Notes under the pieces: generated by a model
Database searches by the model: none
Told to the model about the DNA's origin: nothing
What the model saw: only the letters and a program-made list of their open reading frames with translations
Position numbers and translations under genes: made by a program
In this document: positions 1 through 64,000 of the stretch, piece by piece
Numbering within the stretch: position 1 is the stretch's first letter
How the letters are laid out: each line of letters opens with the position of its first letter
Assembly: GCF_028622115.1 (NCBI RefSeq)
Contig: NZ_CP097263.1
Coordinates: 10,055,501 to 10,119,500 of the forward strand
Reading direction: 5' to 3'
DNA length: 64,000 nt
From: Kutzneria chonburiensis
Lineage (GTDB): Bacteria; Actinomycetota; Actinomycetes; Mycobacteriales; Pseudonocardiaceae

Positions 1-60
1 GACATGGGCCTCGCCCCGGACCTGGGTCGGCAAGTGGACGGTCATGCCGACATCGTCTGA
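1..60 (+). CDS. C-terminal tail of an upstream gene (partial)
   Basis: The first 60 bases can be read in frame 1 as 19 codons ending in DGHADIV and a TGA stop, with actinobacterial codon bias. It would be the last residues of a plus-strand gene whose body lies before the window. No domain can be recognised from so short a tail, and the reading frame is itself a guess. Confidence 0.3.
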   Translation, partial: DMGLAPDLGRQVDGHADIV

Positions 61-128
61 CCTGCGCGGCGTCACTGCCATCCTCCGGCAGGGTCATATT
101 CCGACCGCTGCCGGGTGGTGGCGTTGCG

Positions 129-791
129 TCAGCTCGTGATGGAAGTGCCGACGCTGCTCACGGTGAGCAGCGGGCCCACGCTGCCGGCGCAGCCCTGGCC
201 CGAGGTCGGCAGGAACATCGCGGCGGTCTCGTTCGGCGGGTAGACCCGCAGGCCGCGGACGTCGACCGGCTTGCACTGGTCGGCCGGGAACGGGCCGGCG
301 TTGACGATGACCAGGCCGGCGTTGGTGCTCCCGCCGGGACGCAGCGTGATCGTCGGGCCTTGGTTGCCGCTGCGGTTGGCCGGCAGGCCGACCTGCTGGC
401 CGCTGTCGCCGGTGACGTAGGAGACGCCGGGGAAGCCCTGCAGCGTGCAGCTGTGCTGGCTGATATTCGTGAACTGGAGCGAGGTGTACGTCTTCTGCAT
501 GGCGTGGTCGGAGTCGTGCCCGAACGACAGTTTCAGCTCGCTCGACTTGCAGTTCGACGGATTGTTGGACGCCGCGGGCTGCGCCCCATTGTTGCCCGTT
601 TGCCCACCGCCCGTACCGGCGTCGGTTCCGCCGCCGGAGGCCTGCGCGGAGGTCGTCGGCGGCGGGCTGCTGGTGGCGGTGTTACCGCTGGTGATGGGGG
701 TGATCGTGCCCGAGATCTGGGCGCCGCCGCAGGCGCTCAGCATGAAGGCTCCGGCGACGCAGGCCACTCCGACAGCAATGGTGGAACGCAT
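129..791 (-). CDS. DUF4232-domain secreted lipoprotein
   Basis: A 220-residue protein starting at ATG 791 behind a GGGGAG ribosome site. The N-terminus is a lipoprotein signal with Cys21 in a LSAC lipobox. A low-complexity linker rich in Thr, Ser, Gly and Pro follows (about residues 30-85). The C-terminal domain (about 90-220) has the DUF4232 pattern: conserved cysteines, 'FTNIS..SCTLQGFPGVS' and an 'NAGP' segment near the end. DUF4232 proteins are exported actinobacterial proteins of unknown function. It is divergent from uvrB and probably has its own promoter. Family assignment is good; the role is unknown. Confidence 0.85.
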   Translation of the reverse strand: MRSTIAVGVACVAGAFMLSACGGAQISGTITPITSGNTATSSPPPTTSAQASGGGTDAGTGGGQTGNNGAQPAASNNPSNCKSSELKLSFGHDSDHAMQKTYTSLQFTNISQHSCTLQGFPGVSYVTGDSGQQVGLPANRSGNQGPTITLRPGGSTNAGLVIVNAGPFPADQCKPVDVRGLRVYPPNETAAMFLPTSGQGCAGSVGPLLTVSSVGTSITS

Positions 792-1005
792 GATGTACTC
801 CCCGACTTTCGGTGGCCGGCGGAATTGTGGATCCGAATCGCCTGCCGTGGTTGTTCCGATGCTTAGAGGATGTGTGCGCGGCCGTTTGGTTGACGTGGTG
901 TGATGTGGATTACAGCCAGTGAACCCGCGTCGATCCGGCCGCGTTGCAGGTCGGCCGAGCCGCTGCGCCGCGAAACTGTCAGGGGTGCGTCCTACTCTGG
1001 GAGGC

Positions 1006-3159
1006 GTGGCAGATGCACCTGTGCTTGCGTCCTCGGAGTTCCGACCGGTCAGCGACATCCCGCGCGCCGACGGGCGGTTCAGGGTGGTCGCCGACTACCA
1101 GCCGTCGGGCGACCAGCCGCAGGCGATCATGGAGCTGGAACAGCGGCTGCGGCGCAACGAGCCGGACGTCGTGCTGCTGGGCGCGACCGGCACCGGCAAG
1201 TCGGCGACGACGGCGTGGCTGGTGGAGAAGCTCCAGCGGCCGACGCTGGTGATGGCGCCGAACAAGACCCTGGCGGCGCAGCTGGCCAACGAGCTGAAGG
1301 GGTTCTTCCCCGACAACGCGGTCGAGTACTTCGTCAGCTACTACGACTACTACCAGCCCGAGGCGTACATCCCGCAGACCGACACCTACATCGAGAAGGA
1401 CTCCTCGATCAACGAGGACGTGGAACGGCTGCGGCACTCGGCGACGATGAGCCTGCTGACCCGGCGTGACACGATCGTGGTGGCCTCGGTGTCGTGCATC
1501 TACGGTCTCGGCACGCCGCAGTCCTATCTGGACCGCTCGGTGCAGCTGAAGGTCGGCGGCGAGGTCGAGCGCGACCTGTTCCTGCGCGCCCTGGTCGACG
1601 TGCAGTACACCCGCAACGACATCGCCTTCGCCCGCGGCACCTTCCGGGTGCGCGGCGACACCGTGGAGATCATCCCGGCCTACGAGGAGCTGGCCGTGCG
1701 GGTCGAGTTCTTCGGTGACGAGATCGACCGGCTCTACTACCTGCACCCGCTGACCGGCGATGTGGTGCGCGAAGTGGACGAGCTGCGCATCTTCCCGGCG
1801 ACGCACTACGTGGCCGGCCCGGAGCGGATGGAGAAGGCCATCGCCGGCATCGAGGCCGAGCTGGCCGAGTCGCTGGCCAAGATGGAGAAGCAGGGCAAGC
1901 TGCTGGAGGCGCAGCGGCTGCGCATGCGCACCACGTACGACATCGAGATGATGCGCCAGGTCGGCTTCTGCTCCGGCATCGAGAACTACTCGCGGCACAT
2001 CGACGGCCGCGGCGCCGGCACCGCGCCGGCCACGCTGATCGACTACTTCCCGGACGACTTCCTGCTGGTGATCGACGAGTCGCACGTGACCGTGCCGCAG
2101 ATCGGCGGCATGTACGAGGGCGACGCGTCCCGCAAGCGCAACCTGGTCGAGCACGGCTTCCGGCTGCCCAGCGCATTGGACAACCGGCCGCTGACCTGGG
2201 AGGAGTTCCAGGACCGGATCGGGCAGACGCTGTACCTGTCGGCGACGCCCGGCCCGTACGAGATGGGTCAGGCCGGCGGCGAGTTCGTCGAGCAGGTGAT
2301 CCGGCCGACCGGCCTGATCGACCCGGAGGTCGTGATCAAGCCGACCGAGGGGCAGATCGACGACCTGGTGCACGAGGTGCGGCTGCGGGCCGAGCGCGAC
2401 GAGCGGGTGCTGGTCACCACGCTGACCAAGAAGATGTCCGAGGACCTCACCGACTACCTGCTGGAGCTGGGCATTCGGGTGCGGTACCTGCACTCCGAGG
2501 TGGACACGCTGCGCAGGGTCGAGCTGTTGCGGCAGCTGCGGCTGGGCGACTACGACGTGCTGGTCGGCATCAACCTGCTGCGGGAGGGCCTCGACCTGCC
2601 CGAGGTGTCCCTGGTGGCCATCCTCGACGCCGACAAGGAGGGCTTCCTGCGGTCGGGGACGTCGTTGATCCAGACCATCGGCCGGGCCGCCCGTAACGTG
2701 TCGGGCGAGGTGCACATGTACGCCGACAAGATCACCGACTCGATGCGGTACGCCATCGACGAGACGAACCGCCGTCGGGCCAAGCAGATCGCGTACAACA
2801 CCGAGAACGGCATCGATCCCCAGCCGCTGCGCAAGAAGATCGCCGACATCCTGGACAAGGTGTACGCCGAGGCCGAGGACACCGACGAGGTCAAGGTCGG
2901 CGGCTCCGGCCGCAACGCCTCCCGTGGCAAGCGGGCCACCGGCACCGAGGGCGGCAAGGCCGTGTCGTCCGGTGTGTTGGTCGAGCGGGACGTGAAGAAC
3001 ATGCCCCGGGCCGAGCTGGCCGATCTCGTGCAGCAGCTCACTGACCAGATGATGGCCGCCGCGCGGGATCTCCAGTTCGAGCTGGCCGGCCGGATCCGCG
3101 ACGAGATCGCCGACCTGAAGAAGGAGCTGCGCGGCATGGACGCCGCCGGCCTGAAGTAG
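1006..3159 (+). CDS. uvrB: Excinuclease ABC subunit B
   Basis: DNA-damage-binding helicase-like subunit of the UvrABC nucleotide excision repair complex. The 717-residue protein has Walker A GATGTGKS at about residue 59, the beta-hairpin stretch with [17 protein letters not shown], the DEAD-like IDESH motif, the [11 protein letters not shown] region, the TIGRAARN motif VI region and a C-terminal UVR coiled coil (about 665-710) that would contact UvrC. The start is GTG 1006, giving [13 protein letters not shown], which matches mycobacterial UvrB N-termini; a GGGAGG lies just upstream, unusually close, so GTG 1021 is an alternative. An open frame upstream to 919 looks non-coding. Full length for the family. 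Confidence 0.97.
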
Positions 3160-3166
3160 CGGGGTT

Positions 3167-3198
3167 CCCCGGGTTTCGGCCCTGTCCGAAACTCGGGG
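3167..3198 (+). terminator. Hairpin terminator after uvrB
   Basis: A 13-bp stem (CCCCGGGTTTCGG paired with CCGAAACTCGGGG, one G-T pair) with a 6-nt loop starts 8 bases after the uvrB stop. There is no U-run, as is common in high-GC actinomycetes. Confidence 0.7.
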
Positions 3199-3256
3199 CG
3201 CTCGCCGCCGTTCGTGGCTAGTGTCGACCCCATCCAGTTATCGGAAGGGGAGACCG

Positions 3257-3445
3257 ATGCGTGCAGCAGTAAGGATTGTGGCGGCTTTGGCCGTTGTCGG
3301 CGGTCTGACGTCGGCCGGCGCGAGCGCCGCGTTCGCCGCCTCGGCGACCGAGTACGGCAGCGCCGGGCCCGACGCTTCGGCCACGGAGTACGGCGTCGTG
3401 CACAGCGACGCCACCGCCATCGAGTACGGCTTGTTGGCGAACTGA
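3257..3445 (+). CDS. Small secreted peptide with three EYG repeats
   Basis: A 62-residue open frame with ATG at 3257 behind a strong GAAGGGGAG ribosome site. The first ~27 residues form a classical signal peptide (Arg residues, hydrophobic core, ASAAFA cleavage site). The predicted mature peptide of about 35 residues is almost entirely three tandem ~12-residue repeats: ASATEYGSAGPD, ASATEYGVVHSD and ATAIEYGLLAN. There are no cysteines. The gene stands alone between hairpins at 3167-3198 and 3455-3477, so it is probably monocistronic. I do not recognise a family. It could be a secreted signal or structural peptide; no RiPP enzymes are nearby. Confidence 0.75.
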   Translation: MRAAVRIVAALAVVGGLTSAGASAAFAASATEYGSAGPDASATEYGVVHSDATAIEYGLLAN

Positions 3446-3454
3446 CCGGTCAGG

Positions 3455-3477
3455 GGTGGGCGGCCGGGCCGCCCACC
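3455..3477 (+). terminator. Hairpin terminator after the EYG-repeat peptide
   Basis: GGTGGGCGGCC pairs with GGGCCGCCCACC around a minimal loop, starting 10 bases after the peptide stop. It isolates the small gene from the YjbR gene starting at 3492. Confidence 0.6.
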
Positions 3478-3491
3478 TCGTACCGTGTGGC

Positions 3492-3833
3492 ATGGATCTG
3501 GACGCGGTGATCGCCCACTGCCTGGCCAAGCTCGGGGCCGAGGAGACCTATCCGTGGGGTGACGGCGAGCTGGTCGCCAAGGTCGGCGGCAAGGCGTTCG
3601 CGTTCATCGGCATGGACAGCGGGACCGTCGGCGTGAAATGCGGGGCGACCGCCGATGAGGCCGACGTCTGGCGGCAGCGGTATCCCGAGCACATCGTGAT
3701 GAGCGCCTACATCGGCCGCTACGGCTGGAACAAGGTCACGCTCGCCGGCCTGCCGGCCGACGAGATGCGGGAACTGTTGGACCGGTCGTACGAGGAGATC
3801 GTGGCCAAGCTGCCTAAGTCGAAGCGACCCTAG
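3492..3833 (+). CDS. MmcQ/YjbR family protein
   Basis: A 113-residue protein of the YjbR/MmcQ family (CyaY-like fold, often labelled DNA-binding). Visible family features are the early 'LGAEETYPWG' segment, 'KVGGKAFAFIG', a central 'KCGA..DEADVWRQRYP' stretch and the 'GRYGWNKVTLAG..PADEMRELLDRSYEEIVAKLPK' C-terminal helix. The ATG at 3492 was chosen because homology begins there; the upstream extension to 3456 overlaps the terminator hairpin. The biochemical role is not established for the family. Confidence 0.88.
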   Translation: MDLDAVIAHCLAKLGAEETYPWGDGELVAKVGGKAFAFIGMDSGTVGVKCGATADEADVWRQRYPEHIVMSAYIGRYGWNKVTLAGLPADEMRELLDRSYEEIVAKLPKSKRP

Positions 3834-4016
3834 GTGGATTACACCAATGCCGTGGCCGCGCACTCGGGCGAGCCGCTTCTGTACGTGGGCAGCGACTTTC
3901 CGCGAACGGATCTCAAACTGGCCGAGTGATCGAAGCTCAACCGCGGTGGACAAAGTGTTGGGCCACAAGGTGTTCACCGCGCGGGGCGGCAGCCGGCGGG
4001 ACCACCACAACGCCGG

Positions 4017-4547
4017 TCAGTCGGCGACGACGCGGGTGCCGGTGAGCCAGTCGTGCAAGGCGCGGCGCTGCGGGTGGACGAGCGCGAGGCCGATGCTGAC
4101 GGGCACGATGACGTAGACGCAAGCCAGGCAGAAGCAGGCGGTCTGCTCGGTGCCGAGGTGCATCCACAGCCGGCTGAGGCCGAGGTGGGCCAGGAACCAC
4201 GGGCTGAGCTTGATGGTGGTGCGCAGGGCGAGCTGGATCGGGGTGGCGCGGGAGCCGTCGGCGCGGACGACGCGGAGGCCGACGCGGCGTTTGCCGAGGC
4301 TGCCCTGGCGGCGGCTGGTCTCGGTGAGCACGAGGTAGATGCCGACGGGCACAAGACCGAGCGTGAGGGTGAAGAGGTCGGCGGAGAGTTCGCTGGAGGC
4401 GCTCCAATTCGGCTCGAGGCCTAACGCCCGCAGCCCGATGGCGACGCCGCCGAGTAGCAACAGCCAAGCCAGCGCCACGAGACAGTCCACCAGGCAGGCC
4501 TCGGTACGGGCCCTCGACCCGGCCCGTGGCTGGACGTGACGCGGCAA
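4017..4547 (-). CDS. RDD family membrane protein
   Basis: A 176-residue integral membrane protein. Hydrophobic segments lie at about residues 18-42, 58-74 and 137-155. The RDD hallmark motifs are present: an Asp in the first helix (CLVDCLVALA), 'GSLGKRRVGLRVVRADG' between helices and 'RRALHDWLTGTRVV' at the C-terminus. RDD proteins are small membrane proteins of mostly unknown function, sometimes linked to ion or osmotic homeostasis. It runs opposite to the YjbR and helicase genes and appears monocistronic. The 180 bases downstream (3834-4016) show nothing recognisable. Confidence 0.85.
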   Translation of the reverse strand: MPRHVQPRAGSRARTEACLVDCLVALAWLLLLGGVAIGLRALGLEPNWSASSELSADLFTLTLGLVPVGIYLVLTETSRRQGSLGKRRVGLRVVRADGSRATPIQLALRTTIKLSPWFLAHLGLSRLWMHLGTEQTACFCLACVYVIVPVSIGLALVHPQRRALHDWLTGTRVVAD

Positions 4548-4822
4548 CTGCTCACCCCCGACCGAACTGCTTCAGCCGACAACAAGATCATTAGATCACG
4601 TCGTCGACCGGCCCGGGCTCGTCGAGCCGATGGTATCGGCGAGAACCGGTTCCGAGGTCAGCCCGCAAAAGGCCCAACCTGCGCGGCCGAACGGCCGTCG
4701 GTCAGGGGATTTGTCGCGTCCAGGTCGGTCGGCTGAGGCGGCGGAGAAGAACAAGACTGTTTCTCGACGACATCGGCACGCATCCTCGACGGCACCGCAT
4801 CACCGAGTCACGGGGGAAACGC

Positions 4823-6889
4823 GTGGGCAACGCCGAGCTGGCTGCCGAACAAGACCATCTGACCGCCCTGTACGCGATGGTCGACGCCCGGCGGGAACGG
4901 GCGGCACACGGGATGAAGGCCGGCGACGAGGAGGCGAAGGCGTTCTGGGGCGAGGAACTGGGCCGCCTGGCGGCGGTGGAGGACGGACTCTGCTTCGGTC
5001 GGCTGGACATGCGTGACGGCCGACGGATCTACGTCGGACGGCTTGGCCTGTTCCGGGACGGTCAAGACGAACCGCTGCTGGTGGACTGGCGAGCGGCGGC
5101 GGCGCGGCCGTTCTACACGGCGACCATGGCGAAAGCGGACGGCGTGCGAAGGCGGCGGCGCATCACGACCCGGGGCCGGACGGTCACCGCAGTGGACGAC
5201 GAACTGCTGGACCGGGACGCCGCGAGCGACAGCGAGCTGGTCGGGGAGGCGGCGTTGATGGCGGCGCTGACGGCGGACCGAACCGGCCGGATGCACGACA
5301 TCGTGACCACGCTGCAAGCCGAGCAGGACGCGATCGTCCGGGACGACTACGCCGGCGTGCTGGTGGTGCAAGGCGGCCCGGGCACGGGCAAGACAGCGGT
5401 GGCGCTGCACCGGCTGGCCTACCTGCTCTACACCCGCGCCCACCTGCGTACCCGAGGTGTCCTGGTCATCGGCCCGAGCCGGGTCTTCCTGGACTACATC
5501 GGACAGGTGCTGCCGGGCCTGGGGGAGCAGGCGGTGGTGACGGCGACGATTGCTGGCCTGTACCCGGGAGTTCAGGTCAACGGCACGGGGCCGGCCGAGG
5601 ACAAAGGCCGGGCCGACATGGCCGACAAGATCGCGGCGGTGGTGCGCTCACGGGTACGCGTTCCCGAGGAGTCGCTGAAGGTGCACTTCGAACAGCAGGT
5701 GCTGAGGCTGGAATCCGACGACTGCCGCCGGGCCGTGGCGGCCGCCCGCCGCACGGGACTGCCGCACAACCAAGCGAGGCTGGTCTGCCACCAGCACGTG
5801 GTCGAACTGCTCGCGCAAGGCCTGGTCAACGGCATGGAGAACGTGGTGCTGACCGAGACCGGCGAAAGCCTGGACGGCGGCAGCGCCGACGGACGGCTCA
5901 GCGCAGCCGACCTGAGGGCGTTGGCGGCGGCCGGTGTCGTGCTCGATCCGGACCAGGACGACGGCCCGCGCCGCCTGGCCGACGAGATCGACCCGGCGCA
6001 GCTCCGCGCCGCGCTGCTGGCCGATCCCGGTGTCGCCGAAGTACTCGATGACCTGTGGCCAGCTTTGACCGCAGCAGAGGTGGTGGCCGAGATGCTCCCG
6101 GCCGGTGAATGGACGGCGGCGGACATTCCGTTGCTGGACGAGGCATCGGCGCTGATCGGCGAGTTCGACGGCACGACGTACGGGCACGTGGTGGTGGACG
6201 AGGCGCAGGAACTGTCGGCGATGGCCTGGCGGATGCTGATGCGCCGCTGTCCCACCAAGTCGATGACGGTCGTCGGCGACCTCGCCCAGACCAGCGACCT
6301 GGCCGGCGCAGTGTCCTGGGGCGACATGCTCCGGCCGCACGTGAGCGATCGCTGGCGGTTGGCCGAGCTCACCGTCAACTACCGCACCCCGACGGAGATC
6401 ATGGACGCCGCCGCCGACCTGTTCGCCGCACACCACGCGGACCGGCGGCCGCCACGCTCCGTCCGCTCGGCCGGCGAAGAGCCCTGGCGTCTGGAGTGCC
6501 GCCCGGCCGAGCTGCTTGACGTCGTCGCCGGCCTTGCCGCCCAACACACGCGCGGGCAGCTGGCGATCATCGCCAAGGCGCACCACCGCGAGATCACGGC
6601 GGCGTTGTCACTCCCAACGCCGGCCGATGTGACCGCACCGGTCGTGGTGCTGACGCCCGGCGAGGCCAAGGGACTGGAGTTCGACGCCGTGCTGATCGTC
6701 GACCCGGCCGGCATCCTCGCCGGTCCGCTGGGCCACAACGACCTGTACGTCGCGATGACCCGTGCCACCCAGCAGCTGGGCATCGTCCACCCGGGACCGC
6801 CGCCGGCCGAGCTGGCCCGCATCCACCAGATTCGAATGTCACATGCGCGCCATACTTGCCTCCCTGCGGCACGTCCGGACCGCATGTGA
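4823..6889 (+). CDS. helR: HelR/HelD-like RNA polymerase recycling helicase
   Basis: A 688-residue superfamily I (UvrD/Rep-like) ATPase. An N-terminal charged helical region (1-60, 'LAAEQDHLTALYAMVDARRERAAHGMK') is typical of HelD proteins, which insert it into RNA polymerase channels. Walker A GGPGTGKTA is near residue 184, the DE-box 'VVVDEAQELS' near 455 and 'VYVAMTRATQQL' near the C-terminus. Actinobacterial HelR proteins displace rifamycin from RNA polymerase and recycle stalled enzyme; resistance here is inference. GTG 4823 follows a GGGGGAAA site. I see no clear rifamycin-associated element upstream. The last 17 codons and the stop lie inside a 53-bp repeat element (6838-6890), so the C-terminal tail may be an insertion product. 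Confidence 0.85.
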   Translation: MGNAELAAEQDHLTALYAMVDARRERAAHGMKAGDEEAKAFWGEELGRLAAVEDGLCFGRLDMRDGRRIYVGRLGLFRDGQDEPLLVDWRAAAARPFYTATMAKADGVRRRRRITTRGRTVTAVDDELLDRDAASDSELVGEAALMAALTADRTGRMHDIVTTLQAEQDAIVRDDYAGVLVVQGGPGTGKTAVALHRLAYLLYTRAHLRTRGVLVIGPSRVFLDYIGQVLPGLGEQAVVTATIAGLYPGVQVNGTGPAEDKGRADMADKIAAVVRSRVRVPEESLKVHFEQQVLRLESDDCRRAVAAARRTGLPHNQARLVCHQHVVELLAQGLVNGMENVVLTETGESLDGGSADGRLSAADLRALAAAGVVLDPDQDDGPRRLADEIDPAQLRAALLADPGVAEVLDDLWPALTAAEVVAEMLPAGEWTAADIPLLDEASALIGEFDGTTYGHVVVDEAQELSAMAWRMLMRRCPTKSMTVVGDLAQTSDLAGAVSWGDMLRPHVSDRWRLAELTVNYRTPTEIMDAAADLFAAHHADRRPPRSVRSAGEEPWRLECRPAELLDVVAGLAAQHTRGQLAIIAKAHHREITAALSLPTPADVTAPVVVLTPGEAKGLEFDAVLIVDPAGILAGPLGHNDLYVAMTRATQQLGIVHPGPPPAELARIHQIRMSHARHTCLPAARPDRM

Positions 6890-6890
6890 C
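6838..6890. repeat. 53-bp palindromic element, copy 1 (subfamily B)
   Basis: Begins GTCACATGCG and ends CGCATGTGAC, with the asymmetric core ACTTGCCTCCC. It is 48/53 identical to the reverse complement of 35865-35917, and the flank ATTCGAAT is shared as well. It lies between convergent helR and the reductase gene and contains the helR stop codon. Confidence 0.85.
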
Positions 6891-6903
6891 AACGCGGGGG
6901 AGA

Positions 6904-7647
6904 TTAGCGGCGGGCGCGGTAGCGGAGCATGAGGAAGCTGTCGTCGGTGAGCACGGATTCCAGGTCCAGCTCGCGGGGCGACGCCGGCTGCGGCCCGACG
7001 GCGATGCGGCTGGCGTCGCCGCCGGCCAGCAGCGGTGAGACGGTGAGGCAGAGCTGGTCGACCAGACCGGCCTCGATGAGCCCACCGAACAGGTGCGGCC
7101 CGCCCTCGCAGCTGACCCGGCGCAGGCCCCGCTTGTCGAGCTCGGCCAGCGCCACCGACAGGTCCACGTCGTCGTCACCGGTCACGACGACATCGGCACC
7201 GGCGTCGGACAACTCCCGCAGACGGGAGGACGGGGCGGCAGCGCAGGTGAGGACGATGGTCGGGGCGACGGTCTCGGTGATCAGCGCCGAGTCGGGGGCG
7301 ACGGTGGCCCGCCGGGTGACCACGGCAATGGGTGGCACGGGGCTGAGCCCGAGCCGGGCCCGGACGGCCGCCCGCACCTCGCCGGACTTCACGCCGGCGT
7401 AGCCCTCGATGGCGGCGGTGCCGGCCCCGACCAGCACCACGTCGGCCAGGGTGCGGCCGAGCATGAAGACCTTCTTGTCGGCCGGCCCGGACAGGCCGTG
7501 CGACTTGCCGCCGACGGTGACGGCGCCGTCGGGGCTGGAGACGAAGTTCACCTGCACCCACGGCCGCGTCAGCGAGGACGGATAGTCGTAGAGCCGCTCG
7601 AGCTCGGTGTCGTCGATGTCACGGGCCTGGGGCAGGAGCATGCGCAC
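6904..7647 (-). CDS. RibD C-terminal-type pyrimidine reductase family protein
   Basis: A 247-residue NAD(P)H-dependent reductase of the RibD C-terminal / dihydrofolate-reductase-like fold. Family features are 'PWVQVNFVSSPDGAV' (about 29-43), 'DKKVFMLGRTLADVVLVGAGT', the phosphate loop 'VSCEGGPHLFGGLIEAGLVDQLCLTVSPLLAGG' (about 180-212) and a RYRAR end. No deaminase domain is attached, so this is a stand-alone reductase, either a riboflavin-pathway homologue or of unknown substrate. GTG 7647 starts the frame; ATG 7641 is an alternative. It is divergent from zapE with only a short shared promoter region, and its 3' end faces helR across a 53-bp element. Confidence 0.85.
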   Translation of the reverse strand: MRMLLPQARDIDDTELERLYDYPSSLTRPWVQVNFVSSPDGAVTVGGKSHGLSGPADKKVFMLGRTLADVVLVGAGTAAIEGYAGVKSGEVRAAVRARLGLSPVPPIAVVTRRATVAPDSALITETVAPTIVLTCAAAPSSRLRELSDAGADVVVTGDDDVDLSVALAELDKRGLRRVSCEGGPHLFGGLIEAGLVDQLCLTVSPLLAGGDASRIAVGPQPASPRELDLESVLTDDSFLMLRYRARR

Positions 7648-7680
7648 GGGTCAATCCCAACACGACACTACGATTCGCAC

Positions 7681-8687
7681 ATGACCACCCCGCGCCTGAT
7701 CGACCGTCATCCCACGATCAGCGGGGACGAGATCGTCGCGGCGATGGTGCCGCCGCCGCGCTTCTCCGAGGTCGGCTTCGCCACCTACATTCCGAACCCG
7801 GACGAGCCCAGCCAGGCCGAGGCCGTGCTGAAGGGCCAGGCGTTCGCGGCCCGCGTGACCAGGGACAACCGGTCGAAGTCCTGGGTGAAGAGCCTGTTCG
7901 CGGCCAAGGAGCCGACGGCCAAGCGAGGCCTGTACCTGGACGGCGGCTTCGGCGTCGGCAAGACGCACCTGCTGGCCTCGCTGTGGCACGAGGTCCCCGG
8001 TCCGAAGGCGTACGGCACGTTCGTCGAGCTCACGCACCTGGTCGGGGCGCTCGGCTTCGTCGAGGCGGTCAAGCGCCTGTCGGAGCACCGGCTGCTGGCC
8101 ATCGACGAGTTCGAGCTGGACGACCCGGGCGACACGACCCTGGTCACGCGCCTGCTCCAGGAGCTGACCGAAGCCGGCACCTTCGTCGCGGCCACCTCGA
8201 ACACGCTGCCGGAGAAGCTGGGCGAGGGCCGGTTCGCGGCCGACGACTTCCTGCGCGAGATCCGCAGCGTGTCGGCCCGGTTCGACGTCGTACGAGTTGA
8301 CGGCCCCGACTACCGGCACCGCGGCCTGCCCGACGCGCCGGAGCCGATGACCGACGAGCAGCTGGTCGCCAGCGCCGAGGCCACTCCCGGCGCCACCCTC
8401 GACGACTTCGATGCCCTGTGCGCGCATCTGGCCAAGCTGCACCCGTCCCGCTACGGCCGGCTGGTGTCGGACGTGACCGCCGTGCACCTGCGCAACGTCC
8501 ACGCCGCCCCGGACCAGGACGTCGCCTTGAGGCTCGTGGCCTTTGCCGACCGCCTGTACGACCGCGCCGTGCCGGTGGCCGTGTCCGGGCTGCCGCTGTC
8601 GGAGCTGTTCACCGACGAGATGCTGCACGGCGGCTACCGCAAGAAGTACCTGCGGGCGGTGTCCCGGCTGATCGCCCTCAGCCGTGA
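7681..8687 (+). CDS. zapE: Cell division protein ZapE (AFG1-like ATPase); stop codon lost
   Basis: AFG1/ZapE P-loop ATPase, associated with FtsZ-ring or protein quality control in other bacteria. From ATG 7681 the protein shows 'RGLYLDGGFGVGKTHLLASLWHE' (Walker A GFGVGKT, about 83-90), 'LLAIDEFELDDPGDT' (Walker B) and the terminal 'GGYRKKYLRAVSRLIALS'. ZapE proteins normally end there. Here the frame has no stop and stays open to 9456, reading antisense through the thioesterase. One extra base between 8684 and 8685 would give a TGA at 8685-8687, so I give that as the natural end (335 residues). Either a natural single-base deletion or an assembly error. Confidence 0.85.
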
Positions 8688-9225
8688 GGCAGGCGTCGGG
8701 GTTGACCTCGAAGTCGCGGCCCTCGATGCCGCGGCCGTGCTTGCTGAAGTGCTCCAGCCCGACCTCGATGAACAGGCCCTGCGCGGTCAGCGCCACCGGC
8801 CCGTCCTCGGCGTTGAGCCGGCCGACGGCGCTGGTGTAGATCTTGCGGCCGAGGCGGCCGTCCACCTGGGCCTGGATGTGCAGCACGGAGCCGACCGGCA
8901 CGGGCCGGCGGAAGTCGGTCTCGAGCCGGCCGGTGACGGCCGGGATGTGGGTGAGCATGCCCAGCATGCCGAGCACCTCGTCGAACGCGCAGGCCAGCAG
9001 GCCACCGTGGGCCAGGCCGGGCGCGCCCTGGTGGTGCTCGGTGACGTGGAACCGGCCGTGCACGGTCAGCCCCTCGCCGGCCCGGGCCCGCATGTGCAGC
9101 CCGCTCTCGATGTCGCCGCAGGCGAAGCACTGCGAGTAGTGCACGGGCAGCTCGACGCCGGGCGCGGGCGCGTCGGGGTGCCGCGGCGGCAGCGTCGCGC
9201 CCTCCGGCAGCTCAACCTTGTTCAC
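8678..9225 (-). CDS. PaaI-type hotdog thioesterase; stop codon lost
   Basis: A hotdog-fold acyl-CoA thioesterase of the PaaI/DUF4442-like group, about 182 residues. Key features are an N-terminal CFACG, the catalytic-region 'GLAHGGLLACAFDEVLG' (HGG plus downstream acidic residue), 'TGRLETDFRRPVPVG' and the end 'HGRGIEGRDFEVNPDA'. The frame should stop shortly after that, but runs open to 7651 through antisense zapE. The same single base that restores the zapE stop restores a TGA here at 8680-8678. Starts at ATG 9225, next to the TetR stop at 9239, so it may be co-transcribed with that regulator. Confidence 0.82.
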
Positions 9226-9238
9226 GACACAACTTCCT

Positions 9239-9910
9239 TCATGGGCTCAGTATCAGCCGCTGCTCCATGCCGGCGATCATCAGGTCCAGTCCGAACTCGA
9301 ACTGGGTGTCGCCGCCGACGGTCTGGCGCAGTGCGGCCGTGTGCTGGACGAGCGTGGGATACCGCTCGGCCGGCAGGCCGGTCATTATCTGCCGCACCTT
9401 CTCGCGCCGCTCGGGATCGGAGTTCTCCTCCAGCAGGCGCACTTCCAGCGTGGTGACGCCGACGACGAAGCCGAGCAGCGTGGTGTACGCGCGGGCGGCG
9501 TTCTCGGCGCTGAAACCGGCCTCGGCCAGCGCCCGCAGCAGCGACTCGGCCGACTCGGCGGACTCGTGCCCGGCCAGCGGGCGCTGCTGAAGCAGGGACG
9601 TCAGGCACGGGTGCTCGAGGATCTGGCCGCGCAACCGCCGGCAGATCGTGCGGACCTGGTGCTGCCAGCCGCCGTACGCGGTGGTCAGCGCGGCCGCCCC
9701 CAACGCGTGGTCGCGCACCGCGTCGAGCAGCTCGTCCTTGCCCCGAAAGTAGGTGTACAGCGTCATCGGCGCGACCCCGAGCTCCTTGGCCAGCGCGCGC
9801 AGGCTGAACGCCTCGACGCCGACCTGGTCGAGCAGGGCCAGCGCGGCGGCGACGACGAGCTCCGCGCTCAGTGTGTTGCGGGGCACCCGCGTCCGGGCTT
9901 TCGTCTCCAT
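9239..9910 (-). CDS. TetR family repressor of the adjacent oxidoreductase
   Basis: A 223-residue TetR-type regulator. The N-terminal helix-turn-helix (about 15-62) contains 'FSLRALAKELGVAPMTLYTYFRGKDELLDAV'. The C-terminal ligand domain resembles TetR_C (PF02909-like) with 'AYTTLLGFVVGVTTLE'. ATG 9910. It is divergent from the quinone oxidoreductase and the 51-base gap holds a 27-bp imperfect palindrome (9912-9938), so it most likely represses both itself and the oxidoreductase. The downstream thioesterase is probably in the same transcript. Confidence 0.88.
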   Translation of the reverse strand: METKARTRVPRNTLSAELVVAAALALLDQVGVEAFSLRALAKELGVAPMTLYTYFRGKDELLDAVRDHALGAAALTTAYGGWQHQVRTICRRLRGQILEHPCLTSLLQQRPLAGHESAESAESLLRALAEAGFSAENAARAYTTLLGFVVGVTTLEVRLLEENSDPERREKVRQIMTGLPAERYPTLVQHTAALRQTVGGDTQFEFGLDLMIAGMEQRLILSP

Positions 9911-9911
9911 G

Positions 9912-9938
9912 CCGTACACTGTACCGTACGCTGTACGG
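9912..9938. promoter_or_regulatory. Probable TetR operator
   Basis: A 27-bp imperfect palindrome bounded by CCGTAC and GTACGG, with internal CTGTAC repeats, fills the gap between the TetR start (9910) and the oxidoreductase start (9962). Size and position are typical of a TetR autorepression site. Confidence 0.6.
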
Positions 9939-9961
9939 AACGGCGACGAAGGAGTCAGACG

Positions 9962-10917
9962 GTGCGTGCGGTGCAGGTGAGCGAGTTCGGTGGGCCCGAG
10001 GTCCTCAAGGTGGTGGAGCTGCCGAAGCCGGTGCCGGCCGAGGGGCAGCTGCTGGTCAAGGTGGATCGGGCCGGCATCAACTACGCCGACACCCACCAGG
10101 CCGAGAACTCCTACCTGTCGCAGCAGAAGCTGCCGTTCATCCCGGGTGGCGAGATCGTCGGCCACACCGAGGACGGCCGCCGCGTGGTGGCGCTGAGCGC
10201 CGGCGGCGGCTACGCCGAGTACGCCCTCACCCATGAGAGCCTGGCCTTCGAGGTACCGGACGGCGTCTCCGACGCGGCGGCGCTGGCGCTGATCGTGCAG
10301 GGCACGACCGCCTGGCACCTGCTGCGCACCTCGTCGCACATGCAGGTCGGCGAGTCCGTCGTGGTGATCTCCGCCGCTGGCGGCGTCGGCACGCTGGCCG
10401 TGCAGCTGGCCAAGCTGTGGGGCGCCGGCCGCGTCATCGGAACTGCCTCTTCGGACGGCAAAAGGGCTTGGCCGTCGACCTCGGCGCCGACGTGGCGATC
10501 GACGCCGACCCGGCCGACACGCTGGCCGAGCGCCTGATCGAGGCCAACGGCGGCAAGCGCGTGGACATCGTGCTGGAGATGACCGGCGCCGGTGTCTTCG
10601 ACGCCTCGCTGAGCGCGCTGGACTCCTTCGGCCGCCTCGTCGCCTACGGCGCGGCCTCCCGCACCACCGGCTCCCCGGTGGCCCCGAACAAGCTGATGGC
10701 GCACTCCAAGTCGGTCATCGGCTTCTGGCTCCAGGACTGCTTCCGCCGGCCGGGCATGATGAGCGACGCCATGAACGAGCTGTTCGGCCTGGTCGCCACC
10801 AACAAGCTCAAGCCGCTGCTCGGCGGCGACTACGCGCTGACCGACGTGGCCCAGGCGCACATCGACATCCGTTCCCGCAAGACCGTCGGCAAGCTGGTGC
10901 TCGACCCCGGCAAGTAA
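9962..10917 (+). pseudogene. Zinc-type/quinone oxidoreductase (MDR family), frameshifted
   Basis: An NADPH:quinone-reductase-like medium-chain dehydrogenase. GTG 9962 has GAAGGAG 7 bases upstream. The N-terminal GroES-like domain (MRAVQVSEFGGPEVL...) and the cofactor motif 'ISAAGGVGTLAVQLAKLWGAGRVIGTASSDGK' read in one frame. From about 10465 the sequence 'GLAVDLGADVAIDADPADTL' through 'GKLVLDPGK' reads in another. One missing base in the AAAAGGGC run (10460-10467) explains it: a fifth A restores GKKGLAVDLG. As written the first frame runs to 10537 in nonsense. Without the indel the protein would be about 318 residues, normal for the family. Either a pseudogene or a homopolymer sequencing error. 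Confidence 0.85.
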
Positions 10918-10950
10918 CTGATTACGCGTTATCGGGCCCGCTAGGTCACG

Positions 10951-12594
<1,644 letters not shown>

Positions 12595-12715
12595 CTTTCG
12601 TTCACAAGAATCGGTCAGGAAAGAATTGTTCACACTCATGGTCTGGACGTCCCGTGGTGCGACCCCCTAGGTTCGCCTGATCCCTGACGACGTGACGACT
12701 GTTTGGTGGACGATC

Positions 12716-13558
12716 GTGACCAAGGCGTGGACCGCCACCCGTCGAGTGTCCGTCCTGTTGGCGGCCGCGCTGGTCGCGACCGCCTGCGGCAGCGGCGGCG
12801 GCAGCAGCGACACCGTGATCGGCAAGGCCTCGACGGGGCATCTGACCATCGCCATCGCCGAGGACCAGCCGGGCAGCAGCCTCAAGGGGCTCAACGGGGA
12901 CTACACCGGGTTCGACATCGACGTGGCCCAGTTCGTGGCCAAGGAACTGGGCGTCGACCCGTCCGGCATCACCTGGCGGTCGACGGTCAGCGCCGACCGG
13001 GAGACCGTGCTGGAGAACGGATCGGCCGACATGGTGGTGGAGACGTACTCCATCACCGACAAGCGCAAGAAGGTGATCTCCTTCGCCGGCCCGTACTTCG
13101 TGGCCGGGCAGGACCTGCTGGTGCGGCTCAACGACGGCGACTCGATCACCGGGCCGGAGTCGCTCAACGGCAAGCGGCTGTGCTCGGTCGCCGGCACCAC
13201 CTCGGCCCAGGAGGTCAAGGACAAGTTCGCGCAGCAGACGAAGCTGGTGGAGTACGCGCACTTCTCCGAATGCATCACCGCGCTGCTGGCCCGCATCGTC
13301 GATGCCGTCACCACCGACGACCTCATCCTGGCCGGCTACGCCTCGCAGAACCCGGAGCTGCTTCGCGTGGTGGGCAAGACCTTCACGCAGGAGCGCTACG
13401 GCGTCGGCGTGCGCAAGGGCGACACCGCCTCGGTGTCCAAGATCGACGACGCCATCACCAAGATGATCAGCACCGGCGCCTGGAACTCCTCGCTCCAGCA
13501 CAACTTCGGCGGCACCGGCTACAAGATCCCCTCCCCACCCGAGATCACCGAACGCTGA
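12716..13558 (+). CDS. Polar amino-acid ABC transporter substrate-binding lipoprotein
   Basis: A 280-residue extracellular solute-binding protein family 3 (GluB-like). The signal ends in lipobox VATAC, followed by a Ser/Gly linker. The binding fold shows 'LTIAIAEDQPGSSLKGLNGDYTGFDIDVAQFVAKELG' and 'SADMVVETYSITDKRKKVISFAGPYFVAGQDLLV', with the typical ligand-contact Arg/Asp positions. GTG 12716 gives a sensible short positively charged start (MTKAWTATRR); an upstream start at 12692 is less likely. No permease or ATPase genes adjoin, so it is an orphan binding protein that may feed transporters elsewhere or act as a sensor component. It ends before a large hairpin. Confidence 0.88.
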   Translation: MTKAWTATRRVSVLLAAALVATACGSGGGSSDTVIGKASTGHLTIAIAEDQPGSSLKGLNGDYTGFDIDVAQFVAKELGVDPSGITWRSTVSADRETVLENGSADMVVETYSITDKRKKVISFAGPYFVAGQDLLVRLNDGDSITGPESLNGKRLCSVAGTTSAQEVKDKFAQQTKLVEYAHFSECITALLARIVDAVTTDDLILAGYASQNPELLRVVGKTFTQERYGVGVRKGDTASVSKIDDAITKMISTGAWNSSLQHNFGGTGYKIPSPPEITER

Positions 13559-13566
13559 CCATTCGA

Positions 13567-13620
13567 CGCTTGGAAGGGGCCTTCCTCCACTCCGAGTGGA
13601 GGAAGGCCCCCTTCCAAGCG
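13567..13620. terminator. Large GGAAGGGGCC-type hairpin between convergent genes
   Basis: A 54-bp inverted repeat: arms 13567-13591 and 13595-13620 beginning CGCTTGGAAGG, perfect apart from one bulged G, with a 3-nt loop. It lies between the stops of the binding protein (13558) and the GH30 enzyme (13625). Related hairpins occur at 41457-41513 and 41514-41556. Probably a bidirectional terminator of a dispersed family. Confidence 0.75.
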
Positions 13621-13624
13621 TGAA

Positions 13625-15085
13625 TCAGTGGATCTGGGGCCAGTGGTAGGTGACGGCGGCGCCGGCGGGGAGGGTGGCGGTGAAGGAGTGGGTGCCGTAG
13701 ACGACGGTGAAGGTCTGCGTGGTGGTGCCGGTGTTGAGGGCCACCAGTGACGTGGACCGGTCCGGGTTGGTGAAGGCGACGGTGGTCAGCGGCGCGCCCG
13801 CCCGCGAGGTGGTGTCGACGGTGCTGGCGATGTGCGTGGCGCCGGTCGGCACGAACTTGGAGAAGTGCTCGATGTCGCGGTACTGGTCGTTGTAGGTCAC
13901 GGCCTTGGTCGCCGAGTTGACCGTGATGGTGCCGTTGCAGCTGCCGCAACCGCCCAGGTGCGGCCCGTGGTTCTCGTCCAGCGCGATGTTCCAGTCGATG
14001 GAGCTGCGGCCCCAGTTCTGCATCACGCCGATGAGCGTGGAGGAGTCGCCGCCCTCGCACTCGGTCATGAAGATGTCCTTGCCGGGAAACGCTGCCTTGA
14101 GCCCGGTCTGCGCGGTCGGGTCGCCGTAGTAGCAGTGGTAGGCGGTGCCGGCGATCCAGCGGTAGGCGTCGGTGGCCAGCAGGTCGTACGGGTAGTTGGG
14201 CTCCGGGTCCTCGTTGGCGCGCTGGTGCGAGGAGATGTCGCCGGGGTGCTCGGACCAGTTGTGGTCGAAGGCCAGGATCTTGGTGTGCAGACCGGCGTTG
14301 CGGATGGCCGGGCCGAGCGCCTCGATGACCTTGGCCTCCTGCTCCCAGTTCAGGTCGGTGCCGGGATAGTTCTTGCGCTCCAACGCCTGCGGCTCGTTCT
14401 GCACGGTGATGTAGTCCACCGGCACGCCGGCCCGCTGGTAGGCCTGGACGAACTTGACGAGGTACAGGGCATAGGCCCGGTAGATCTTCGGGTCGTCGAT
14501 CAGCTTGCCGTCGATCATCGAGCCGCCGGTCTTCATCCAGCCCGGCATGCTCCACGGGCTGGCCACGACCTGGATGTGCGGGTTGAGCTTGAGCGCCTGG
14601 CGCAGCAGCGGCAGGATCTGCTCCTGGTCGTGGGCGATGGAGAACTGCCGCATCTGATAGTCGGTCTGGCCGGCCGGCAGGTCGTCGTAGCTGTAGTCCT
14701 GGCCGACGGCGAAGTCCGAGGCCCCGATCGGCTGCCGCAGGAAGTTGATGCCCGCGCCCGTTTTCGGGTCGAACAGGTTGCGCATGACCGTATCCCGGTT
14801 CTCCGGCGTGAGGCCGTAGAGCACGTGCGCCGAGGAGTCGGTGATGGCCGCGCCGAAGCCGGACACCTGCTGGTATCTCACGTTCGGGTCCACGTGCACG
14901 GTCACGGGCGTCTTGGTCACGGTGTCGTTGAGCGGAAGCTGAACATCCGTCGGGGTTTCGACGCCGGGCGTGGTCAGCCACTCGTGCACGGTCGTGGGGT
15001 TGGCGGCTGTGGCGGCCACGCTTGTCGCTGGCAGGACCGTCGCGGCGGCCGCGACGGCGAGGGTCAACAGCACTCGGGTGCGCAT
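13625..15085 (-). CDS. Secreted GH30 glycoside hydrolase (glucosylceramidase-like)
   Basis: A 486-residue secreted enzyme: Sec signal peptide to about residue 28, then a GH30 TIM barrel. Motifs are 'YQQVSGFGAAITDSSAHVL' near the start of the barrel, the acid/base Glu in 'YITVQNEPQA' (about 230) and the nucleophile Glu in 'IFMTECEGG' (about 340). 'ENHGPHLGGCGSCNGTITVN' and the C-terminal beta-sandwich ending 'TYHWPQIH' follow. It likely cleaves beta-1,6- or beta-1,3-glucosyl or fucosyl-type linkages outside the cell. ATG 15085 starts directly at the signal peptide; GTG 15100 is possible. No strong ribosome site is visible. A second GH30 enzyme is at the window end. Confidence 0.9.
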   Translation of the reverse strand: MRTRVLLTLAVAAAATVLPATSVAATAANPTTVHEWLTTPGVETPTDVQLPLNDTVTKTPVTVHVDPNVRYQQVSGFGAAITDSSAHVLYGLTPENRDTVMRNLFDPKTGAGINFLRQPIGASDFAVGQDYSYDDLPAGQTDYQMRQFSIAHDQEQILPLLRQALKLNPHIQVVASPWSMPGWMKTGGSMIDGKLIDDPKIYRAYALYLVKFVQAYQRAGVPVDYITVQNEPQALERKNYPGTDLNWEQEAKVIEALGPAIRNAGLHTKILAFDHNWSEHPGDISSHQRANEDPEPNYPYDLLATDAYRWIAGTAYHCYYGDPTAQTGLKAAFPGKDIFMTECEGGDSSTLIGVMQNWGRSSIDWNIALDENHGPHLGGCGSCNGTITVNSATKAVTYNDQYRDIEHFSKFVPTGATHIASTVDTTSRAGAPLTTVAFTNPDRSTSLVALNTGTTTQTFTVVYGTHSFTATLPAGAAVTYHWPQIH

Positions 15086-15130
15086 GGCGCGAGACAACAC
15101 CGTTACTTTGTTTTAGACAAGAATTAACTC

Positions 15131-15955
15131 TTATCCCAACGCCTGCATCACAGGTGTGAACAGCCGCGACCGGTCGCCGGGCAGATCCTGGCCGTGCACC
15201 ATGCACGTGGTCTCGAACCACGGCGTGATGCCGTGCGCGGTGGCCCACTCGGCCAACTCGGGGTGCTCGGTGTCCAGTCGCACGTCACCGTCCACAGTGG
15301 ACGCCACGGCGGCGATCAGGTCGGCCGCGTCGGACAGGTCGGCGGCCAGCACGGGGCCGATCACCACCAGGTCGCCGTCCCGCCACGAGCCGGCGTAGCC
15401 GGTGATCACGCCGGCGCTCTCCAGCACCCGCATGTGCCCGGCGAAGCGGAGGTATCCGGTCAGCAGCTCACCCCGGTCCACGCCGGTCACCTCGGCGTCG
15501 AGCGCCCGTACGGCGTCGAGGTCGGCGTAGGTGAACGGCCGGGTTCGACCGGTGCCGGGACGGGAGCAGGCGAAGCGGCCGCGGTGGGTGTGCACGGGAC
15601 CGGTCACGCGGAAGCCGAGTTTCTCGTACAGCGGCACGCCCTCGGCGGTGGCGTGCAGCGCGACGGTGTCGGCCCGGGCGGTGTCCATCGCGTGCCGCAT
15701 CAGCAGTCGGCCCAGCCCCCGGCGGTTCCACCGGCTGGCCACCAGCATCATGCCGATCCAGGCCAGCCGCGGACCGAACCGGCTCAGGATCACCGAGCCG
15801 GCAAGGTCCTGTTGTTCGCGCAGGCCGAAGCCTTCGCCGACGGTGAGCAGGAACGACCACTTCCGTCGGGCGCGCGGCCACCGCCGGTCGGCGGCGAGAT
15901 CCAGACACGCGGCCAGGTCGTCGATGCCCAGCCGCGCGATTGACGCCGTGTCCAT
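15131..15955 (-). CDS. GNAT family N-acetyltransferase
   Basis: A 274-residue protein with an N-terminal GNAT domain (about 1-125). The acetyl-CoA loop is in 'GMMLVASRWNRRGLGRLLMRHAMD' (RxxGLG), followed by 'LHATAEGVPLYEKLGFR'. The C-terminal ~140 residues (RTRPFTYADLDAVRALDAEVTGVDR...) resemble the acetyltransferase_18-type second domain found in this group. The substrate is unknown. ATG 15955. It lies between GH30 and rocD on the same strand, with a 43-base gap to rocD, and might be read from the rocD transcript. Confidence 0.85.
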   Translation of the reverse strand: MDTASIARLGIDDLAACLDLAADRRWPRARRKWSFLLTVGEGFGLREQQDLAGSVILSRFGPRLAWIGMMLVASRWNRRGLGRLLMRHAMDTARADTVALHATAEGVPLYEKLGFRVTGPVHTHRGRFACSRPGTGRTRPFTYADLDAVRALDAEVTGVDRGELLTGYLRFAGHMRVLESAGVITGYAGSWRDGDLVVIGPVLAADLSDAADLIAAVASTVDGDVRLDTEHPELAEWATAHGITPWFETTCMVHGQDLPGDRSRLFTPVMQALG

Positions 15956-15998
15956 GCGGTCAACGTCTCATGACGTGGGTCACATGCGGTACGGCATT

Positions 15999-17222
<1,224 letters not shown>

Positions 17223-17267
17223 GTAGTAAGGCTAGATGGCCCCTGGCGGTGATTTCATCCGGTCTAC

Positions 17268-17360
17268 GTTGCGTTTGACACCTGTTTGTTGCGCTGTTCG
17301 AGAATCTGACGGCGATTCGTTGCATGCAGGCTGTGTTGCGCAATATGCAACATCGGTTGC
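17268..17360. promoter_or_regulatory. Cluster of GTTGC half-sites upstream of rocD
   Basis: GTTGC occurs at 17268, 17288, 17319, 17335 and 17356. The fourth is part of GTTGCGCAATATGCAAC (17335-17351), a near-palindrome with TTGC/GCAA arms. The array lies in the rocD/lactonase divergent gap. TTGCGCAA-type repeats at about two-turn spacing suit Lrp/AsnC-family multimeric binding; the regulator identity is inference. Confidence 0.5.
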
Positions 17361-17434
17361 ACGCCTTGCCGACCGGCGATGGTCTAGGCCACAGTGGCGG
17401 CACGCCGCCGTTGCTTCGCCGAAAGGGGCGTGTG

Positions 17435-18601
17435 GTGCCTGATCTGGATCGTCGGCGGTTCCTGGGAGTGCTCGGGGCCGGGGTCGGAGGAGCGGTTCTG
17501 ATGAGCAGTGGCGTGGCCGAGGCCGGCCCGGTGTTCGGCCAGGTCGACAGCACGGCCGCCGCGACCCGGCCGTTGTTCATCGGCACGTACACCGACGGCA
17601 CGGGGGCCGGCAAGGGCATCGGCGTCGGCACGTGGGACGCCGCCAGCGGCCAGCTCACCGCCAAGTCCGTGGTCACCGTGGCCAATCCGTCGTTCCTCGC
17701 GCTCGCCCCGTCGCAGCGCTTCCTCTACGCCGTCGACGAGCAGGCCGGCGGCAAGGTCACCGCGCTGTCGGTGTCCAACGGCGGCCTGAAGGTCCTCAAC
17801 AGCCAGTCCAGCAAGGGCGATGGCCCGACGCACCTGTGCGTCACGCCGGACGGCAAGCACGTGCTGGCGGCCAACTACGACTCCGGCAGCGTCGTCGTGC
17901 TGCCGGTGAAGTCCGACGGCAGCCTCGGCGCGGCCACGGATCTGGCCCAGCACACCGGTTCCGGGCCCGACCCGGACCGGCAGGAGGGGCCCCACGCGCA
18001 CCAGGTGCTTCCGGACTGCACCGGCGCGTACGTGCACTCGGTCGACCTCGGCACCGACACCGTGTACGCCTACACGGTGTCCGGCGCCGGCAAGCTCAAG
18101 CTGGTGCACCAGGCCAAGGTGCCGGCCGGGCAGGGCCCGCGGCACCTGGTGTTCCACCCCAACGGCCGGTACGTCTACATCGCCAATGAGCTCGGCAACT
18201 CGGTGATCGTGGCGGCCTACGACCCGGCCACCGGCGTGCTCACCCCGGGCAAGCCGCAGACCACGCTGACCGCCCCGCCCAAGGCCGGCGTGCGCAACTA
18301 CCCCGGCGAGATCATCATTTCGGCCGACGGCCGGTTCGTGTACCTGTCCAACCGCGGCGCCGACAACGCGGCCGTCTTCGCCGTCGGCGACAGCGGAGCA
18401 TCGCTCAAGTTGCTGGCCAACACGCCCGTCGGCAAGAACCCCCGGCACATCGGCCTCGACCCGACCGGCTCGTTCCTGTTCTCGTCCAACCAGGACTCGG
18501 CCACCGTCACCAGCTACCGCGTGGACAAAAGCACCGGCCTGCTCACCGCGACCGGCGCGCCGCTGAAGTCGCCGATGCCGGTGATGACCCTGCCGCTCTG
18601 A
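17435..18601 (+). CDS. Secreted lactonase-family beta-propeller protein
   Basis: A 388-residue exported protein of the 6-phosphogluconolactonase/muconate-lactonizing seven-bladed propeller family (PF10282). The N-terminus is Tat-like: 'DLDRRRFLGVLGAGVGGAVL'. Repeated blade motifs include 'NPSFLALAPSQRFLYAVDE', 'GPTHLCVTPDGKHVLAANY', 'GPRHLVFHPNGRYVYIANEL' and 'NPRHIGLDPTGSFLFSSNQ'. GTG 17435 lies 6 bases after AAAGGGG; GTG 17432 is adjacent. Because it is exported, a true cytosolic 6-phosphogluconolactonase role is unlikely; it may act on other lactones. Followed by a 53-bp hairpin element. Confidence 0.85.
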   Translation: MPDLDRRRFLGVLGAGVGGAVLMSSGVAEAGPVFGQVDSTAAATRPLFIGTYTDGTGAGKGIGVGTWDAASGQLTAKSVVTVANPSFLALAPSQRFLYAVDEQAGGKVTALSVSNGGLKVLNSQSSKGDGPTHLCVTPDGKHVLAANYDSGSVVVLPVKSDGSLGAATDLAQHTGSGPDPDRQEGPHAHQVLPDCTGAYVHSVDLGTDTVYAYTVSGAGKLKLVHQAKVPAGQGPRHLVFHPNGRYVYIANELGNSVIVAAYDPATGVLTPGKPQTTLTAPPKAGVRNYPGEIIISADGRFVYLSNRGADNAAVFAVGDSGASLKLLANTPVGKNPRHIGLDPTGSFLFSSNQDSATVTSYRVDKSTGLLTATGAPLKSPMPVMTLPL

Positions 18602-18615
18602 CACCCCCTCTTACC

Positions 18616-18668
18616 GCCACATGCGCTTCTCATGTGTCACCAGATGACACATGAGAAGCGCATGTGGC
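18616..18668. repeat. 53-bp palindromic element, copy 2 (subfamily A)
   Basis: Two perfect 24-bp arms (starting GCCACATGCGCTTC) around a 5-nt CCAGA loop. It starts 15 bases after the lactonase stop. Compared with copy 3 at 19772-19824 it differs at four bases, arranged as two compensatory pairs that keep the stem intact. Confidence 0.9.
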
Positions 18669-18740
18669 TTTTCGGTTCCGCCGGCGCGCACCTGCGGCTG
18701 TGCCTGCCCGTCCAGGGGCCTGCCCCTCTAGGGTTGGCCC

Positions 18741-18992
18741 ATGCCGGAGATGTTGACCGTCGACCTGCATCCCGTGTTCCGCAGCGACCGGGACATCGAC
18801 GCCGCCGTGCGTACCGCGGTCTTCCGCGCGGCCCGGGAGCGGATCAAGGTTGTGGAGATCATCCACGGCAAGGGCGCCGGCAAGCTCCGCAAGCGCGTGC
18901 TGGCCATGCTGAACCAGCCGCAGATCCGCAAGCTCTACCGGCGCCTCGAGTTCGACCCGGCCAACGACGGCCGGGTCCTCGTCCACTTCTGA
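18741..18992 (+). CDS. Smr domain protein
   Basis: An 83-residue stand-alone Smr (MutS2 C-terminal-like) domain: 'LTVDLHPVFRSDRDIDAAVRTAVFRAARERIKVVEIIHGKGAGKLRKRVLAML', with the conserved D-LH and the H-G-K-G-x-G-K-L loop. Smr domains are nucleic-acid nickases or RNA endonucleases in ribosome rescue and repair; a single-domain protein like this is poorly characterised. ATG 18741. Upstream it is separated from the lactonase by a 53-bp hairpin; downstream it is convergent with the DUF4097 gene, leaving only 7 bases between the stops. Confidence 0.87.
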   Translation: MPEMLTVDLHPVFRSDRDIDAAVRTAVFRAARERIKVVEIIHGKGAGKLRKRVLAMLNQPQIRKLYRRLEFDPANDGRVLVHF

Positions 18993-18999
18993 CCCGGTC

Positions 19000-19662
19000 T
19001 CAGAGGCTGTGGGCGACGATGTCGCCCTGGTTGGTGGTGGCGTGGATGTCGAGCTCGACGGTGCCGTTGTTGGTCAGCGCGTTGCTGATCCGGCCGAGGG
19101 TGGTGCCGGCGTCCAGCCGCGCCGACACGCCGGCTGCGGCGCCGATCGAGATGCCGCCCGCCTGGGTACGCAGCACCACCGTGCCGCCAACCGCCTCGGC
19201 GACCCGGATGTCACCGCGTGCGGTGCTGATCTCGGCCGGACCGGCCAGCCGACCGACCGCCACGTCGCCGTCCACCGCGGTCAGCCGCAGGCCGGCGGCC
19301 TCGTCGATGTGGATCTGGCTGTAGGCGCCGTCGAAGTCGACCTCGCCGAGGCGGCCCGTGGTGTGCAGCTCGGCGCTGCCGGCCGTGGCCCGCACCCTGG
19401 AGTCGGCCGGCAGATGCACCGTGACCTCCAGGGAACCGGTCGGGCCGAAGTACTGACCCTTGGCATCGGCGTGGATGCGCAGGACCCCGTCGGCGTACTC
19501 CACCGTGGTCTGCTGCGCGGCTTTGACGTCACGGGGCCGGGTGGCGTCGGCCGGCTGCACGTCGACCGTCGTGTCGGCCCGGTCGGCGGCGACGAACCGC
19601 ACGCGGCCGGCCGGGATCTCCAGGACGGTGGTGATCGGGGCGGGGGTGGCGAAGGTGGGCAT
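19000..19662 (-). CDS. DUF4097 family beta-strand repeat protein
   Basis: A 220-residue protein with repeated short beta-strand motifs typical of DUF4097/DUF4098 proteins: 'GSLEVTVHLPADSRVRATAGSAELHTTGRLGEVDFDGAYSQIHIDEAAGLRLTAVDGDVAVGRLAGPAEISTARGDIRVAEA', ending 'ALTNNGTVELDIHATTNQGDIVAHSL'. No signal peptide is seen, so it appears cytoplasmic or a scaffold. ATG 19662 follows AGGAGCCCGAG. Function is unknown. It is downstream of, and separated by a 53-bp hairpin from, the DHFR-like gene on the same strand. Confidence 0.82.
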   Translation of the reverse strand: MPTFATPAPITTVLEIPAGRVRFVAADRADTTVDVQPADATRPRDVKAAQQTTVEYADGVLRIHADAKGQYFGPTGSLEVTVHLPADSRVRATAGSAELHTTGRLGEVDFDGAYSQIHIDEAAGLRLTAVDGDVAVGRLAGPAEISTARGDIRVAEAVGGTVVLRTQAGGISIGAAAGVSARLDAGTTLGRISNALTNNGTVELDIHATTNQGDIVAHSL

Positions 19663-19771
19663 CTCGGGCTCCTGACCAGTGGTGTTCCCTGCTGACGGAA
19701 ACCACCTTCGCCGGCCCCGCTGACAGCGAACCGCCGCCGGCCTGACACCACCCCTGACACCCCGCCGTGCT

Positions 19772-19824
19772 GCCACATGCGCTTCCTATGTGTCACCAGA
19801 TGACACATAGGAAGCGCATGTGGC
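19772..19824. repeat. 53-bp palindromic element, copy 3 (subfamily A)
   Basis: Perfect 24-bp arms (GCCACATGCGCTTCC...) and a CCAGA loop. It abuts the stop codon of the DHFR-like gene (stop at 19825-19827 on the minus strand) with no spacer. Confidence 0.9.
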
Positions 19825-20400
19825 TCAGCGGACCACGTCGTAGATGAGCTTCTGGATGCCGTTGCCGTAGGACTGGCTGTCGACCAGCTTGAGGCCCTGC
19901 TTGTCCTTGTCGGTCGCGCTGAACAGGCGCTTGCCCGCGCCGAGCAGAACCGGGAAGACCAGCAGGTGGTAGCGGTCGATCAGGCCGGCGTCGGACAGGT
20001 TGCGGTTGAGCGTCGCGCTGCCGTGCACGATCACCGGGCCGCCGTCGGTCTCCTTGAGCGCGGCCACGTCGTCCAGCGACCGCAGGATGGTCGTGTCGCC
20101 CCAGTTGTCGACCAGGTCCTGGTCCTTCAGCGTCGTGGACACGACGTACTTCGGCATCGCGTTGTAGCCCGGGAACTCGTCGGTCATGCCCGGCCACACC
20201 GGCGCGAACGCCTGGTAGCTGACCCGCCCGAGCAACATCGCCGCGGCTTCCTCCTGCTCACGGCCCTTGAGCTCGTAGGCCGCGGGGTCGAACTCGATGC
20301 CCTGGAACGTCCAGCCCGCGTTGCGGTAGCCGTCCTCGCCGCCCGGGGCCTCGACGACGCCGTCCAGCGAGACGAACGCGGTGGTGATCAGGGTGCGCAT
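19825..20400 (-). CDS. Dihydrofolate reductase family (RibD C-terminal-like) protein
   Basis: A 191-residue protein of the DHFR-like/RibD C-terminal group (YwjB/YyaP type). Motifs are 'LITTAFVSLDGVVEAPGGEDG' at the N-terminus, 'AAAMLLGRVSYQAFAPVWPG', 'YVVSTTLKDQDLVDN', 'GGPVIVHGSATLNRNLSDAGLIDRYHLLVFPVLLGAGKRLF' and 'YGNGIQKLIYDVV'. Such proteins are widespread putative NADPH-dependent reductases whose substrate is usually unknown; true DHFR is unlikely. ATG 20400 follows a GAGGAGC-like site. It is probably monocistronic, ending in the 53-bp hairpin. Confidence 0.88.
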   Translation of the reverse strand: MRTLITTAFVSLDGVVEAPGGEDGYRNAGWTFQGIEFDPAAYELKGREQEEAAAMLLGRVSYQAFAPVWPGMTDEFPGYNAMPKYVVSTTLKDQDLVDNWGDTTILRSLDDVAALKETDGGPVIVHGSATLNRNLSDAGLIDRYHLLVFPVLLGAGKRLFSATDKDKQGLKLVDSQSYGNGIQKLIYDVVR

Positions 20401-20476
20401 GGGGTGCTCCTCGGTTGGGCCGTACCTGCATTCAACCCTGCGTCGAACGGCACCCGCCGATATCGACACGCGGGTT

Positions 20477-21100
20477 TCAGAAGGCGGTGGCGACCCGGTC
20501 GGCGCGTTCCCGCCGGGACAGGGCCCGCAGCACGGGCAGCTGGCCCCGCTTGGCGACGGCGATGCGGGCCAGGGTGGTGACGGCGGCATCGACGACGTCC
20601 GGGTCGAACTCCGGCGTGGGCACGCCGAGGCTCACGGCGAGGTCGTCGGTGTGCACGACGAGCTCGATGATCCGGGTGGTCAGGCACTGGTCGAGCGGCA
20701 GCACCCAGCGGTTGAACATCAGCACGAGCCGGTCCCCGGCCAGGCCTTCGAGCCGAGCGGCGACGGTCCGCACGGTGTCGTCGTACCGGTCGGCGAGCTC
20801 GGCGGCGGACCGGCCGGCCTGCTCCTCGCCGAGCACCCGGATGCGGGTGTTGTTCTCGGAGTGGACATCGACCTCGCCGCCGTGCTGCGCGTAGTAGTGG
20901 ACGGCGTCCATCACCGGGGCGTCGGCGGGCACGGGGACGTCGAGGAAGCGGGTGACGTTGGCCTGCCCGGCGAGGTGCCCGGCCAGCCCGGAGACGCGGA
21001 ACTCGGCCAGCGCCGACGGCTTGGTCCACGACTCGGCGAGTTCGGGGGAGCGGAGCAGCACGCCGGCCGTGCGGGCGGCGGAGAGGAAGGCCGAGATCAC
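20477..21100 (-). CDS. MDMPI/DinB-fold mycothiol-dependent maleylpyruvate isomerase family protein
   Basis: A 207-residue four-helix-bundle protein of the MDMPI_N group. N-terminal 'SAFLSAARTAGVLLRSPELAESWTKPSALAEFRVSGLAGHLAGQ' carries the metal-site His, and the second half has 'LTTRIIELVVHTDDLAVSLG', the typical third metal ligand segment. These enzymes use mycothiol or act as unknown metal-dependent transferases. GTG 21100 overlaps the stop of the MetF-like gene as GTGA, indicating translational coupling. It is the last gene of a five-gene operon running 25375 to 20477. Confidence 0.82.
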   Translation of the reverse strand: MISAFLSAARTAGVLLRSPELAESWTKPSALAEFRVSGLAGHLAGQANVTRFLDVPVPADAPVMDAVHYYAQHGGEVDVHSENNTRIRVLGEEQAGRSAAELADRYDDTVRTVAARLEGLAGDRLVLMFNRWVLPLDQCLTTRIIELVVHTDDLAVSLGVPTPEFDPDVVDAAVTTLARIAVAKRGQLPVLRALSRRERADRVATAF

Positions 21101-21879
21101 TTGAGCAGCTCCTCCAGCCGCGCGGCGACCTGGCGGTAGCGGGCCACCGGCACGAGGTGCACGCCGTCGAACGCGCCGGTCTCGCGGATCTTGAGCACCT
21201 GCTCGCACGTCGACTCGACGCCGGCCATCCGGTCGCCCTCGAGCCGGTCGACCAGGTCGGCCGGGATGTCGATGTCGGGGATGGCGGAGGCCAGCCGGCG
21301 GGCGTGGTCGGCGCTGGCGATGACCATCACGCCGGCGTAGACCGGCATGTCGACGGGGTTGGCCTCGCGCCACCGCAGCAGGGCGTCCAGCGAGAAGCTG
21401 ACCTGCACGAACATGAAGTCGGCGGCCCGCTTCCACGACGGCAGCGGCCGCAGCCCGGCGGCCGTGCCGACCCGGAACGGGGCGACCCCGGCGAACGCCT
21501 TGTCCTCGGACAGCGACCGCACCTCGTCGATCATCGACCGCACCGTGAGCTGCCCGGTCCGGCTGCCGGTGGCCGGCTTGTCGCCGTAGACGAACAGGAA
21601 CTCCTCGACCCCGTACGCGGCCGCGGTCAGCAGGTCACGGCGGAAGCCGAGCATGTTGCGGTCCCGCGAGTTCAGGCAGGCGATGCTGCGCCCGCCCATG
21701 GCCTGCACCTCGTGCGCGACGGCCACACTGGACACGGTGGCCCGGCCGATGTGGTTGTCCGGGATGAGGAAGCGGTTGGCCACCTTGGACAGGGTGCCGA
21801 TCTGGTGTCGTACGTGCATCAGATCGGGCTTGGTCGGCGGCTCGATCTCGCAGACGACCTGGAACGGGCGCGAAGTCAT
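21097..21879 (-). CDS. Methylenetetrahydrofolate-reductase-like (MetF family) protein
   Basis: A 260-residue TIM-barrel protein resembling 5,10-methylenetetrahydrofolate reductases: early 'VVCEIEPPTKPDLMHV', 'LGFRRDLLTAAAYGVEEFLFVYGD', 'ADFMFVQVSFSLDALLRWREANP' and 'MPVYAGVMVIASADHARRLASAIPDIDIPADLVDRL'. It is slightly shorter than typical MetF, and the folate/FAD motifs are altered, so it may be one of the actinobacterial MetF paralogues in secondary pathways rather than the methionine enzyme. ATG 21879 is 3 bases from the upstream gene's stop, and its own stop overlaps the MDMPI start. Confidence 0.8.
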   Translation of the reverse strand: MTSRPFQVVCEIEPPTKPDLMHVRHQIGTLSKVANRFLIPDNHIGRATVSSVAVAHEVQAMGGRSIACLNSRDRNMLGFRRDLLTAAAYGVEEFLFVYGDKPATGSRTGQLTVRSMIDEVRSLSEDKAFAGVAPFRVGTAAGLRPLPSWKRAADFMFVQVSFSLDALLRWREANPVDMPVYAGVMVIASADHARRLASAIPDIDIPADLVDRLEGDRMAGVESTCEQVLKIRETGAFDGVHLVPVARYRQVAARLEELLK

Positions 21880-21882
21880 GGG

Positions 21883-23586
21883 TCAGAACCTAGCGGCAAG
21901 CCTCCGCAACACGGTCGGGGACAGGCGGCTCAGCGCCCGCGCGGCCTTCGCCTCGACGGTCACCGGCACGACGGCTCGCCGCTGCCGCACGGCCCGTACG
22001 ATCTCGGCGGCGACCCGCTCCGGCGGGAAGTTGCGCCGCCGGTACGCCTTCGTGCTGGCTTCCTGCCGCTGTGCCTGCTCGGCGGCGGTGAGTCCGGAGA
22101 ACGTGGTGGTGCCGGCGATGTTCGTGTTCACGATGCCCGGGCAGATCGTCGACACGCCGATGCCGGCCGGGGCCAGCTCGGCCCGCAGGCAGTCGGACAG
22201 CATGAACACGGCGGCCTTGGACGTCGAGTAGATGCCGAGGATCTTGGACGGCAGGTAGGCGGCGGCCGAGGCGACGTTGACGATGTGGCCGCCCTCGCCG
22301 TTGGCGACCATCAGCTCGCCGAACGCCTTGCAGCCGTGGATGACGCCCCACAGGTTGACGTCGAGCACGCGCTGCCACTCCTCGGTGGTGGCGTCCAGCA
22401 GCGCGCCGGCATGTCCGATGCCGGCGTTGTTGACCACCACGTCCGGGACGCCGTGCGCGGCGGCGACATCGGCGGCGAACTTGGCGACGGCACCCTCGTC
22501 GGCCACATTCACCTGGTACGCATGGGCTTTCCCGCCGGCCAGCGCGACGGTCTCGGCCGCGGTGTCGTGGTTGAGGTCGCAGACCACGACTTCCGCGCCC
22601 TGCTTGGCGAAGGCCAGCGCGGTGGCCCGGCCGATGCCGCTGCCGCCGCCGGTGATCACCACCAGCTGGTCGGCGAACGGCGGCCGGTGCCGGCCGACCT
22701 CGGCCCGGCGCAGGCTTCGTGCCGCTTCCGCGCCGTCGACGTGCCGGATGAACTCCGTGGCCATACGGGCGACGACCTCCGGATGCGTGATCGGCACCCA
22801 GTGGCTGGCGGGAACCGTGCGGCGCCACAGTTTCGGGGCCCACTGCTGGAGGTTCTCGGTCAGCGCCGCCGTCACGTACCGGTCGCGCGTGGGGTGGATG
22901 ACCTGCACCGGCACGGTCGTGCGGCGTTCCCGTGGCTGGCGCATCACCGGCCGGAAGTTGGCTTTGTACAAGGACATTCCGTTGATGCCGTCCTTGGTGA
23001 CGGTCGGCGCGGGATGCCCCGGCCGGCGCGGCACGCCGTCGACCACGTTCAGCAGACGGCCCCAGTTGCGGCCCAGCCACAGCCGCCAGGCCAGCGTCGG
23101 CAGCACCGGCAGGTGGAAGAAGCCGATGTACCAGGAGTGCAGCAGCTGCCTTGCCTTTTTCAGGCTGGGGCGGCGCAGCCCGTGGGCCACGTGGTCAAGG
23201 CAGGGCCCGGAGATCGAGGTGTACGAGGCGATCCGGTCGGCGTTGGCCGGCTCGGTGACCGCCTCCCAGGCCTGGATCGAGCCCCAGTCGTGCGCGACGA
23301 CGTGCACCGGCCGGTCCGGGCTGACCGCGTCGGCCACCGCCATCAGATCGTTGCCGAGGTGGTGGAGGCGATAACCCTCTATTGTGGACGGTTTGGTGGT
23401 CTTGCCCGAGCCGCGGGTGTCGTAGCTGACCACGTGGAAGTCCTCGACCAGGCGGGCGGTGACGTCCTGCCACATCAGGTGCGAGTCGGGGTAGCCGTGC
23501 ACCAGCAGTACCGTCGGCTTCGCCGGGTCGCCGTGCTCGTAGACGGCCAGCCGCACGCCGTCGGAGGCCACTGTCCTGCTCTTCAT
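21883..23586 (-). CDS. Alpha/beta hydrolase-SDR fusion (EphD-like)
   Basis: A 567-residue two-domain enzyme. Residues 1-285 form an alpha/beta hydrolase of epoxide-hydrolase type: 'VLLVHGYPDSHLMWQDV' oxyanion region and nucleophile Asp100 in AHDWGS. Residues ~310-567 form a short-chain dehydrogenase with 'VVITGGGSGIGRATALAFAKQG', NNAG and 'YSTSKAAVF'. This architecture matches mycobacterial EphD, involved in mycolic-acid or lipid epoxide metabolism; Pseudonocardiales without such lipids may use it on other epoxides. ATG 23586 overlaps the preceding stop as ATGA, so it is translationally coupled to the reductase gene. Confidence 0.9.
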   Translation of the reverse strand: MKSRTVASDGVRLAVYEHGDPAKPTVLLVHGYPDSHLMWQDVTARLVEDFHVVSYDTRGSGKTTKPSTIEGYRLHHLGNDLMAVADAVSPDRPVHVVAHDWGSIQAWEAVTEPANADRIASYTSISGPCLDHVAHGLRRPSLKKARQLLHSWYIGFFHLPVLPTLAWRLWLGRNWGRLLNVVDGVPRRPGHPAPTVTKDGINGMSLYKANFRPVMRQPRERRTTVPVQVIHPTRDRYVTAALTENLQQWAPKLWRRTVPASHWVPITHPEVVARMATEFIRHVDGAEAARSLRRAEVGRHRPPFADQLVVITGGGSGIGRATALAFAKQGAEVVVCDLNHDTAAETVALAGGKAHAYQVNVADEGAVAKFAADVAAAHGVPDVVVNNAGIGHAGALLDATTEEWQRVLDVNLWGVIHGCKAFGELMVANGEGGHIVNVASAAAYLPSKILGIYSTSKAAVFMLSDCLRAELAPAGIGVSTICPGIVNTNIAGTTTFSGLTAAEQAQRQEASTKAYRRRNFPPERVAAEIVRAVRQRRAVVPVTVEAKAARALSRLSPTVLRRLAARF

Positions 23587-24509
23587 CGCTCCTCCAGCAC
23601 CAAGCGCTCGCCGTCGGTGCGCTCCACGCACACCAGGATGTCGTTGCCGTCGACCGTGCGTTGCCGGCAGGTGCCGCAGAAGCCTTGCTGGCACGAGTAG
23701 GGCACGCCGGGTCGGAAGTCCCTCAGCACGGCCAGCGCCGACCGGTCCGCCGGCACGTCGAGCACCGGGCCGTTCCGTCCTATTTGGACTTCGAACGGCT
23801 TGCCGTCGACGATCGGCGGCGGGCCGAACCGCTCATAGTGCAGGCGCGTTGCCGGGCAGTCACGGAAGCCTCTCTTGACGGCGTCCAGCATGCCCGCCGG
23901 TCCGCAGACGTAGACCGCGCCGCCTTCCGGGGCGTGCTCGAGGAGCTCGTCCCGGCCGGGGTTGATGGTGAGATTGCCTTGTGGCAGCTCGTCTTCGAAC
24001 GGCAGCGACCGTCCCTTGTAGACCAGTCGCCAGTCGAGGCCGAGCCGGTTGGCCATCCTCACCATCGGCAGGATCGGCGTGATGCCGATGCCGCCGGCCA
24101 CGAACAACATCTTTCCCTGGGCCACGAAGGGAAAGGCGTTGCGCGGGCCGTGCACGGTGACCGTGGTGCCAGGGCGTAGCTCGTGCACCTCGGCCGAGCC
24201 GGGGCCGATCAGCTTGGCCGCGATCCGGTACGTGAGGTCGCCCGGGTCGCCGCACAGCGAGTACTGCCGGCGCAGTCCCGACGGCAGGTGCAGATCCAGG
24301 TGCGCGCCGGGATGCCAGGCCGGCAGGTCGTCACCGGCCAGCCTGATGCTCACGACATCGTCTGCGACCTGTTTCCGTTCGGTGACAACGAGATTCAGTG
24401 GTCGTTCGAGGCTTTGCACCTGTTTGCCGCTGCGGCCCCAGTACGGCAGCGACCTTGTATAGAGGTCCGTGAACCTGGTCAGGCCGCGGATGAAGGGGTC
24501 GTGCGGCAT
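23583..24509 (-). CDS. PDR/VanB-type flavin reductase with 2Fe-2S ferredoxin domain
   Basis: A 308-residue electron-transfer protein. A flavin/NAD(P)H reductase module (about 35-215) has 'RRQYSLCGDP' (flavin), 'HGPRNAFPF' and 'FVAGGIGITPILPMV' plus 'VYVCGPAGMLDAV'. The C-terminal plant-type ferredoxin domain has cluster ligands C273, C278, C281 (PYSCQQGFCGTC) and C294. It would pass electrons from NAD(P)H to a partner oxygenase, plausibly the neighbouring di-iron-type PF10118 protein. ATG 24509 overlaps the upstream stop by one base (TGATG), and its own stop overlaps the EphD-like start. Confidence 0.9.
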   Translation of the reverse strand: MPHDPFIRGLTRFTDLYTRSLPYWGRSGKQVQSLERPLNLVVTERKQVADDVVSIRLAGDDLPAWHPGAHLDLHLPSGLRRQYSLCGDPGDLTYRIAAKLIGPGSAEVHELRPGTTVTVHGPRNAFPFVAQGKMLFVAGGIGITPILPMVRMANRLGLDWRLVYKGRSLPFEDELPQGNLTINPGRDELLEHAPEGGAVYVCGPAGMLDAVKRGFRDCPATRLHYERFGPPPIVDGKPFEVQIGRNGPVLDVPADRSALAVLRDFRPGVPYSCQQGFCGTCRQRTVDGNDILVCVERTDGERLVLEER

Positions 24510-25375
24510 CAGTGCGCTGCCTGGGCGGCCGGTGACTGGGCCAGGTAGGCCACCGCCTGGGCCGTCGAGCCCTCCTGCGTCGGGTAGTAGCTCGGCTTGA
24601 AGTAGCGGGACATCGACTTCGCTGTGCGCCACGGTCCCGGCATCAGTCCTTTTCGGACCGCCCGCCGATAGTCCCGCAGCCGGGGCTTCGTGCCGCGGGG
24701 CAGCTCCGGATCGTTGGCCAGCAGGAACTTCGCGCCCTTCACCCACATGATCCACAGCGTCGGGCCGGCGATCACCATCGCCCGGGCTCGGCGCAGGTAG
24801 CGCCCGTCGAAGTGTCGCATCACGTCAAAGGCGACGCAGCGGTGTTCCACCTCTTCCGCCCCGTGCCAGCGCAGCAGATCCAGCATCGTCGGGTTCGCCT
24901 CGGCCCGGTCAAGCCCCGGCGAGTTGAGGATCCAGTCGCCAAGGAACGCCGTCACGTGCTCGATCGCCGCCACCATGGCCAGCCGCTCGATCAGGTACTC
25001 CTGGCGGCCCCGCACCGTCAGCGTCGGCCTCTCCCCGAGGATCCGCTTGAAGATCCAGGACACCTCGTCCACGAACGGCTGCGGGTCCAGGCCGTTGGCC
25101 GGCAGGTGGTCCAGCACCCCTTGGTGGGCCTCCGCGTGCACCGCCTCCTGGCCGATGAAGCCCCTGACATCCTCGGCCAGCCGGTCGTCCGTGATCATCG
25201 GCAGGGCCTGCTGGAACACCTCGCAGAACCACCGCTCGCCTTCCGGGAGCAGCAGGTGCAGCACGTTCAGCACGTGCGTCGCGAACGGTTCCCTCGGCAC
25301 CCAGTGCATCGGCAGCGCCGACCAGTCGAACCGCACGTCACGGGGTTGCAGCAGCAGCTTGTCGGGCTCCGTCAT
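24509..25375 (-). CDS. PF10118-type metal-dependent hydrolase (di-iron-like)
   Basis: A 288-residue protein of the predicted metal-dependent hydrolase family PF10118. Histidine and glutamate motifs suggest a di-iron helical bundle: 'EGERWFCEVFQQALP', 'GFIGQEAVHAEAHQGVLDHL', 'AMVAAIEHVTAFLGDW' and 'LRWHGAEEVEHRCVAFDVM'. ATG 25375 follows GGGAGG. It is the first gene of the operon with the ferredoxin reductase, the hydrolase-SDR fusion, the MetF-like and MDMPI genes. A perfect 7-5-7 palindrome lies 19 bases upstream of the start. An oxygenase/desaturase-like role with the reductase as electron donor is inference. Confidence 0.85.
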   Translation of the reverse strand: MTEPDKLLLQPRDVRFDWSALPMHWVPREPFATHVLNVLHLLLPEGERWFCEVFQQALPMITDDRLAEDVRGFIGQEAVHAEAHQGVLDHLPANGLDPQPFVDEVSWIFKRILGERPTLTVRGRQEYLIERLAMVAAIEHVTAFLGDWILNSPGLDRAEANPTMLDLLRWHGAEEVEHRCVAFDVMRHFDGRYLRRARAMVIAGPTLWIMWVKGAKFLLANDPELPRGTKPRLRDYRRAVRKGLMPGPWRTAKSMSRYFKPSYYPTQEGSTAQAVAYLAQSPAAQAAH

Positions 25376-25393
25376 CGCCGACCTCCCGAGTAC

Positions 25394-25412
25394 CTGTTAC
25401 TTGAGGTAACAG
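25394..25412. promoter_or_regulatory. Palindromic operator before the five-gene operon
   Basis: Perfect 19-bp inverted repeat CTGTTAC-TTGAG-GTAACAG, 19 bases upstream of the first start codon (25375). TetR-like spacing; no TetR gene is immediately adjacent, so the regulator is likely elsewhere, or is the TetR at 26303-26914. Confidence 0.6.
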
Positions 25413-25453
25413 TAAACCGGTCGGCCCATGGTGGCAACCCTCACCCGGGTGAT

Positions 25454-25482
25454 GGCCCCTCCCGATGCGAACGGGAGAGGCC
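25454..25482 (-). terminator. Hairpin terminator after the small secreted protein
   Basis: GGCCCCTCCCG pairs with CGGGAGAGGCC (one mismatch) around a 7-nt loop, just downstream of the minus-strand gene ending at 25489. Confidence 0.6.
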
Positions 25483-25488
25483 CTCGGC

Positions 25489-25800
25489 TCAGCGACAGGT
25501 CCCGACGAAGTCGTCCCTGATGTACACCCCCGAGCGGCCGCCCCAGAGATTCCCGCGATCCCACAGCCGCCCGTCCAGCGGCCCCGTCGTCCAGTCCGTG
25601 ATCGTGAACCCCTGCCCCGCGTTCACCTCTCCGTACGTCGTGCTGTTCACGTCCGGCGCCGCGTGGTACCGCACGTTGTTCGCGATCACGCACTCGTACG
25701 ACGCCGGCGCCGCACTCGCCGCCGGCGCGAGCACCGTCAGCATCCCGGCCGCCGCCAGCACCCCCGCGCCGATCCGAACCGTCCTGGAGTCTCGCAACAA
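25489..25800 (-). CDS. Small secreted SH3-like protein
   Basis: A 103-residue exported protein. The likely start is TTG 25800, 7 bases after GGGAGG; a further upstream ATG (25860) gives an unlikely Pro/Gly-rich extension. The signal peptide ends at about ASAAPAS (residue ~34). The mature ~70 residues, 'YECVIANNVRYHAAPDVNSTTYGEVNAGQGFTITDW', 'GRLWDRGNLWGGRSGVYIRDDFVGTC', resemble small bacterial SH3-type domains with two cysteines. Such proteins are common in actinomycete secretomes and may bind cell wall or act as inhibitors; function is unassigned. Confidence 0.75.
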   Translation of the reverse strand: MLRDSRTVRIGAGVLAAAGMLTVLAPAASAAPASYECVIANNVRYHAAPDVNSTTYGEVNAGQGFTITDWTTGPLDGRLWDRGNLWGGRSGVYIRDDFVGTCR

Positions 25801-25881
25801 CTTCTTTCCTCCCTGTGGTGGGTCGCCCTCGACCCTAGGACCGCCGAATGGAGGAAACATTGAATCCGTGATCCGCGATTG

Positions 25882-26292
25882 TCAGTTGCTTGGCGCGGCC
25901 GGACTGCCGAGTCGGTCGACGAGTGCGTGCAGGTCGGGAAGGTCCGGTGCGATCTTCTTCCGGCGGGCGTAGGCCTCGGCGGAATCGACGGCCATCGCGA
26001 GCAAGGTCAGCAGCGCCGAATCCGGGTTGTCGGCCGCTTCGGGCGGCACGGCGGCCTGGATCATGAGCAGTGATCGGGAAGCGTTGAAGCGTCCGGTCCG
26101 TACGCCGACGAAGTCGGGGGCGATCCAATCCCCGGGTAGCTGGAACACGACGTTGACATTGAGCGGAGAGCTGACGCCGCTGGCGGCGAGCATTACCTGG
26201 CGGGTGAGGTGCCTGGCGGCCCTGTGAGACGGCCCGCCGGACGCGGTGCTGTCGACGATGATGCCGATGCTGAGGGCCTGGGTCGCGTTCAT
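25882..26292 (-). CDS. Hypothetical protein, unknown family
   Basis: A 136-residue protein starting at ATG 26292. It is mixed alpha/beta with no signal peptide or membrane segment: 'LSIGIIVDSTASGGPSHRAARHLTRQVMLAASGVSSPLNVNVVFQLPGDWIAPDFVGVRTGRF', then a helical end 'ALLTLLAMAVDSAEAYARRKKIAPDLPDLHALVDRL'. I do not recognise the family. It lies 10 bases downstream of the TetR gene on the same strand and is almost certainly co-transcribed with it, so it may be controlled by the same ligand. Confidence 0.72.
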   Translation of the reverse strand: MNATQALSIGIIVDSTASGGPSHRAARHLTRQVMLAASGVSSPLNVNVVFQLPGDWIAPDFVGVRTGRFNASRSLLMIQAAVPPEAADNPDSALLTLLAMAVDSAEAYARRKKIAPDLPDLHALVDRLGSPAAPSN

Positions 26293-26302
26293 CGACACGC
26301 GC

Positions 26303-26914
26303 TCAGGCCGGGCGGCGGTAGGCGCCGTACCACTGGTTGGCGGCGAGTTCGCGAGCGACGGTCGGGTCCTGGTCGGGGTGGCCGGCGAGGGCCTGCTGGG
26401 TGATGACCCGAAGACCGCCGTAGACGATGACCTGGCTGGCGGTGGCGGGGTCGATGTCGGGGGCGGTCTCGCCGGCGGCCTGGGCCTGCTCGATCCAGTG
26501 CTGGGAAAGACGCTGGAACGGGATGAGGCGGTCCTCCCAGAGCTGGCCGATCTTGGCGTCGTGGCCGGCGACCTCCAGCACGGCGCGGAGGATGTGGGCC
26601 TGGCGGCGGTAGTGGCGGATGACGCCGAGCAGGGCCTCGGTGAGGCGGTCGAGGGCGTCGGGCTGGGCGGGGGTCCAACGCTGCATGAGGTCGAAAGAGC
26701 CGTCCTTGAGGGCGGCGGTGAGCGGCGCAAGGAGAGCGTTCTTCTCCTTGAAGTACAGGTAAAGCGTGGAGCGGGCGACGCCGGCCTCGGCGGCGACCCG
26801 CTGGGTGGAGAGCGCGGCGAAAGACACGCCCCCGGCCAACAACCGCTCGGTGGCGGCGAGCACGGCCGACTCGATCGCGGCGGCCCGGTCGGCGGCGGCC
26901 TGGTCGACGGTCAT
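26303..26914 (-). CDS. TetR family transcriptional regulator
   Basis: A 203-residue regulator with an N-terminal helix-turn-helix, 'ALSTQRVAAEAGVARSTLYLYFKEKNALLAPL' (about 32-65), and a variable ligand domain with 'RQAHILRAVLEVAGHDAKIGQLW' and 'IVYGGLRVITQQALAG'. ATG 26914. It is divergent from an alpha/beta hydrolase at 27031, and the gap holds a perfect 17-bp palindrome (26988-27004). It probably represses the hydrolase and its own operon with the downstream hypothetical gene. Confidence 0.88.
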   Translation of the reverse strand: MTVDQAAADRAAAIESAVLAATERLLAGGVSFAALSTQRVAAEAGVARSTLYLYFKEKNALLAPLTAALKDGSFDLMQRWTPAQPDALDRLTEALLGVIRHYRRQAHILRAVLEVAGHDAKIGQLWEDRLIPFQRLSQHWIEQAQAAGETAPDIDPATASQVIVYGGLRVITQQALAGHPDQDPTVARELAANQWYGAYRRPA

Positions 26915-26987
26915 ACGGACATCGTAGGGCGGACGTCGGTGCTCAACGGAGCCGTGATCGGTCGGCGCGATGTTAGGGTCCAAGCTG

Positions 26988-27004
26988 TCGGACGCTGCGT
27001 CCGA
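26988..27004. promoter_or_regulatory. Probable TetR operator
   Basis: Perfect palindrome TCGGACGCTGCGTCCGA (7-3-7), 27 bases before the hydrolase start at 27031 and in the divergent gap with the TetR gene. Confidence 0.65.
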
Positions 27005-27030
27005 AAGGGACTTAAAGGGAGTAAACGGGC

Positions 27031-27738
27031 ATGGTGGCGTACGTGTTGATCCCAGGGGCCTGGCACGGGGGCTGGGCCTGGGCGCCGGTCGCGCAGCGGC
27101 TGCGGGCGGCCGGGCACCAAGCGGTCACGGTGACGCTGCCCGGCCTCGGCGACGGGGACGACCCGAGCGGCCACCGCCTGTCCGACGCCGCCGACCACAT
27201 CGTCGAAACGGTGCTGGACCGCGGACTGACGGACGTGGTGCTGGTCGGCCACAGCTGGGCCGGCTACCCGATCAACGGCGCGGCGGCCCGCCTGACCGGT
27301 CGGCTGGCCGGCATCGTCTACTACGGCGCGCATGCCCCGGTGGTGGGCCGGTCCATGATCGACGACAACCCGGCCGAATCCGCCGCCCTGCTGCGCAGCC
27401 TGATCGCTGCCTCGCCGAACGGGGCGATCGAGCCCACGCTCCAGTTCGTCGAGGGCATCTTCATGCAGGGCGAGGCGCCCGAAGTGCAGCGGCTGACCGC
27501 CGATCTGCTCACGCCGATGCCCGGCGGCTACTTCCAGGACCCGGCCGAGGGAGTGGACGTGAGGACGCTCGGCGTCCCGCTGCACTACCTGCTCGGCGAC
27601 GACGATCAGGCGCTGCCGTACCCGGGTGGGGTGTTCGCCGAACGCCTCGGTCGCACGCCGGTCGCGGTGCCCGGCACGCACGAGGGCATGCTCACCCATC
27701 CCAACGAGATCGCCAAGGCGATTCTTGCCGTGAGCTGA
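27031..27738 (+). CDS. Alpha/beta hydrolase
   Basis: A 235-residue serine hydrolase of the EstC/methylesterase-like group. 'YVLIPGAWHGGWAWAPVAQRLRAAGH' holds the oxyanion loop, the nucleophile Ser is in 'VVLVGHSWAGYPI' (about 72-84), and the C-terminal His is in 'PGTHEGMLTHP'. This small-hydrolase type often hydrolyses simple or polyketide-like esters; the substrate is unknown. ATG 27031 follows AAAGGGAG. It is apparently repressed by the divergent TetR and ends in a strong bidirectional hairpin (27738-27765). Confidence 0.88.
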   Translation: MVAYVLIPGAWHGGWAWAPVAQRLRAAGHQAVTVTLPGLGDGDDPSGHRLSDAADHIVETVLDRGLTDVVLVGHSWAGYPINGAAARLTGRLAGIVYYGAHAPVVGRSMIDDNPAESAALLRSLIAASPNGAIEPTLQFVEGIFMQGEAPEVQRLTADLLTPMPGGYFQDPAEGVDVRTLGVPLHYLLGDDDQALPYPGGVFAERLGRTPVAVPGTHEGMLTHPNEIAKAILAVS

Positions 27739-27765
27739 CGGGTGGCCGCCGTGGCGGCCACCCGT
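27738..27765. terminator. Bidirectional terminator hairpin
   Basis: ACGGGTGGCCGCC and GGCGGCCACCCGT form a perfect 13-bp stem with a GT centre, between the hydrolase stop and the convergent LLM oxidoreductase stop at 27775. Confidence 0.75.
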
Positions 27766-27774
27766 CATTGCGGA

Positions 27775-28767
27775 TCAGACGGCGGGGATCACCGAACTGC
27801 CGTACGCCGCAAGGGTTTTGTCGCGGTCGTCGTGCATCAGGTACAGCGAGAACTGGTCGACGCCGAGGGATTTGAGCTCCTGCAACCGTTCCACGTGCGC
27901 CGACTCGGGACCGACGAGGCAGAAGCGGTCCACAATGGAGTCGGGCACGAAATCGGTGGAGGGGTTGCCGGCCTTGCCGTGGTGCGCGTAGTCGTAGCCC
28001 TCACGGCCCTTGATGTAGTCGGTGAGGGCCTTGGGCACACCGCCACCCTCGCCGTAGCGGGCGACGAGGTCGGCGACGTGGTTGCCGACCATGCCGCCGA
28101 ACCAGCGGAGCTGATCCCGTTGGTGCGCAAGGTCGGAGCCCACGTAGGCCGGGGCGGCAACGCAGATCTTCACCGCGGCCGGGTCGCGCCCGGCGGCGGA
28201 GGCGGCCTCGCGGACGGAACCGATGGTCCAGCGGGCGATGTCGGGATCGGCGGTCTGGAGGATGAAACCGTCGGCCTGCTCGCCGACCATCTTCAACGCG
28301 CGCGGACCATAGGCCGCCATCCACATCTCGAGCTTGCCGTCACGAACCCACGGAATCCGCACGGGAACGCCATGGTGCTGCACCTCGCGCCCCTCGGCGA
28401 GATCCTTGATCACGTGCATGGCCTCGCTCAACGTGGCCAGGGAAGCGGGTTTCTGGCCGATGACCCGCCGGGCGGAGTCGCCGCGTCCGATGCCGCAGAC
28501 GGTGCGGTTGCCGAACATGTCGTTGAGGGTGGCGAACAGCGACGCCGTCACCGACCAGTCGCGAGTGCTGGGGTTGGTGACCATGGGGCCGACGACGAGC
28601 GCGGAGGTCGCGGCCAGGATCTGGGAGTAGATGACAAAAGGCTCCTGCCACAGCACGACCGAGTCGAACGTCCAGCCGTAGCGGAAGCCGCCGTCCTCCG
28701 CCGCCTTCATCATCTCGACGACGGCGCGGGCCGGCGGATCGGTCTGGAGCACAACGCCGAAGTCCAT
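27775..28767 (-). CDS. F420-type LLM oxidoreductase linked to hydantoin/pyrimidine catabolism
   Basis: A 330-residue luciferase-like TIM-barrel protein: 'MDFGVVLQTDPPARAVVEMMKAAEDGGFRYGWTFDSVVLWQEPF', 'VGPMVTNPSTRDWSVTASLFATLNDM' and 'CGIGRGDSARRVIGQKPA' match the TIGR03842-type LLM subfamily, which co-occurs with dihydropyrimidinase genes. It would use F420 or a flavin. ATG 28767 lies 11 bases downstream of the dihydropyrimidinase stop, so it is the last gene of the operon with permease, amidohydrolase and dihydropyrimidinase. It may supply the reductive or oxidative step missing from the island, but that is inference. Confidence 0.88.
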   Translation of the reverse strand: MDFGVVLQTDPPARAVVEMMKAAEDGGFRYGWTFDSVVLWQEPFVIYSQILAATSALVVGPMVTNPSTRDWSVTASLFATLNDMFGNRTVCGIGRGDSARRVIGQKPASLATLSEAMHVIKDLAEGREVQHHGVPVRIPWVRDGKLEMWMAAYGPRALKMVGEQADGFILQTADPDIARWTIGSVREAASAAGRDPAAVKICVAAPAYVGSDLAHQRDQLRWFGGMVGNHVADLVARYGEGGGVPKALTDYIKGREGYDYAHHGKAGNPSTDFVPDSIVDRFCLVGPESAHVERLQELKSLGVDQFSLYLMHDDRDKTLAAYGSSVIPAV

Positions 28768-28778
28768 TGCCGGGCCTC

Positions 28779-30167
28779 TCAGTTCAGGTACTGGTTCAGT
28801 TCGCGGGACAGGAAGCGGCCGTGCCCCTTGGCGCCGTGCCAGCCGTCACGGTCGAGGACAACCCGGCCCCGCGACAGCACGGTGTCGACACGGCCGGTGA
28901 TCTCCAATCCCTCGTACGCCGAATAGTCCACGTTCATGTGGTGCGTGCTGGCGGACAGGGTCTGGGTGGCCTTCGGGTCGTACACCACGATGTCGGCGTC
29001 CGAACCCGGTGCGATGACACCCTTGCGCGGATAGAGGCCGAACATCCGGGCCGGCGTGGTGGAGGTGACCTCGACCCAGCGCTGCAAGGTCAGCTCGCCG
29101 CCGACCACGCCCTGGTAGATCAGGTCCATCCGGTGCTCGACGCCGGGCATCCCGTTGGGAATCTTGGAGAAGTCGCCGCGTCCCAGCTCCTTCTGCTCCA
29201 CGAAGCAGAACGGGCAGTGGTCGGTCGACACCACGGACAGGTCGTTGGTCCGCAGCCCCTGCCACAACGCGCCCTGGTGCGACTTCTCCCGCAGCGGCGG
29301 GGAAGCGACGAACTTGGCGCCCTCGAAATCCGGTCGGGCCAGGTCCTCGATGGACAGGAACAGATACTGCGGGCACGTCTCGGCGAAGACGTTCTGGCCG
29401 TCGTTCCGGGCGACGGCAACGGCTTCCAGCGCCTGCGCCGCCGAAAGGTGCACGATGTAGAGCGGCGCGCCGGTCACCTTGGCCAGCTGGATGGCCCGAT
29501 GGGTGGCCTCGCCCTCCAGCTCCGGCGGCCGGGTCAGCCCGTGCTGCACGGGATCGGTCCGCCCGGCGGCGATCGCCTGCGCCACCAGCTGGTCGATGGC
29601 GATGCCGTTCTCGGCGTGCATCATGATGGTGCCGCCGTTGGCCCGGGCCCGTTGCATGGCAAGGAGAATCTCGCCGTCGGTGGAGTAGAACACGCCGGGA
29701 TAGGCCATGAACATCTTGAACGTGTTCACGCCCGCGTCCACGCAGGCGTCCATCTCCTTGAGGGTGCCGTCGTTGACGTCCGACACGATCATGTGGAAGC
29801 CGTAGTCGATCGCGCAGTTGCCGCCGGCCTTCTCGTGCCACTTGTCCAAAGTGGACAGAAGCGAGGTTCCCTTGGCCTGCACGGCGAAGTCCACGATGGT
29901 GGTGGTGCCGCCCCAGGCGGCCGCGGTCGTGCCGGTCTCGAAGGTGTCAGCCGAAAAGGTCCCGCCGAACGGCATCTCCATGTGCGTGTGCCCGTCGATG
30001 CCGCCGGGCAGCACGTACTTGCCGGTCGCGTCGATCACCGTGTCGGCGTTGCCGGGCCAGGAATCCGGCGCGACCACGGCGGTGACCCGCTCGCCGTCGA
30101 CCACGACATCGGCCGCCACCGAGCCGGTCGAGCTGAGCACGGTGCCGCCCTTGATCAGAATGCTCAC
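28779..30167 (-). CDS. hydA: Dihydropyrimidinase (D-hydantoinase)
   Basis: A 462-residue cyclic amidohydrolase that opens dihydrouracil, dihydrothymine or 5-substituted hydantoins. Metal-site motifs are all present: 'GGIDGHTHMEMPFGG' (HxH), the carboxylated Lys in 'NTFKMFMAYPGVF', 'MMHAENGIAID', 'LYIVHLSAAQALE' and Asp in 'VVSTDHCPF'. GTG 30167 overlaps the preceding stop as GTGA, so translation is coupled to the N-carbamoyl amidohydrolase. Full length for the family. Substrate choice between pyrimidines and hydantoins cannot be read from sequence. Confidence 0.94.
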   Translation of the reverse strand: MSILIKGGTVLSSTGSVAADVVVDGERVTAVVAPDSWPGNADTVIDATGKYVLPGGIDGHTHMEMPFGGTFSADTFETGTTAAAWGGTTTIVDFAVQAKGTSLLSTLDKWHEKAGGNCAIDYGFHMIVSDVNDGTLKEMDACVDAGVNTFKMFMAYPGVFYSTDGEILLAMQRARANGGTIMMHAENGIAIDQLVAQAIAAGRTDPVQHGLTRPPELEGEATHRAIQLAKVTGAPLYIVHLSAAQALEAVAVARNDGQNVFAETCPQYLFLSIEDLARPDFEGAKFVASPPLREKSHQGALWQGLRTNDLSVVSTDHCPFCFVEQKELGRGDFSKIPNGMPGVEHRMDLIYQGVVGGELTLQRWVEVTSTTPARMFGLYPRKGVIAPGSDADIVVYDPKATQTLSASTHHMNVDYSAYEGLEITGRVDTVLSRGRVVLDRDGWHGAKGHGRFLSRELNQYLN

Positions 30168-31006
30168 GGCTTCACCAGCGATTCGTAGCTGTCCGGGCGG
30201 CGGTCGCGGTAGAACGCCCACAGGTCGCGGACCTCGGCCAGCAGCCCCATGTCCAGGTCGCGGACGACGATCTCCTCCTCGGTGTCCGACGCGGCCTCGC
30301 CGATCAGCTGCCCGCGCGGGTCGGCGAAGTAGGTCTGGCCGTAGAAGTCGTTGTCGCCCAACGGTTCCACGCCGACCCGGTTGATCGTGCCGACGAAGTA
30401 CTCGTTGGCCACCGCGGCGGCCGGCTGCTCAAGCCGCCACAGGTACTCGGACAGGCCGCGGCTGGTGGCCGACGGGTTGAACACGATCTTCGCGCCGGCC
30501 AGGCCCAGCGCCCGCCAGCCCTCCGGGAAGTGCCGCTCGTAGCAGATGTAGACGCCGATCCGGCCGACCGCGGTGTCGAAGACCGGGTAGCCCATGTTGC
30601 CGGGCCGGAAGTAGAACTTCTCCCAGAAGCCCTTGACCTGCGGGATGTGGTTCTTGCGGTGCTTGCCCAGGTACTTGCCGTCGGCGTCGATCACCGCCGC
30701 GGTGTTGTAGTAGACGCCGGGCTGCTCCTGCTCGTACATGGGCGCGATCAGCACGACCCCGTGCTGCTTGGCCACCTCGCACAGCAGCTGGGTGGTCGGC
30801 CCGTCCGGGATCTGCTCGGTGTAGGAGTAGTAGTCGGCGTCCTGCACCTGGCAGAAGTAGGGGCCGTAGAACAACTCCTGGAGGCAGATGACCTGCGCGC
30901 CCTGCGAGGCCGCGGTCGAGATGGCGGCCACCGCGTTGGCGATCATCGATTCCTTGTCCCCGGTCCAGCGTTGCTGGACGAGACCGGCCCGGACGATCTG
31001 TGACAC
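30164..31006 (-). CDS. Nitrilase-superfamily N-carbamoyl amidohydrolase (beta-ureidopropionase-like)
   Basis: A 280-residue carbon-nitrogen hydrolase. The catalytic triad is visible: Glu in 'VICLQELFYGPYF' (about 44), Lys in 'LGKHRKNHIPQ' (about 115) and Cys in 'VYICYERHFPEGWR' (about 154). It would hydrolyse N-carbamoyl-beta-alanine (or N-carbamoyl amino acids) to the free amino acid, CO2 and ammonia, directly after the dihydropyrimidinase step. GTG 31006 follows GAAGGAG. It lies between the NCS1 permease (12-base gap) and the dihydropyrimidinase (4-base overlap), a clear operon. Confidence 0.92.
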   Translation of the reverse strand: MSQIVRAGLVQQRWTGDKESMIANAVAAISTAASQGAQVICLQELFYGPYFCQVQDADYYSYTEQIPDGPTTQLLCEVAKQHGVVLIAPMYEQEQPGVYYNTAAVIDADGKYLGKHRKNHIPQVKGFWEKFYFRPGNMGYPVFDTAVGRIGVYICYERHFPEGWRALGLAGAKIVFNPSATSRGLSEYLWRLEQPAAAVANEYFVGTINRVGVEPLGDNDFYGQTYFADPRGQLIGEAASDTEEEIVVRDLDMGLLAEVRDLWAFYRDRRPDSYESLVKP

Positions 31007-31018
31007 GTTCTGTCTCCT

Positions 31019-32551
31019 TCAGTCAGTCGTGGCAACGGTGACTGCCGGCGCGGCCGATGTTCTCGGCGCCAGCACCAGGTACAGCACGAAGGCGGCGACC
31101 AGACCGGCCACCCAGCTGTAGTCGTAGAGGGGCTTGAGGAACGGGATCATGCCGTCGGCCGGGAACGGCCCGGTGCCGGGCGCGGAGTAGGCGCCGCCGA
31201 CCGCGATGACCGCGCCGACCACGGTGGCCACCAGCGCCCGCCAGTTCCAGCCGCCGGTGAACCAGTACTTCCCGTTCTCCAGATAGAGATCCGGCAGCGA
31301 CAGCGTGGTCTTGTCGACCAGCCAGTAGCCGGCGATCAGCACGCCGGCCACCGCGGCCAGCACGCCGCCGTAGAAGCCGAGCCAGGTGAAGATGTAGATG
31401 TGCGGGTCGGAGATCAGCCGCCACGGCTGGATCAGCACGCCGAGGATGCCGGTGATCAGGCCGCCGGTGGCGAAGGTGATGCGCTTGGGCACCGCGTTGG
31501 AGAAGTCGTAGGACGGGGACACCACGTTGGCCGCGAGGTTGGCCGACACGGTGGCCAGCACCAGCGCGACCAGCGCCACGATCACCAGCGCCGGGCTGTC
31601 GAAGTGCGCCGCCAGCTGCGCCGGGTCCCAGATCGCCTCGCCGTACAGGGACACCGCGCCGGAGGTGGTCAGGATGGCTACGATGGCGATGAACGACATG
31701 GTGGTGGGCAGGCCAAGGATCTGGCCCCAGAACTGCTTGCGCTGGCTGCCGCCGAAGCGGGTGAAGTCCGGCATGTTCAGCGACAGCGTCGACCAGAAGG
31801 CGATCATCGCCATCAGCGAGGGCGCGAACACCGCCCAGAAGCCCGAGCCCCAGCCCAGCTTGGACGGCTCGGACAGGATCGGGCCGAAGCCGCCCGCCTT
31901 GACCAGCACGTACACCAGCAGGATGAGGAAGCCGACCGAGACCAGCGGCGCGGTCCAGTTCTCGAACCGCCGGATGGCGTCCATGCCGCGCCAGATGATC
32001 AGCATCTGCACGACCCAGAACGCCGCGAAGGACAGCCACAGCGTCCACGGCTGGCCGCCGATCGCCGCCGCATTGGTCCAGCCGCCGCCGAACAGCTTGC
32101 CGACGATCACGTACAGCGCCTCGCCGCCGACCCAGGTCTGGATGCCGAACCAGCCGCAGGCGATGAACGCCCGCAGCAGCGCCGGCAGGTTGGCTCCGCG
32201 CACGCCGTAGAAGGCGCGGGCGAACACCGGGAACGGGATGCCGTACTTGGTGCCGGCGTGGCTGTTGAGCAGCATCGGCACCAGCACGATCAGGTTGCCG
32301 AGGGTGATCGTCAGGAAGGCCTGCACCCAGTCCATGCCCAGCGCGATCAGCGAGGCGGCCAGGGTGTAGCTGGGGATGTTGTGGGCCATGCCCATCCACA
32401 GCGCGAAGAAGTTGTACGTGGTCCAGGTGCGCTTGCCCAGCGGCACCGGGGCCAGCTCGGCATTGTGGAACCTGCTTGCGGCGACGGCGGTGTCGTCCGC
32501 GAGCTCGACACGTCCGTCGGACTGGGTGACCGGGACCGGGGAGTGGGCCAT
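31019..32551 (-). CDS. NCS1 family nucleobase/hydantoin:cation symporter
   Basis: A 510-residue integral membrane transporter with about 12 hydrophobic segments. NCS1 hallmarks are 'TTYNFFALWMGMAHNIPSYTLAASLIALGMDW' in the first helices, 'SHAGTKYGIPFPVFARAFYGVRGANLPALLRAFIACGWFGIQTWVGGEAL', 'LNMPDFTRFGGSQRKQFWGQILGLPTTM' and 'NVVSPSYDFSNAVP'. It likely imports uracil, dihydrouracil, hydantoin or allantoin for the downstream enzymes. ATG 32551 has AGGAG upstream. First gene of the catabolic operon (32551 to 27775). Confidence 0.93.
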   Translation of the reverse strand: MAHSPVPVTQSDGRVELADDTAVAASRFHNAELAPVPLGKRTWTTYNFFALWMGMAHNIPSYTLAASLIALGMDWVQAFLTITLGNLIVLVPMLLNSHAGTKYGIPFPVFARAFYGVRGANLPALLRAFIACGWFGIQTWVGGEALYVIVGKLFGGGWTNAAAIGGQPWTLWLSFAAFWVVQMLIIWRGMDAIRRFENWTAPLVSVGFLILLVYVLVKAGGFGPILSEPSKLGWGSGFWAVFAPSLMAMIAFWSTLSLNMPDFTRFGGSQRKQFWGQILGLPTTMSFIAIVAILTTSGAVSLYGEAIWDPAQLAAHFDSPALVIVALVALVLATVSANLAANVVSPSYDFSNAVPKRITFATGGLITGILGVLIQPWRLISDPHIYIFTWLGFYGGVLAAVAGVLIAGYWLVDKTTLSLPDLYLENGKYWFTGGWNWRALVATVVGAVIAVGGAYSAPGTGPFPADGMIPFLKPLYDYSWVAGLVAAFVLYLVLAPRTSAAPAVTVATTD

Positions 32552-32613
32552 GGCTGCTCCTGACGTCACCTGAGCAAGAAGTCAGTATCGTGGGCGGCGG
32601 CTGCGGGAAAGGG

Positions 32614-32626
32614 CAGTGTCACACTG
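32614..32626. promoter_or_regulatory. Short palindrome in the permease/esterase divergent gap
   Basis: CAGTGTCACACTG (6-1-6) is a perfect palindrome 63 bases upstream of the permease start and 74 bases before the esterase start. A possible operator for the catabolic operon (PucR or another regulator); unverified. Confidence 0.35.
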
Positions 32627-32699
32627 TCCATGGTTGGCCGCCACCGCGCACACAGTGTTCAGTTCGGAACCGTACTGCCCGTTCGGGCGTCTCTTGATC

Positions 32700-33491
32700 G
32701 TGATTTCGCGACGGGCGCTGCTCATCGGCGGCGGGGTGGGGACGGCGGCGGCGGCCGCCGCGGCAGTGGTGGAGCGCACCCGGGTGCGTCGGCTGCTCGG
32801 GTGGACCGGGCCGGACGGGGTGGTGCCGGACGTGAAGCCGGTCACGGTCTCCGTGACGCAGCATCAGTCTGTTGCACGGGGATGTGCGGTCGATGTCGTC
32901 ACGATGAACGCCGTCGCCGGATACGAGGTGTGCGTGGTCCTGCACGGCCGGGGCAACAACGCCCGGGGCATGATCAACCTCGGGCTGCCGCGGTTCCTGG
33001 CGGCCGCCAAGGCCCGGTTCACGGTGGTGGCGGTCGACGGCGGAGACTCCTACTGGGTACCGCGGTCGCCGGCCGATGATCCGCAGAAGATGTTGCGCGA
33101 AGAGTTGCCCGGATGGCTGCGGTCGGCCGGCCTCTCGGAGCCCCGAGCCGTCCTCGGCATTTCCATGGGCGGCTTCGGCGGGCTCGTCTACGCCCGCCAG
33201 GCCGGCATCCCGGCTGCCGTGCTCAGTCCGGCGCTGTTCCGATCATGGGACGACGCCCGCACCGTCGGGGCGTTCGCCGATGAGGCGCAGTGGGCCTCTT
33301 TCGAGCCTTTGCGCCATCCCTTGCCGCCCCATTTCGGCGTGTGGTGCGGCGAGGAGGACCCGTTCTACGACGCGGCACGGGATCTCGCCCCGCACGCCCA
33401 GATGGCGGCCTTCGATCATGGCGAGCATACGGACGGCTACTGGCGCCGAGTCCTGCCCAACGCCCTGGCCTACCTGGGGGCAGTCCTGTGA
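32700..33491 (+). CDS. Alpha/beta hydrolase-fold esterase, probably exported
   Basis: A 263-residue esterase-like protein. The N-terminus 'ISRRALLIGGGVGTAAAAAAAVVE' resembles a Tat-type signal or membrane anchor. The hydrolase core has 'CVVLHGRGNNARGMINL', the nucleophile Ser in 'AVLGISMGGFGGLVYARQ', an acidic residue in 'WCGEEDPFYDAAR' and the His in 'FDHGEHTDGYWRRVLP'. It is closest to the esterase-D/putative tributyrin esterase group. GTG 32700 is favoured because it opens the signal sequence; the frame is open upstream to 32616. It faces away from the catabolic operon and ends in a perfect hairpin. Confidence 0.8.
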   Translation: MISRRALLIGGGVGTAAAAAAAVVERTRVRRLLGWTGPDGVVPDVKPVTVSVTQHQSVARGCAVDVVTMNAVAGYEVCVVLHGRGNNARGMINLGLPRFLAAAKARFTVVAVDGGDSYWVPRSPADDPQKMLREELPGWLRSAGLSEPRAVLGISMGGFGGLVYARQAGIPAAVLSPALFRSWDDARTVGAFADEAQWASFEPLRHPLPPHFGVWCGEEDPFYDAARDLAPHAQMAAFDHGEHTDGYWRRVLPNALAYLGAVL

Positions 33492-33522
33492 GGCAGGACG
33501 CGCCCCCTGGTCGCGTCCTGCC
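33492..33522 (+). terminator. Hairpin terminator after the esterase
   Basis: GGCAGGACGCG pairs perfectly with CGCGTCCTGCC (11 bp, 9-nt loop) immediately after the esterase stop. Confidence 0.7.
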
Positions 33523-33648
33523 GCCGGACAATCGCCCCAGTGCGACGTCCGCCGTGGTGAACACCCCTCGGGCTCACCGTTGTTCATTCCGGTGGACGTC
33601 TCAGTCAGCCTCGCAGCCGGGGTGCCCGGTGTCAACACGCTGCGTTTC

Positions 33649-33683
33649 TTGACATGCGCATTCCGTGTTCAATACCGTGAACA
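33649..33683 (+). promoter_or_regulatory. Promoter with overlapping palindrome for the Xre-ImmA module
   Basis: A consensus -35 TTGACA (33649-33654) is followed 16 bases later by AATACC as a possible -10. A perfect palindrome TGTTCA-ATACCG-TGAACA (33666-33683) overlaps that -10. The Xre-type gene starts at 33728. The arrangement suggests autorepression by the Xre protein. Confidence 0.6.
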
Positions 33684-33727
33684 GTGAACTGTGGGGAGCA
33701 GCTGGGGGAAAGGCCTGGGGGATTGGC

Positions 33728-34129
33728 ATGGCCGAGTCCGTTGCCGAGAAGATCAACGCCCTGATCGGCGAGCGCTGGCGGCACCTGCCGAAGCCGCCGG
33801 GCAATGCGGCGATCGCCCGGGAGATCAGGCGGGACACGGGGCTGTCGATCTCGACGGGCTACCTGTGGATGCTGCGCACCGGGCAACGCGGCAACCCGAC
33901 CGGGGACCGGCTGCAAGCCCTGGCCAAGTTCTTCGGCCGCCCGCCGGCCTACTTCTTCGACCACGAGGTGACCAGCGAGGACATGGAGCTGGCGGCCTGC
34001 CTGCGCCAACACGGTGTGCGGATGATCGCGCTGCGCGCCGAAGGGCTGTCGGAGCAGAGCCAACGGGCCATCCTCGAGCTGGTGGAGCGGGCCCGGCAGC
34101 TCGAGAAGCTCGACGACGCCGATGACTGA
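33728..34129 (+). CDS. Xre-type helix-turn-helix regulator
   Basis: A 133-residue DNA-binding protein. The N-terminal HTH (about 5-75) includes 'NAAIAREIRRDTGLSISTGYLWMLRTGQRGNPTGDRLQALAKFFGRPPAYFFD', typical of actinobacterial Xre proteins with an extended turn, and a C-terminal coiled segment 'SEQSQRAILELVERARQLEKL' is likely for dimerisation. ATG 33728 follows GGGGGATT. It overlaps the next gene by 8 bases (ATGACTGA). Together with the ImmA/IrrE peptidase and the membrane protein it forms a compact three-gene module. The likely role is a repressor cleaved or controlled by the peptidase. Confidence 0.9.
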   Translation: MAESVAEKINALIGERWRHLPKPPGNAAIAREIRRDTGLSISTGYLWMLRTGQRGNPTGDRLQALAKFFGRPPAYFFDHEVTSEDMELAACLRQHGVRMIALRAEGLSEQSQRAILELVERARQLEKLDDADD

Positions 34130-34694
34130 CTCCGCTGTGCGGGCACGGTTCCACCGCTGCCCGCCGGTGCCGACCGATGAGGCGGACCCCGTGAGAAGAC
34201 AGCGTCGGCTGCGGGCCATCGCCGCCCGGTACGCGACGGCCGGCCCGTTCTCCGTTGACGCCCTGTGCCGGGTGATCTCGGCCCAACGCGGCCGCCCGCT
34301 GCACGTGCACCCGCTCAACGTGCCGCCGTCGGCCGGGCTCAACGCCTGCGGCATGTGGATCGCCACCGACGTGGCCGACCACGTCTTCGTCGAGCACCGG
34401 ACCAGCCGGTTCCACCAGGAGCACATCATCCTGCACGAGATCGGCCACATGCTGTGCGATCACGTGACGGAGGACCTGCCGTCGGCGCTGACCGACGCCC
34501 TGCGCGCGGGCGAGGTCGACACCGGGCTGGTGCGCCAGGTGCTGGCCCGTACCAGCTACACGACCGGCCAGGAGCAGGACGCCGAGCTGGTGGCCAGCCT
34601 GATCCTGGAGCGGGTGGCCCGACGGCACGCCCGCGCGCTCGACGACGCGGACAGCCGGCTCGGCACGATTCTGGGGATCAACGACGGTGACTGA
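34122..34694 (+). CDS. ImmA/IrrE-type zinc metallopeptidase
   Basis: A 190-residue protein with the HExxH zinc motif (H105-E106-H109 in 'IILHEIGHMLCDH') preceded by 'GMWIATDVADHVFVEHRTSRFHQEH', characteristic of ImmA/IrrE-family peptidases (PF06114-like). ImmA and IrrE proteases cleave Xre-type repressors in response to stress, and the Xre gene directly upstream is the obvious substrate candidate. ATG 34122 lies within the end of the Xre gene (8-base overlap), and its own end overlaps the membrane-protein start by 8 bases with a nearly identical sequence (GTGACTGA). Confidence 0.9.
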   Translation: MTDSAVRARFHRCPPVPTDEADPVRRQRRLRAIAARYATAGPFSVDALCRVISAQRGRPLHVHPLNVPPSAGLNACGMWIATDVADHVFVEHRTSRFHQEHIILHEIGHMLCDHVTEDLPSALTDALRAGEVDTGLVRQVLARTSYTTGQEQDAELVASLILERVARRHARALDDADSRLGTILGINDGD

Positions 34695-35853
34695 CCTGAT
34701 TCAGACGGTCCTGCTCTACGTGTGCTGGATCGTGGTGATCGTGCGGGTCACGGCGCTGCGCTCACGCAACCAGCGGCCGCTGTGGTTCGCGCTGCTGATG
34801 TTGGCGCTGGGCATCACCATGCTGCAGAAGGACACCAACGCCTTCATTCGCGGCATCACCGGCGACGCGAACTTCCAGTACCTCGTCTCCAGCGTCATGG
34901 CCGTCGGAGTCGCGGCCACGCTGCTGACCTTCGCCGCCCGCGCGGCCGAAGTGTGGATCTCCCCGTGGCTGCGCTGGATCTCCTGCGGCATAACGGTATT
35001 CGTGATGATCACGTCCTATGTGGTCTTCACGGCCGGCGGCGGCCAGGCCCGGCCGCACTTCTTCCCGGTGCCCGGCACACTGTCCATTCTGGATCTGTAC
35101 TGGGTCGTCTACCTTGTGTACCAAGGCATTGCCACGGTGGCCACGCTGGTGTTGCTGATCAAAGCCTTCGGCCGGGTCCGGTCTTGGCTGGTCCGCACGC
35201 CGGTGCTGCTGCTGATCATCGGCTCGGTCGGCTTCACCGTGTTCATCGGCAGCCGTTTCGTGGCGGTGTTCGGCGGCGTCGAATCGGCCGTCGCGTTCGG
35301 CACGTACGTCTCGTCCCCGCACACCATCGGCGTCTCGCTGGGCTGCTCGATCGCCGCCTTCGTGCCGCTGGTGCTGGGCTGGTCGGCCTGGCGCAACGCC
35401 AATGCCCTGTACCCGCTGTGGAAATCCCTCGTCACGGCCGTGCCGCACATCGCCCTGTACCCGCCGCGCGCCCGCCTCGTCGACGCGCTTTTACCGCAGA
35501 ACAGTCAACTCCGCCTGCACCGCCGCCTGGTCGAGATCCGGGACGGCATGCTGATCATGAACGACTGGGTGCAGCCGGCCGACCTCGCCCAGATCGAGGT
35601 CTTCGTCTCCGACGTGCCGCCGGACCTGATGACGCCGATCACCACCGCTTGCTGGCTCAAGGTCGCCATCGCCGTGCACGCCGCCGGTGTGCCCATGGCG
35701 ACCGACCCGCTCGACCTCGTCCGCGAAGGCGGCACCGACGGCGAGTCCGAGCTGAACTGGCTCCGTTCCGTGGCCGCGGTGTGGACCGACGCCCGCACCG
35801 ACCGTTTCGCCACCACCGTCAGCGAGACCCGCCTGGCCGCCCACCGCCCGTGA
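34687..35853 (+). CDS. MAB_1171c-type seven-helix membrane protein
   Basis: A 388-residue membrane protein with about seven hydrophobic helices in the first ~235 residues (for example 'IQTVLLYVCWIVVIVRVTAL', 'WFALLMLALGITML', 'TVATLVLLIKAFG', 'TPVLLLIIGSVGFTVFIG' and 'CSIAAFVPLVLGW'). A cytoplasmic C-terminal domain of ~150 residues follows ('RLHRRLVEIRDGMLIMNDWVQPADLAQIEVF'). It matches the actinobacterial 'MAB_1171c family putative transporter' type, which commonly sits after Xre and ImmA/IrrE genes. The topology resembles a 7TM sensor more than a transporter; the role is unknown. GTG 34687, 8-base overlap with the peptidase gene. Confidence 0.85.
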   Translation: MTDLIQTVLLYVCWIVVIVRVTALRSRNQRPLWFALLMLALGITMLQKDTNAFIRGITGDANFQYLVSSVMAVGVAATLLTFAARAAEVWISPWLRWISCGITVFVMITSYVVFTAGGGQARPHFFPVPGTLSILDLYWVVYLVYQGIATVATLVLLIKAFGRVRSWLVRTPVLLLIIGSVGFTVFIGSRFVAVFGGVESAVAFGTYVSSPHTIGVSLGCSIAAFVPLVLGWSAWRNANALYPLWKSLVTAVPHIALYPPRARLVDALLPQNSQLRLHRRLVEIRDGMLIMNDWVQPADLAQIEVFVSDVPPDLMTPITTACWLKVAIAVHAAGVPMATDPLDLVREGGTDGESELNWLRSVAAVWTDARTDRFATTVSETRLAAHRP

Positions 35854-35864
35854 GCCTCTGTCTT

Positions 35865-35917
35865 GGCACATGCGGTCCGGATGTGCCTCTGGGAGGCAAG
35901 TATGACGCGCATGTGAC
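35865..35917. repeat. 53-bp palindromic element, copy 4 (subfamily B)
   Basis: Begins GGCACATGCGGTCC and ends CGCATGTGAC, followed by the shared flank ATTCGAAT. Its reverse complement matches 6838-6890 at 48 of 53 positions. It lies between the convergent membrane-protein (35853) and PucR (35939) stops. Confidence 0.85.
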
Positions 35918-35938
35918 ATTCGAATGTGTGCGCGGGGG

Positions 35939-37552
35939 TCAGGTGGAGAGGTCCATGGCCAGCAGGGCGACGTAGAGGGACAGCATGGACTCGGGATCCT
36001 CAAGGGAGACACCGAGAACGGTCTCGATGCGGGACAGCTGCTGGTAGTAGGCGGTGCGGGACATGTGCGCGGCGGCGGCCGCGGCGGACTTGTTGCCGCC
36101 GTGCTCGCAGAAGACGCGGAGCAGGTCGACGAGACGGCTGCCCTGGGCGGTGTCGCGGGCGAGCAGCGGCCCGAGTTCCCGTGCGGCGAAGGCGGACAGG
36201 CGCTCGTCCTCACGGAGCAGGTGCAGCAGACCGCGCAGGCGAACGTCGTCGAGGCGGTGGTAGCTGCGGGCACCGGGGGAGCGCAGGGCGGCGTTGGCCA
36301 CGTGGGCGGCCTCGATCATGCTGCGACGGCCGTCGGGGATGGAGCGCACGGTGGTGCCGACGCCGACGACCACGGGGATCGCCGTGGGAGAACTCCTGAT
36401 CTGGGAAGCAAGTCGCCGCAGTGAAGCGTCCACATTGGACTGGGGTGGCAGCGAGATCAGGGCCCGTACGGAAATGTCGTCGACGCCGCCGACCAGTGCC
36501 GGGATCTTGGTCCGACGGGCGGCGGAGGCGGTGGCCTCGGCCAGGTCGCGCAAGGCCTCCTGGGTGGCCGACGGCGTGGTCTCGGGGCGGATGGCCATGC
36601 CGATGAGTTGCCGTCCCTCCAACGGAACCCCGAGCGCGCCGGCCCGCGTGGCGAGATCGACCGGCGGCGCGCCGGTGGCCAGCAGCTCGGTCAACAGCGT
36701 GCGATGGGTGTGCCGCTCCAGGCTCTCCCGGTCCCGCGCGACGAGCCGGTTCACGGCCAGCGCGGACGCGGCCCGCTCGGCCACCACGACCAGCCGGTGC
36801 ACCGGCTCGTCCGGGCTGACCAGCACCAACCGGCCCCAGTCGTTGCCACGGGCGCCGACGATCGTCACGAGCCAGCCGGCGCCCGGGTGGTAGGCGGTGC
36901 GCTCGGCCACGGTGACCGCGCGTGACCGCTCGGCCCAGCCGGCCAGCAGCTCGGCCACCTCGCCGCCGGCCGGGTCGTAGGCCAGCACGTCGTGACCGAG
37001 GGTCTCCAGCACCACCGGCGCGCCGGTCATCCGCGCCACCTCGCGCAGCACCTCGGACGGCTCGGCCCCGGACACCGTCAGCGCCGTGAAGGTCTCGTGC
37101 ACCTGCTCGGCCGCCCGCAGCTCGGCCAGCTGGGCGTCCACGATCATCGCCACCACCGCCTCGGTGATGGCCACGAACCGGACCTCCTGGGCCAGCGTGA
37201 TCACGGGCAGTGATCGCCGCTCGGCCGCCTCCAGCAGCGCCGCCGGCAGCGCGTCGGTCCAGCGTCGGACCAGCTCGAACACCACACCGCTGGCCCCGGC
37301 GTCGGCCAGGCCGTCGATGTAGGCGGTGAGCTCGGCCGGGTCGTCACGCAGCGCGATGCCGGTGGTCAGCACCAGCTCGCCGCCACGCAGCAGCGGCCCG
37401 ATGTCGGCCACCTCGGCCACGTGCACCCAGCGCACCCGGCCGTCCAGCCCGGCCGAGCCGGCGGCCAGCCGGGGCCGGCCGCGCCGGATCAGCGGCATGG
37501 TCAGCACGTCCGACACGGACGGGAACACCGAGCTCTTGGCCAGCTTGGACAC
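35939..37552 (-). CDS. PucR family transcriptional activator
   Basis: A 537-residue regulator: N-terminal PucR domain (about 15-135, 'PSVSDVLTMPLIRRGRPRLAAGSAGLDGRVRWVHVAEVADIGPLLRGGELVLTTG'), a central GAF/CdaR-like region and a C-terminal helix-turn-helix, 'LVDLLRVFCEHGGNKSAAAAAAHMSRTAYYQQLSRIETVLGVSLEDP' (about 475-520). PucR proteins control purine, pyrimidine and related nitrogen catabolism. It lies between the two halves of the pyrimidine-catabolic island and is divergent from the aminotransferase-dehydrogenase pair, so it probably activates both. GTG 37552; weak ribosome site. Confidence 0.92.
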   Translation of the reverse strand: MSKLAKSSVFPSVSDVLTMPLIRRGRPRLAAGSAGLDGRVRWVHVAEVADIGPLLRGGELVLTTGIALRDDPAELTAYIDGLADAGASGVVFELVRRWTDALPAALLEAAERRSLPVITLAQEVRFVAITEAVVAMIVDAQLAELRAAEQVHETFTALTVSGAEPSEVLREVARMTGAPVVLETLGHDVLAYDPAGGEVAELLAGWAERSRAVTVAERTAYHPGAGWLVTIVGARGNDWGRLVLVSPDEPVHRLVVVAERAASALAVNRLVARDRESLERHTHRTLLTELLATGAPPVDLATRAGALGVPLEGRQLIGMAIRPETTPSATQEALRDLAEATASAARRTKIPALVGGVDDISVRALISLPPQSNVDASLRRLASQIRSSPTAIPVVVGVGTTVRSIPDGRRSMIEAAHVANAALRSPGARSYHRLDDVRLRGLLHLLREDERLSAFAARELGPLLARDTAQGSRLVDLLRVFCEHGGNKSAAAAAAHMSRTAYYQQLSRIETVLGVSLEDPESMLSLYVALLAMDLST

Positions 37553-37658
37553 AGTGTCAGTCTAGGGCCGGTAACCCGCTACAGGTTGTCCATTACCGCG
37601 ACGACCCGCCGAGGCCCACACTCGCTTGCGGGTCCGGTCCACCGTCGGGAGGAAGCAG

Positions 37659-38981
37659 ATGTCGACGCACGCGGAACTGCTGGCCAGGCACAAGGCAGTG
37701 CTGCCGGACTGGCTCGCGTTGTACTACGACGAGCCGATCGAGATCGTGCGCGGGCAGGGCCGCCGGGTCACCGACGCCGAAGGCGTCGAGTACCTGGACT
37801 TCTTCGCCGGCATCCTGACCAACGCGGTCGGCTACGACATCGCCGAGATCTCCGACGCCGTGCGGGCGCAGCTCGACGGCGGCATCGTGCACACCTCCAC
37901 GCTGTACCTGATCCGGCAGCAGATCGAGCTGGCCGAGAAGATCGCCAAGCTGTCCGGCATCCCGGACGCCAAGGTGTTCTTCACCAACTCGGGCACCGAG
38001 GCCAACGAGACGGCGATGATGCTGGCCACCCAGTACCGCCGCAGCAACCAGGTGCTGGCCCTGCGCAACTCCTACCACGGCCGTGGCTTCGGCACGATCG
38101 CCGTCACCGGCAACCGCGGCTGGTCGGCGTCCTCGCTGAGCCCGGTCAACGTCAGCTACGTGCACGGCGGCAACCGGAATCGCGGGCCGTTCAAGGACTT
38201 CAGCGACGCCGACTACATCAAGGCCTGTGTTGCCGACCTCCGCGAGGTGCTGAACACGGCCACCGCGGGCGACGTGGCCTGCATGATCGCCGAGCCGATC
38301 CAGGGCGTCGGCGGCTTCACCACCCCGCCCGACGGATTGTTCAAGGCGTTCAAGGAAGTTCTCGACGAGACCGGCATCCTGCTGATCTCCGACGAGGTGC
38401 AGACCGGCTGGGGCCGCACCGGCGAGCACTTCTGGGGCATCCAGGCGCACGAGGTCGTGCCGGACCTGATGACCTTCGCCAAGGGCCTCGGCAACGGCTT
38501 CGCCATCGGCGGCGTGATCGCCCGCGGCGACGTGATGGACAGCCTGTCGGCCAACTCGATCTCCACCTTCGGCGGCAACCCGATCTCCACCGCGGCGGCC
38601 AACGCGACCCTGGACTACGTGCTGGAGCACGACCTTCAGGCCAACGCCCTGAAGCTGGGCAACAAGCTGATGAACGGCCTGCGCCACATCGGCGACGAGA
38701 ATCCGGTGATCGGCGACGTGCGCGGCAAGGGCCTGATGATCGGCGTCGAGCTGGTCGAGCCGGGCGGTGACACGCCGAGCGCGCGGGCGGCCGTGAAGAT
38801 GATGGAGGAGACCCGCAAGCGCGGCCTGCTGATCGGCAAGGGCGGCCTGAACGGCAACGTGCTGCGGCTGGCGCCGCCGATGACGCTGACCGAGCCGGAA
38901 GCCGATGAGGCGCTGGAGATCCTGGCCGAGTCGATCGCTGAGACGAATTCCTGGGCGACCAACGAGGAGCTCACCCGATGA
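37659..38981 (+). CDS. Class III aminotransferase, probable beta-alanine:pyruvate/oxoglutarate transaminase
   Basis: A 440-residue PLP enzyme. 'DAEGVEYLDFFAGILTNAVGY', 'KVFFTNSGTEANETAMMLA', 'LRNSYHGRGFGTIAVTG', 'LLISDEVQTGWGRTG' and the PLP-lysine in 'LMTFAKGLGNGFAIGG' (about 285) place it with AGXT2-like omega-amino-acid transaminases. In this context it would convert beta-alanine from pyrimidine breakdown to malonate semialdehyde (or 3-aminoisobutyrate to methylmalonate semialdehyde). ATG 37659 follows GGGAGGAAGC. The stop overlaps the mmsA start as ATGA, so the two are co-translated. Confidence 0.9.
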   Translation: MSTHAELLARHKAVLPDWLALYYDEPIEIVRGQGRRVTDAEGVEYLDFFAGILTNAVGYDIAEISDAVRAQLDGGIVHTSTLYLIRQQIELAEKIAKLSGIPDAKVFFTNSGTEANETAMMLATQYRRSNQVLALRNSYHGRGFGTIAVTGNRGWSASSLSPVNVSYVHGGNRNRGPFKDFSDADYIKACVADLREVLNTATAGDVACMIAEPIQGVGGFTTPPDGLFKAFKEVLDETGILLISDEVQTGWGRTGEHFWGIQAHEVVPDLMTFAKGLGNGFAIGGVIARGDVMDSLSANSISTFGGNPISTAAANATLDYVLEHDLQANALKLGNKLMNGLRHIGDENPVIGDVRGKGLMIGVELVEPGGDTPSARAAVKMMEETRKRGLLIGKGGLNGNVLRLAPPMTLTEPEADEALEILAESIAETNSWATNEELTR

Positions 38982-40465
38982 CCACGCACTGGATCGACGG
39001 CAAGCCGTGGACCGGCACGGCCGAGCGGCGCGGCGACGTCTACGACCCGGCAACGGGTTCCGTGGCGTCCACTGTGGACTTCGCGTCGGTCGACGTGGTC
39101 GACGAGGCCGTTGCGGCGGCCTCGAGGGCGTGGCAGAGCTGGCGCGAGGTCTCGCTGGCCGCGCGGTCGACGGTGCTGTTCAAGTTCCGGGAACTGTTGG
39201 TGGCCAACAAGACCGAGCTGGCCGCGCTGATCACCGCCGAGCACGGCAAGGTGCTGTCCGACGCCGCCGGCGAGGTGCAGCGGGCCATCGAGAACGTCGA
39301 GTACGCGTGCGGCATCCCGCAGCTGCTCAAGGGCGGGTTCAGCGAGAACGCCTCGACGCGCGTGGACGTGTACTCCATCCAGCAGTCGCTCGGCGTGGTC
39401 GGCGTGATCTCGCCGTTCAACTTCCCGGCCATGGTGCCGCTGTGGTTCGTGCCCAACGCGATCGCCTGCGGCAACACGGTTGTGCTCAAGCCGAGCGAGA
39501 AGGATCCGTCGGCGGCGGTGTTCATCGCCGAGCTGTGGGCGCGGGCCGGGCTGCCGGCCGGCGTGCTCAACGTGGTGCACGGCGACAAGGTCGCCGTCGA
39601 CCGGCTGCTGGAACACCGTGACGTCAAGGCGATCTCGTTCGTCGGCTCCACGCCGATCGCCCGCTACGTCTACGAGACCGGCACCGCCGCCGGCAAGCGC
39701 GTGCAGGCGTTGGGCGGGGCCAAGAACCACATGGTGGTGCTGCCGGACGCCGACCTCGACCTGGCCGCCGACGCCGCCGTGAACGCGGGCTTCGGCTCGG
39801 CCGGCGAGCGCTGCATGGCCGTTTCCGTTGTGGTGGCAGTGGATCCGATCGGTGACGAGCTGGTCGCCAAGATCGCCGAGCGACTTCCGGGGTTGTCGGT
39901 CGGTGACGGGCGCAAGCCCGACAGCGAGATGGGTCCGCTGGTCACCGGCGCCCACCGGGACAAGGTCACGTCCTATGTGGACGCCGGCCTGAGCGAGGGC
40001 GCCCGGCTCGTCGTCGACGGCCGTCAGCACACGATCGACGGCGACTCGGCCGGCTTCTGGCTCGGGCCGACGCTGTTCGACAACGTCGAGCCGGACATGA
40101 CGATCTATCGGGACGAGATCTTCGGCCCGGTGCTGTCGGTGCTGCGGCGGCCCTCGTACGACGATGCCGTGGACGTGGTCAACGCCAACCCGTACGGCAA
40201 CGGCGTCGCCATCTTCACCAACGACGGCGGGGCCGCGCGGCGGTTCCAGCACGAGGTCGAGGTGGGCATGGTCGGCGTCAACGTGCCGATCCCGGTGCCG
40301 GTGGCCTACTACTCGTTCGGCGGCTGGAAGCAATCGCTGTTCGGCGACTCGCACGCCTATGGTCCCGAGGGCGTGCACTTCTACACCCGGTCCAAGGTCG
40401 TCACCAGCCGCTGGCTCGACCCGTCGCACGGCGGCATCAACCTGGGCTTCCCTCAGAACTCCTGA
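38978..40465 (+). CDS. mmsA: CoA-acylating methylmalonate-semialdehyde dehydrogenase
   Basis: A 495-residue aldehyde dehydrogenase. The catalytic Cys is in 'GSAGERCMAVSVVVAV' (about 286), and cofactor and family motifs include 'ISPFNFPAMVPLWFVPNAIACGNTVVLKPSEKDP' and 'FGGWKQSLFGDSHAYGPEGVHFYTRSKVVTSRW', diagnostic of MmsA. It oxidises malonate or methylmalonate semialdehyde with CoA and NAD to acetyl- or propionyl-CoA and CO2, finishing uracil/thymine catabolism. ATG 38978 overlaps the transaminase stop by 4 bases. A hairpin terminator follows. Confidence 0.95.
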   Translation: MTTHWIDGKPWTGTAERRGDVYDPATGSVASTVDFASVDVVDEAVAAASRAWQSWREVSLAARSTVLFKFRELLVANKTELAALITAEHGKVLSDAAGEVQRAIENVEYACGIPQLLKGGFSENASTRVDVYSIQQSLGVVGVISPFNFPAMVPLWFVPNAIACGNTVVLKPSEKDPSAAVFIAELWARAGLPAGVLNVVHGDKVAVDRLLEHRDVKAISFVGSTPIARYVYETGTAAGKRVQALGGAKNHMVVLPDADLDLAADAAVNAGFGSAGERCMAVSVVVAVDPIGDELVAKIAERLPGLSVGDGRKPDSEMGPLVTGAHRDKVTSYVDAGLSEGARLVVDGRQHTIDGDSAGFWLGPTLFDNVEPDMTIYRDEIFGPVLSVLRRPSYDDAVDVVNANPYGNGVAIFTNDGGAARRFQHEVEVGMVGVNVPIPVPVAYYSFGGWKQSLFGDSHAYGPEGVHFYTRSKVVTSRWLDPSHGGINLGFPQNS

Positions 40466-40490
40466 CGGACCGCCAACTTTTTCGCCCCTG

Positions 40491-40521
40491 CGCGGCGTAC
40501 CCGTTGACCGGGTGCGCCGCG
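40491..40521 (+). terminator. Hairpin terminator after mmsA
   Basis: CGCGGCG..CCCG pairs with CGGG..CGCCGCG (7 + 4 bp with a 2-nt internal mismatch) 25 bases after the mmsA stop, preceded by a T-run (CTTTTTCG). Confidence 0.55.
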
Positions 40522-40546
40522 TAGCTCTATGGTCCCCTCCACTACC

Positions 40547-40561
40547 GGAAAGAAAGTTTCC
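40547..40561. promoter_or_regulatory. Palindrome in the chitosanase promoter region
   Basis: GGAAAGAAAGTTTCC (5-5-5), with the inner perfect GAAAGTTTC, lies 56 bases upstream of the chitosanase start. It resembles the GAAA/TTTC palindromes I recall as CsnR-type operators before actinomycete chitosanase genes. Assignment is by resemblance only. Confidence 0.4.
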
Positions 40562-40616
40562 TAACTGAACAACGTCACCACCAACCGCCGCCGCCCCTGC
40601 ACTCCCGGAGGTTGAT

Positions 40617-41453
40617 GTGAAGCGGTACCTTGCCCCGCTGCTCGCGGTCGCCGTCGCGGCGACCGCCGGTGTCGCGCTGTCCACCGCCGGCTCGGCGTCG
40701 GCGGCGTCGGCACCGAGGCTCGACCAGAAGACGATCTACATGATGGACGACATCACCGCCGTGTTCGAGCAGTCCAAGAACGCGCCGCAGTACTCGAACA
40801 TCGAGAACGACAACGACGGCTGCGGCTGGACCGCGGGCTGGATCGGCTTCTGCACCGAGACCGGCGACATGCTCGACCTGGTCAAGAAGTACAACGTGGC
40901 CAACCCCGACAACGTGCTGAAGAAGTACACCGCCACGTTGCAGAAGCTGGCCGACGACCAGGACGACAGCACCGCGCCGCTGGGCTCGAAGTTCTCGTCC
41001 GACTGGAAGACCGCGGCCAAGGACCCGGTCTTCGTGCAGACCCAGCTCAAGGTCGGGCACGACGACTACCTGACCCCGGCGCTGACCATGGCCGGCCAGA
41101 TCGGCGTCAAGACCAACCTCGGCGTGGAGAACCTGTTCGACACCGCGCTGATGATGGGCCCGGCCAGCACCGACTGCGACGGCATGCCGAACATCGTCAA
41201 GGAGACGACCAAGGCGCTCGGCGGCACGCCGGCGACCGGCGTCAGCGAGGCGGCGTTCTTCAAGCAGTACAACACGATCCGCATCAAGCACATGAAGAAC
41301 CCGTGCACCCCGGGCCGGCAGAACGACTGGCCCGACGCGGTCGGCCGGGCCCAGGCCCTGCAGAAGCTGTGGGACACCGGCCACACCAGCCTGGCCCCGT
41401 CTATCACCATCGCCGGCGGCTTCGACATCACCATCTCCAACCCGCACGACTGA
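40617..41453 (+). CDS. Secreted GH46 chitosanase
   Basis: A 278-residue exported enzyme. The signal peptide (to about residue 31, 'AGSASAASA') is followed by the GH46 core. 'TAVFEQSKNAPQYSNIENDNDGCGWTAGWIGFCTETGDMLDLVKKY' matches the Streptomyces chitosanase segment holding the catalytic Glu (FEQS) and Asp (ND-GCG), and 'SSDWKTAAKDPVFVQTQLKVGHDDYLTPA' matches the second conserved region. It would cleave chitosan outside the cell. GTG 40617 follows GGAGG. The loop between the two acids is a little shorter than in the Streptomyces enzyme. A palindrome upstream and two large hairpins downstream frame the gene. Confidence 0.85.
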   Translation: MKRYLAPLLAVAVAATAGVALSTAGSASAASAPRLDQKTIYMMDDITAVFEQSKNAPQYSNIENDNDGCGWTAGWIGFCTETGDMLDLVKKYNVANPDNVLKKYTATLQKLADDQDDSTAPLGSKFSSDWKTAAKDPVFVQTQLKVGHDDYLTPALTMAGQIGVKTNLGVENLFDTALMMGPASTDCDGMPNIVKETTKALGGTPATGVSEAAFFKQYNTIRIKHMKNPCTPGRQNDWPDAVGRAQALQKLWDTGHTSLAPSITIAGGFDITISNPHD

Positions 41454-41456
41454 GCA

Positions 41457-41513
41457 ACGCTTGGAAGGGCCCCTTCCTGACGTCCAACGTCAGAAAGGGT
41501 CCCTTCACGTTTG
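41457..41513. terminator. GGAAGGGGCC-type hairpin after the chitosanase
   Basis: Left arm AACGCTTGGAAGGGCCCC... pairs with ...GGGTCCCTTCACGTT, with a GACGT/ACGTC inner stem and some mismatches. It begins 4 bases after the chitosanase stop and shares CGCTTGGAAGG with the 13567-13620 hairpin. Confidence 0.65.
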
Positions 41514-41556
41514 GAACGGACCATTCCTCTACTCGGAGTTTGGGAATGGTCCGTTC
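41514..41556. repeat. Second tandem hairpin after the chitosanase
   Basis: GAACGGACCATTCC (41514-41527) pairs perfectly with GGAATGGTCCGTTC (41543-41556), 14 bp with a 15-nt loop. It is directly adjacent to the preceding hairpin and of the same general style, but has a different sequence. Confidence 0.7.
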
Positions 41557-41582
41557 ACCGCGTTCGGGGCTTGACGGCACGC

Positions 41583-41623
41583 TTCGGTAAGTCGTAGCTT
41601 ACGGTTCGTGGCGACTTACCGAA
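41583..41623. promoter_or_regulatory. Long inverted repeat spanning the ArsR start codon
   Basis: TTCGGTAAGTCG (41583-41594) is exactly inverted at 41612-41623 (CGACTTACCGAA). The GTG start of the ArsR gene (41608) lies between the arms, and the second arm is inside the coding region. Probably the ArsR protein's own operator, with near-leaderless transcription. Confidence 0.65.
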
Positions 41624-41928
41624 CCGACGGGCTCGGCGCGCTCGGGGATCCGATGCGCCGGGCCGTGTTCGAGCTGGTCGCCGCCGGGCCGAAGGCGGTC
41701 GGCGAGCTCGCCCGCGAGCTGCCGATCAGCCGGCCGGCCGTGTCCCAACACCTCAAGGTGCTCAAGGAGGCGGGGCTGGTGGTCGACGACGCGGTCGGCA
41801 CCAGGCGCGTCTACCGGGTCGACCCGAGCGGGGTCGCGGCCCTGCGGGCCTACCTGGACGTGGTGTGGGACCGAGCACTGGCCGCCTTCGCGGCGGCCGT
41901 CGAGAACACACCTGAGGAGCCGTCATGA
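41608..41928 (+). CDS. ArsR family repressor
   Basis: A 106-residue winged-helix protein: 'LGALGDPMRRAVFELVAAGPKAVGELARELPISRPAVSQHLKVLKEAGLVVDDAVGTRRVYRVDPSGVAALRAYLDVVWDRAL'. No metal-binding cysteines are visible, so it belongs with the ArsR regulators paired with SRPBCC proteins rather than metal sensors. GTG 41608 lies between the arms of a 12-bp inverted repeat. The stop overlaps the SRPBCC gene by 4 bases (ATGA). Confidence 0.92.
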   Translation: MATYRTDGLGALGDPMRRAVFELVAAGPKAVGELARELPISRPAVSQHLKVLKEAGLVVDDAVGTRRVYRVDPSGVAALRAYLDVVWDRALAAFAAAVENTPEEPS

Positions 41929-42383
41929 GCGTGGTCAAGACAGTCACCGTCAAGGCCGGTCAACCGCACGCGTTCAAGGTCTTCACCGCCGGGTTCGCCA
42001 CCTGGTGGCCGTCATCGCACCACATCGGCAAGGCCGACATGGCCGAGGCGATCATGGAGCAGCGCGACGGCGGCCGCTGGTACGAGCGCGGCGTGGACGG
42101 CAGTGAATGCGACTGGGGCACCGTGCTGGTCTACGACCCGCCCAACCGTGTGGTGCTCAGCTGGCACCTCAACGGCGAATGGGCCTACGACCCCGATCCG
42201 GCCAAGGCCAGCGAGGTCGAGGTGCGGTTCATCGCCGAAGGCCCGGACGTGACGCGGGTCGAACTGGAGCACCGGCACTTCGAGCGGCACGGCGGCAACT
42301 GGGAGGCCGTGGCCCGCGGCGTCGACACCGAGAACGGCTGGGCGGGGCTGCTGCGGGGGTACGCCGATATCGCGGCGGCGTGA
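41925..42383 (+). CDS. SRPBCC (AHSA1-like) domain protein
   Basis: A 152-residue START-like protein: 'AFKVFTAGFATWWPSSHHIGKADMAEAIMEQRDGGRWYERGVDGSECDWGTVLVYDPPNRVVLSWHLNGEWAYDPDPAKASEVEVRF' with the C-terminal helix 'GWAGLLRGYADIAAA'. Such proteins bind small hydrophobic ligands. In ArsR-SRPBCC pairs the regulator controls the ligand-binding partner; the ligand is unknown. ATG 41925, translationally coupled to the ArsR gene. Confidence 0.9.
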   Translation: MSVVKTVTVKAGQPHAFKVFTAGFATWWPSSHHIGKADMAEAIMEQRDGGRWYERGVDGSECDWGTVLVYDPPNRVVLSWHLNGEWAYDPDPAKASEVEVRFIAEGPDVTRVELEHRHFERHGGNWEAVARGVDTENGWAGLLRGYADIAAA

Positions 42384-42413
42384 CCAGGGGCGGGCCGGAT
42401 AGGGTCATCGCTC

Positions 42414-44483
42414 GTGACTGCTGAACTGTCCTTTCCCCGCCAGCAAGCCCGCACCCAGCGCTTCTCGTTGGGTGTGCCCAGGGCGTTCACCGTCGCACCG
42501 GACGGATCCCGGGTGCTGTTCCTCCGCTCCGCGTCGGGCACCGACCGTCGCACCGGCCTGTGGAGCCTGGACGTCGAGACGGGGCAGGAGGCCCCGCTGT
42601 TCGACCCCTTCTCCGACAGCGAGGAGCTGTCGCCCGAGGAGCGGGCCCGCCGTGAGCGCAGCCGCGAGTCGGCCGCCGGTGTCGTCGGCTACGCCACCGA
42701 CTCGGCGCTGACCGTGGCGGCGTTCGCGCTGTCCGGCAAGGTGCACGTGACCGACCTGGCCGCCGGCACCACGGCCGAGCTGGCCACGCCCGGGCCGGTG
42801 ATCGATCCCCGGCCCGACCCCACCGGCCGCCACGTCGCGTACGCCGTGGTGGCCGGCGAGCTGCGGGTCGTCGGCGTGGACGGCACCGGTGACCGGGCGC
42901 TGGCCGAGCCCGACGGCGACGAGGTGACGTGGGGCGTCGCCGAGTTCATCGCCGCCGAGGAGATGGACCGGTTCCGGGGCTACTGGTGGGCGCCGGACGG
43001 CGAGCGGTTGCTGGCCGCTCGCGTGGACAACTCGCCCGTGCAGCGCTGGCACATCGCCGACCCGGCCAACCCCGGCACGGTGCCGGCCGAGATCGCCTAC
43101 CCGGCCGCCGGCACCGACAACGCCGACGTCAGCCTGGCCGTGCTCGGCCTCGACGGCTCGCGGGTCGACGTGCAGTGGGACCGGGCCGCGTTCCCGTACC
43201 TGGCCACCGCGCACTGGTCGGCCGGCGGCGCGCCGCTGCTGCTCGTGCAGTCGCGTGACCAGCGGACGCAGCGGATTCTCACCGTGGACCCGGACACCGG
43301 TTCGACGGCCGTGCTGCACGAGGAGAGCGACCCTCAGTGGGTCGACATCATGCCCGGCGTGCCGGCGTGGACCCGCGACGGCCGCCTGGTCCGGATCGCC
43401 GCCGTGGACGGTGCTTGGCGCCTCGTCGTGGGCGATGACGTGCTGACTCCCGTCGGCTTGCAAGTACGCTCCGTGACTTCAGTGACGAATGAAGACGTAC
43501 TGGTCCGGGCGTCCGAGGGCGACCCCACGCAGATCCACACCTATCGGGTCCGCAAGGACGGCGTCGAACGGTTGTCCGTTGCCGACGGCGTGCATGCCGT
43601 CGTGCGGGGCGGCGAGGTCACCGTGCGGCTCAGCACCGGTCTTGGCTTCTTCGGCACCGTCACCGAGATCTTCCGTGGTTCCGACCGCGTTGGCTCGGTG
43701 AAGTCGCTCGCCGCCACACCGTCCATCACGCCCAACGTTCAGATGTTGGAGCTGGGGGAGCGCGGCCTTCGCGGCGCCCTGCTGCTACCCACCGGTTACG
43801 CCGACGGGCCGCTGCCCGTGCTGCTCGACCCGTACGGCGGGCCGCATGCGCAGCGTGTCGTTCAGACGCGGAACGCTTTCACCGCTTCGCAGTGGCTCGC
43901 CGACCAGGGCTTCGCCGTGCTCGTCGTGGACGGCCGGGGCACTCCCGGCCGTGGTCCCGGGTGGGAGCGGGCCATCCACCTCGACTTCGCCGGCGCCACC
44001 CTCGACGACCAGGTCGACGCCTTGCACGCCGCCGCCGCCCAGTTCCCCTTCTTGGACCTTTCTCGCGTCGCCATCCGGGGTTGGTCTTACGGCGGCTACC
44101 TCTCGGCGTTGGCGGTCCTGCGCCGCCCCGACGTCTTCCGGGCCGGCATCGCCGGCGCTCCCGTCACCGATTGGCGGCTCTACGACACCCACTACACCGA
44201 GCGCTACCTGGGCAACCCCTTGGAGCGGCCCGAGGTGTACGACGCCAATTCCCTCATCGACGACGCCCCCAAGCTCAGCCAGGACCTGATGATCATCCAC
44301 GGCCTGGCCGACGACAACGTCGTCGCCGCCCACACCCTGCGCCTCAGCTCCGCCCTGTTGGCCGCCGGCCGTCCGCACACCGTGCTGCCCCTGTCCGGCG
44401 TCACCCACATGACCCCCCAGGAGCAGGTAGCCGAGAACCTCCTGCTGCTCCAGGTCGACTTCTTGAAGCGCTCCCTCGGCTGA
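42414..44483 (+). CDS. S9 family prolyl oligopeptidase (dipeptidyl-peptidase IV-like)
   Basis: A 689-residue serine peptidase with an N-terminal DPP-IV beta-propeller domain ('DRFRGYWWAPDGERLLAARVDNSPVQRWHIADP', about 185-215) and a C-terminal catalytic domain (about 450-689). The catalytic Ser is in 'VAIRGWSYGGYLSALAVL' (about 556), Asp in 'IIHGLADDNVVAAH' (about 631) and His in 'LSGVTHMTPQEQV' (about 663). No signal peptide is seen, so it is cytoplasmic, probably degrading proline-containing oligopeptides. GTG 42414. It ends next to a 53-bp hairpin. Confidence 0.92.
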   Translation: MTAELSFPRQQARTQRFSLGVPRAFTVAPDGSRVLFLRSASGTDRRTGLWSLDVETGQEAPLFDPFSDSEELSPEERARRERSRESAAGVVGYATDSALTVAAFALSGKVHVTDLAAGTTAELATPGPVIDPRPDPTGRHVAYAVVAGELRVVGVDGTGDRALAEPDGDEVTWGVAEFIAAEEMDRFRGYWWAPDGERLLAARVDNSPVQRWHIADPANPGTVPAEIAYPAAGTDNADVSLAVLGLDGSRVDVQWDRAAFPYLATAHWSAGGAPLLLVQSRDQRTQRILTVDPDTGSTAVLHEESDPQWVDIMPGVPAWTRDGRLVRIAAVDGAWRLVVGDDVLTPVGLQVRSVTSVTNEDVLVRASEGDPTQIHTYRVRKDGVERLSVADGVHAVVRGGEVTVRLSTGLGFFGTVTEIFRGSDRVGSVKSLAATPSITPNVQMLELGERGLRGALLLPTGYADGPLPVLLDPYGGPHAQRVVQTRNAFTASQWLADQGFAVLVVDGRGTPGRGPGWERAIHLDFAGATLDDQVDALHAAAAQFPFLDLSRVAIRGWSYGGYLSALAVLRRPDVFRAGIAGAPVTDWRLYDTHYTERYLGNPLERPEVYDANSLIDDAPKLSQDLMIIHGLADDNVVAAHTLRLSSALLAAGRPHTVLPLSGVTHMTPQEQVAENLLLLQVDFLKRSLG

Positions 44484-44490
44484 CGTTTCT

Positions 44491-44543
44491 GCCACCTGCG
44501 CTTCCTATGTGGCGTCTGACGCCACATAGGAAGCGCGTGTGGC
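44491..44543. repeat. 53-bp palindromic element, copy 5 (subfamily A)
   Basis: 26-bp arms starting GCCACCTGCGCTTCC with two mismatches and a 1-nt centre. It lies between the convergent stops of the S9 peptidase (44483) and the DUF4333 gene (44555). It shares CTTCCTATGTG with copy 3. Confidence 0.88.
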
Positions 44544-44554
44544 GAACCAACGTC

Positions 44555-44932
44555 TCACTGTGGCTGGCCGACCTCGTAGTGGCCATCGTCCGATTTCACG
44601 GTGATCAGAACACTCTTGTGCGCGCCGTCCACGGTCACCTGGCAGGTGAAGGCGAGGCCCAGATGCACCGGTTGGTTCGAGGGGCAGTGCACGTCATAGG
44701 CCTTGAGTTTGTAGTCGTTGTTCAGGACATCTGAGATACCGATCTCCATCTTGCCTTCGTCGAAGATCTTGATCGGCGACGGCGTCCTGCCGATCAAGGG
44801 GGCCGGCGTGGCGGGTGCGGTGTGGTCACGAACAAGGACAACAGTGATGATCACTATGCAGCCGGCGATGACCATGGCGCAGATCGACACGATTGCGGCG
44901 ACGGCGCTGGACGGCCGGGGCGGAGTGGACAC
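44555..44932 (-). CDS. DUF4333 domain membrane-anchored protein
   Basis: A 125-residue protein with one N-terminal transmembrane helix (about 10-34, 'VAAIVSICAMVIAGCIVIITVVLV') and an extracytoplasmic DUF4333 domain: 'MEIGISDVLNNDYKLKAYDVHCPSNQPVHLGLAFTCQVTVDGAHKSVLITVKSDDGHYEV', with the two conserved cysteines. The function of DUF4333 is unknown; it is common on actinobacterial envelopes. GTG 44932; no obvious ribosome site, so it may be leaderless. Confidence 0.85.
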   Translation of the reverse strand: MSTPPRPSSAVAAIVSICAMVIAGCIVIITVVLVRDHTAPATPAPLIGRTPSPIKIFDEGKMEIGISDVLNNDYKLKAYDVHCPSNQPVHLGLAFTCQVTVDGAHKSVLITVKSDDGHYEVGQPQ

Positions 44933-44984
44933 AGCACATCAGTCTGGCGAGGACCGGCCTGCGTTACGTTCACCTGGGCGACCT

Positions 44985-45037
44985 GCCACATGAGCTTCCT
45001 GCTTGCATTTGGGCGGCAAGTAGGAAGCTCATGTGGC
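44985..45037. repeat. 53-bp palindromic element, copy 6 (subfamily B-like)
   Basis: Outer arms GCCACATGAGCTTCCT / AGGAAGCTCATGTGGC are perfect and a weaker inner stem is CTTGC/GCAAG. The reverse strand carries ACTTGCCGCCC, close to the ACTTGCCTCCC core of copies 1 and 4. The right arm overlaps the stop codon (45029-45031) of the minus-strand gene. Confidence 0.85.
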
Positions 45038-45586
45038 AGCCGGCTGGCACCAGAGGGTGAGGTCGCTGGACGTGGCGACGGCGAGGGTGCGGCCGGATGG
45101 GGAGAAGCCGGCGGCGCGCAGCTCGGAGTGGTCGGCGTGAAAGATGTGCCACCAGGTCTGACCGGGCGGCCCGGCGCAGTGGCCGCCGTCGGCTGACAGT
45201 AGAACGCGCTCGTGGGGCCACTCGGGAGCGACGACATCCAGGCACCAGCCGTCAGGCGTTGTCCGGTGCAGGCCGCCGCCGAAGAGGCCGGCGATGGAGA
45301 CGAGAGTGCCGGCGAGGGGCCCGAGCCCGGTCAGGTCGGTCTCGGTCTCGGGGTCGGGATCCCGGTCGCGAGCGATCTTCTCGCCGGTCACGGCGTCGAA
45401 CAGGCCATGGCCGGCACTGGAGACGACCATGACCAGATCCCGGCCGTCGTCCGGATGAACGGCGAAGCCGATGCCCAACAGGCCGCCGACGGGGTGGCTG
45501 GCAAGCGGTTGCCAGGGCGGCGGAGCCGGTTGCACCGGCGCGGCCAGGAAGCGGTCGCGCAGTTCCCGCTGGTGGTCCGTGAGCAC
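45029..45586 (-). CDS. Hypothetical protein with propeller-like repeats
   Basis: A 185-residue cytoplasmic protein I cannot assign. It has beta-propeller-like phrases, 'LLGIGFAVHPDDGRDLVMVVSSAGHGLFDAVTGEKIARDRD', 'HRTTPDGWCLDVVAPEWPHERVLLSADGG' and 'FSPSGRTLAVATSSDLTLWC', so it may be a truncated WD-like protein. GTG 45586 lies 3 bases after the SDR stop (45590), so it is probably the second gene of that operon. The stop is within a 53-bp element. Confidence 0.7.
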   Translation of the reverse strand: MLTDHQRELRDRFLAAPVQPAPPPWQPLASHPVGGLLGIGFAVHPDDGRDLVMVVSSAGHGLFDAVTGEKIARDRDPDPETETDLTGLGPLAGTLVSIAGLFGGGLHRTTPDGWCLDVVAPEWPHERVLLSADGGHCAGPPGQTWWHIFHADHSELRAAGFSPSGRTLAVATSSDLTLWCQPAAT

Positions 45587-45589
45587 GGA

Positions 45590-46378
45590 TCAGTGTGGCA
45601 GCTGGGCGACGGCGCGGCGCATGCCGGATAGCCAGCGGTCGACGTCGTCGGCCTTGCGCTGCACGAACTTGGCCACCTCGGGGTGGGGCAGGATGTGGAA
45701 CTTCTCGGCGGCGAGGCCCTCGACGACGATGCCGGCGACGTCGGCAGGCTCGAGGATGTCGCCGAAGGCGGCGACGGCGAGGGCGGCGGTCTCGCCCTGC
45801 TCGATGCCCGGCATGAGCATGTCGGTCCGTACGCCCATGGGGCACAGGACGCTGACGCCGATGCCCTGGTCACCGTAGGTGGCGGAGAGCCACTCGGCGA
45901 AGGCGACGGCGGCGTGCTTGGACACGGAGTACGGGGCGTCGCCGGGGGACATGAGCAGCCCGGCGGCGGAGGCGGTGTTGAGGAAGTAGCCCCGGCCGCG
46001 CGAAAGCATGGACGGCAGGGCGGCGTTGGCGGCGTGCACGTGGGCCATCAGGTTGACGTTGAGGTTCGTCGCCCAGTCGGCGGGTGAGGCGTCCATGCCC
46101 CGGCCGAAGGCGACGCCGGCGTTGGAGCAGAACAGGTCGACGGGGCCGAACTGCTCGGCGGCGGTCACCAGGGAAGCCACGGCGTCGAAGTCGGTGACGT
46201 CGGCGGCGACGCCGACGGCCGGCACGTCCAGCGAAGCGGCGACGGACGAGGCGGCGGCGCCGTCGATGTCGGAGACGACGATGCCGGCGGCGCCCTCGGC
46301 GGCGAACCGGCGGGCCAACGCGGCCCCGATCCCCCGGCCGGCCCCGGTCACCACGACCACGCTGTCGCGCACCTGCAT
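45590..46378 (-). CDS. SDR family oxidoreductase
   Basis: A 262-residue short-chain dehydrogenase with 'VVVVTGAGRGIGAALARRFAAEG' (cofactor loop), 'DLFCSNAGVA', 'LNTASAAGL' with the Ser, and 'YSVSKHAAV' (catalytic Tyr-Lys). The C-terminal region ('ADVAGIVVEGLAAEKFHILPHPEVAKFVQRKADDVDRWLSGM') matches SDRs of lipid/steroid-type catabolism clusters. ATG 46378. It is divergent from another SDR, and the intervening gap holds a TACCGAC-type palindrome. Confidence 0.9.
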   Translation of the reverse strand: MQVRDSVVVVTGAGRGIGAALARRFAAEGAAGIVVSDIDGAAASSVAASLDVPAVGVAADVTDFDAVASLVTAAEQFGPVDLFCSNAGVAFGRGMDASPADWATNLNVNLMAHVHAANAALPSMLSRGRGYFLNTASAAGLLMSPGDAPYSVSKHAAVAFAEWLSATYGDQGIGVSVLCPMGVRTDMLMPGIEQGETAALAVAAFGDILEPADVAGIVVEGLAAEKFHILPHPEVAKFVQRKADDVDRWLSGMRRAVAQLPH

Positions 46379-46405
46379 GCCGAATACCTCCTCGTAGTGC
46401 CTGCG

Positions 46406-46421
46406 TACCGACTGGTCGGTA
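46406..46421. promoter_or_regulatory. TetR-type operator between divergent SDR genes
   Basis: Perfect palindrome TACCGACTGGTCGGTA, 28 bases from the minus-strand SDR start and 40 bases before the plus-strand SDR. ACCGACNNGTCGGT sites are typical for TetR regulators of acyl-CoA and aromatic degradation; the TetR gene at 48201 ends the plus-strand operon. Confidence 0.72.
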
Positions 46422-46460
46422 TTGTAGCGTGGGGGCCACCCGACCACAGGAGCGACGAAG

Positions 46461-47225
46461 ATGTCAGGTCTGACCGGCAAGACCGCGCTGATCACCGGCG
46501 CGTCCCGCGGCATCGGCAAGGCGATCGCCTTCGCGCTGGCCGCGCAGGGTGCGAACGTGGTGCTCTCCTCACGCAAGCAGGAGGCCCTCGACCACGTCGC
46601 CGAGGAGCTCAAGGCGGCCCAGCCGGGGGCCAAGGTGCTGGCCAAGGCCGCTCACGTCGGTGACCAGGAGCAGGCCCAGGCCTGTGTGGACGCCGCGGTG
46701 GCGGAGTTCGGCGGCATCGAGATCCTGGTCAACAACGCCGGCACGAACCCCTACTTCGGCCCCATGGTCGACCTGGACATCCCGCGCGCGGAGAAGACCG
46801 TGCAGGTCAACCAGATGTCGATCGTGCTGTGGACCGGCCTGGTCTGGAAGGCGGCGATGTCCGCGTCCGGCGGCTCGATCATCAACATCGCCTCGATCGG
46901 CGGCCTGGCCCCGGAGATCGGCATCGGCTACTACAACGCGACCAAGGCGGCGGTCATCCACCTGACCCGCCAGTTCGCCATGGAGCTGGCCCCCACCACC
47001 CGGGTGAACGCGATCGCCCCCGGCGTGGTGCGCACCCACCTGGCCCGCGGCCTGTGGGAGAACAACGAGGAGCACCTGAACAAGGCGCTGCCGCTCGGCC
47101 GCATCGGCGAGCCGGAGGACATCGCGAAGGCGGCGGTCTTCCTGGCCGGCGACGACTCGTCCTGGATGACCGGCCAGACGCTGGTCATCGACGGCGGCGC
47201 GACGATCCGTCCGATGGTGGTGTGA
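46461..47225 (+). CDS. SDR family oxidoreductase (FabG-like)
   Basis: A 254-residue short-chain dehydrogenase: 'TALITGASRGIGKAIAFALAAQG', 'ILVNNAGTNPYFGPMVD', 'IINIASIGGLAPEIGIGYYNATKAAVIHLTRQFAMELAP' (Ser-Tyr-Lys) and 'WMTGQTLVIDGGATIRPMVV'. It likely acts on a 3-hydroxyacyl-CoA or an alicyclic alcohol. ATG 46461. First gene of a three-gene operon with an F420-type oxidoreductase and a TetR, behind the palindrome at 46406. Confidence 0.92.
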   Translation: MSGLTGKTALITGASRGIGKAIAFALAAQGANVVLSSRKQEALDHVAEELKAAQPGAKVLAKAAHVGDQEQAQACVDAAVAEFGGIEILVNNAGTNPYFGPMVDLDIPRAEKTVQVNQMSIVLWTGLVWKAAMSASGGSIINIASIGGLAPEIGIGYYNATKAAVIHLTRQFAMELAPTTRVNAIAPGVVRTHLARGLWENNEEHLNKALPLGRIGEPEDIAKAAVFLAGDDSSWMTGQTLVIDGGATIRPMVV

Positions 47226-47227
47226 GC

Positions 47228-48178
47228 ATGAGTCGTTGGGGCATCACGCTGCCGCTGGTCGGGATTCCGCTGCCGCAGCAGCGGGACCTGGTCAAGTCGC
47301 TGCCGGACCTGGGCTACACCGATGTCTGGTCGGCCGAGACGGCCGGCACGGACGCGTTCACGCCGCTGGCGCTGGCCGCCGAGTGGGCGCCGTCGCTGCG
47401 CCTGGGCACGGCCATCGCCCCGGTCTACACCCGCGGCCCCGGCCTGCTGGCCATGCAGGCGGCGACGATCGCCGAGCTGGCCCCGGGCCGGTTCGCGCTG
47501 GGCATCGGGTCGAGCTCGCCGGTGATCGTGCAGGGCTGGAACGCCCGCGAGTTCACCGAGCCGTTCGCGCACGTCCGCGACACGCTCCGGTTCCTCCAGA
47601 AGGCGCTGGCCGGCGAGAAGGTCGACGGCGACTTCGGCTCGTTCCAGATCAGCCGGTTCAAGCTGGAGCGGGTGCCGGAGCAGGCCCCGCAGGTGATGCT
47701 GGCGGCGCTGCGCCCCGGCATGCTGCGGCTGGCGGCCAAGGAGGCCGACGGCGCGATCACCAACTGGCTGGCCCCGGCCGACGTGCCCAAGGTGCGGGCG
47801 GAGTTGGGCGCCGACAAGGAACTCGTGGCCCGGGTCTTCGTCTGCCCGACGGAAGATGTTGCGGCGGCAAGGGCTTTCGGCCGGATGCTGATCAGCAGCT
47901 ACCTGACCGTGCCGGCCTACGCGGCGTTCCACGACTGGCTGGGCCGCGGCGAGGACCTGGCCGAGATGCGCCGGCTGTGGGCGGCCGGCGACCGCAAGGG
48001 CGCCAACGCGGCCATCCCGGACCACGTGGTCGACGACCTGGTCGTGCATGGCAGCCTTGACCGCTGCCGCGAGCGCGTGCAGGAGTACGTCGAGCAGGGC
48101 CTGGACACGCCCGCGATCATGGTGTTGCCGACCGGGGCGGACCAGTTCGACGTGGTCAGGGCCCTGGGCCGGCAGTGA
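47228..48178 (+). CDS. F420-type LLM oxidoreductase
   Basis: A 316-residue luciferase-like protein: 'WGITLPLVGIPLPQQRDLVKSLPDLGYTDVWSAETAGTDAFTPLALAAEWAPSLRLGTAIAPVYTRGPGLLAMQAATIAELAPGRFALGIGSSSPVIVQGWN', typical of F420-dependent members, and a C-terminal 'VHGSLDRCRERVQEYVEQGLDTPAIMVLP'. The physiological substrate is unknown. ATG 47228 is 2 bases after the SDR stop, so it is co-translated. Confidence 0.92.
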   Translation: MSRWGITLPLVGIPLPQQRDLVKSLPDLGYTDVWSAETAGTDAFTPLALAAEWAPSLRLGTAIAPVYTRGPGLLAMQAATIAELAPGRFALGIGSSSPVIVQGWNAREFTEPFAHVRDTLRFLQKALAGEKVDGDFGSFQISRFKLERVPEQAPQVMLAALRPGMLRLAAKEADGAITNWLAPADVPKVRAELGADKELVARVFVCPTEDVAAARAFGRMLISSYLTVPAYAAFHDWLGRGEDLAEMRRLWAAGDRKGANAAIPDHVVDDLVVHGSLDRCRERVQEYVEQGLDTPAIMVLPTGADQFDVVRALGRQ

Positions 48179-48200
48179 TTTCTCACGGCGGGAGGTAGTG

Positions 48201-48800
48201 GTGACGAAGGCTTCGCAGGGGCGCGGCGAGCTGACCCCGATGGAGGGCCGCATCCTGCGCGCGGCGGTGAAGCTGTTCGCGGAGAAGGGCTTCGACGCCA
48301 CCACGGTGCAGGAGGTGGTGGCCTACGCCGAGGTGACCAAGGGCGCGCTCTACCACTACTTCGACTCCAAGGACGACCTGCTCTACGAGATCTACCACTC
48401 GCTGATCGGGCTGCAGACCGCGGAGCTGGACCGGATCATCGCCGAGGGCCGGGACGGGCACGAGACCGTGCGGGCGATCATGGTCAACCTGGTCGTGACG
48501 ACCGCGGAGCGCATCGACGAGACGGCCGTGTTCGTGCGGGAGATGCACAAGCTGGACTCGGAGCGGATGGCCGCCTTCCGGGCCGACCGCCGCCGCTACC
48601 AGCGCACGTTCCGGGACGTGATCGCCAAGGCGCAGGCGGCCGGCGAGTTCAGCTCGGTGACGCCGGCCGACACGGCCGTGCTGATCGCGCTGGGCGTGGT
48701 GAACCAATTGCCGACCTGGTATCGGCCGGACGGACCCAAGTCCCCCGAGCAACTGGGTGCCGAGATCGCCGATTTCGTGCTGGCGGCGCTGCGGAACTAG
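48201..48800 (+). CDS. TetR family regulator (KstR/FadR-like)
   Basis: A 199-residue regulator with HTH 'RILRAAVKLFAEKGFDATTVQEVVAYAEVTKGALYHYFDSKDDLLYEI' and a C-terminal TetR_C-type ligand domain ('MHKLDSERMAAFRADRRRYQRTFRDVI', 'ALGVVNQLPTWYRPDGP'), resembling regulators of acyl-CoA metabolism. GTG 48201 lies 5 bases after GGGAGG; GTG 48198 is adjacent. Third gene of the SDR-LLM-TetR operon, and the probable ligand of the 46406-46421 palindrome. Confidence 0.9.
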   Translation: MTKASQGRGELTPMEGRILRAAVKLFAEKGFDATTVQEVVAYAEVTKGALYHYFDSKDDLLYEIYHSLIGLQTAELDRIIAEGRDGHETVRAIMVNLVVTTAERIDETAVFVREMHKLDSERMAAFRADRRRYQRTFRDVIAKAQAAGEFSSVTPADTAVLIALGVVNQLPTWYRPDGPKSPEQLGAEIADFVLAALRN

Positions 48801-48852
48801 AACCGACACCGAAATCCGGGCGTATTCGGGGTGGGCATACCATCATTTGCCC

Positions 48853-49479
48853 ATGACGGCTTTGGACACCCCGATCGTCCGTGTCGTGGTCGCCGATGAC
48901 CGCGTCCCGGTCAGATCCGGCCTGGACACCGCCCTCGGGCACTTACCCGGCGTCGCCGTGGTCGGCACGGCGACGCACCATGCCCAGGTGCCTCCGCTAC
49001 TGGACCGGCACCGACCGGAAGTGCTGCTACTGGGGCTGTCCCTGCCCGGCGGCGACGCGGTCGAGCTGACCCGTGCGGTCCGCGCCGAGCACCCGGCGAC
49101 CGCGGTCATCGTGATCGCGGTGCTGCCCGCGACCAACGAGCAGGTGCTGCCGGCGTTGCAGGCCGGCGCGGCCGGCTGGCTGCCGCCGACGGCCGACCGC
49201 GACACCGTGATCCGCGCGCTGCGGGCCGTGGTGGCCGGCGGCGGCCCGGCGCCGCGCCGCCCGATCGGGCGAGATCATCGCGGCGAGCTGACCGCCCGCG
49301 AGGCCGATGTGCTGCGGCTGGTCGCCGCGGGCTTGACCAACGCCGAGATCGCGCGCAGGCTCAGTGTCAGCGAGGCGACCGTGAAGACGCACCTCAACCA
49401 CGCCTACACCAAGGTCGGCCTGCAGAACCGGGCCGAGGCCGTCGAGTACGCGAAGCGGCACGGACTGGGCCCCGGGTGA
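48853..49479 (+). CDS. NarL/LuxR-type response regulator lacking the phospho-acceptor Asp
   Basis: A 208-residue protein with a REC-like domain (about 8-125) and a LuxR HTH (about 148-205, 'LTAREADVLRLVAAGLTNAEIARRLSVSEATVKTHLNHAYTKVGLQNRAEAV'). The residue where the phosphorylated Asp belongs is Gly61 (PEVLLLGLSLPGGD), and the conserved Lys near the end of the REC fold is also missing (WLPPTADRD). It is therefore probably phosphorylation-independent. No histidine kinase adjoins. ATG 48853. A perfect hairpin follows the stop and a possible small ORF lies downstream. Confidence 0.88.
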   Translation: MTALDTPIVRVVVADDRVPVRSGLDTALGHLPGVAVVGTATHHAQVPPLLDRHRPEVLLLGLSLPGGDAVELTRAVRAEHPATAVIVIAVLPATNEQVLPALQAGAAGWLPPTADRDTVIRALRAVVAGGGPAPRRPIGRDHRGELTAREADVLRLVAAGLTNAEIARRLSVSEATVKTHLNHAYTKVGLQNRAEAVEYAKRHGLGPG

Positions 49480-49480
49480 C

Positions 49481-49504
49481 GGCGTGGGTCAACATACCCA
49501 CGCC
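49481..49504 (+). terminator. Hairpin after the NarL-type regulator
   Basis: GGCGTGGGT / ACCCACGCC, a perfect 9-bp stem with a 6-nt loop, directly after the stop codon. Confidence 0.6.
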
Positions 49505-49561
49505 CCATGGTCAATTCCGGTCCTGTCGGCCTTCGCCCGCCGCCCGCGATACTTCCATGGC

Positions 49562-49642
49562 GTGAACGGGGGATTTCCACGGGGGGATGACCCAGGGGAG
49601 GGGAATCCTGTGCAGGTACCGAAGTTCGGCATAGTCGCATGA
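49562..49642 (+). CDS. Possible 26-residue peptide gene
   Basis: A GTG-initiated frame of 26 codons ending VQVPKFGIVA, rich in Gly, Asp, Glu and Pro in the first half. An internal GTG behind GGGGAGGGGAATCCT would give a 10-residue peptide with the same end. The stop (49640-49642) sits 4 bases before a perfect 13-bp terminator hairpin, which suggests a real short transcript. Speculative: it may be a signalling or leader peptide linked to the upstream regulator. No family recognised. Confidence 0.35.
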   Translation: MNGGFPRGDDPGEGNPVQVPKFGIVA

Positions 49643-49646
49643 CGCG

Positions 49647-49676
49647 GAGGGGCTCCCGGGCGACCGGGAGCCCCTC
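49647..49676. terminator. Strong hairpin downstream of the small ORF
   Basis: GAGGGGCTCCCGG (49647-49659) pairs perfectly with CCGGGAGCCCCTC (49664-49676), with a 4-nt loop. It separates the small transcript from the convergent S33 peptidase gene (stop at 49754). The other bases of 49677-49753 show nothing recognisable. Confidence 0.7.
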
Positions 49677-49753
49677 GCTCGTTGCCGGAGTGGGTCAGCT
49701 TCCTCTCACCGGCTCAGTCCGACGCCGCGCGGGTCGAAATCCCTTGACACCGT

Positions 49754-51241
49754 TCAGAAACCGACCGCGGGCAGCGGGGAGCGCTGACCGGCGAAGCCGG
49801 TGGTGGCGGGCGGCACGGCCGGGCAGTGGGTGCCCTTGGCCGGCAGCTTGCCGGAGATCAGGTACTGGTCGGTCGCGGCGACGACGCACGGGCTCTTGAA
49901 GTACTGGCCGTGGCCCCAGCCGTCATAGGTCAGCAGTGTGGAGTTGCGAATCTGGCTGGCCGCGCCGACGGACCACGCGTACGGCGTGGCCGGATCGTGC
50001 TTGCCACCGATGATCAGCAGCGGCGGCGTGCCGTGAACCTGGTACGGGTGCTGGGGATTGGCCACCTTGTCGACGCCGAGACAGCCGGTCATCGCGCCCC
50101 AGCCGATGCCGGACAGGCGCAGCGTCGGCGCGACAGCGTTGCTGATGCGCCGCTGGAGGGCGACGGAGGCGGCGTTGGGCAGGTCGAACTTCCAGTCGGC
50201 GCAGAAGGCGAACGGGAAGTACACATACGCCGTGGTGTCGGCCTTGGGGCCGAACGCGGTGGTGCTGTCGGCCAACGCCTTGAGGTCCTGGGCCAGGTAC
50301 TTCCAGTCCGGTCCGTACAGGTAGCCGACCGGCAGGCCGGACAGCTCGTCGGCGGTCATCGGCTTCTGGGTGTTGGGATCGATCAGCTTGCCGGCCTGCG
50401 CCTTGGCGTAGAGCTGGTTGAACAGCAGGTTGACGTCCTGCCCGTGCAGGGCGCAGGTGGCGTCGCGGTCACACCACTTCACGAACTCCTGGAAGGCGTC
50501 CTCGTCGGTCTGCGCCTCGGTGACGGTGAAGCCGGTGGTGCGCTGGCTGTGGTCCATGTTGCTGTCCAGGGCCAACGCGCGCACGTGGTCGGGGAACATC
50601 TCGGCGTACTGCTGGCCCATCAGCGTGCCGTACGAGACGCCGTAGTAGGTCAGCTTCTTCTCGCCCAGCGCGGCCCGGATCGCGTCGATGTCCTTGACCA
50701 CGCTGATGTCGTCAACGTGGTCGATCAACGGCCCGCTGAGCTTGCGGCAGTCGTCCATGAGCGTCTTGCGGTACGCGACCGCGGCGGCGTAGCCCTTGGG
50801 CGTGTCCGGCGGGTCGGTCGGCGCCTGCTGGAGCACGGACAGGTCGCACTTGATGGCATCGTGCGGGTTCACGCCGCGCGGGTCGAAACCGATGATGTCG
50901 AAGCGGCTCATCAGCTCCGGCGAGAACATGGTCGGGTTGTAGATCAGCGACAGCACGCCGGAGCCGCCGGGACCGCCCGGGTCGAACACCAGCGAGCCGA
51001 TGCGCTTGCTCGGGTCGGTCGCCTTGCGGCGGGCCAGGGCCAGCGAGAACGTGCCGTCCTTGGGGTTGTCCCAGTTGATCGGCAGGACCAGCGTGCCGCA
51101 GTCGACGGTGGCGTCCTGTTCGCACGGCGCCCAGGTGATCGTCCGGGCCGGCTGCTCCGGCGCCGCGGTCGCGGGCACGGCGGTGGCGGCCAGGGCGAGC
51201 GCCACCGCCGGCAGCGCGAGCGCTGCTCGTAACTTGTTCAC
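49754..51241 (-). CDS. Secreted S33 peptidase (tripeptidyl aminopeptidase-like)
   Basis: A 495-residue exported alpha/beta-hydrolase peptidase of the Streptomyces Tap/SlpD type. The signal peptide ends around residue 27 (VPATAAPEQ). The core has 'LVFDPGGPGGSGV' (oxyanion loop), the nucleophile Ser in 'LTYYGVSYGTLMGQQYAEMFP' (about 200), Asp in 'LIIGGKHDPATPYAW' and His in 'TYDGWGHGQYF', followed by the TAP-like C-terminal domain. It would remove N-terminal peptides from extracellular proteins. GTG 51241 follows GAGGGGATT. Confidence 0.93.
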   Translation of the reverse strand: MNKLRAALALPAVALALAATAVPATAAPEQPARTITWAPCEQDATVDCGTLVLPINWDNPKDGTFSLALARRKATDPSKRIGSLVFDPGGPGGSGVLSLIYNPTMFSPELMSRFDIIGFDPRGVNPHDAIKCDLSVLQQAPTDPPDTPKGYAAAVAYRKTLMDDCRKLSGPLIDHVDDISVVKDIDAIRAALGEKKLTYYGVSYGTLMGQQYAEMFPDHVRALALDSNMDHSQRTTGFTVTEAQTDEDAFQEFVKWCDRDATCALHGQDVNLLFNQLYAKAQAGKLIDPNTQKPMTADELSGLPVGYLYGPDWKYLAQDLKALADSTTAFGPKADTTAYVYFPFAFCADWKFDLPNAASVALQRRISNAVAPTLRLSGIGWGAMTGCLGVDKVANPQHPYQVHGTPPLLIIGGKHDPATPYAWSVGAASQIRNSTLLTYDGWGHGQYFKSPCVVAATDQYLISGKLPAKGTHCPAVPPATTGFAGQRSPLPAVGF

Positions 51242-51299
51242 TTGTGAATCCCCTCAGTAGTGCTGGCAACACCCACTGATACCAGGGGAACCGAAGCAG

Positions 51300-51336
51300 T
51301 CAAGGGATTCGGGGGTTACCCCCACGAACCCCTTGA
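51300..51336 (-). terminator. Hairpin terminator after the dehydrogenase gene
   Basis: TCAAGGG and CCCTTGA anchor a 37-base imperfect hairpin with inner TTCG/CGAA and GGG/CCC stems, 16 bases downstream of the minus-strand stop at 51353. Confidence 0.65.
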
Positions 51337-51352
51337 CGGTTAACGGCTTTCG

Positions 51353-53803
51353 CTAGGCCTTGACGCGGTCGCCCTTCGGGTCGAACAGCGGATCCCTTGT
51401 CACCACACCGTTCACCCATTCGCCGAACAACTCCACCGAAAGGGCGGCGCCGATCGGCGTTGTCGCCGGCAGGTAGGCGAAGGCGATGGGCTTGTCGACG
51501 GTGTAGCCGAATCCGCCGGTGGTGACCCGGCCGACGATCTCGTCGCCGATGCGCACCGGCTCGCCGCCCAGCGGCACCGCGTGCTGCTCGTCCAGCGTCA
51601 GGCAGCGCAGCCGGCGGGTGATGCCGCGCTCCTTGGCCTGGAGCAACGCATCCCGTCCCAGGAACGGCTTGTCCTTCTTGACGGCGAAGCCCAGCCCGGC
51701 CTCGTAAGGGTTGTGGTCCGGCGTGAGGTCGGAACCCCAGAGCCGGTAACCCTTCTCCAGCCGCATGCTGTCGATCGCCTTGTACCCGCCGGCGATCAGC
51801 CCGAAGTCCTGGCCGTACTCCCACAGCGTCGCCCACAGCCCGGCGCCGTACTCGGCCGAGGCGTACAGCTCCCAGCCCAGCTCGCCGACGAAGGTCACCC
51901 GCTGCGCCACCAGCGGCACGTCGCCGACCGTGATCTGCTGCGCCGTCATGTACGGGAACGACTCGTTGTCCAGGCCGGCCGGCGTCAGCTGGGCCAGGAT
52001 CTCGCGGGAATTCGGTCCCCACAAAGCGAAACACGTGTACTGGCCGGTGACGTCGGCGATGCGCACCGAGCCGTCCCGCGGTGCGTGCTGGCGCAGCCAG
52101 GCCAGGTCACGCGAGCCGTAGGCCGTGCCGGTGACGATCCGGAAGAGGTCCTCTTCCAGTCGGGCCACGGTGAAGTCGCACTCGATGCCGCCGCGGGTGT
52201 TCAGCGCCTGGGTGTAGGTGACGCTGCCGACCTCGCGGTCGACATCGTTGGCGCACAACCAACTCAGCAGCTCGGCCGCGCCCGGCCCGGACACCTCGAT
52301 CTTGGCGAACGAGGTCTCGTCGAACAGCCCGGCGGCCGCGCGGGTGCCGCGGTGCTCGGCCACGATCGCCGGCGACCAGCCCATGCCGGCCCAGCCGCGC
52401 GGCTGCATGAAGTCGTCGCCGGCGTACATGTTGTTCTGGTAGTAGTCGACCCGCTCCCAGCCCGACTTCTCGCTGAAATGGGCCTGCTGCTGGGCGTGCC
52501 AGGCGTAGGCCGGCGACATCCGCAGCGGCCGGCCGGCCGAGCGCTGCCGGTGCGGGAACGGGATGTCGTAGTACGTCTCGTAGTTCTCGGTGACCCGGGC
52601 CAGCGTGTACGAGGGCGACCGGTACTGCCGGCCGAACCGGCGAATGTCCATATGGGACACATCCAGCTGGGCCTCGCCGGCCACGATCCACTCGGCCATC
52701 ACCTTGCCGATGCCGCCGGCCCCGGCGATGCCGTGCGCACAGAAACCCGCGGCCACGAAGAAGCCGGCGACCTCGGTCTCGCCGAGGCAGAACTCGTTGT
52801 CCGGGGTGAACGCCTCCGGCCCGTTGATCAGCTTGCGGATGCCCAGATCGGCCATCACCGGCACGCGCATCGCCGCGTTCTCGCTGATCTCGGCGAACCG
52901 CTCCCAGTCGGCGGCCAGCAGCTTTCCGTTGAAGTCACTCGGAATCCGGTCCAGCCCGGTCTTGTCCAGCGACCAGGCCCGCGAGTCACGCTCGTAACCG
53001 CCCATCAGCAGCCCGTCGACCTCCTCGCGCCAGTACACGAGGTTGTCCGGGTCGCGCAGCGTCGGCAGGTGCGTGCCGTCCCGCTCGCGCACCGGCTCGG
53101 TGACCACGTACTGGTGCGACATCGGGATGATCGGGATCCGCACGCCGGCCAGCCGGCCGATCTCGGCCGCGTACATGCCGCCGCAGTTGACGACGATCTC
53201 CGCCTCGACATCGCCCTTGTCGGTGCGGACCCTGCTCACCCGGCCGCGTTCGACGTCGATGCCGGTGACGCGGGTGTGCTGGTGGATCCGCACGCCGCCG
53301 GCGCGGGCCCCGGCGGCCAGCGAGTAGGCCAGCTGCGAGGGGTCCACATAGCCGTCGGTCGGCAGGTAGGAGCCGCCGAGCACGCCCTTGGTGTCCATCA
53401 GCGGGAACAGTTCCCTGGCCTGCTCGGCGCTGATCTCCTCCAGCGGCACGCCGAACGCCCGGGCCCAGCCGATCTGCCGGCGCACCTCGGCCATCCGGTC
53501 CGGCGTGCAGGCCAGCCGGATGCCGCCGCACTGCACCCAGCCGGGCGGATGTTCACCGGCCTGCAACTCGGCGTACAGCTGGGCGGAGTGCTGGTTCATC
53601 CTGGTCAGCGTCGGATCGGCGCGCAGCTGGCCGACCAGCCCGGCCGAGTGGAAGGTCGAGCCGCTGGTCAGCTCGTCGCGGTCGAGCACGATCACGTCGC
53701 GTTCGCCCAGCTGGGCGAGGTGGTACGCGACACTGGCGCCGCCCACCCCGCCACCGATGATGACGATCCTTGCCCGGTCGGGGAGTGCCCTGTCAGCTGC
53801 CAC
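51353..53803 (-). CDS. FAD-dependent dimethylglycine/sarcosine dehydrogenase-like enzyme with GcvT domain
   Basis: An 816-residue two-part flavoenzyme. The N-terminal DAO domain has 'IVIIGGGVGGASVAYHLAQLGERDVIVLDRDELTSGSTFHSAGLVGQLR' (FAD site, His in the covalent-FAD position) and ends near residue ~380. The C-terminal half (about 430-816) is a GcvT/aminomethyltransferase folate-binding module with 'DYYQNNMYAGDDFMQPRGWAGMGWSPAIVAEH', 'TYTQALNTRGGIECDFTV' and 'FVGELGWELYASAEYGAGLWATLWEYG'. It would oxidatively demethylate dimethylglycine or sarcosine, passing C1 units to tetrahydrofolate. GTG 53803. It is divergent from the kinase and permease genes, suggesting choline/betaine use. Confidence 0.9.
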   Translation of the reverse strand: MAADRALPDRARIVIIGGGVGGASVAYHLAQLGERDVIVLDRDELTSGSTFHSAGLVGQLRADPTLTRMNQHSAQLYAELQAGEHPPGWVQCGGIRLACTPDRMAEVRRQIGWARAFGVPLEEISAEQARELFPLMDTKGVLGGSYLPTDGYVDPSQLAYSLAAGARAGGVRIHQHTRVTGIDVERGRVSRVRTDKGDVEAEIVVNCGGMYAAEIGRLAGVRIPIIPMSHQYVVTEPVRERDGTHLPTLRDPDNLVYWREEVDGLLMGGYERDSRAWSLDKTGLDRIPSDFNGKLLAADWERFAEISENAAMRVPVMADLGIRKLINGPEAFTPDNEFCLGETEVAGFFVAAGFCAHGIAGAGGIGKVMAEWIVAGEAQLDVSHMDIRRFGRQYRSPSYTLARVTENYETYYDIPFPHRQRSAGRPLRMSPAYAWHAQQQAHFSEKSGWERVDYYQNNMYAGDDFMQPRGWAGMGWSPAIVAEHRGTRAAAGLFDETSFAKIEVSGPGAAELLSWLCANDVDREVGSVTYTQALNTRGGIECDFTVARLEEDLFRIVTGTAYGSRDLAWLRQHAPRDGSVRIADVTGQYTCFALWGPNSREILAQLTPAGLDNESFPYMTAQQITVGDVPLVAQRVTFVGELGWELYASAEYGAGLWATLWEYGQDFGLIAGGYKAIDSMRLEKGYRLWGSDLTPDHNPYEAGLGFAVKKDKPFLGRDALLQAKERGITRRLRCLTLDEQHAVPLGGEPVRIGDEIVGRVTTGGFGYTVDKPIAFAYLPATTPIGAALSVELFGEWVNGVVTRDPLFDPKGDRVKA

Positions 53804-53893
53804 GACCCTCTTGTTACCGCATCGGGTTGACGCTGGCCAGCCGCGGACCGACACTTGCTGATCACGTTCGTCCGAGGACGGGAGGCGCGGCCG

Positions 53894-54814
53894 GTGGTGC
53901 TGGACGAGATCGTCTCCCAGGTGCCCGAGTTCGCCGGGCCGGTCGAGCTGACCGTGATCAAGGGCGGGCTCAGCCACCGGGTCGTGCGGGTCGACGCCGG
54001 CGGGGGACGGTTCGTGCTGCGGGTGCTCGACCTGGCCGTCACCGAGGCGGGCCTCGGCGTGACCATGGAGCAGGAGATCGCCAACACCGTGCAGGCCGCC
54101 GAGACCGGCGCCGGGCCCCGGGTGCTGCGGGTGCTGCCCGACGCGCACGCCCTGGTGCTGGAGTACGTGGACGGCCGGACGCTGTCGGCCGCGGACGTGC
54201 CGTCGCATCTGGACGGGATCGCCGACGCCTGCCGGCGGCTGCACTCCGGACGCCCGTTCGGCAACAGCTTCGACATATTCGAGAAACTGGCCGAGTTCCT
54301 CACGCTGTGCGAGCGGCACGGGCTGGGGCTGCCCGACGGCTACGCCGAGCAGTTGCCGTTGGTGGCCCGGATCCGCGAGGCGCTGGCCGCGCGGCCGCTG
54401 CCGGCCGTGCCGTGCCACAACGACCTGCTGGCCGAGAACTTCATCGCCGACGGCGACCGGGTGCGTATCGTCGACTACCAGCTGTCCGGGCAGAACGACC
54501 CGTGCTTCGAGCTGGGCGACATCGCCGCCGAGGCGCTGCTGGACGTGACCGGCGTGACCCGGCTGGCCCTTGCCTACTTCGGTTCGGACCTGAATGATCG
54601 GCTTCTCGCCAGGACCCGGTTGTACCTGACGATGTCCAATGTGACCTGGACCCTGTGGTTCACGGTCCACAGTGGACTGCTCGGTGGCAGAGCTGATGTC
54701 TCGGCTGCCGCCGACTTCGACTACGCGGCCGAGGCGGCCGCGAAGTGGGGGCGGGCGCTGAGCGATCTCGGCGATCCCGGGTTGGGAGAGTTGCTGGACA
54801 CCGTGCGGAGGTAG
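53894..54814 (+). CDS. Choline/ethanolamine-kinase-like phosphotransferase
   Basis: A 306-residue aminoglycoside/choline-kinase-fold protein. 'TVIKGGLSHRVVRVDAGGGRFVLRVL' is the nucleotide loop, Brenner motif 'VPCHNDLLAENFIADGDRVRIVDYQLSGQNDPCFELGDIAAEALL' holds the catalytic Asp and the metal-binding Asp, and a helical C-terminal lobe follows. GTG 53894 lies 9 bases after GGGAGG; TTG 53855 extends the frame but has no ribosome site. It is 2 bases from the next gene, so it is co-transcribed with the APC permease. Substrate is choline or ethanolamine by context; an aminoglycoside-type role is less likely. Confidence 0.85.
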   Translation: MVLDEIVSQVPEFAGPVELTVIKGGLSHRVVRVDAGGGRFVLRVLDLAVTEAGLGVTMEQEIANTVQAAETGAGPRVLRVLPDAHALVLEYVDGRTLSAADVPSHLDGIADACRRLHSGRPFGNSFDIFEKLAEFLTLCERHGLGLPDGYAEQLPLVARIREALAARPLPAVPCHNDLLAENFIADGDRVRIVDYQLSGQNDPCFELGDIAAEALLDVTGVTRLALAYFGSDLNDRLLARTRLYLTMSNVTWTLWFTVHSGLLGGRADVSAAADFDYAAEAAAKWGRALSDLGDPGLGELLDTVRR

Positions 54815-54816
54815 CC

Positions 54817-56334
54817 GTGAGCGAGCAGGTCGACGACCACATCGACGATGACGCGACAACACTGGCAAGACTGGGCTACCGGCAGGAGTTGCGCCGGACG
54901 TGGAGCGGCTTCTCCAACTTCGCCATCTCCTTCTCCATCATCTCCATCCTGTCCGGCTGCTTCACCACGTTCGGGCAGGCGTGGAACAACGGTGGGCCGG
55001 TGGCGATCAGCTGGGGCTGGCCGGTCATCTCGGCGTTCATCCTGATCATCGGGCTGTGCATGTCCGAGCTGGTGTCGGCCTTCCCCACGGCCGGCGGGAT
55101 CTACTGGTGGGCCTCGAAACTGGGCAAGCCGGTGCACGGCTGGTTCACCGGCTGGCTCAACCTGGTCGGGCTGGTCGCCGTGACCGCCTCGGTCGACTAC
55201 GGCTGCGCCACCTTCATCTCGTTCTTCCTGTCCCTTGTGGACTCCGGCTGGGAGGGCACGCTCACCCAGATCTTCCTGATCTTCGTGGTCGTGCTGGTGC
55301 TGCACGCGCTGATCAACATCTTCGGCAGCCACCTGGTCGCCATGCTGAACAACGTGTCCGTGTACTGGCACGTCGTCGGTGTCGTCGCCGTGGTGGCCAT
55401 CCTGGCCTTCGCGCCGGTGCACCACCAGAGCTTCGCGTTCGTGTTCACCGAGCGGATCAACAACTCCGGCTTCGCCGACGGCACCTACTGGTTCTACGTG
55501 CTGCCACTGGGTTTCCTGCTCACCCAGTACACCATCACCGGCTTCGACGCGTGCGCGCACATCTCCGAGGAGACCAAGGGCGCCGCCCGCACGGCCGCCC
55601 GTGGCATCTGGCAGTCCATTCTGTACTCGGCCATCGGCGGCTGGGTCCTGCTGCTGGCCTTCCTGTTCGCCGCCACCAACGTCGACGAGATCAACAAGCA
55701 GGCCGGTTTCGTCGGCTCGATCATCACGACGGCGCTGAACTCCAACCTGGCCATCGTGGTCATCGGCATCTCGGCCATCGGGCAATTCTTCTGCGGCATG
55801 AGCTGCGTGACCAGCACCTCGCGGATGAGCTACGCCTTCAGCCGTGACGGTGCCGTGCCCGGGCACCGACTGTGGTCGAAGCTGAACGCCAACCGCGTGC
55901 CGGTGAACGCCGTGATCGGCTCCTGCGTGGCCGGCTTGGTGCTGACGCTCCCCGCCCTGTACAAGAGCTCCGCCGGCGTGCCCACCGCTTTCTACGCCGT
56001 CGTCTCGGTGGCGGTGATCGGCCTCTACCTGGCCTTCCTCATCCCCATCGCCCTGCGCCTGCGAGCCGGCGACTCCTTCGTGCCCGGCCCGTGGACCCTG
56101 GGCCGCAACTACAAGTGGATGTGCTGGACCGCCATCATCGAGATCGTCATCATCTCGGTCTACTTCATCCTGCCCACCGTCCCCGCCGGCGTCCCCGGCG
56201 CCGCCGACTTCAGCTGGACCGCCGTCAACTACGCCCCGCTGGCCGTCGGCGGCCTGGTGCTGCTCATCGCCATCTGGTGGTTCGCCTCGGCCCGCAAGTG
56301 GTTCACCGGCCCCAAACACACCATCGAGATCTAG
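54817..56334 (+). CDS. APC family amino-acid/amine permease
   Basis: A 505-residue transporter with about 12 hydrophobic segments: 'WSGFSNFAISFSIISILSGCFTTFGQAWNNGGPVAISWGWPVISAFILIIGLCMSELVSAFPTAGGIYWWASKLG' (APC entry motif and helices 1-3), 'TGFDACAHISEETKGAARTAARGIWQSILYS', 'MSCVTSTSRMSYAFSRDGAVPGHRLWSKLN' and late helices. It belongs to the GABA-permease-like (AGAT) subgroup. It may import ethanolamine, choline or an amino acid for the kinase and dehydrogenase. GTG 54817 follows CGGAGG, and a terminator hairpin follows the stop. Confidence 0.92.
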   Translation: MSEQVDDHIDDDATTLARLGYRQELRRTWSGFSNFAISFSIISILSGCFTTFGQAWNNGGPVAISWGWPVISAFILIIGLCMSELVSAFPTAGGIYWWASKLGKPVHGWFTGWLNLVGLVAVTASVDYGCATFISFFLSLVDSGWEGTLTQIFLIFVVVLVLHALINIFGSHLVAMLNNVSVYWHVVGVVAVVAILAFAPVHHQSFAFVFTERINNSGFADGTYWFYVLPLGFLLTQYTITGFDACAHISEETKGAARTAARGIWQSILYSAIGGWVLLLAFLFAATNVDEINKQAGFVGSIITTALNSNLAIVVIGISAIGQFFCGMSCVTSTSRMSYAFSRDGAVPGHRLWSKLNANRVPVNAVIGSCVAGLVLTLPALYKSSAGVPTAFYAVVSVAVIGLYLAFLIPIALRLRAGDSFVPGPWTLGRNYKWMCWTAIIEIVIISVYFILPTVPAGVPGAADFSWTAVNYAPLAVGGLVLLIAIWWFASARKWFTGPKHTIEI

Positions 56335-56342
56335 CCCGTTCG

Positions 56343-56380
56343 GTCGGAGGGTCCCGGGCAACCATCCGGGGCCCTCCGAC
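56343..56380 (+). terminator. Terminator after the permease
   Basis: A 15-bp stem (GTCGGAGGGTCCCGG with CCGGGGCCCTCCGAC, one G-T pair) with an 8-nt loop, 9 bases after the stop. Confidence 0.75.
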
Positions 56381-56391
56381 GTTGTCGGTGC

Positions 56392-56859
56392 ATGGGAGTC
56401 CCGGAAATCAGCCGACCGCCAGCCACGCCGGAGTTCGTGCCTGATCGCCGTGTCGGGCGGCAGCCGGATGTCGAGGACGCGTCGTACGGCCTGATCGTCG
56501 TCCAGCGGTGGAACGTGCGCGAGCCGCGGGAGCGCACGGCGCGCTGGCGGATCGCGGTGGCCGTCGACATCCTGCTGCACTCGTTCGTGACGTTCATCGT
56601 GTTCGGCAGCTACCTGGTCGGCCACCCGGATCCGCCGTTGTGGGGGGTGCTCCTGGCGCTGCCGGGCAGCTACCTGGCGGTGTCCTTCGTGCACCGGGTG
56701 TTTTTGCAGTGGTGGTGGCGGGCCACGCTCGGCAAGCTGCTGCTGGGCGTGGTCCTGGTGCGCAGCGACACCCGCGAGCGGCCGCCGCTGCGGCGCCTGG
56801 CCGGGGTTTGGCTGCTCTCCTTGGTGCTCACGTTCGCTCAGCTGTTGGACGGGCTGTGA
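56392..56859 (+). CDS. RDD family membrane protein
   Basis: A 155-residue membrane protein with a 45-residue cytoplasmic N-terminus, then hydrophobic segments at about 65-90, 82-105 and 140-155. RDD features are 'RWRIAVAVDILLHSFVTFIVFG' (Arg and Asp in helix 1) and 'ATLGKLLLGVVLVRSDTRERPPLRRLAGVWLL', but the C-terminal RDD tail is short. Function unknown. ATG 56392. It is convergent with the TetR gene, with a 32-base overlap of coding ends (56828-56859). Confidence 0.78.
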   Translation: MGVPEISRPPATPEFVPDRRVGRQPDVEDASYGLIVVQRWNVREPRERTARWRIAVAVDILLHSFVTFIVFGSYLVGHPDPPLWGVLLALPGSYLAVSFVHRVFLQWWWRATLGKLLLGVVLVRSDTRERPPLRRLAGVWLLSLVLTFAQLLDGL

Positions 56860-57421
56860 GCGGCAGGTAGACCCGGTCGACTATCTCCACCAGCACGTCG
56901 TCGCCGACGGGGCGCAGGCCGTGGGACGCGTATTCGTTGCGTAGCAACGTGACGGCGACCGTGGCGACGCGCGGGTGGAGGGACTCGGGTGCGGCCTGGC
57001 CGCGGTCGACCGCCCGCTGCAAGATCGTCAGCCACATCGACGCGCCGCCGTCGCCGACCAATTCCAGCAGTTGGGGGAGCAGGTCCGGATCCTCGGCGGT
57101 GGCGGCCAGCAGGCCGCGGATGACGTCGGCCTTGGGCGTGCCGACGTCGGCGTTCATCTGCCGCAGCACGGTGAGCACGTCGGTGCGCAGGTCGCCGGTG
57201 TCGGGCGGGCCGAGCCGGGTCTCCACGAGCAGCTTGTACGCGGCGACGCCGAGCGCGGCGCGGTTGGGCCAGCGGCGGTAGATGGCGTTCTTGTTGGTGC
57301 CGGCGCGCTGCGCCACCCGGTCCATCGTCAGGCCCGCGTAGCCGGACTCGGTCAGCTCGTCCGCCGCGGCGCGCAGGATCGCCTGCTCCAGCACCGCCCC
57401 GCGCCGCCTCACCTGCGCCAT
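56828..57421 (-). CDS. TetR family regulator
   Basis: A 197-residue regulator with HTH 'AADELTESGYAGLTMDRVAQRAGTNKNAIYRRWPNRAALGVAAYKLL' (TetR with the 'NKNAIYRRW' recognition helix) and a C-terminal domain 'DVIRGLLAATAEDPDLLPQLLELVGDGGASMWLTILQRAVDRGQ' of the AefR/TetR_C_11 style. ATG 57421. It is divergent from the TIM-barrel gene, and a perfect palindrome (57449-57469) lies between. Confidence 0.9.
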   Translation of the reverse strand: MAQVRRRGAVLEQAILRAAADELTESGYAGLTMDRVAQRAGTNKNAIYRRWPNRAALGVAAYKLLVETRLGPPDTGDLRTDVLTVLRQMNADVGTPKADVIRGLLAATAEDPDLLPQLLELVGDGGASMWLTILQRAVDRGQAAPESLHPRVATVAVTLLRNEYASHGLRPVGDDVLVEIVDRVYLPLTARPTAERT

Positions 57422-57448
57422 GGTCCGGACCGTACCTTAATCGGTTGA

Positions 57449-57469
57449 TAGGGTACTGCTTGTACCCTA
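57449..57469. promoter_or_regulatory. TetR-type operator
   Basis: Perfect palindrome TAGGGTAC-TGCTT-GTACCCTA (8-5-8) between the TetR start (57421) and the start of the TIM-barrel gene (57481). Likely an autorepression site for both genes. Confidence 0.7.
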
Positions 57470-57480
57470 CGGTTCGGCTC

Positions 57481-58446
57481 ATGCGAGCCAAGGGCATCAC
57501 CTATGACACCGGTTTCCTGGCCGGCGGCACCAGCACCCACGAGCCCTTCGATGAGGACGCCGTCCGGCGTGATCTGCTGACGATCCGCGACGACCTGCAC
57601 TGCACCGCCGTGCGGCTGACCGGCGGGGATGTCTCGCGGCTGGACATGGCAGCCACCTATGCCGCGTCTTTGGGCCTCGAAGTGTGGTTTTCGCCGTTCA
57701 CCAACGACCGCACCCAGGACCAGCTGCTGGCCGTGTTGGCCGATTGCGCCGACCGGGCCGAGCGCTTACGGCTTGCCGGCGCGGAAGTCGTGCTGCTCAC
57801 CGGGGCGGAGCTGAGCATGTTCACCGTCGGTTTCCTGCCCGGCGACACCTTGGAGGAACGCCTGGCCGTGCTGGCCGACCCAGCCGAGCTTCGCGCCGCG
57901 ATCCCCGCGATTCCTCTGCGGCTCAACACATTCCTGGCCCGGGCCGTGACACTCGTACGGTCGCGGTTCGGAGGGCCCGTCAGCTACGCCGCCATCCCGT
58001 CCTTCGAGGGCGTCGACTGGACCCCGTTCGACTTCATCTCCGTCGACCTCTACCGCTCCGCCCAGGTCGCCGACATCTTCCCCGACGCCGTGAAGTCCCT
58101 TGTGGCACAAGGCAAGCCCGTCGCCATCACCGAGTTCGGCTCGGCCACCTTCCTCGGCGCCCCTGACCGCGGCGCCCATGCCAGCTCGATCGTCGTGCGC
58201 GAGGGCGTCGTCGCCGTCGGCCTCGACGGCCCGTACTCCCGTGACGAGGACGGCCAGGCCGCCCACATCGTCGAGCTGCTGGACCTGTTCGACGATGCCG
58301 GCGTCGACACCACGTTCGTCCACACCTTCGCCAACTTCCACCTGCCGGGCCACCTGGACCACGCAAGTTACGGCGTGGTGAAAGTGATCGACAACGGGTG
58401 GACACCCAAGGCCGCCTTCGCGGCACTGGCCCGCCGCTATCGGTAG
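57481..58446 (+). CDS. Putative TIM-barrel hydrolase, unassigned
   Basis: A 321-residue soluble protein with a glycosidase-like barrel pattern: 'KGITYDTGFLAGGTSTHEPFDEDAVRRDLLTIRDDLHCTAVRLTGGDVSRLDMAATYAASLGLEVWFSPF', 'FDFISVDLYRSAQVADIFPDAVKSLVAQGKPVAITEFGSATFLGA' (Glu at the usual nucleophile position of clan GH-A folds) and 'VHTFANFHLPGHLDHASYGVVKVIDNGWTPKAAFAAL'. No signal peptide, so it acts on intracellular substrates. I do not recognise the exact family. ATG 57481. It is controlled by the divergent TetR; the stop overlaps the MFS remnant by 10 bases. Confidence 0.75.
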   Translation: MRAKGITYDTGFLAGGTSTHEPFDEDAVRRDLLTIRDDLHCTAVRLTGGDVSRLDMAATYAASLGLEVWFSPFTNDRTQDQLLAVLADCADRAERLRLAGAEVVLLTGAELSMFTVGFLPGDTLEERLAVLADPAELRAAIPAIPLRLNTFLARAVTLVRSRFGGPVSYAAIPSFEGVDWTPFDFISVDLYRSAQVADIFPDAVKSLVAQGKPVAITEFGSATFLGAPDRGAHASSIVVREGVVAVGLDGPYSRDEDGQAAHIVELLDLFDDAGVDTTFVHTFANFHLPGHLDHASYGVVKVIDNGWTPKAAFAALARRYR

Positions 58447-59662
58447 CTCGGAACGTCGGCGGTGCGGGGGATCAGGAACGGAATGCTGGTGACGCACAGG
58501 ATTCCGGCCACCACGATCGCCGTGCGGAGGCTGGTGACGGTGGCGAGCGCGCCACCGGCGGCGATGAAGAACGGCTGGGTGAGGCGGCCGCCGACAGACC
58601 AACCAGCGAGGACACGGGACATCATGTCCTCGCGGGTGATGGCCATGCGATGTGCGGCGAAGGCCGGGTTGAACACGCCGGCGCACAGCAGTAGGCCGAA
58701 GGACACTGTGCTCAACAGGACGAGGCCGCCGAAACCTTGTCCGGCGAGCGGAATCGTCAGCAGCCAAGGGGTTCTGGCGATGCCGGCGCCGATGAGCACC
58801 CGGCGGATGCCGAACCGGCGGACCAGTCGCGGCGAGAGTCTGGCCCCGAGCACGCCACCCAGGCACGGCAGGCCGACCACCAGGCCGTACTGCCATGGCG
58901 TGAAATGGAGGACGTTCAGCATCAGCACGGTCTCCAGCGGTACTACCATGAGTATCGCCGAGCCGAACAGCAAAGCGTTGGCGAACAACAACCTCAGCGC
59001 CCGATCGCCCAGCAGGTAGCGCCAGCCGGCGACGATCTCCTTGCCGCTCTTGGCCGTTCGGGCTGGTGGTGGCGCTTCCGGCTGCCACGCGAGTCACGCT
59101 CTCGGGCTGGAGAGTTCCGTCCTCGGGCCTGCCCACCCAACGTGACCACGCTGGAAGTGGCCCGAGGGCGGAACTCGCCGAGGTGCCCGAGAGCGTGACT
59201 CGCGGGGGTCGCCGCCCGGTTTTCCGTTGGTACCAACGACCTCAGGTGCGCGCCGCTGGCCGCTTGGAACGTCACCAGGGCCGCCGTCTGGATCACGCTT
59301 ACCGCGTACAGCTGCGCCATCGTCACCACGTGCAGCGCCGTCGTCACCGCCACGCTCGTCAGCGCCGCGAACCTGACGATGTCCGCCGCCACCATCACCG
59401 GCCGCTTCCGTCGGAACTCCACCGCCGCCCCCGACGGCACCGCGATCAGTGCCCCGGCCAGCGCCGACACCGCCGCCAGCAGCGACACCTCCGCCGGCGA
59501 TGCGTGCAATATCAACACCGCCACCAGCGGCAGCGCCCCATACCCGATCGCACTACCCGCGTCGCTCGTCGCTGACGCCCACCACAGCCGCCGAAACCCC
59601 GCCCCCAGATCCACCCGCCCGACCCTAGCGGTGGGCAGATGGGGCGATGTTGAAGTCGTCAA
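58437..59662 (-). pseudogene. MFS transporter broken by a palindromic element
   Basis: The N-terminal half reads from ATG 59662 (helices 1-4; 'RRLWWASATSDAGSAIGYGALPLVAVLIL', '...LRSLVPTENRAA'). The C-terminal half reads in another frame through 'RTAKSGKEIVAGWRYLLGDRALRLLFANALLFGSAILM' to the stop at 58437. Between them, where helices 5-6 should be, lies the 117-bp palindrome at 59088-59204, which brings a TGA in the frame of the C-terminal half. About 60 family residues are missing. The intact protein would resemble antibiotic-efflux MFS transporters of about 410 residues. As it stands only two non-functional fragments can be made. Confidence 0.85.
59088..59204. repeat. 117-bp long palindrome inserted in the MFS gene
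   Basis: Outer arms CGCGAGTCACGCTCTCGGG (59088-59106) and its exact complement ending at 59204, inner arms around TCCGTCCTCGGGC / GCCCGAGGGCGGA, and a GC-rich centre. It is flanked by MFS coding sequence on both sides. No ORF or transposase is inside; it looks like a MITE- or REP-type element or a replication-error palindrome. Confidence 0.85.
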
Positions 59663-59752
59663 GCGTCCGCCGCGATAGTTGACGCCGGAAATAAACCCCG
59701 GTTACCGTGAGTTTGCCCTGATCAGCGTGGATCGGGAGAAAAGAGACTGCCC

Positions 59753-61078
59753 ATGTCCAGTCGTCTCACCGCGGTTGCCGCGGCGGTCGTCGCCGTTGCT
59801 GTTCTGCTGCCGGGCGCGAGTCCGGCGTACGCCAAGACCGGCTTCGCGGCGCCGGCCATGGGCTGGAGCAGCTGGAGCGTGGAGGCCTCGACGCGGGCCA
59901 CGTACGGGACCAGCTGGCTGACCGAATCCCATGTCGAGGGGGCCGCGGACGCGGTGGCGTCCAAGCTGAAGTCGGCCGGCTACCGGTACATCAACATCGA
60001 CTCCGGCTGGAACGCCGACCTGTCGTTCAACGGGCACACCGACGGCAACGGCATTCCGGACCCCGACCCGACCCGCTTCCCCGACGGCATCGCCGGCGTG
60101 GCCAACTACGTGCACAACGAGGGGCTGCTGCTCGGGCTGTACACGACCGTGGGGCTGGACAAGGGCGTCTACGACAAGAACGCGCCGATCGTCGGGACCG
60201 GTTGCCACACCCAGGACATCGCCCAGCAGCCGCTCACCGCCACCAACGGCTGGGGCAGCTCGTGGAAGATCAATTACGGCAACTCGTGCGCCCGGGCCTA
60301 CCTCAACTCCGTGGCGAGCAAGTTCGCCTCGTGGGGCGTCGACCTGATCAAGGTGGACGGCATCACGGCCGACAACGTCGCCGATGTGCAGGCGTGGTCG
60401 CGGGCCATCGACCAGACCGGGCGCAGCATCTGGCTCACCGCCAGCGCGTGGCCCGTGCCGCAGTCCATCGAGTCGCAATTGTCCAGCTACGCCAACGATG
60501 TTCGGATCGACACCGACGTCGAGTGCTACTGCGCCACGTTGTCCACGTGGACCAGTTCCGTCAGCGCTCGCTGGAACGACCTGCCCAACTGGCTCGGCGG
60601 TCTCGGTTCGGGCTACTTCCCCGACCTGGACTCCATGCCCATTTCCAACAACTCCGGCAGCGCCATCCAGGACGGCATCAGCAGCACCGAGCGCCAGAGC
60701 GTGATGACCTTCTGGTCCATGGCCTCCGCGCCGCTCTACGTGGGCGGCGACGTCTACTTCCTCGACAGCGGAGCCGTTTCCATTCTCACCAACCCCGAAG
60801 TTGTTGCCGTCGACCAATCCGCCCGGTTCCCCACCCGAATCACCGGCGGCACCTTGCAGAAGTGGCGCAAGCAGCTGCCCGACGGCAGTTGGGCCGTCGC
60901 CGTCTACAACCTCGGGTCCTCCAGCGCCAACATCACCGTCAACTGGAGCGACCTCGGCATCAGCGGCAGCCACCCGGTTCGCGACCTGGTGTCCCGGACG
61001 GATCTCGGTTCCTTCAGCGGAAGCTGGACCGCCACCGCCATTCCCGCCCACGGCTCCAAGCTGATCAAGGTGGGGTAG
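59753..61078 (+). CDS. Secreted GH27 alpha-galactosidase
   Basis: A 441-residue exported glycosidase. The signal peptide ends near residue 27 (SPAYAKT). GH27 motifs are 'PAMGWSSWSVEASTRATYG', 'GYRYINIDSGWNADLSFNGHTDGNGIPDPDPTRFPDGIAGVANYVHNEGLLLGLYTT', the nucleophile Asp in 'GVDLIKVDGIT' (about 200) and the acid/base Asp in 'DVRIDTDVEC' (about 255). A C-terminal beta-sandwich follows. It hydrolyses alpha-galactosides or alpha-N-acetylgalactosaminides outside the cell. ATG 59753 follows GGGAGAAAAG. The 336 bases after it (61079-61414) hold only the terminator of the opposing gene. Confidence 0.93.
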   Translation: MSSRLTAVAAAVVAVAVLLPGASPAYAKTGFAAPAMGWSSWSVEASTRATYGTSWLTESHVEGAADAVASKLKSAGYRYINIDSGWNADLSFNGHTDGNGIPDPDPTRFPDGIAGVANYVHNEGLLLGLYTTVGLDKGVYDKNAPIVGTGCHTQDIAQQPLTATNGWGSSWKINYGNSCARAYLNSVASKFASWGVDLIKVDGITADNVADVQAWSRAIDQTGRSIWLTASAWPVPQSIESQLSSYANDVRIDTDVECYCATLSTWTSSVSARWNDLPNWLGGLGSGYFPDLDSMPISNNSGSAIQDGISSTERQSVMTFWSMASAPLYVGGDVYFLDSGAVSILTNPEVVAVDQSARFPTRITGGTLQKWRKQLPDGSWAVAVYNLGSSSANITVNWSDLGISGSHPVRDLVSRTDLGSFSGSWTATAIPAHGSKLIKVG

Positions 61079-61353
61079 TGGGTGCGAGGCGGCCCGGGAG
61101 GCGTTGACCACGCGGCGCGGGCGCACAACTGGCCACGCGGGGCGACGGATCCGGGATGGCTGCGGCGGAAATGAGCAGCCCCCGACTTCCATTCTACTCG
61201 GTGAAGCTGGGAAACGGGTTCGACGCGATCTTGAGGGACGCTGCCGACCGGTGTTCTCATGTTGATCTGGTTGGATTGATTCGGGGGTGCTCCGCGCGGC
61301 CGGCTGAGGTGAAGGGCGCTGCCGGACGGAAAGCGTTGTCCAGCAAAGGAAAA

Positions 61354-61381
61354 GGGGCCTGCCCTGGCGTTGGCAGGCCCC
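61354..61381 (-). terminator. Rho-independent terminator of the GH18 gene
   Basis: GGGGCCTGCC and GGCAGGCCCC (10-bp perfect stem, 8-nt loop). On the minus strand the hairpin is followed by TTTTCC, a true U-rich tail, 34 bases beyond the GH18 stop. Confidence 0.85.
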
Positions 61382-61414
61382 TCGTCTCAGGGGTGTCGAC
61401 CCGACAGCGTCACC

Positions 61415-62767
61415 TCAGTTGAGGGTCCACTGCTGGTTGGCCCCACCGGCGCAGGTCCAGATCTGCAGCGGGGTGCCGTCGGCCGAACTCTGGTTGGTGG
61501 CGTCGAGGCACTTGCCGGAGCCGGTGTTCACGAGCTCCTTCTGCGCGTTGAGGGTCCACTGCTGCGCGCCGGTGCCGTTGCAGTCGTACAGCTGGACCTT
61601 GGCGCCGTTGGCGGTGCTGGCTCCGGACACGTCGAGGCACTTGCCCAGCGCCTGGAAGGAGTTGCCCGAGTGGTTCCAGGTCTGCGCGGCGGTGCCGTTG
61701 CAGGTGTAGATCTGGACCTGGGTGCCATTCGCCGAGTTGGCGCCGGCGACGTCGACGCACTTGCCGCCGATGCCGGTGATGGTGCCGCCGGTGGGCGGCG
61801 GCGGGGGCGGGGTGGTGCCGCCGGTGATCTTCTGGAAGATCCGGGAGTACGCGTAGCCGGTGGCCCGGTCGTAGTCCTGCAACTCCCAGAACGACAGCTC
61901 CTGCACGCCGTTCTGGGCGGCGAAGGTCTCCAAGGTCTGCGCATCGGTCTGGCTGAACTGCGCGCCGTCGTCGTTGCGGCCGGCGATGGGGGTCAAGCCC
62001 ATCTTGTTGTACGCCGCGGCGGTGGAGATGCCGTAAAGGCTGGAGATCTGGTTGGCGGCGTTGCGCGCGGCCGACAAGGCGTCGTTGATGACGGGCTGGC
62101 CGTCGTAGAAGTCCATCACCATCAGGTTGATGACGGAGATCTTGACGCCCTTGGCCTTGGCGTCGTTGAGCACGGTGAACTGGTCGCTCTCGAGGCCGTC
62201 GGTGCCGACCGCGAGCGTGTAGTCGACCTGCACGGCCGGGTTCTGCGCCTGCAAGGCGGCCAGTGCCTGGTTGCGGCGGGAGATCGAAGCGGTGTCCTTG
62301 ATGACACTGCCCTCGATGTCGAAGTCGAGCCGGGGAGTGCCGTACTGGTTGACCACGTTGGCGTACGCGGCGGTGAGGCTCGAGACGTTGGTGCACGTCT
62401 GGGCCAGCTCGCCGCCCTCAGCCCCGCCGAAGGACGGGATCACGTTGCCGCCGGCGTTCTGCAACGCGGTGATCTGCGACTTGAACGAGCCGACGCCGGT
62501 GCCGTTGGCCTCCCACACGGGCGTGCAGCCGGACTGCGGAGTGAGGAACGCCAGCGTGTAGAACTTGTCGCCGGTCGAGTTCATGTCCGACGCCATCTGG
62601 CCGGCGTCGGCATCGGTGATCTGTAGATAAGGCGCCGAGTAGTGGGCCGGGAAAGCGCCGCCCGCGGCCGGGGCCGCCGTCGCGGCGGGCTGGACAACCA
62701 GCATGGCCGCGGTTGCCGCCACCGGCAGCGCGGCCGCCAACACCGCTCTTGTCGTGGTGATGCGCAT
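61415..62767 (-). CDS. Secreted GH18 chitinase with ricin-type lectin domain
   Basis: A 450-residue exported enzyme. The signal peptide ends near residue 32. The GH18 barrel has the catalytic DxDxE motif in 'PRLDFDIEGS' (Glu152) and supporting segments 'NVIPSFGGAEGGELAQTC' and 'VINLMVMDFYDGQPV'. After a Pro-rich linker ('GGTTPPPPPPTGG', about 317-330) comes a ricin B/CBM13-like domain with three QxW-type repeats. It degrades chitin-type polymers. ATG 62767 follows GTAGGAGATC. A DasR-like site lies 94 bases upstream. The lectin module is nearly identical to that of the next gene. Confidence 0.93.
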   Translation of the reverse strand: MRITTTRAVLAAALPVAATAAMLVVQPAATAAPAAGGAFPAHYSAPYLQITDADAGQMASDMNSTGDKFYTLAFLTPQSGCTPVWEANGTGVGSFKSQITALQNAGGNVIPSFGGAEGGELAQTCTNVSSLTAAYANVVNQYGTPRLDFDIEGSVIKDTASISRRNQALAALQAQNPAVQVDYTLAVGTDGLESDQFTVLNDAKAKGVKISVINLMVMDFYDGQPVINDALSAARNAANQISSLYGISTAAAYNKMGLTPIAGRNDDGAQFSQTDAQTLETFAAQNGVQELSFWELQDYDRATGYAYSRIFQKITGGTTPPPPPPTGGTITGIGGKCVDVAGANSANGTQVQIYTCNGTAAQTWNHSGNSFQALGKCLDVSGASTANGAKVQLYDCNGTGAQQWTLNAQKELVNTGSGKCLDATNQSSADGTPLQIWTCAGGANQQWTLN

Positions 62768-62860
62768 GGTCGATCTCCTACGGGTATCGCACGGCCGGAA
62801 TCGTGCAGGCAGGGGTGAAGATCCGGCATTTCACGAAATCGACCCTCCGCAGCGGCGGGG

Positions 62861-62876
62861 AGCGGTCTGGACCAAT
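62861..62876. promoter_or_regulatory. DasR-responsive-element-like site upstream of the chitinase
   Basis: AGCGGTCTGGACCAAT matches 13 of 16 positions of the DasR consensus AGTGGTCTAGACCACT known from Streptomyces. It lies 94 bases upstream of the GH18 start. This fits repression relieved by glucosamine-6-phosphate; experimental proof is absent. Confidence 0.65.
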
Positions 62877-62970
62877 TTCGTGAGGTATTCATACCCTCCG
62901 AACGGGCACCGATCAATAGTGCATTCGGAGGTAAAACCGCAGCTCAGGGCCGGTTTTGGGAATGCTGGAA

Positions 62971-63015
62971 CCGGCCCGGCCCGTCGCGGGCGGAACGCGC
63001 GACGGGTCGGGCCGG
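62971..63015 (-). terminator. Hairpin terminator after the GH30-lectin gene
   Basis: CCGGCCCG.CCCGTCGCG pairs with CGCGACGGG.CGGGCCGG (17 bp with one mismatch, 9-nt loop), 22 bases downstream of the stop at 63037. Confidence 0.75.
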
Positions 63016-63036
63016 AGAATTCGGACGATCAGGGCG

Positions 63037-64000
63037 TCAGTTCAACGTCCATTGCTGGTTGGCCCCGCCGGCGCAGGTCCAGATCTGCAATGGAGTGCCG
63101 TCGGCCGAACTCTGGTTGGTGGCGTCGAGGCATTTGCCGGACCCGGTGTTCACGAGTTCGTGCTGTCCGTTCTGGGTCCATTGCTGAGCCCCGGACCCAT
63201 TGCAGTCGTACAACTGGACCTTGGCCCCGTTGGTCGTGCTGGCGCCGGAGACGTCGAGGCACTTGCCGAGGGCCTGGAAGGTGTTGCCGGAGTGGTTCCA
63301 GGTCTGCGCGGCGGTGCCGTTGCAGGTGTAGATCTGGACCTGGGTGCCGTTGGCGGAGTTGGCGCCGGCGACGTCGACGCACTTGCCGCCGATGCCGGTG
63401 ATGGTGCCACCGGTCGGCGGCGGGGTGGTGCCGCCGCCCTGCGTCCCGGTCCAGGTGAAGGTGGCGCTGGTGGCCGCCGGCACCGAGTACGTGAAGGACT
63501 CGTTGCCCCAGTTGACCCGCACGCTCTGCGCGCTGCCACTCGGGTTGTAGGCCACCAAAGCCTTGGAGCCGTCCGGGTTGATCCACGCGACGTTGCGCAC
63601 GGCGCCGTCGTTGGAGGCGATGCGGGTCGCACCCGGCTTGACGAACTTGGTCAGCTGGCCCATGTCGTAGTACTCGATGTTGTAGTCGACCTGGCCGCGC
63701 CGGCTGTCGTTCTGGTGCACCGTGATCAGGCCGGTGCAGGTGTTGCAGCCGCCGTTGTTCGGGCCCTGCGTCTCGTTGACCGCGAGGCTCCACTTCACCA
63801 CGCTACGGTCCCAGTTGCGGGTGTAGTCGATGATGTTGTTCATGTCCTCGTTCTGCTGATTGCCGATCCAGTTGCCGCCGGAGTGCTCGGTCTCGTACAT
63901 GTTCATCGACGGGTACTGGTTGTGCACCGTGCTCTGCTCGGCCACGTTGCCGCCGTAACCGTGCCAGGCCACGCCGCCGAAGTTGGCGTCGTTGCGGATC
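63037..64000 (-). CDS. GH30 glycoside hydrolase with ricin-type lectin domain (5' end beyond window)
   Basis: The visible 321 C-terminal codons begin inside the GH30 barrel: 'MNMYETEHSGGNWIGNQQNEDMNNIIDYTRNWDRSVVKWSLAVNETQGPNNGGCNTCTGLITV' has the nucleophile Glu (ETEHSGG) and the Cys-rich loop also seen in the GH30 enzyme at 13625-15085. The C-terminal beta-sandwich ('RVNWGNESFTYSVPAATSATFTWTG') is followed by a linker ('GGGTTPPPTGG') and a ricin B/CBM13 domain nearly identical to the GH18 chitinase's. The start lies outside the window. Probably an exported beta-glycosidase bound to polysaccharide by the lectin module. Confidence 0.9.
   Translation of the reverse strand, partial: IRNDANFGGVAWHGYGGNVAEQSTVHNQYPSMNMYETEHSGGNWIGNQQNEDMNNIIDYTRNWDRSVVKWSLAVNETQGPNNGGCNTCTGLITVHQNDSRRGQVDYNIEYYDMGQLTKFVKPGATRIASNDGAVRNVAWINPDGSKALVAYNPSGSAQSVRVNWGNESFTYSVPAATSATFTWTGTQGGGTTPPPTGGTITGIGGKCVDVAGANSANGTQVQIYTCNGTAAQTWNHSGNTFQALGKCLDVSGASTTNGAKVQLYDCNGSGAQQWTQNGQHELVNTGSGKCLDATNQSSADGTPLQIWTCAGGANQQWTLN

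What the first reader, a model, noticed from the sequence alone, without database searches (positions are those of the whole stretch)
6838..45037. Family of six 53-bp hairpin elements, all at gene 3' ends
Copies lie at 6838-6890, 18616-18668, 19772-19824, 35865-35917, 44491-44543 and 44985-45037. Every one is exactly 53 bp with near-complementary ends (GCCACATG/CATGTGGC or GTCACATG/CATGTGAC types). Two subfamilies are visible: near-perfect hairpins (three copies) and copies with an asymmetric ACTTGCC(T/G)CCC core (three copies). Differences between copies 2 and 3 are two compensatory pairs. All six touch or nearly touch the 3' end of at least one gene; three lie in convergent gaps. Fixed length suggests a mobilised unit or a selected structural element; terminators or mRNA 3' stabilisers are the simplest roles.
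Basis: partly seen in the sequence, partly recalled or inferred. Interest (0 to 1): 0.78.

Follow-up and report, generated by a model that had tools for sequence, protein, structure and literature searches.

The report
Length-locked 53-bp palindromes at gene ends
This soil bacterium carries about 150 copies of a palindrome that is nearly always exactly 53 letters long and sits just behind genes, and a sister species has a differently spelled palindrome of the same length in the same kind of place, which suggests that shape and length may matter more than the letters.

Summary
Confirmed. The six copies are real, exactly 53 bp, and belong to a large family in a Kutzneria genome: 147 two-end matches against 4 in the control. 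In 2.06 Mb fetched, 131 perfect-end pairs have this length and 4 any other (30-80 nt). 108 of 126 intergenic copies lie within 60 bp of a called gene 3' end (random 25%). Anatomy: two 23-bp arms, 7-bp centre. Symmetric copies (B) show compensatory change, asymmetric ones (A) none. Of 38 elements examined in relatives, 23 map to the sample and 20 meet an own element at the same place; A was amplified here (68 places against 0-5). Of 16 relative slots (four gene ends, four relatives), 5 hold a 53-mer type, 6 another palindrome, 5 none clear. A sister species has 104 copies of a different palindrome, 53 bp in all 14 copies held. No Y1 transposase, target duplication or Rfam match. Best reading: gene-end hairpins (U-tract-less termination or 3'-end protection) built to a fixed ruler; function is inferred, without RNA data.

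The parts
6838..6890 (+). 53-bp element, type A (asymmetric); carries the stop codon of the + ORF 4823-6889 and lies 13 bp from the 3' end of the RibD_C gene 6904-7647 (-); convergent
   Evidence: a type B element stands at the same gene end in G003
18616..18668 (.). 53-bp element, type B (symmetric, 25 of 26 positions paired), 14 bp behind the lactonase-like gene 17324-18601 (+)
   Evidence: 53-mer at the same gene end in G002 and G003, a decayed 55-bp one in G001, another 115-bp inverted repeat in G006
19772..19824 (.). 53-bp element, type B, adjacent to the stop codon of the RibD_C gene 19825-20589 (-); differs from the copy at 18616 by two compensated pairs
   Evidence: in G002 one element stands where this genome has two with 1103 bp between them
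35865..35917 (-). 53-bp element, type A, 11 bp behind the DUF6545 gene 34687-35853 (+), convergent with the PucR-type regulator 35939-37552 (-)
   Evidence: a different palindrome (family C, 93 bp between its GCGAGTC boxes) at this gene end in G002
44491..44543 (.). 53-bp element, type B, with mutated ends (CACCTG/CGTGTG), 7 bp behind the S9 peptidase gene 42414-44483 (+)
   Evidence: 53-mer in G002; family C palindromes of 86, 83 and 108 bp at this gene end in G003, G006 and G001
44985..45037 (.). 53-bp element, type B with an imperfect middle; carries the stop codon of the - ORF 45029-45586

Best explanation
The elements are gene-end hairpins: a genus-level family of 53-bp repeats (23-bp arm, 7-bp centre, 23-bp arm) that lie a few bases behind stop codons and act in the transcript as strong 3' stem-loops, ending transcription from either side without a U-tract or protecting mRNA 3' ends. 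Copies were spread in the past (type A recently, in this species) and many are then kept in place; other palindrome families can take over the same gene-end slot. SHOWN: family, fixed length, gene-end position, base-pair compensation in type B, shared placement between species, lineage-specific amplification of A, other palindromes in some orthologous slots. INFERRED: that the RNA hairpin is the active form, that it terminates or protects, that selection keeps it, and that an unidentified protein or enzyme sets the 53-bp ruler.
For: Position: of 131 copies, 58 convergent, 57 tandem, 11 divergent, 5 inside called genes; 108 of the 126 intergenic ones are within 60 bp of a called 3' end, random placement in gaps 25%; in tandem gaps 52 of 57 are nearer the upstream 3' end. 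Occupied gaps of 53 bp or more, in a sample chosen for elements: 54 of 151 convergent, 55 of 520 tandem, 9 of 299 divergent. Structure: 61 unique B and other symmetric copies have 1364 of 1586 Watson-Crick cells against 1274.8 shuffled, z 7.0 to 8.4 at pairs 11-43, 12-42, 13-41 and 15-39; 46 aligned copies, 11 of 23 pairs with change on both sides, 98 such cells against 47.7, 0 of 500 shuffles. Median fold energy B -43 and A -25 against -13.8 and -12.6 for shuffles. Shared placement: 20 of 23 mappable elements of relatives (38 examined) meet an own element within 200 bp, 17 distinct own elements. Slots: of 16 (gene ends of copies 1, 2, 4, 5 in G001, G002, G003, G006), 5 hold a 53-mer type and 6 another long inverted repeat; a differently spelled 53-bp palindrome sits at gene ends in G005. 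This fits a structural role. A lies 18 to 18 in either orientation to tandem genes. Streptomyces terminators from Term-seq are the longest and most stable hairpins, with few Us (PMC12207403, passages).
Against: No RNA data. Type A, half the family, shows no covariation (1044 of 1560 against 1043.7) and mostly unpaired positions at 11-12, 16, 18 and 19; in B the innermost pairs 23-31 to 25-29 do not covary either. T-richness behind the hairpin is rare (19 of 262 strand-sides) and before it commoner (64 of 262), the reverse of an intrinsic terminator. A bare hairpin needs no exact length. In Kutzneria sp. 744 two elements (L042 6744, L029 3598) have arms in direct orientation with the 7-bp spacing kept, and single and triple arms exist, which fits DNA binding better. 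5 of the 16 slots show no clear long inverted repeat. The higher identity of elements at shared places (46.75 of 53 over 16 pairs, against 43.9 for other pairs) is a weak sign of constraint, because any two B copies are already 83% alike, and gapped flanks are also more alike than random (0.64 against 0.44).
Confidence: 0.5

Rival explanations
1. DNA-level binding element: each 23-bp arm is a dyad (GnCAnnT-N9-AnnTGnC) for a protein dimer, and two dimers 30 bp apart (about three helical turns) act between converging genes, for instance as a nucleoid, supercoil-handling or roadblock site, like REP/BIME elements that bind gyrase (recalled).
For: Spacer 9 inside the dyad is unique: 107 strict matches at 9, 0 at the other spacers from 3 to 24. 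Constraint that pairing does not ask for, such as the conserved unpaired middle of A and C26/G28 in B. Modular arms: a triple arm 23-7-23-7-23, direct-oriented arms, single arms. Six doublets 71-89 bp apart against 0.2 expected. Ends CACATG/CATGTG nearly invariant: an interior-only scan found 2 further copies beside 125 of 131 known, in a sample chosen by perfect ends.
Against: Some relatives carry palindromes without these motifs at the same gene ends, and G005 uses other letters, which a sequence-specific protein would not tolerate without co-evolution. B arms covary. No protein identified.
Confidence: 0.25
2. Selfish REP/MITE-like repeats without host function, moved by an unknown enzyme that prefers gene 3' ends.
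For: About 150 copies; places of the A pattern: 68 here, 5 in G002, 2 in G003, 0 in G001, G005 and G006; A copies inside longer family C palindromes; doublets; the A copy in L136 has no counterpart in G002.
Against: No Y1_Tnp PF01797 match in the genome (other transposase families were not searched), no target duplication, no match in viral contigs to one 21-base motif nor in plasmids to one 53-bp query; 20 of 23 mappable placements shared between species.
Confidence: 0.17
3. Recombination sites: the 7-bp centre is the overlap of a tyrosine recombinase and genes between two elements are cassettes, like attC or dif sites.
For: Centres vary at fixed length (20 distinct in 67 A, 42 in 55 B); copies 2 and 3 share the centre ACCAGAT and enclose 1103 bp that is missing in G002, where one element stands.
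Against: Only this one presence/absence case was checked; many elements stand in conserved synteny, not in arrays. No recombinase was sought.
Confidence: 0.05

Closest known systems
REP / BIME elements (GTAG and CGTC REPs, RAYT-associated)
   Same: Dispersed palindromic extragenic repeats in high copy, some in dimers (PMC3733652, start of abstract and passages); gene 3'-end placement of REPs is recalled
   Different: REPs are 20-40 bp with a tag at one end, stems of 5-13 bp and, for GTAG REPs, RAYT genes (same source); here 23-bp arms, 53 bp, CACATG ends and no Y1 transposase match
Intrinsic (Rho-independent) terminators of high-GC actinobacteria
   Same: Long stable hairpins behind stop codons with few Us; covariation reported for Streptomyces (PMC12207403, passages)
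   Different: Terminators are not known to me as a fixed-length repeat family (recalled); here T-rich before and A-rich after the hairpin
DNA uptake sequence pairs used as terminators (Neisseria, Haemophilus)
   Same: A repeated motif in inverted pairs at gene ends (recalled; Kingsford 2007 seen only in a reference list)
   Different: Single units are nearly absent here: 2 strict single dyads outside the 53-mers in 2.06 Mb
Integron attC sites
   Same: Imperfect palindromes at gene 3' ends with conserved outer boxes and asymmetric middles (recalled)
   Different: Constant length, dispersed and not in cassette arrays, different end motif

Membership tests
RAYT-mobilised REP/REPIN | A Y1/HUH REP-associated tyrosine transposase in the genome | tested here: not met
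   PF01797: 0 matches in G000; rings in 5 of 14 control genomes
RAYT-mobilised REP/REPIN | GTAG or CGTC tag at one end of the stem | tested here: not met
   Ends are CACATG/CATGTG in 131 copies; tag definition from PMC3733652 (title and passages)
REP-like repeat (broad sense) | Many dispersed extragenic palindromic copies with gene 3'-end bias | tested here: met
Intrinsic terminator | Stable stem-loop shortly behind stop codons | tested here: met
Intrinsic terminator | U-tract directly behind the stem | tested here: not met
   4 or more T in the 8 nt behind: 19 of 262 strand-sides; before: 64 of 262. In Streptomyces the tract is also weak (PMC12207403, passages)
Intrinsic terminator | Transcripts end there | not testable with these tools
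   No RNA data held
Transposon-derived MITE | Target-site duplication | tested here: not met
   Exact flank repeats of 2-9 bp not above shuffled pairings (2 against 1.67 at 4 bp, otherwise at or below)
Known RNA family (Rfam 15) | Match at gathering score | tested here: not met
   0 matches in the window
attC / tyrosine-recombinase site | Cognate recombinase and recombination at the site | not tested
   Only one presence/absence case seen

The most novel reading that the evidence does not exclude
Kutzneria genomes use a gene-end architecture locked in length, not in sequence: palindromes of 23-7-23 bp whose letters turn over between and within species (CACATG A and B, CACSTGAGTGG, GTCAGGAAGG and GCCATGAAAG types; also single 53-bp palindromes in two other genera) while 53 bp, the 7-bp centre and the gene-end slot stay. 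A cellular ruler (a dsRNA- or DNA-measuring protein, or a copying enzyme) would read geometry and let families replace one another in the same slots.
Probability: 0.35. Interest if true: 0.85.

Novelty: new variant of a known kind. Interest (0 to 1): 0.62.

Why it matters
How transcripts end in high-GC actinobacteria, where U-tracts are scarce, is not settled (PMC12207403, passages). A family of natural gene-end hairpins with one fixed length, about 150 copies per genome, counterparts in sister species and differently spelled palindromes of the same length gives a ready experiment: the same slot with different letters. If length is the selected feature, it points to an unknown measuring factor at gene ends. 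It might also give two-way insulators for actinomycete expression work.

Tried and rejected
Chance or low-complexity matches: rejected. Resident RAYT: no PF01797 match; other transposase families not searched. Target-site duplications: none. Flanks extending the palindrome locus by locus: not above shuffled pairings (1092 against a mean of 1054.6, largest shuffle 1118), so the T-rich/A-rich flanks are composition only. Known RNA family: none in the window. Phage or plasmid carriage: one 21-base motif not in viral contigs, one 53-bp query without match in plasmids. GCACGAAG...CTTCGTGC (the type seen in G078) as a widespread fixed-length family: 37 of 200 genomes with 1-2 matches each, of many lengths and mostly not palindromic inside, so not supported. 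Palindrome families D and F also sit at gene ends, but their unit length (57; 44-57) is not 53 unless the ends are cut by hand. Pair similarity as proof of cassette duplication: dropped, 49 of 53 for two close B pairs is not clearly above other B pairs.

Limits: 89 of the 100 own stretches were chosen round listed perfect-end copies and the other 11 at arbitrary places without listed copies, so occupancy and end conservation are not genome-wide. Elements of relatives (38) come from the places that the searches listed and from a B-type motif scan, so they lean to B. 131 of about 147 own copies were held. Genes were called by a home-made codon-model caller. The 3 of 23 mappable relatives' elements without an own element nearby are L038 6049, L039 6592 and L040 704.

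Literature: searches (listings seen) showed no description of these repeats. The Kutzneria albida genome paper (PMC4210621) was seen in passages only: 'palindrom' does not occur in its main text. Of PMC6060812 the abstract and outline were seen, of PMC13155455 passages.
Full report
WHAT WAS CLAIMED AND WHAT IS THERE. The six copies stand at the stated coordinates and each is 53 bp. The pattern CACATG-N25..55-CATGTG occurs 5 times in the window against 0.11 expected and 147 times in the whole genome, against 4 for the reversed control. 50 of the 147 places were listed there: 49 have the same 49-nt core (53 bp with two more bases per side) and one is a 60-nt chance hit. The genome is one contig of 10.41 Mb.

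LENGTH. I fetched 100 stretches of the genome (1.996 Mb, plus the window), 89 round listed copies and 11 at arbitrary places without listed copies. Of perfect-end pairs 30-80 nt long, 131 have length 49; the others are one of 36, one of 53 and two of 79. A scan with interior profiles that ignores the ends, at fixed length, found 127 places: 125 of the 131 and two more, one being the copy at 44491. A covariance model allows gaps: over 1.98 Mb of own sequence its CACATG matches are 53 long, and it also finds a CACSTGAGTGGCTCA type, 53 long in most cases; the exceptions are one of 54 (L132), one of 55 on one strand (L068), partial matches of 39-45 and a single 23-bp arm (L108). Exceptions in relatives: 55 bp at copy 2's slot in G001 and 52 in L170, one of 54 in G003 and one of 55 in G006. 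The 122 A and B copies carry 633 substitutions from their consensus.

ANATOMY. Two 23-bp arms flank a 7-bp centre. Each arm is roughly a dyad GnCAnnT-N9-AnnTGnC: strict dyads occur 107 times at spacer 9 and never at other spacers from 3 to 24. Type A (67 of 131) keeps an unpaired middle; B (55) is symmetric; 9 are other symmetric variants. B and the others show strong compensatory change (1364 of 1586 Watson-Crick cells against 1274.8 shuffled), though not at the innermost pairs; A shows none (1044 of 1560 against 1043.7). On 46 aligned copies 11 of 23 pairs change on both sides, 98 cells against 47.7, 0 of 500 shuffles. L062 9359-9441 has three arms at the same 7-bp spacing, L042 6744 and L029 3598 (Kutzneria sp. 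744) have arms in direct orientation, and L108 18761 and L022 2586 are single arms. Six pairs of elements stand 71-89 bp apart (0.2 expected).

PLACE. With a home-made gene caller, 58 copies are in convergent, 57 in tandem and 11 in divergent gaps and 5 inside called genes. Of the 126 intergenic ones, 115 have a neighbouring 3' end and 108 are within 60 bp of it (25% for random placement); in tandem gaps 52 of 57 are nearer the upstream 3' end. Occupied gaps of 53 bp or more: 54 of 151 convergent, 55 of 520 tandem, 9 of 299 divergent, in a sample chosen for elements. In the 11 stretches without listed copies, some long inverted repeat is present in 7 of 12 convergent, 7 of 76 tandem and 1 of 29 divergent gaps of 20 bp or more; 2 of 300 coding segments have one. 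A copies lie 18 to 18 in either orientation to tandem genes. Five called genes end inside or at the edge of an element.

RELATIVES. The strict motif was found in 5 of 60 genomes searched, all of this genus (own 125, G002 44, G001 40, G003 12, G006 5; 0 in G004 and G005). The model matched 8 of 200 genomes of the family: five of this genus, two of genus g4 and one of g8; the three loci read from the other genera are 53-bp palindromes with other letters (L193, L194, L195). Of 38 distinct elements in relatives, 23 have flanks in the own sample and 20 of these meet an own element within 200 bp of the predicted place, 17 distinct own elements. Since the sample was chosen round own elements, 20 of 38 is the safer figure. 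In 3 of the 20 the relative has B where this genome has A. Sixteen B-B pairs (14 own elements) average 46.75 of 53 identical against 43.9 for other pairs (resampling P 0.0002); the next 20+20 flanking bases average 17.6 of 40 without gaps and 30+30 bases 0.64 with gaps against 0.44 for random pairs. So many placements are old. Because any two B copies are 83% alike, this does not by itself prove constraint. Against pure retention, the A pattern has 68 places here, 5 in G002, 2 in G003 and 0 in G001, G005 and G006 (one of the 68 and one of the 2 are symmetric), a lineage-specific spread, and the copy in L136 has no counterpart in G002.

SLOTS. For copies 1, 2, 4 and 5 in four relatives (16 slots), 5 hold a 53-mer type (copy 1: G003; copy 2: G002, G003 and, decayed, G001; copy 5: G002), 6 another long inverted repeat (copy 1: G006; copy 2: G006; copy 4: G002; copy 5: G003, G006 and G001), and 5 none that is clear (copy 1: G002, G001; copy 4: G003, G006 and G001, the last with only a 180-bp match that spans most of the stretch). 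Four of the six replacements are of the GCGAGTCnCGCT type. Copies 2 and 3 with their 1103 bp between correspond to a single element in G002.

THE LENGTH RECURS. G005, without strict CACATGCG copies, has 104 copies of CATGAAAGTG...CACTTTCATG; the 13 places listed are all 49 nt, i.e. 53 with the flanking two bases per side, and so are all 14 distinct copies held, under a pattern that allowed 36-66. In 128 kb of it 10 of 11 copies are within 23 bp of a called 3' end. GTCAGGAAGG...CCTTCCTGAC is found 7 times here, 24 times in G002 and twice in G005 (19 of these 33 places listed, all 53 bp) and in none of the other 197 genomes of that search. The G005 palindrome and the GTCAGGAAGG one share GTGCCGTTC in G005, so those two may be related to each other. 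Families D and F at gene ends do not reduce cleanly to 53.

WORKING MODEL. A structural gene-end device fits best: slot and palindrome persist while letters change. A U-tract is absent, but Streptomyces terminators from Term-seq are also long, stable and U-poor (PMC12207403, passages). What a plain hairpin does not explain is the exact length, the conserved unpaired middle of type A and the direct-arm variants; these favour a measuring or binding protein. There is no RNA or protein evidence here.

Noticed in passing
window 13566-13621: A 56-bp palindrome of another repeat family (GGAAGGGGCCTTCCTCCACTCSGAG type) in a convergent gap; related copies at gene ends elsewhere in the genome.
   Followed up: partly
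window 59088-59204: A 117-bp palindrome of the GCGAGTCnCGCT (family C) type between called genes; the same family stands in place of 53-mers in relatives.
   Followed up: partly
L052 8386, L078 7212: 53-bp type A elements nested inside longer family C palindromes, giving concentric inverted repeats.
   Followed up: partly
window 18616-19824: A 1.1-kb segment with a DUF4097-like gene, bounded by two nearly identical 53-mers, that is missing in G002, where one 53-mer stands.
   Followed up: partly
window 61415-63387: A 300-bp stretch repeated at 89% identity 1.6 kb apart, with five shorter repeats of 94 bp.
   Followed up: no
L098 1396, L099 13627, L106 11731, L111 5402: Another palindrome family outside called genes, 74-77 bp, with TTGCYRGATTTTTCGAGGYCCGC at one end.
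   Followed up: no
L193 1501-1553, L194 1501-1553, L195 1501-1553: 53-bp palindromes with other letters in genomes of two other genera (G149; G078 and G109), found by the covariance model.
   Followed up: partly
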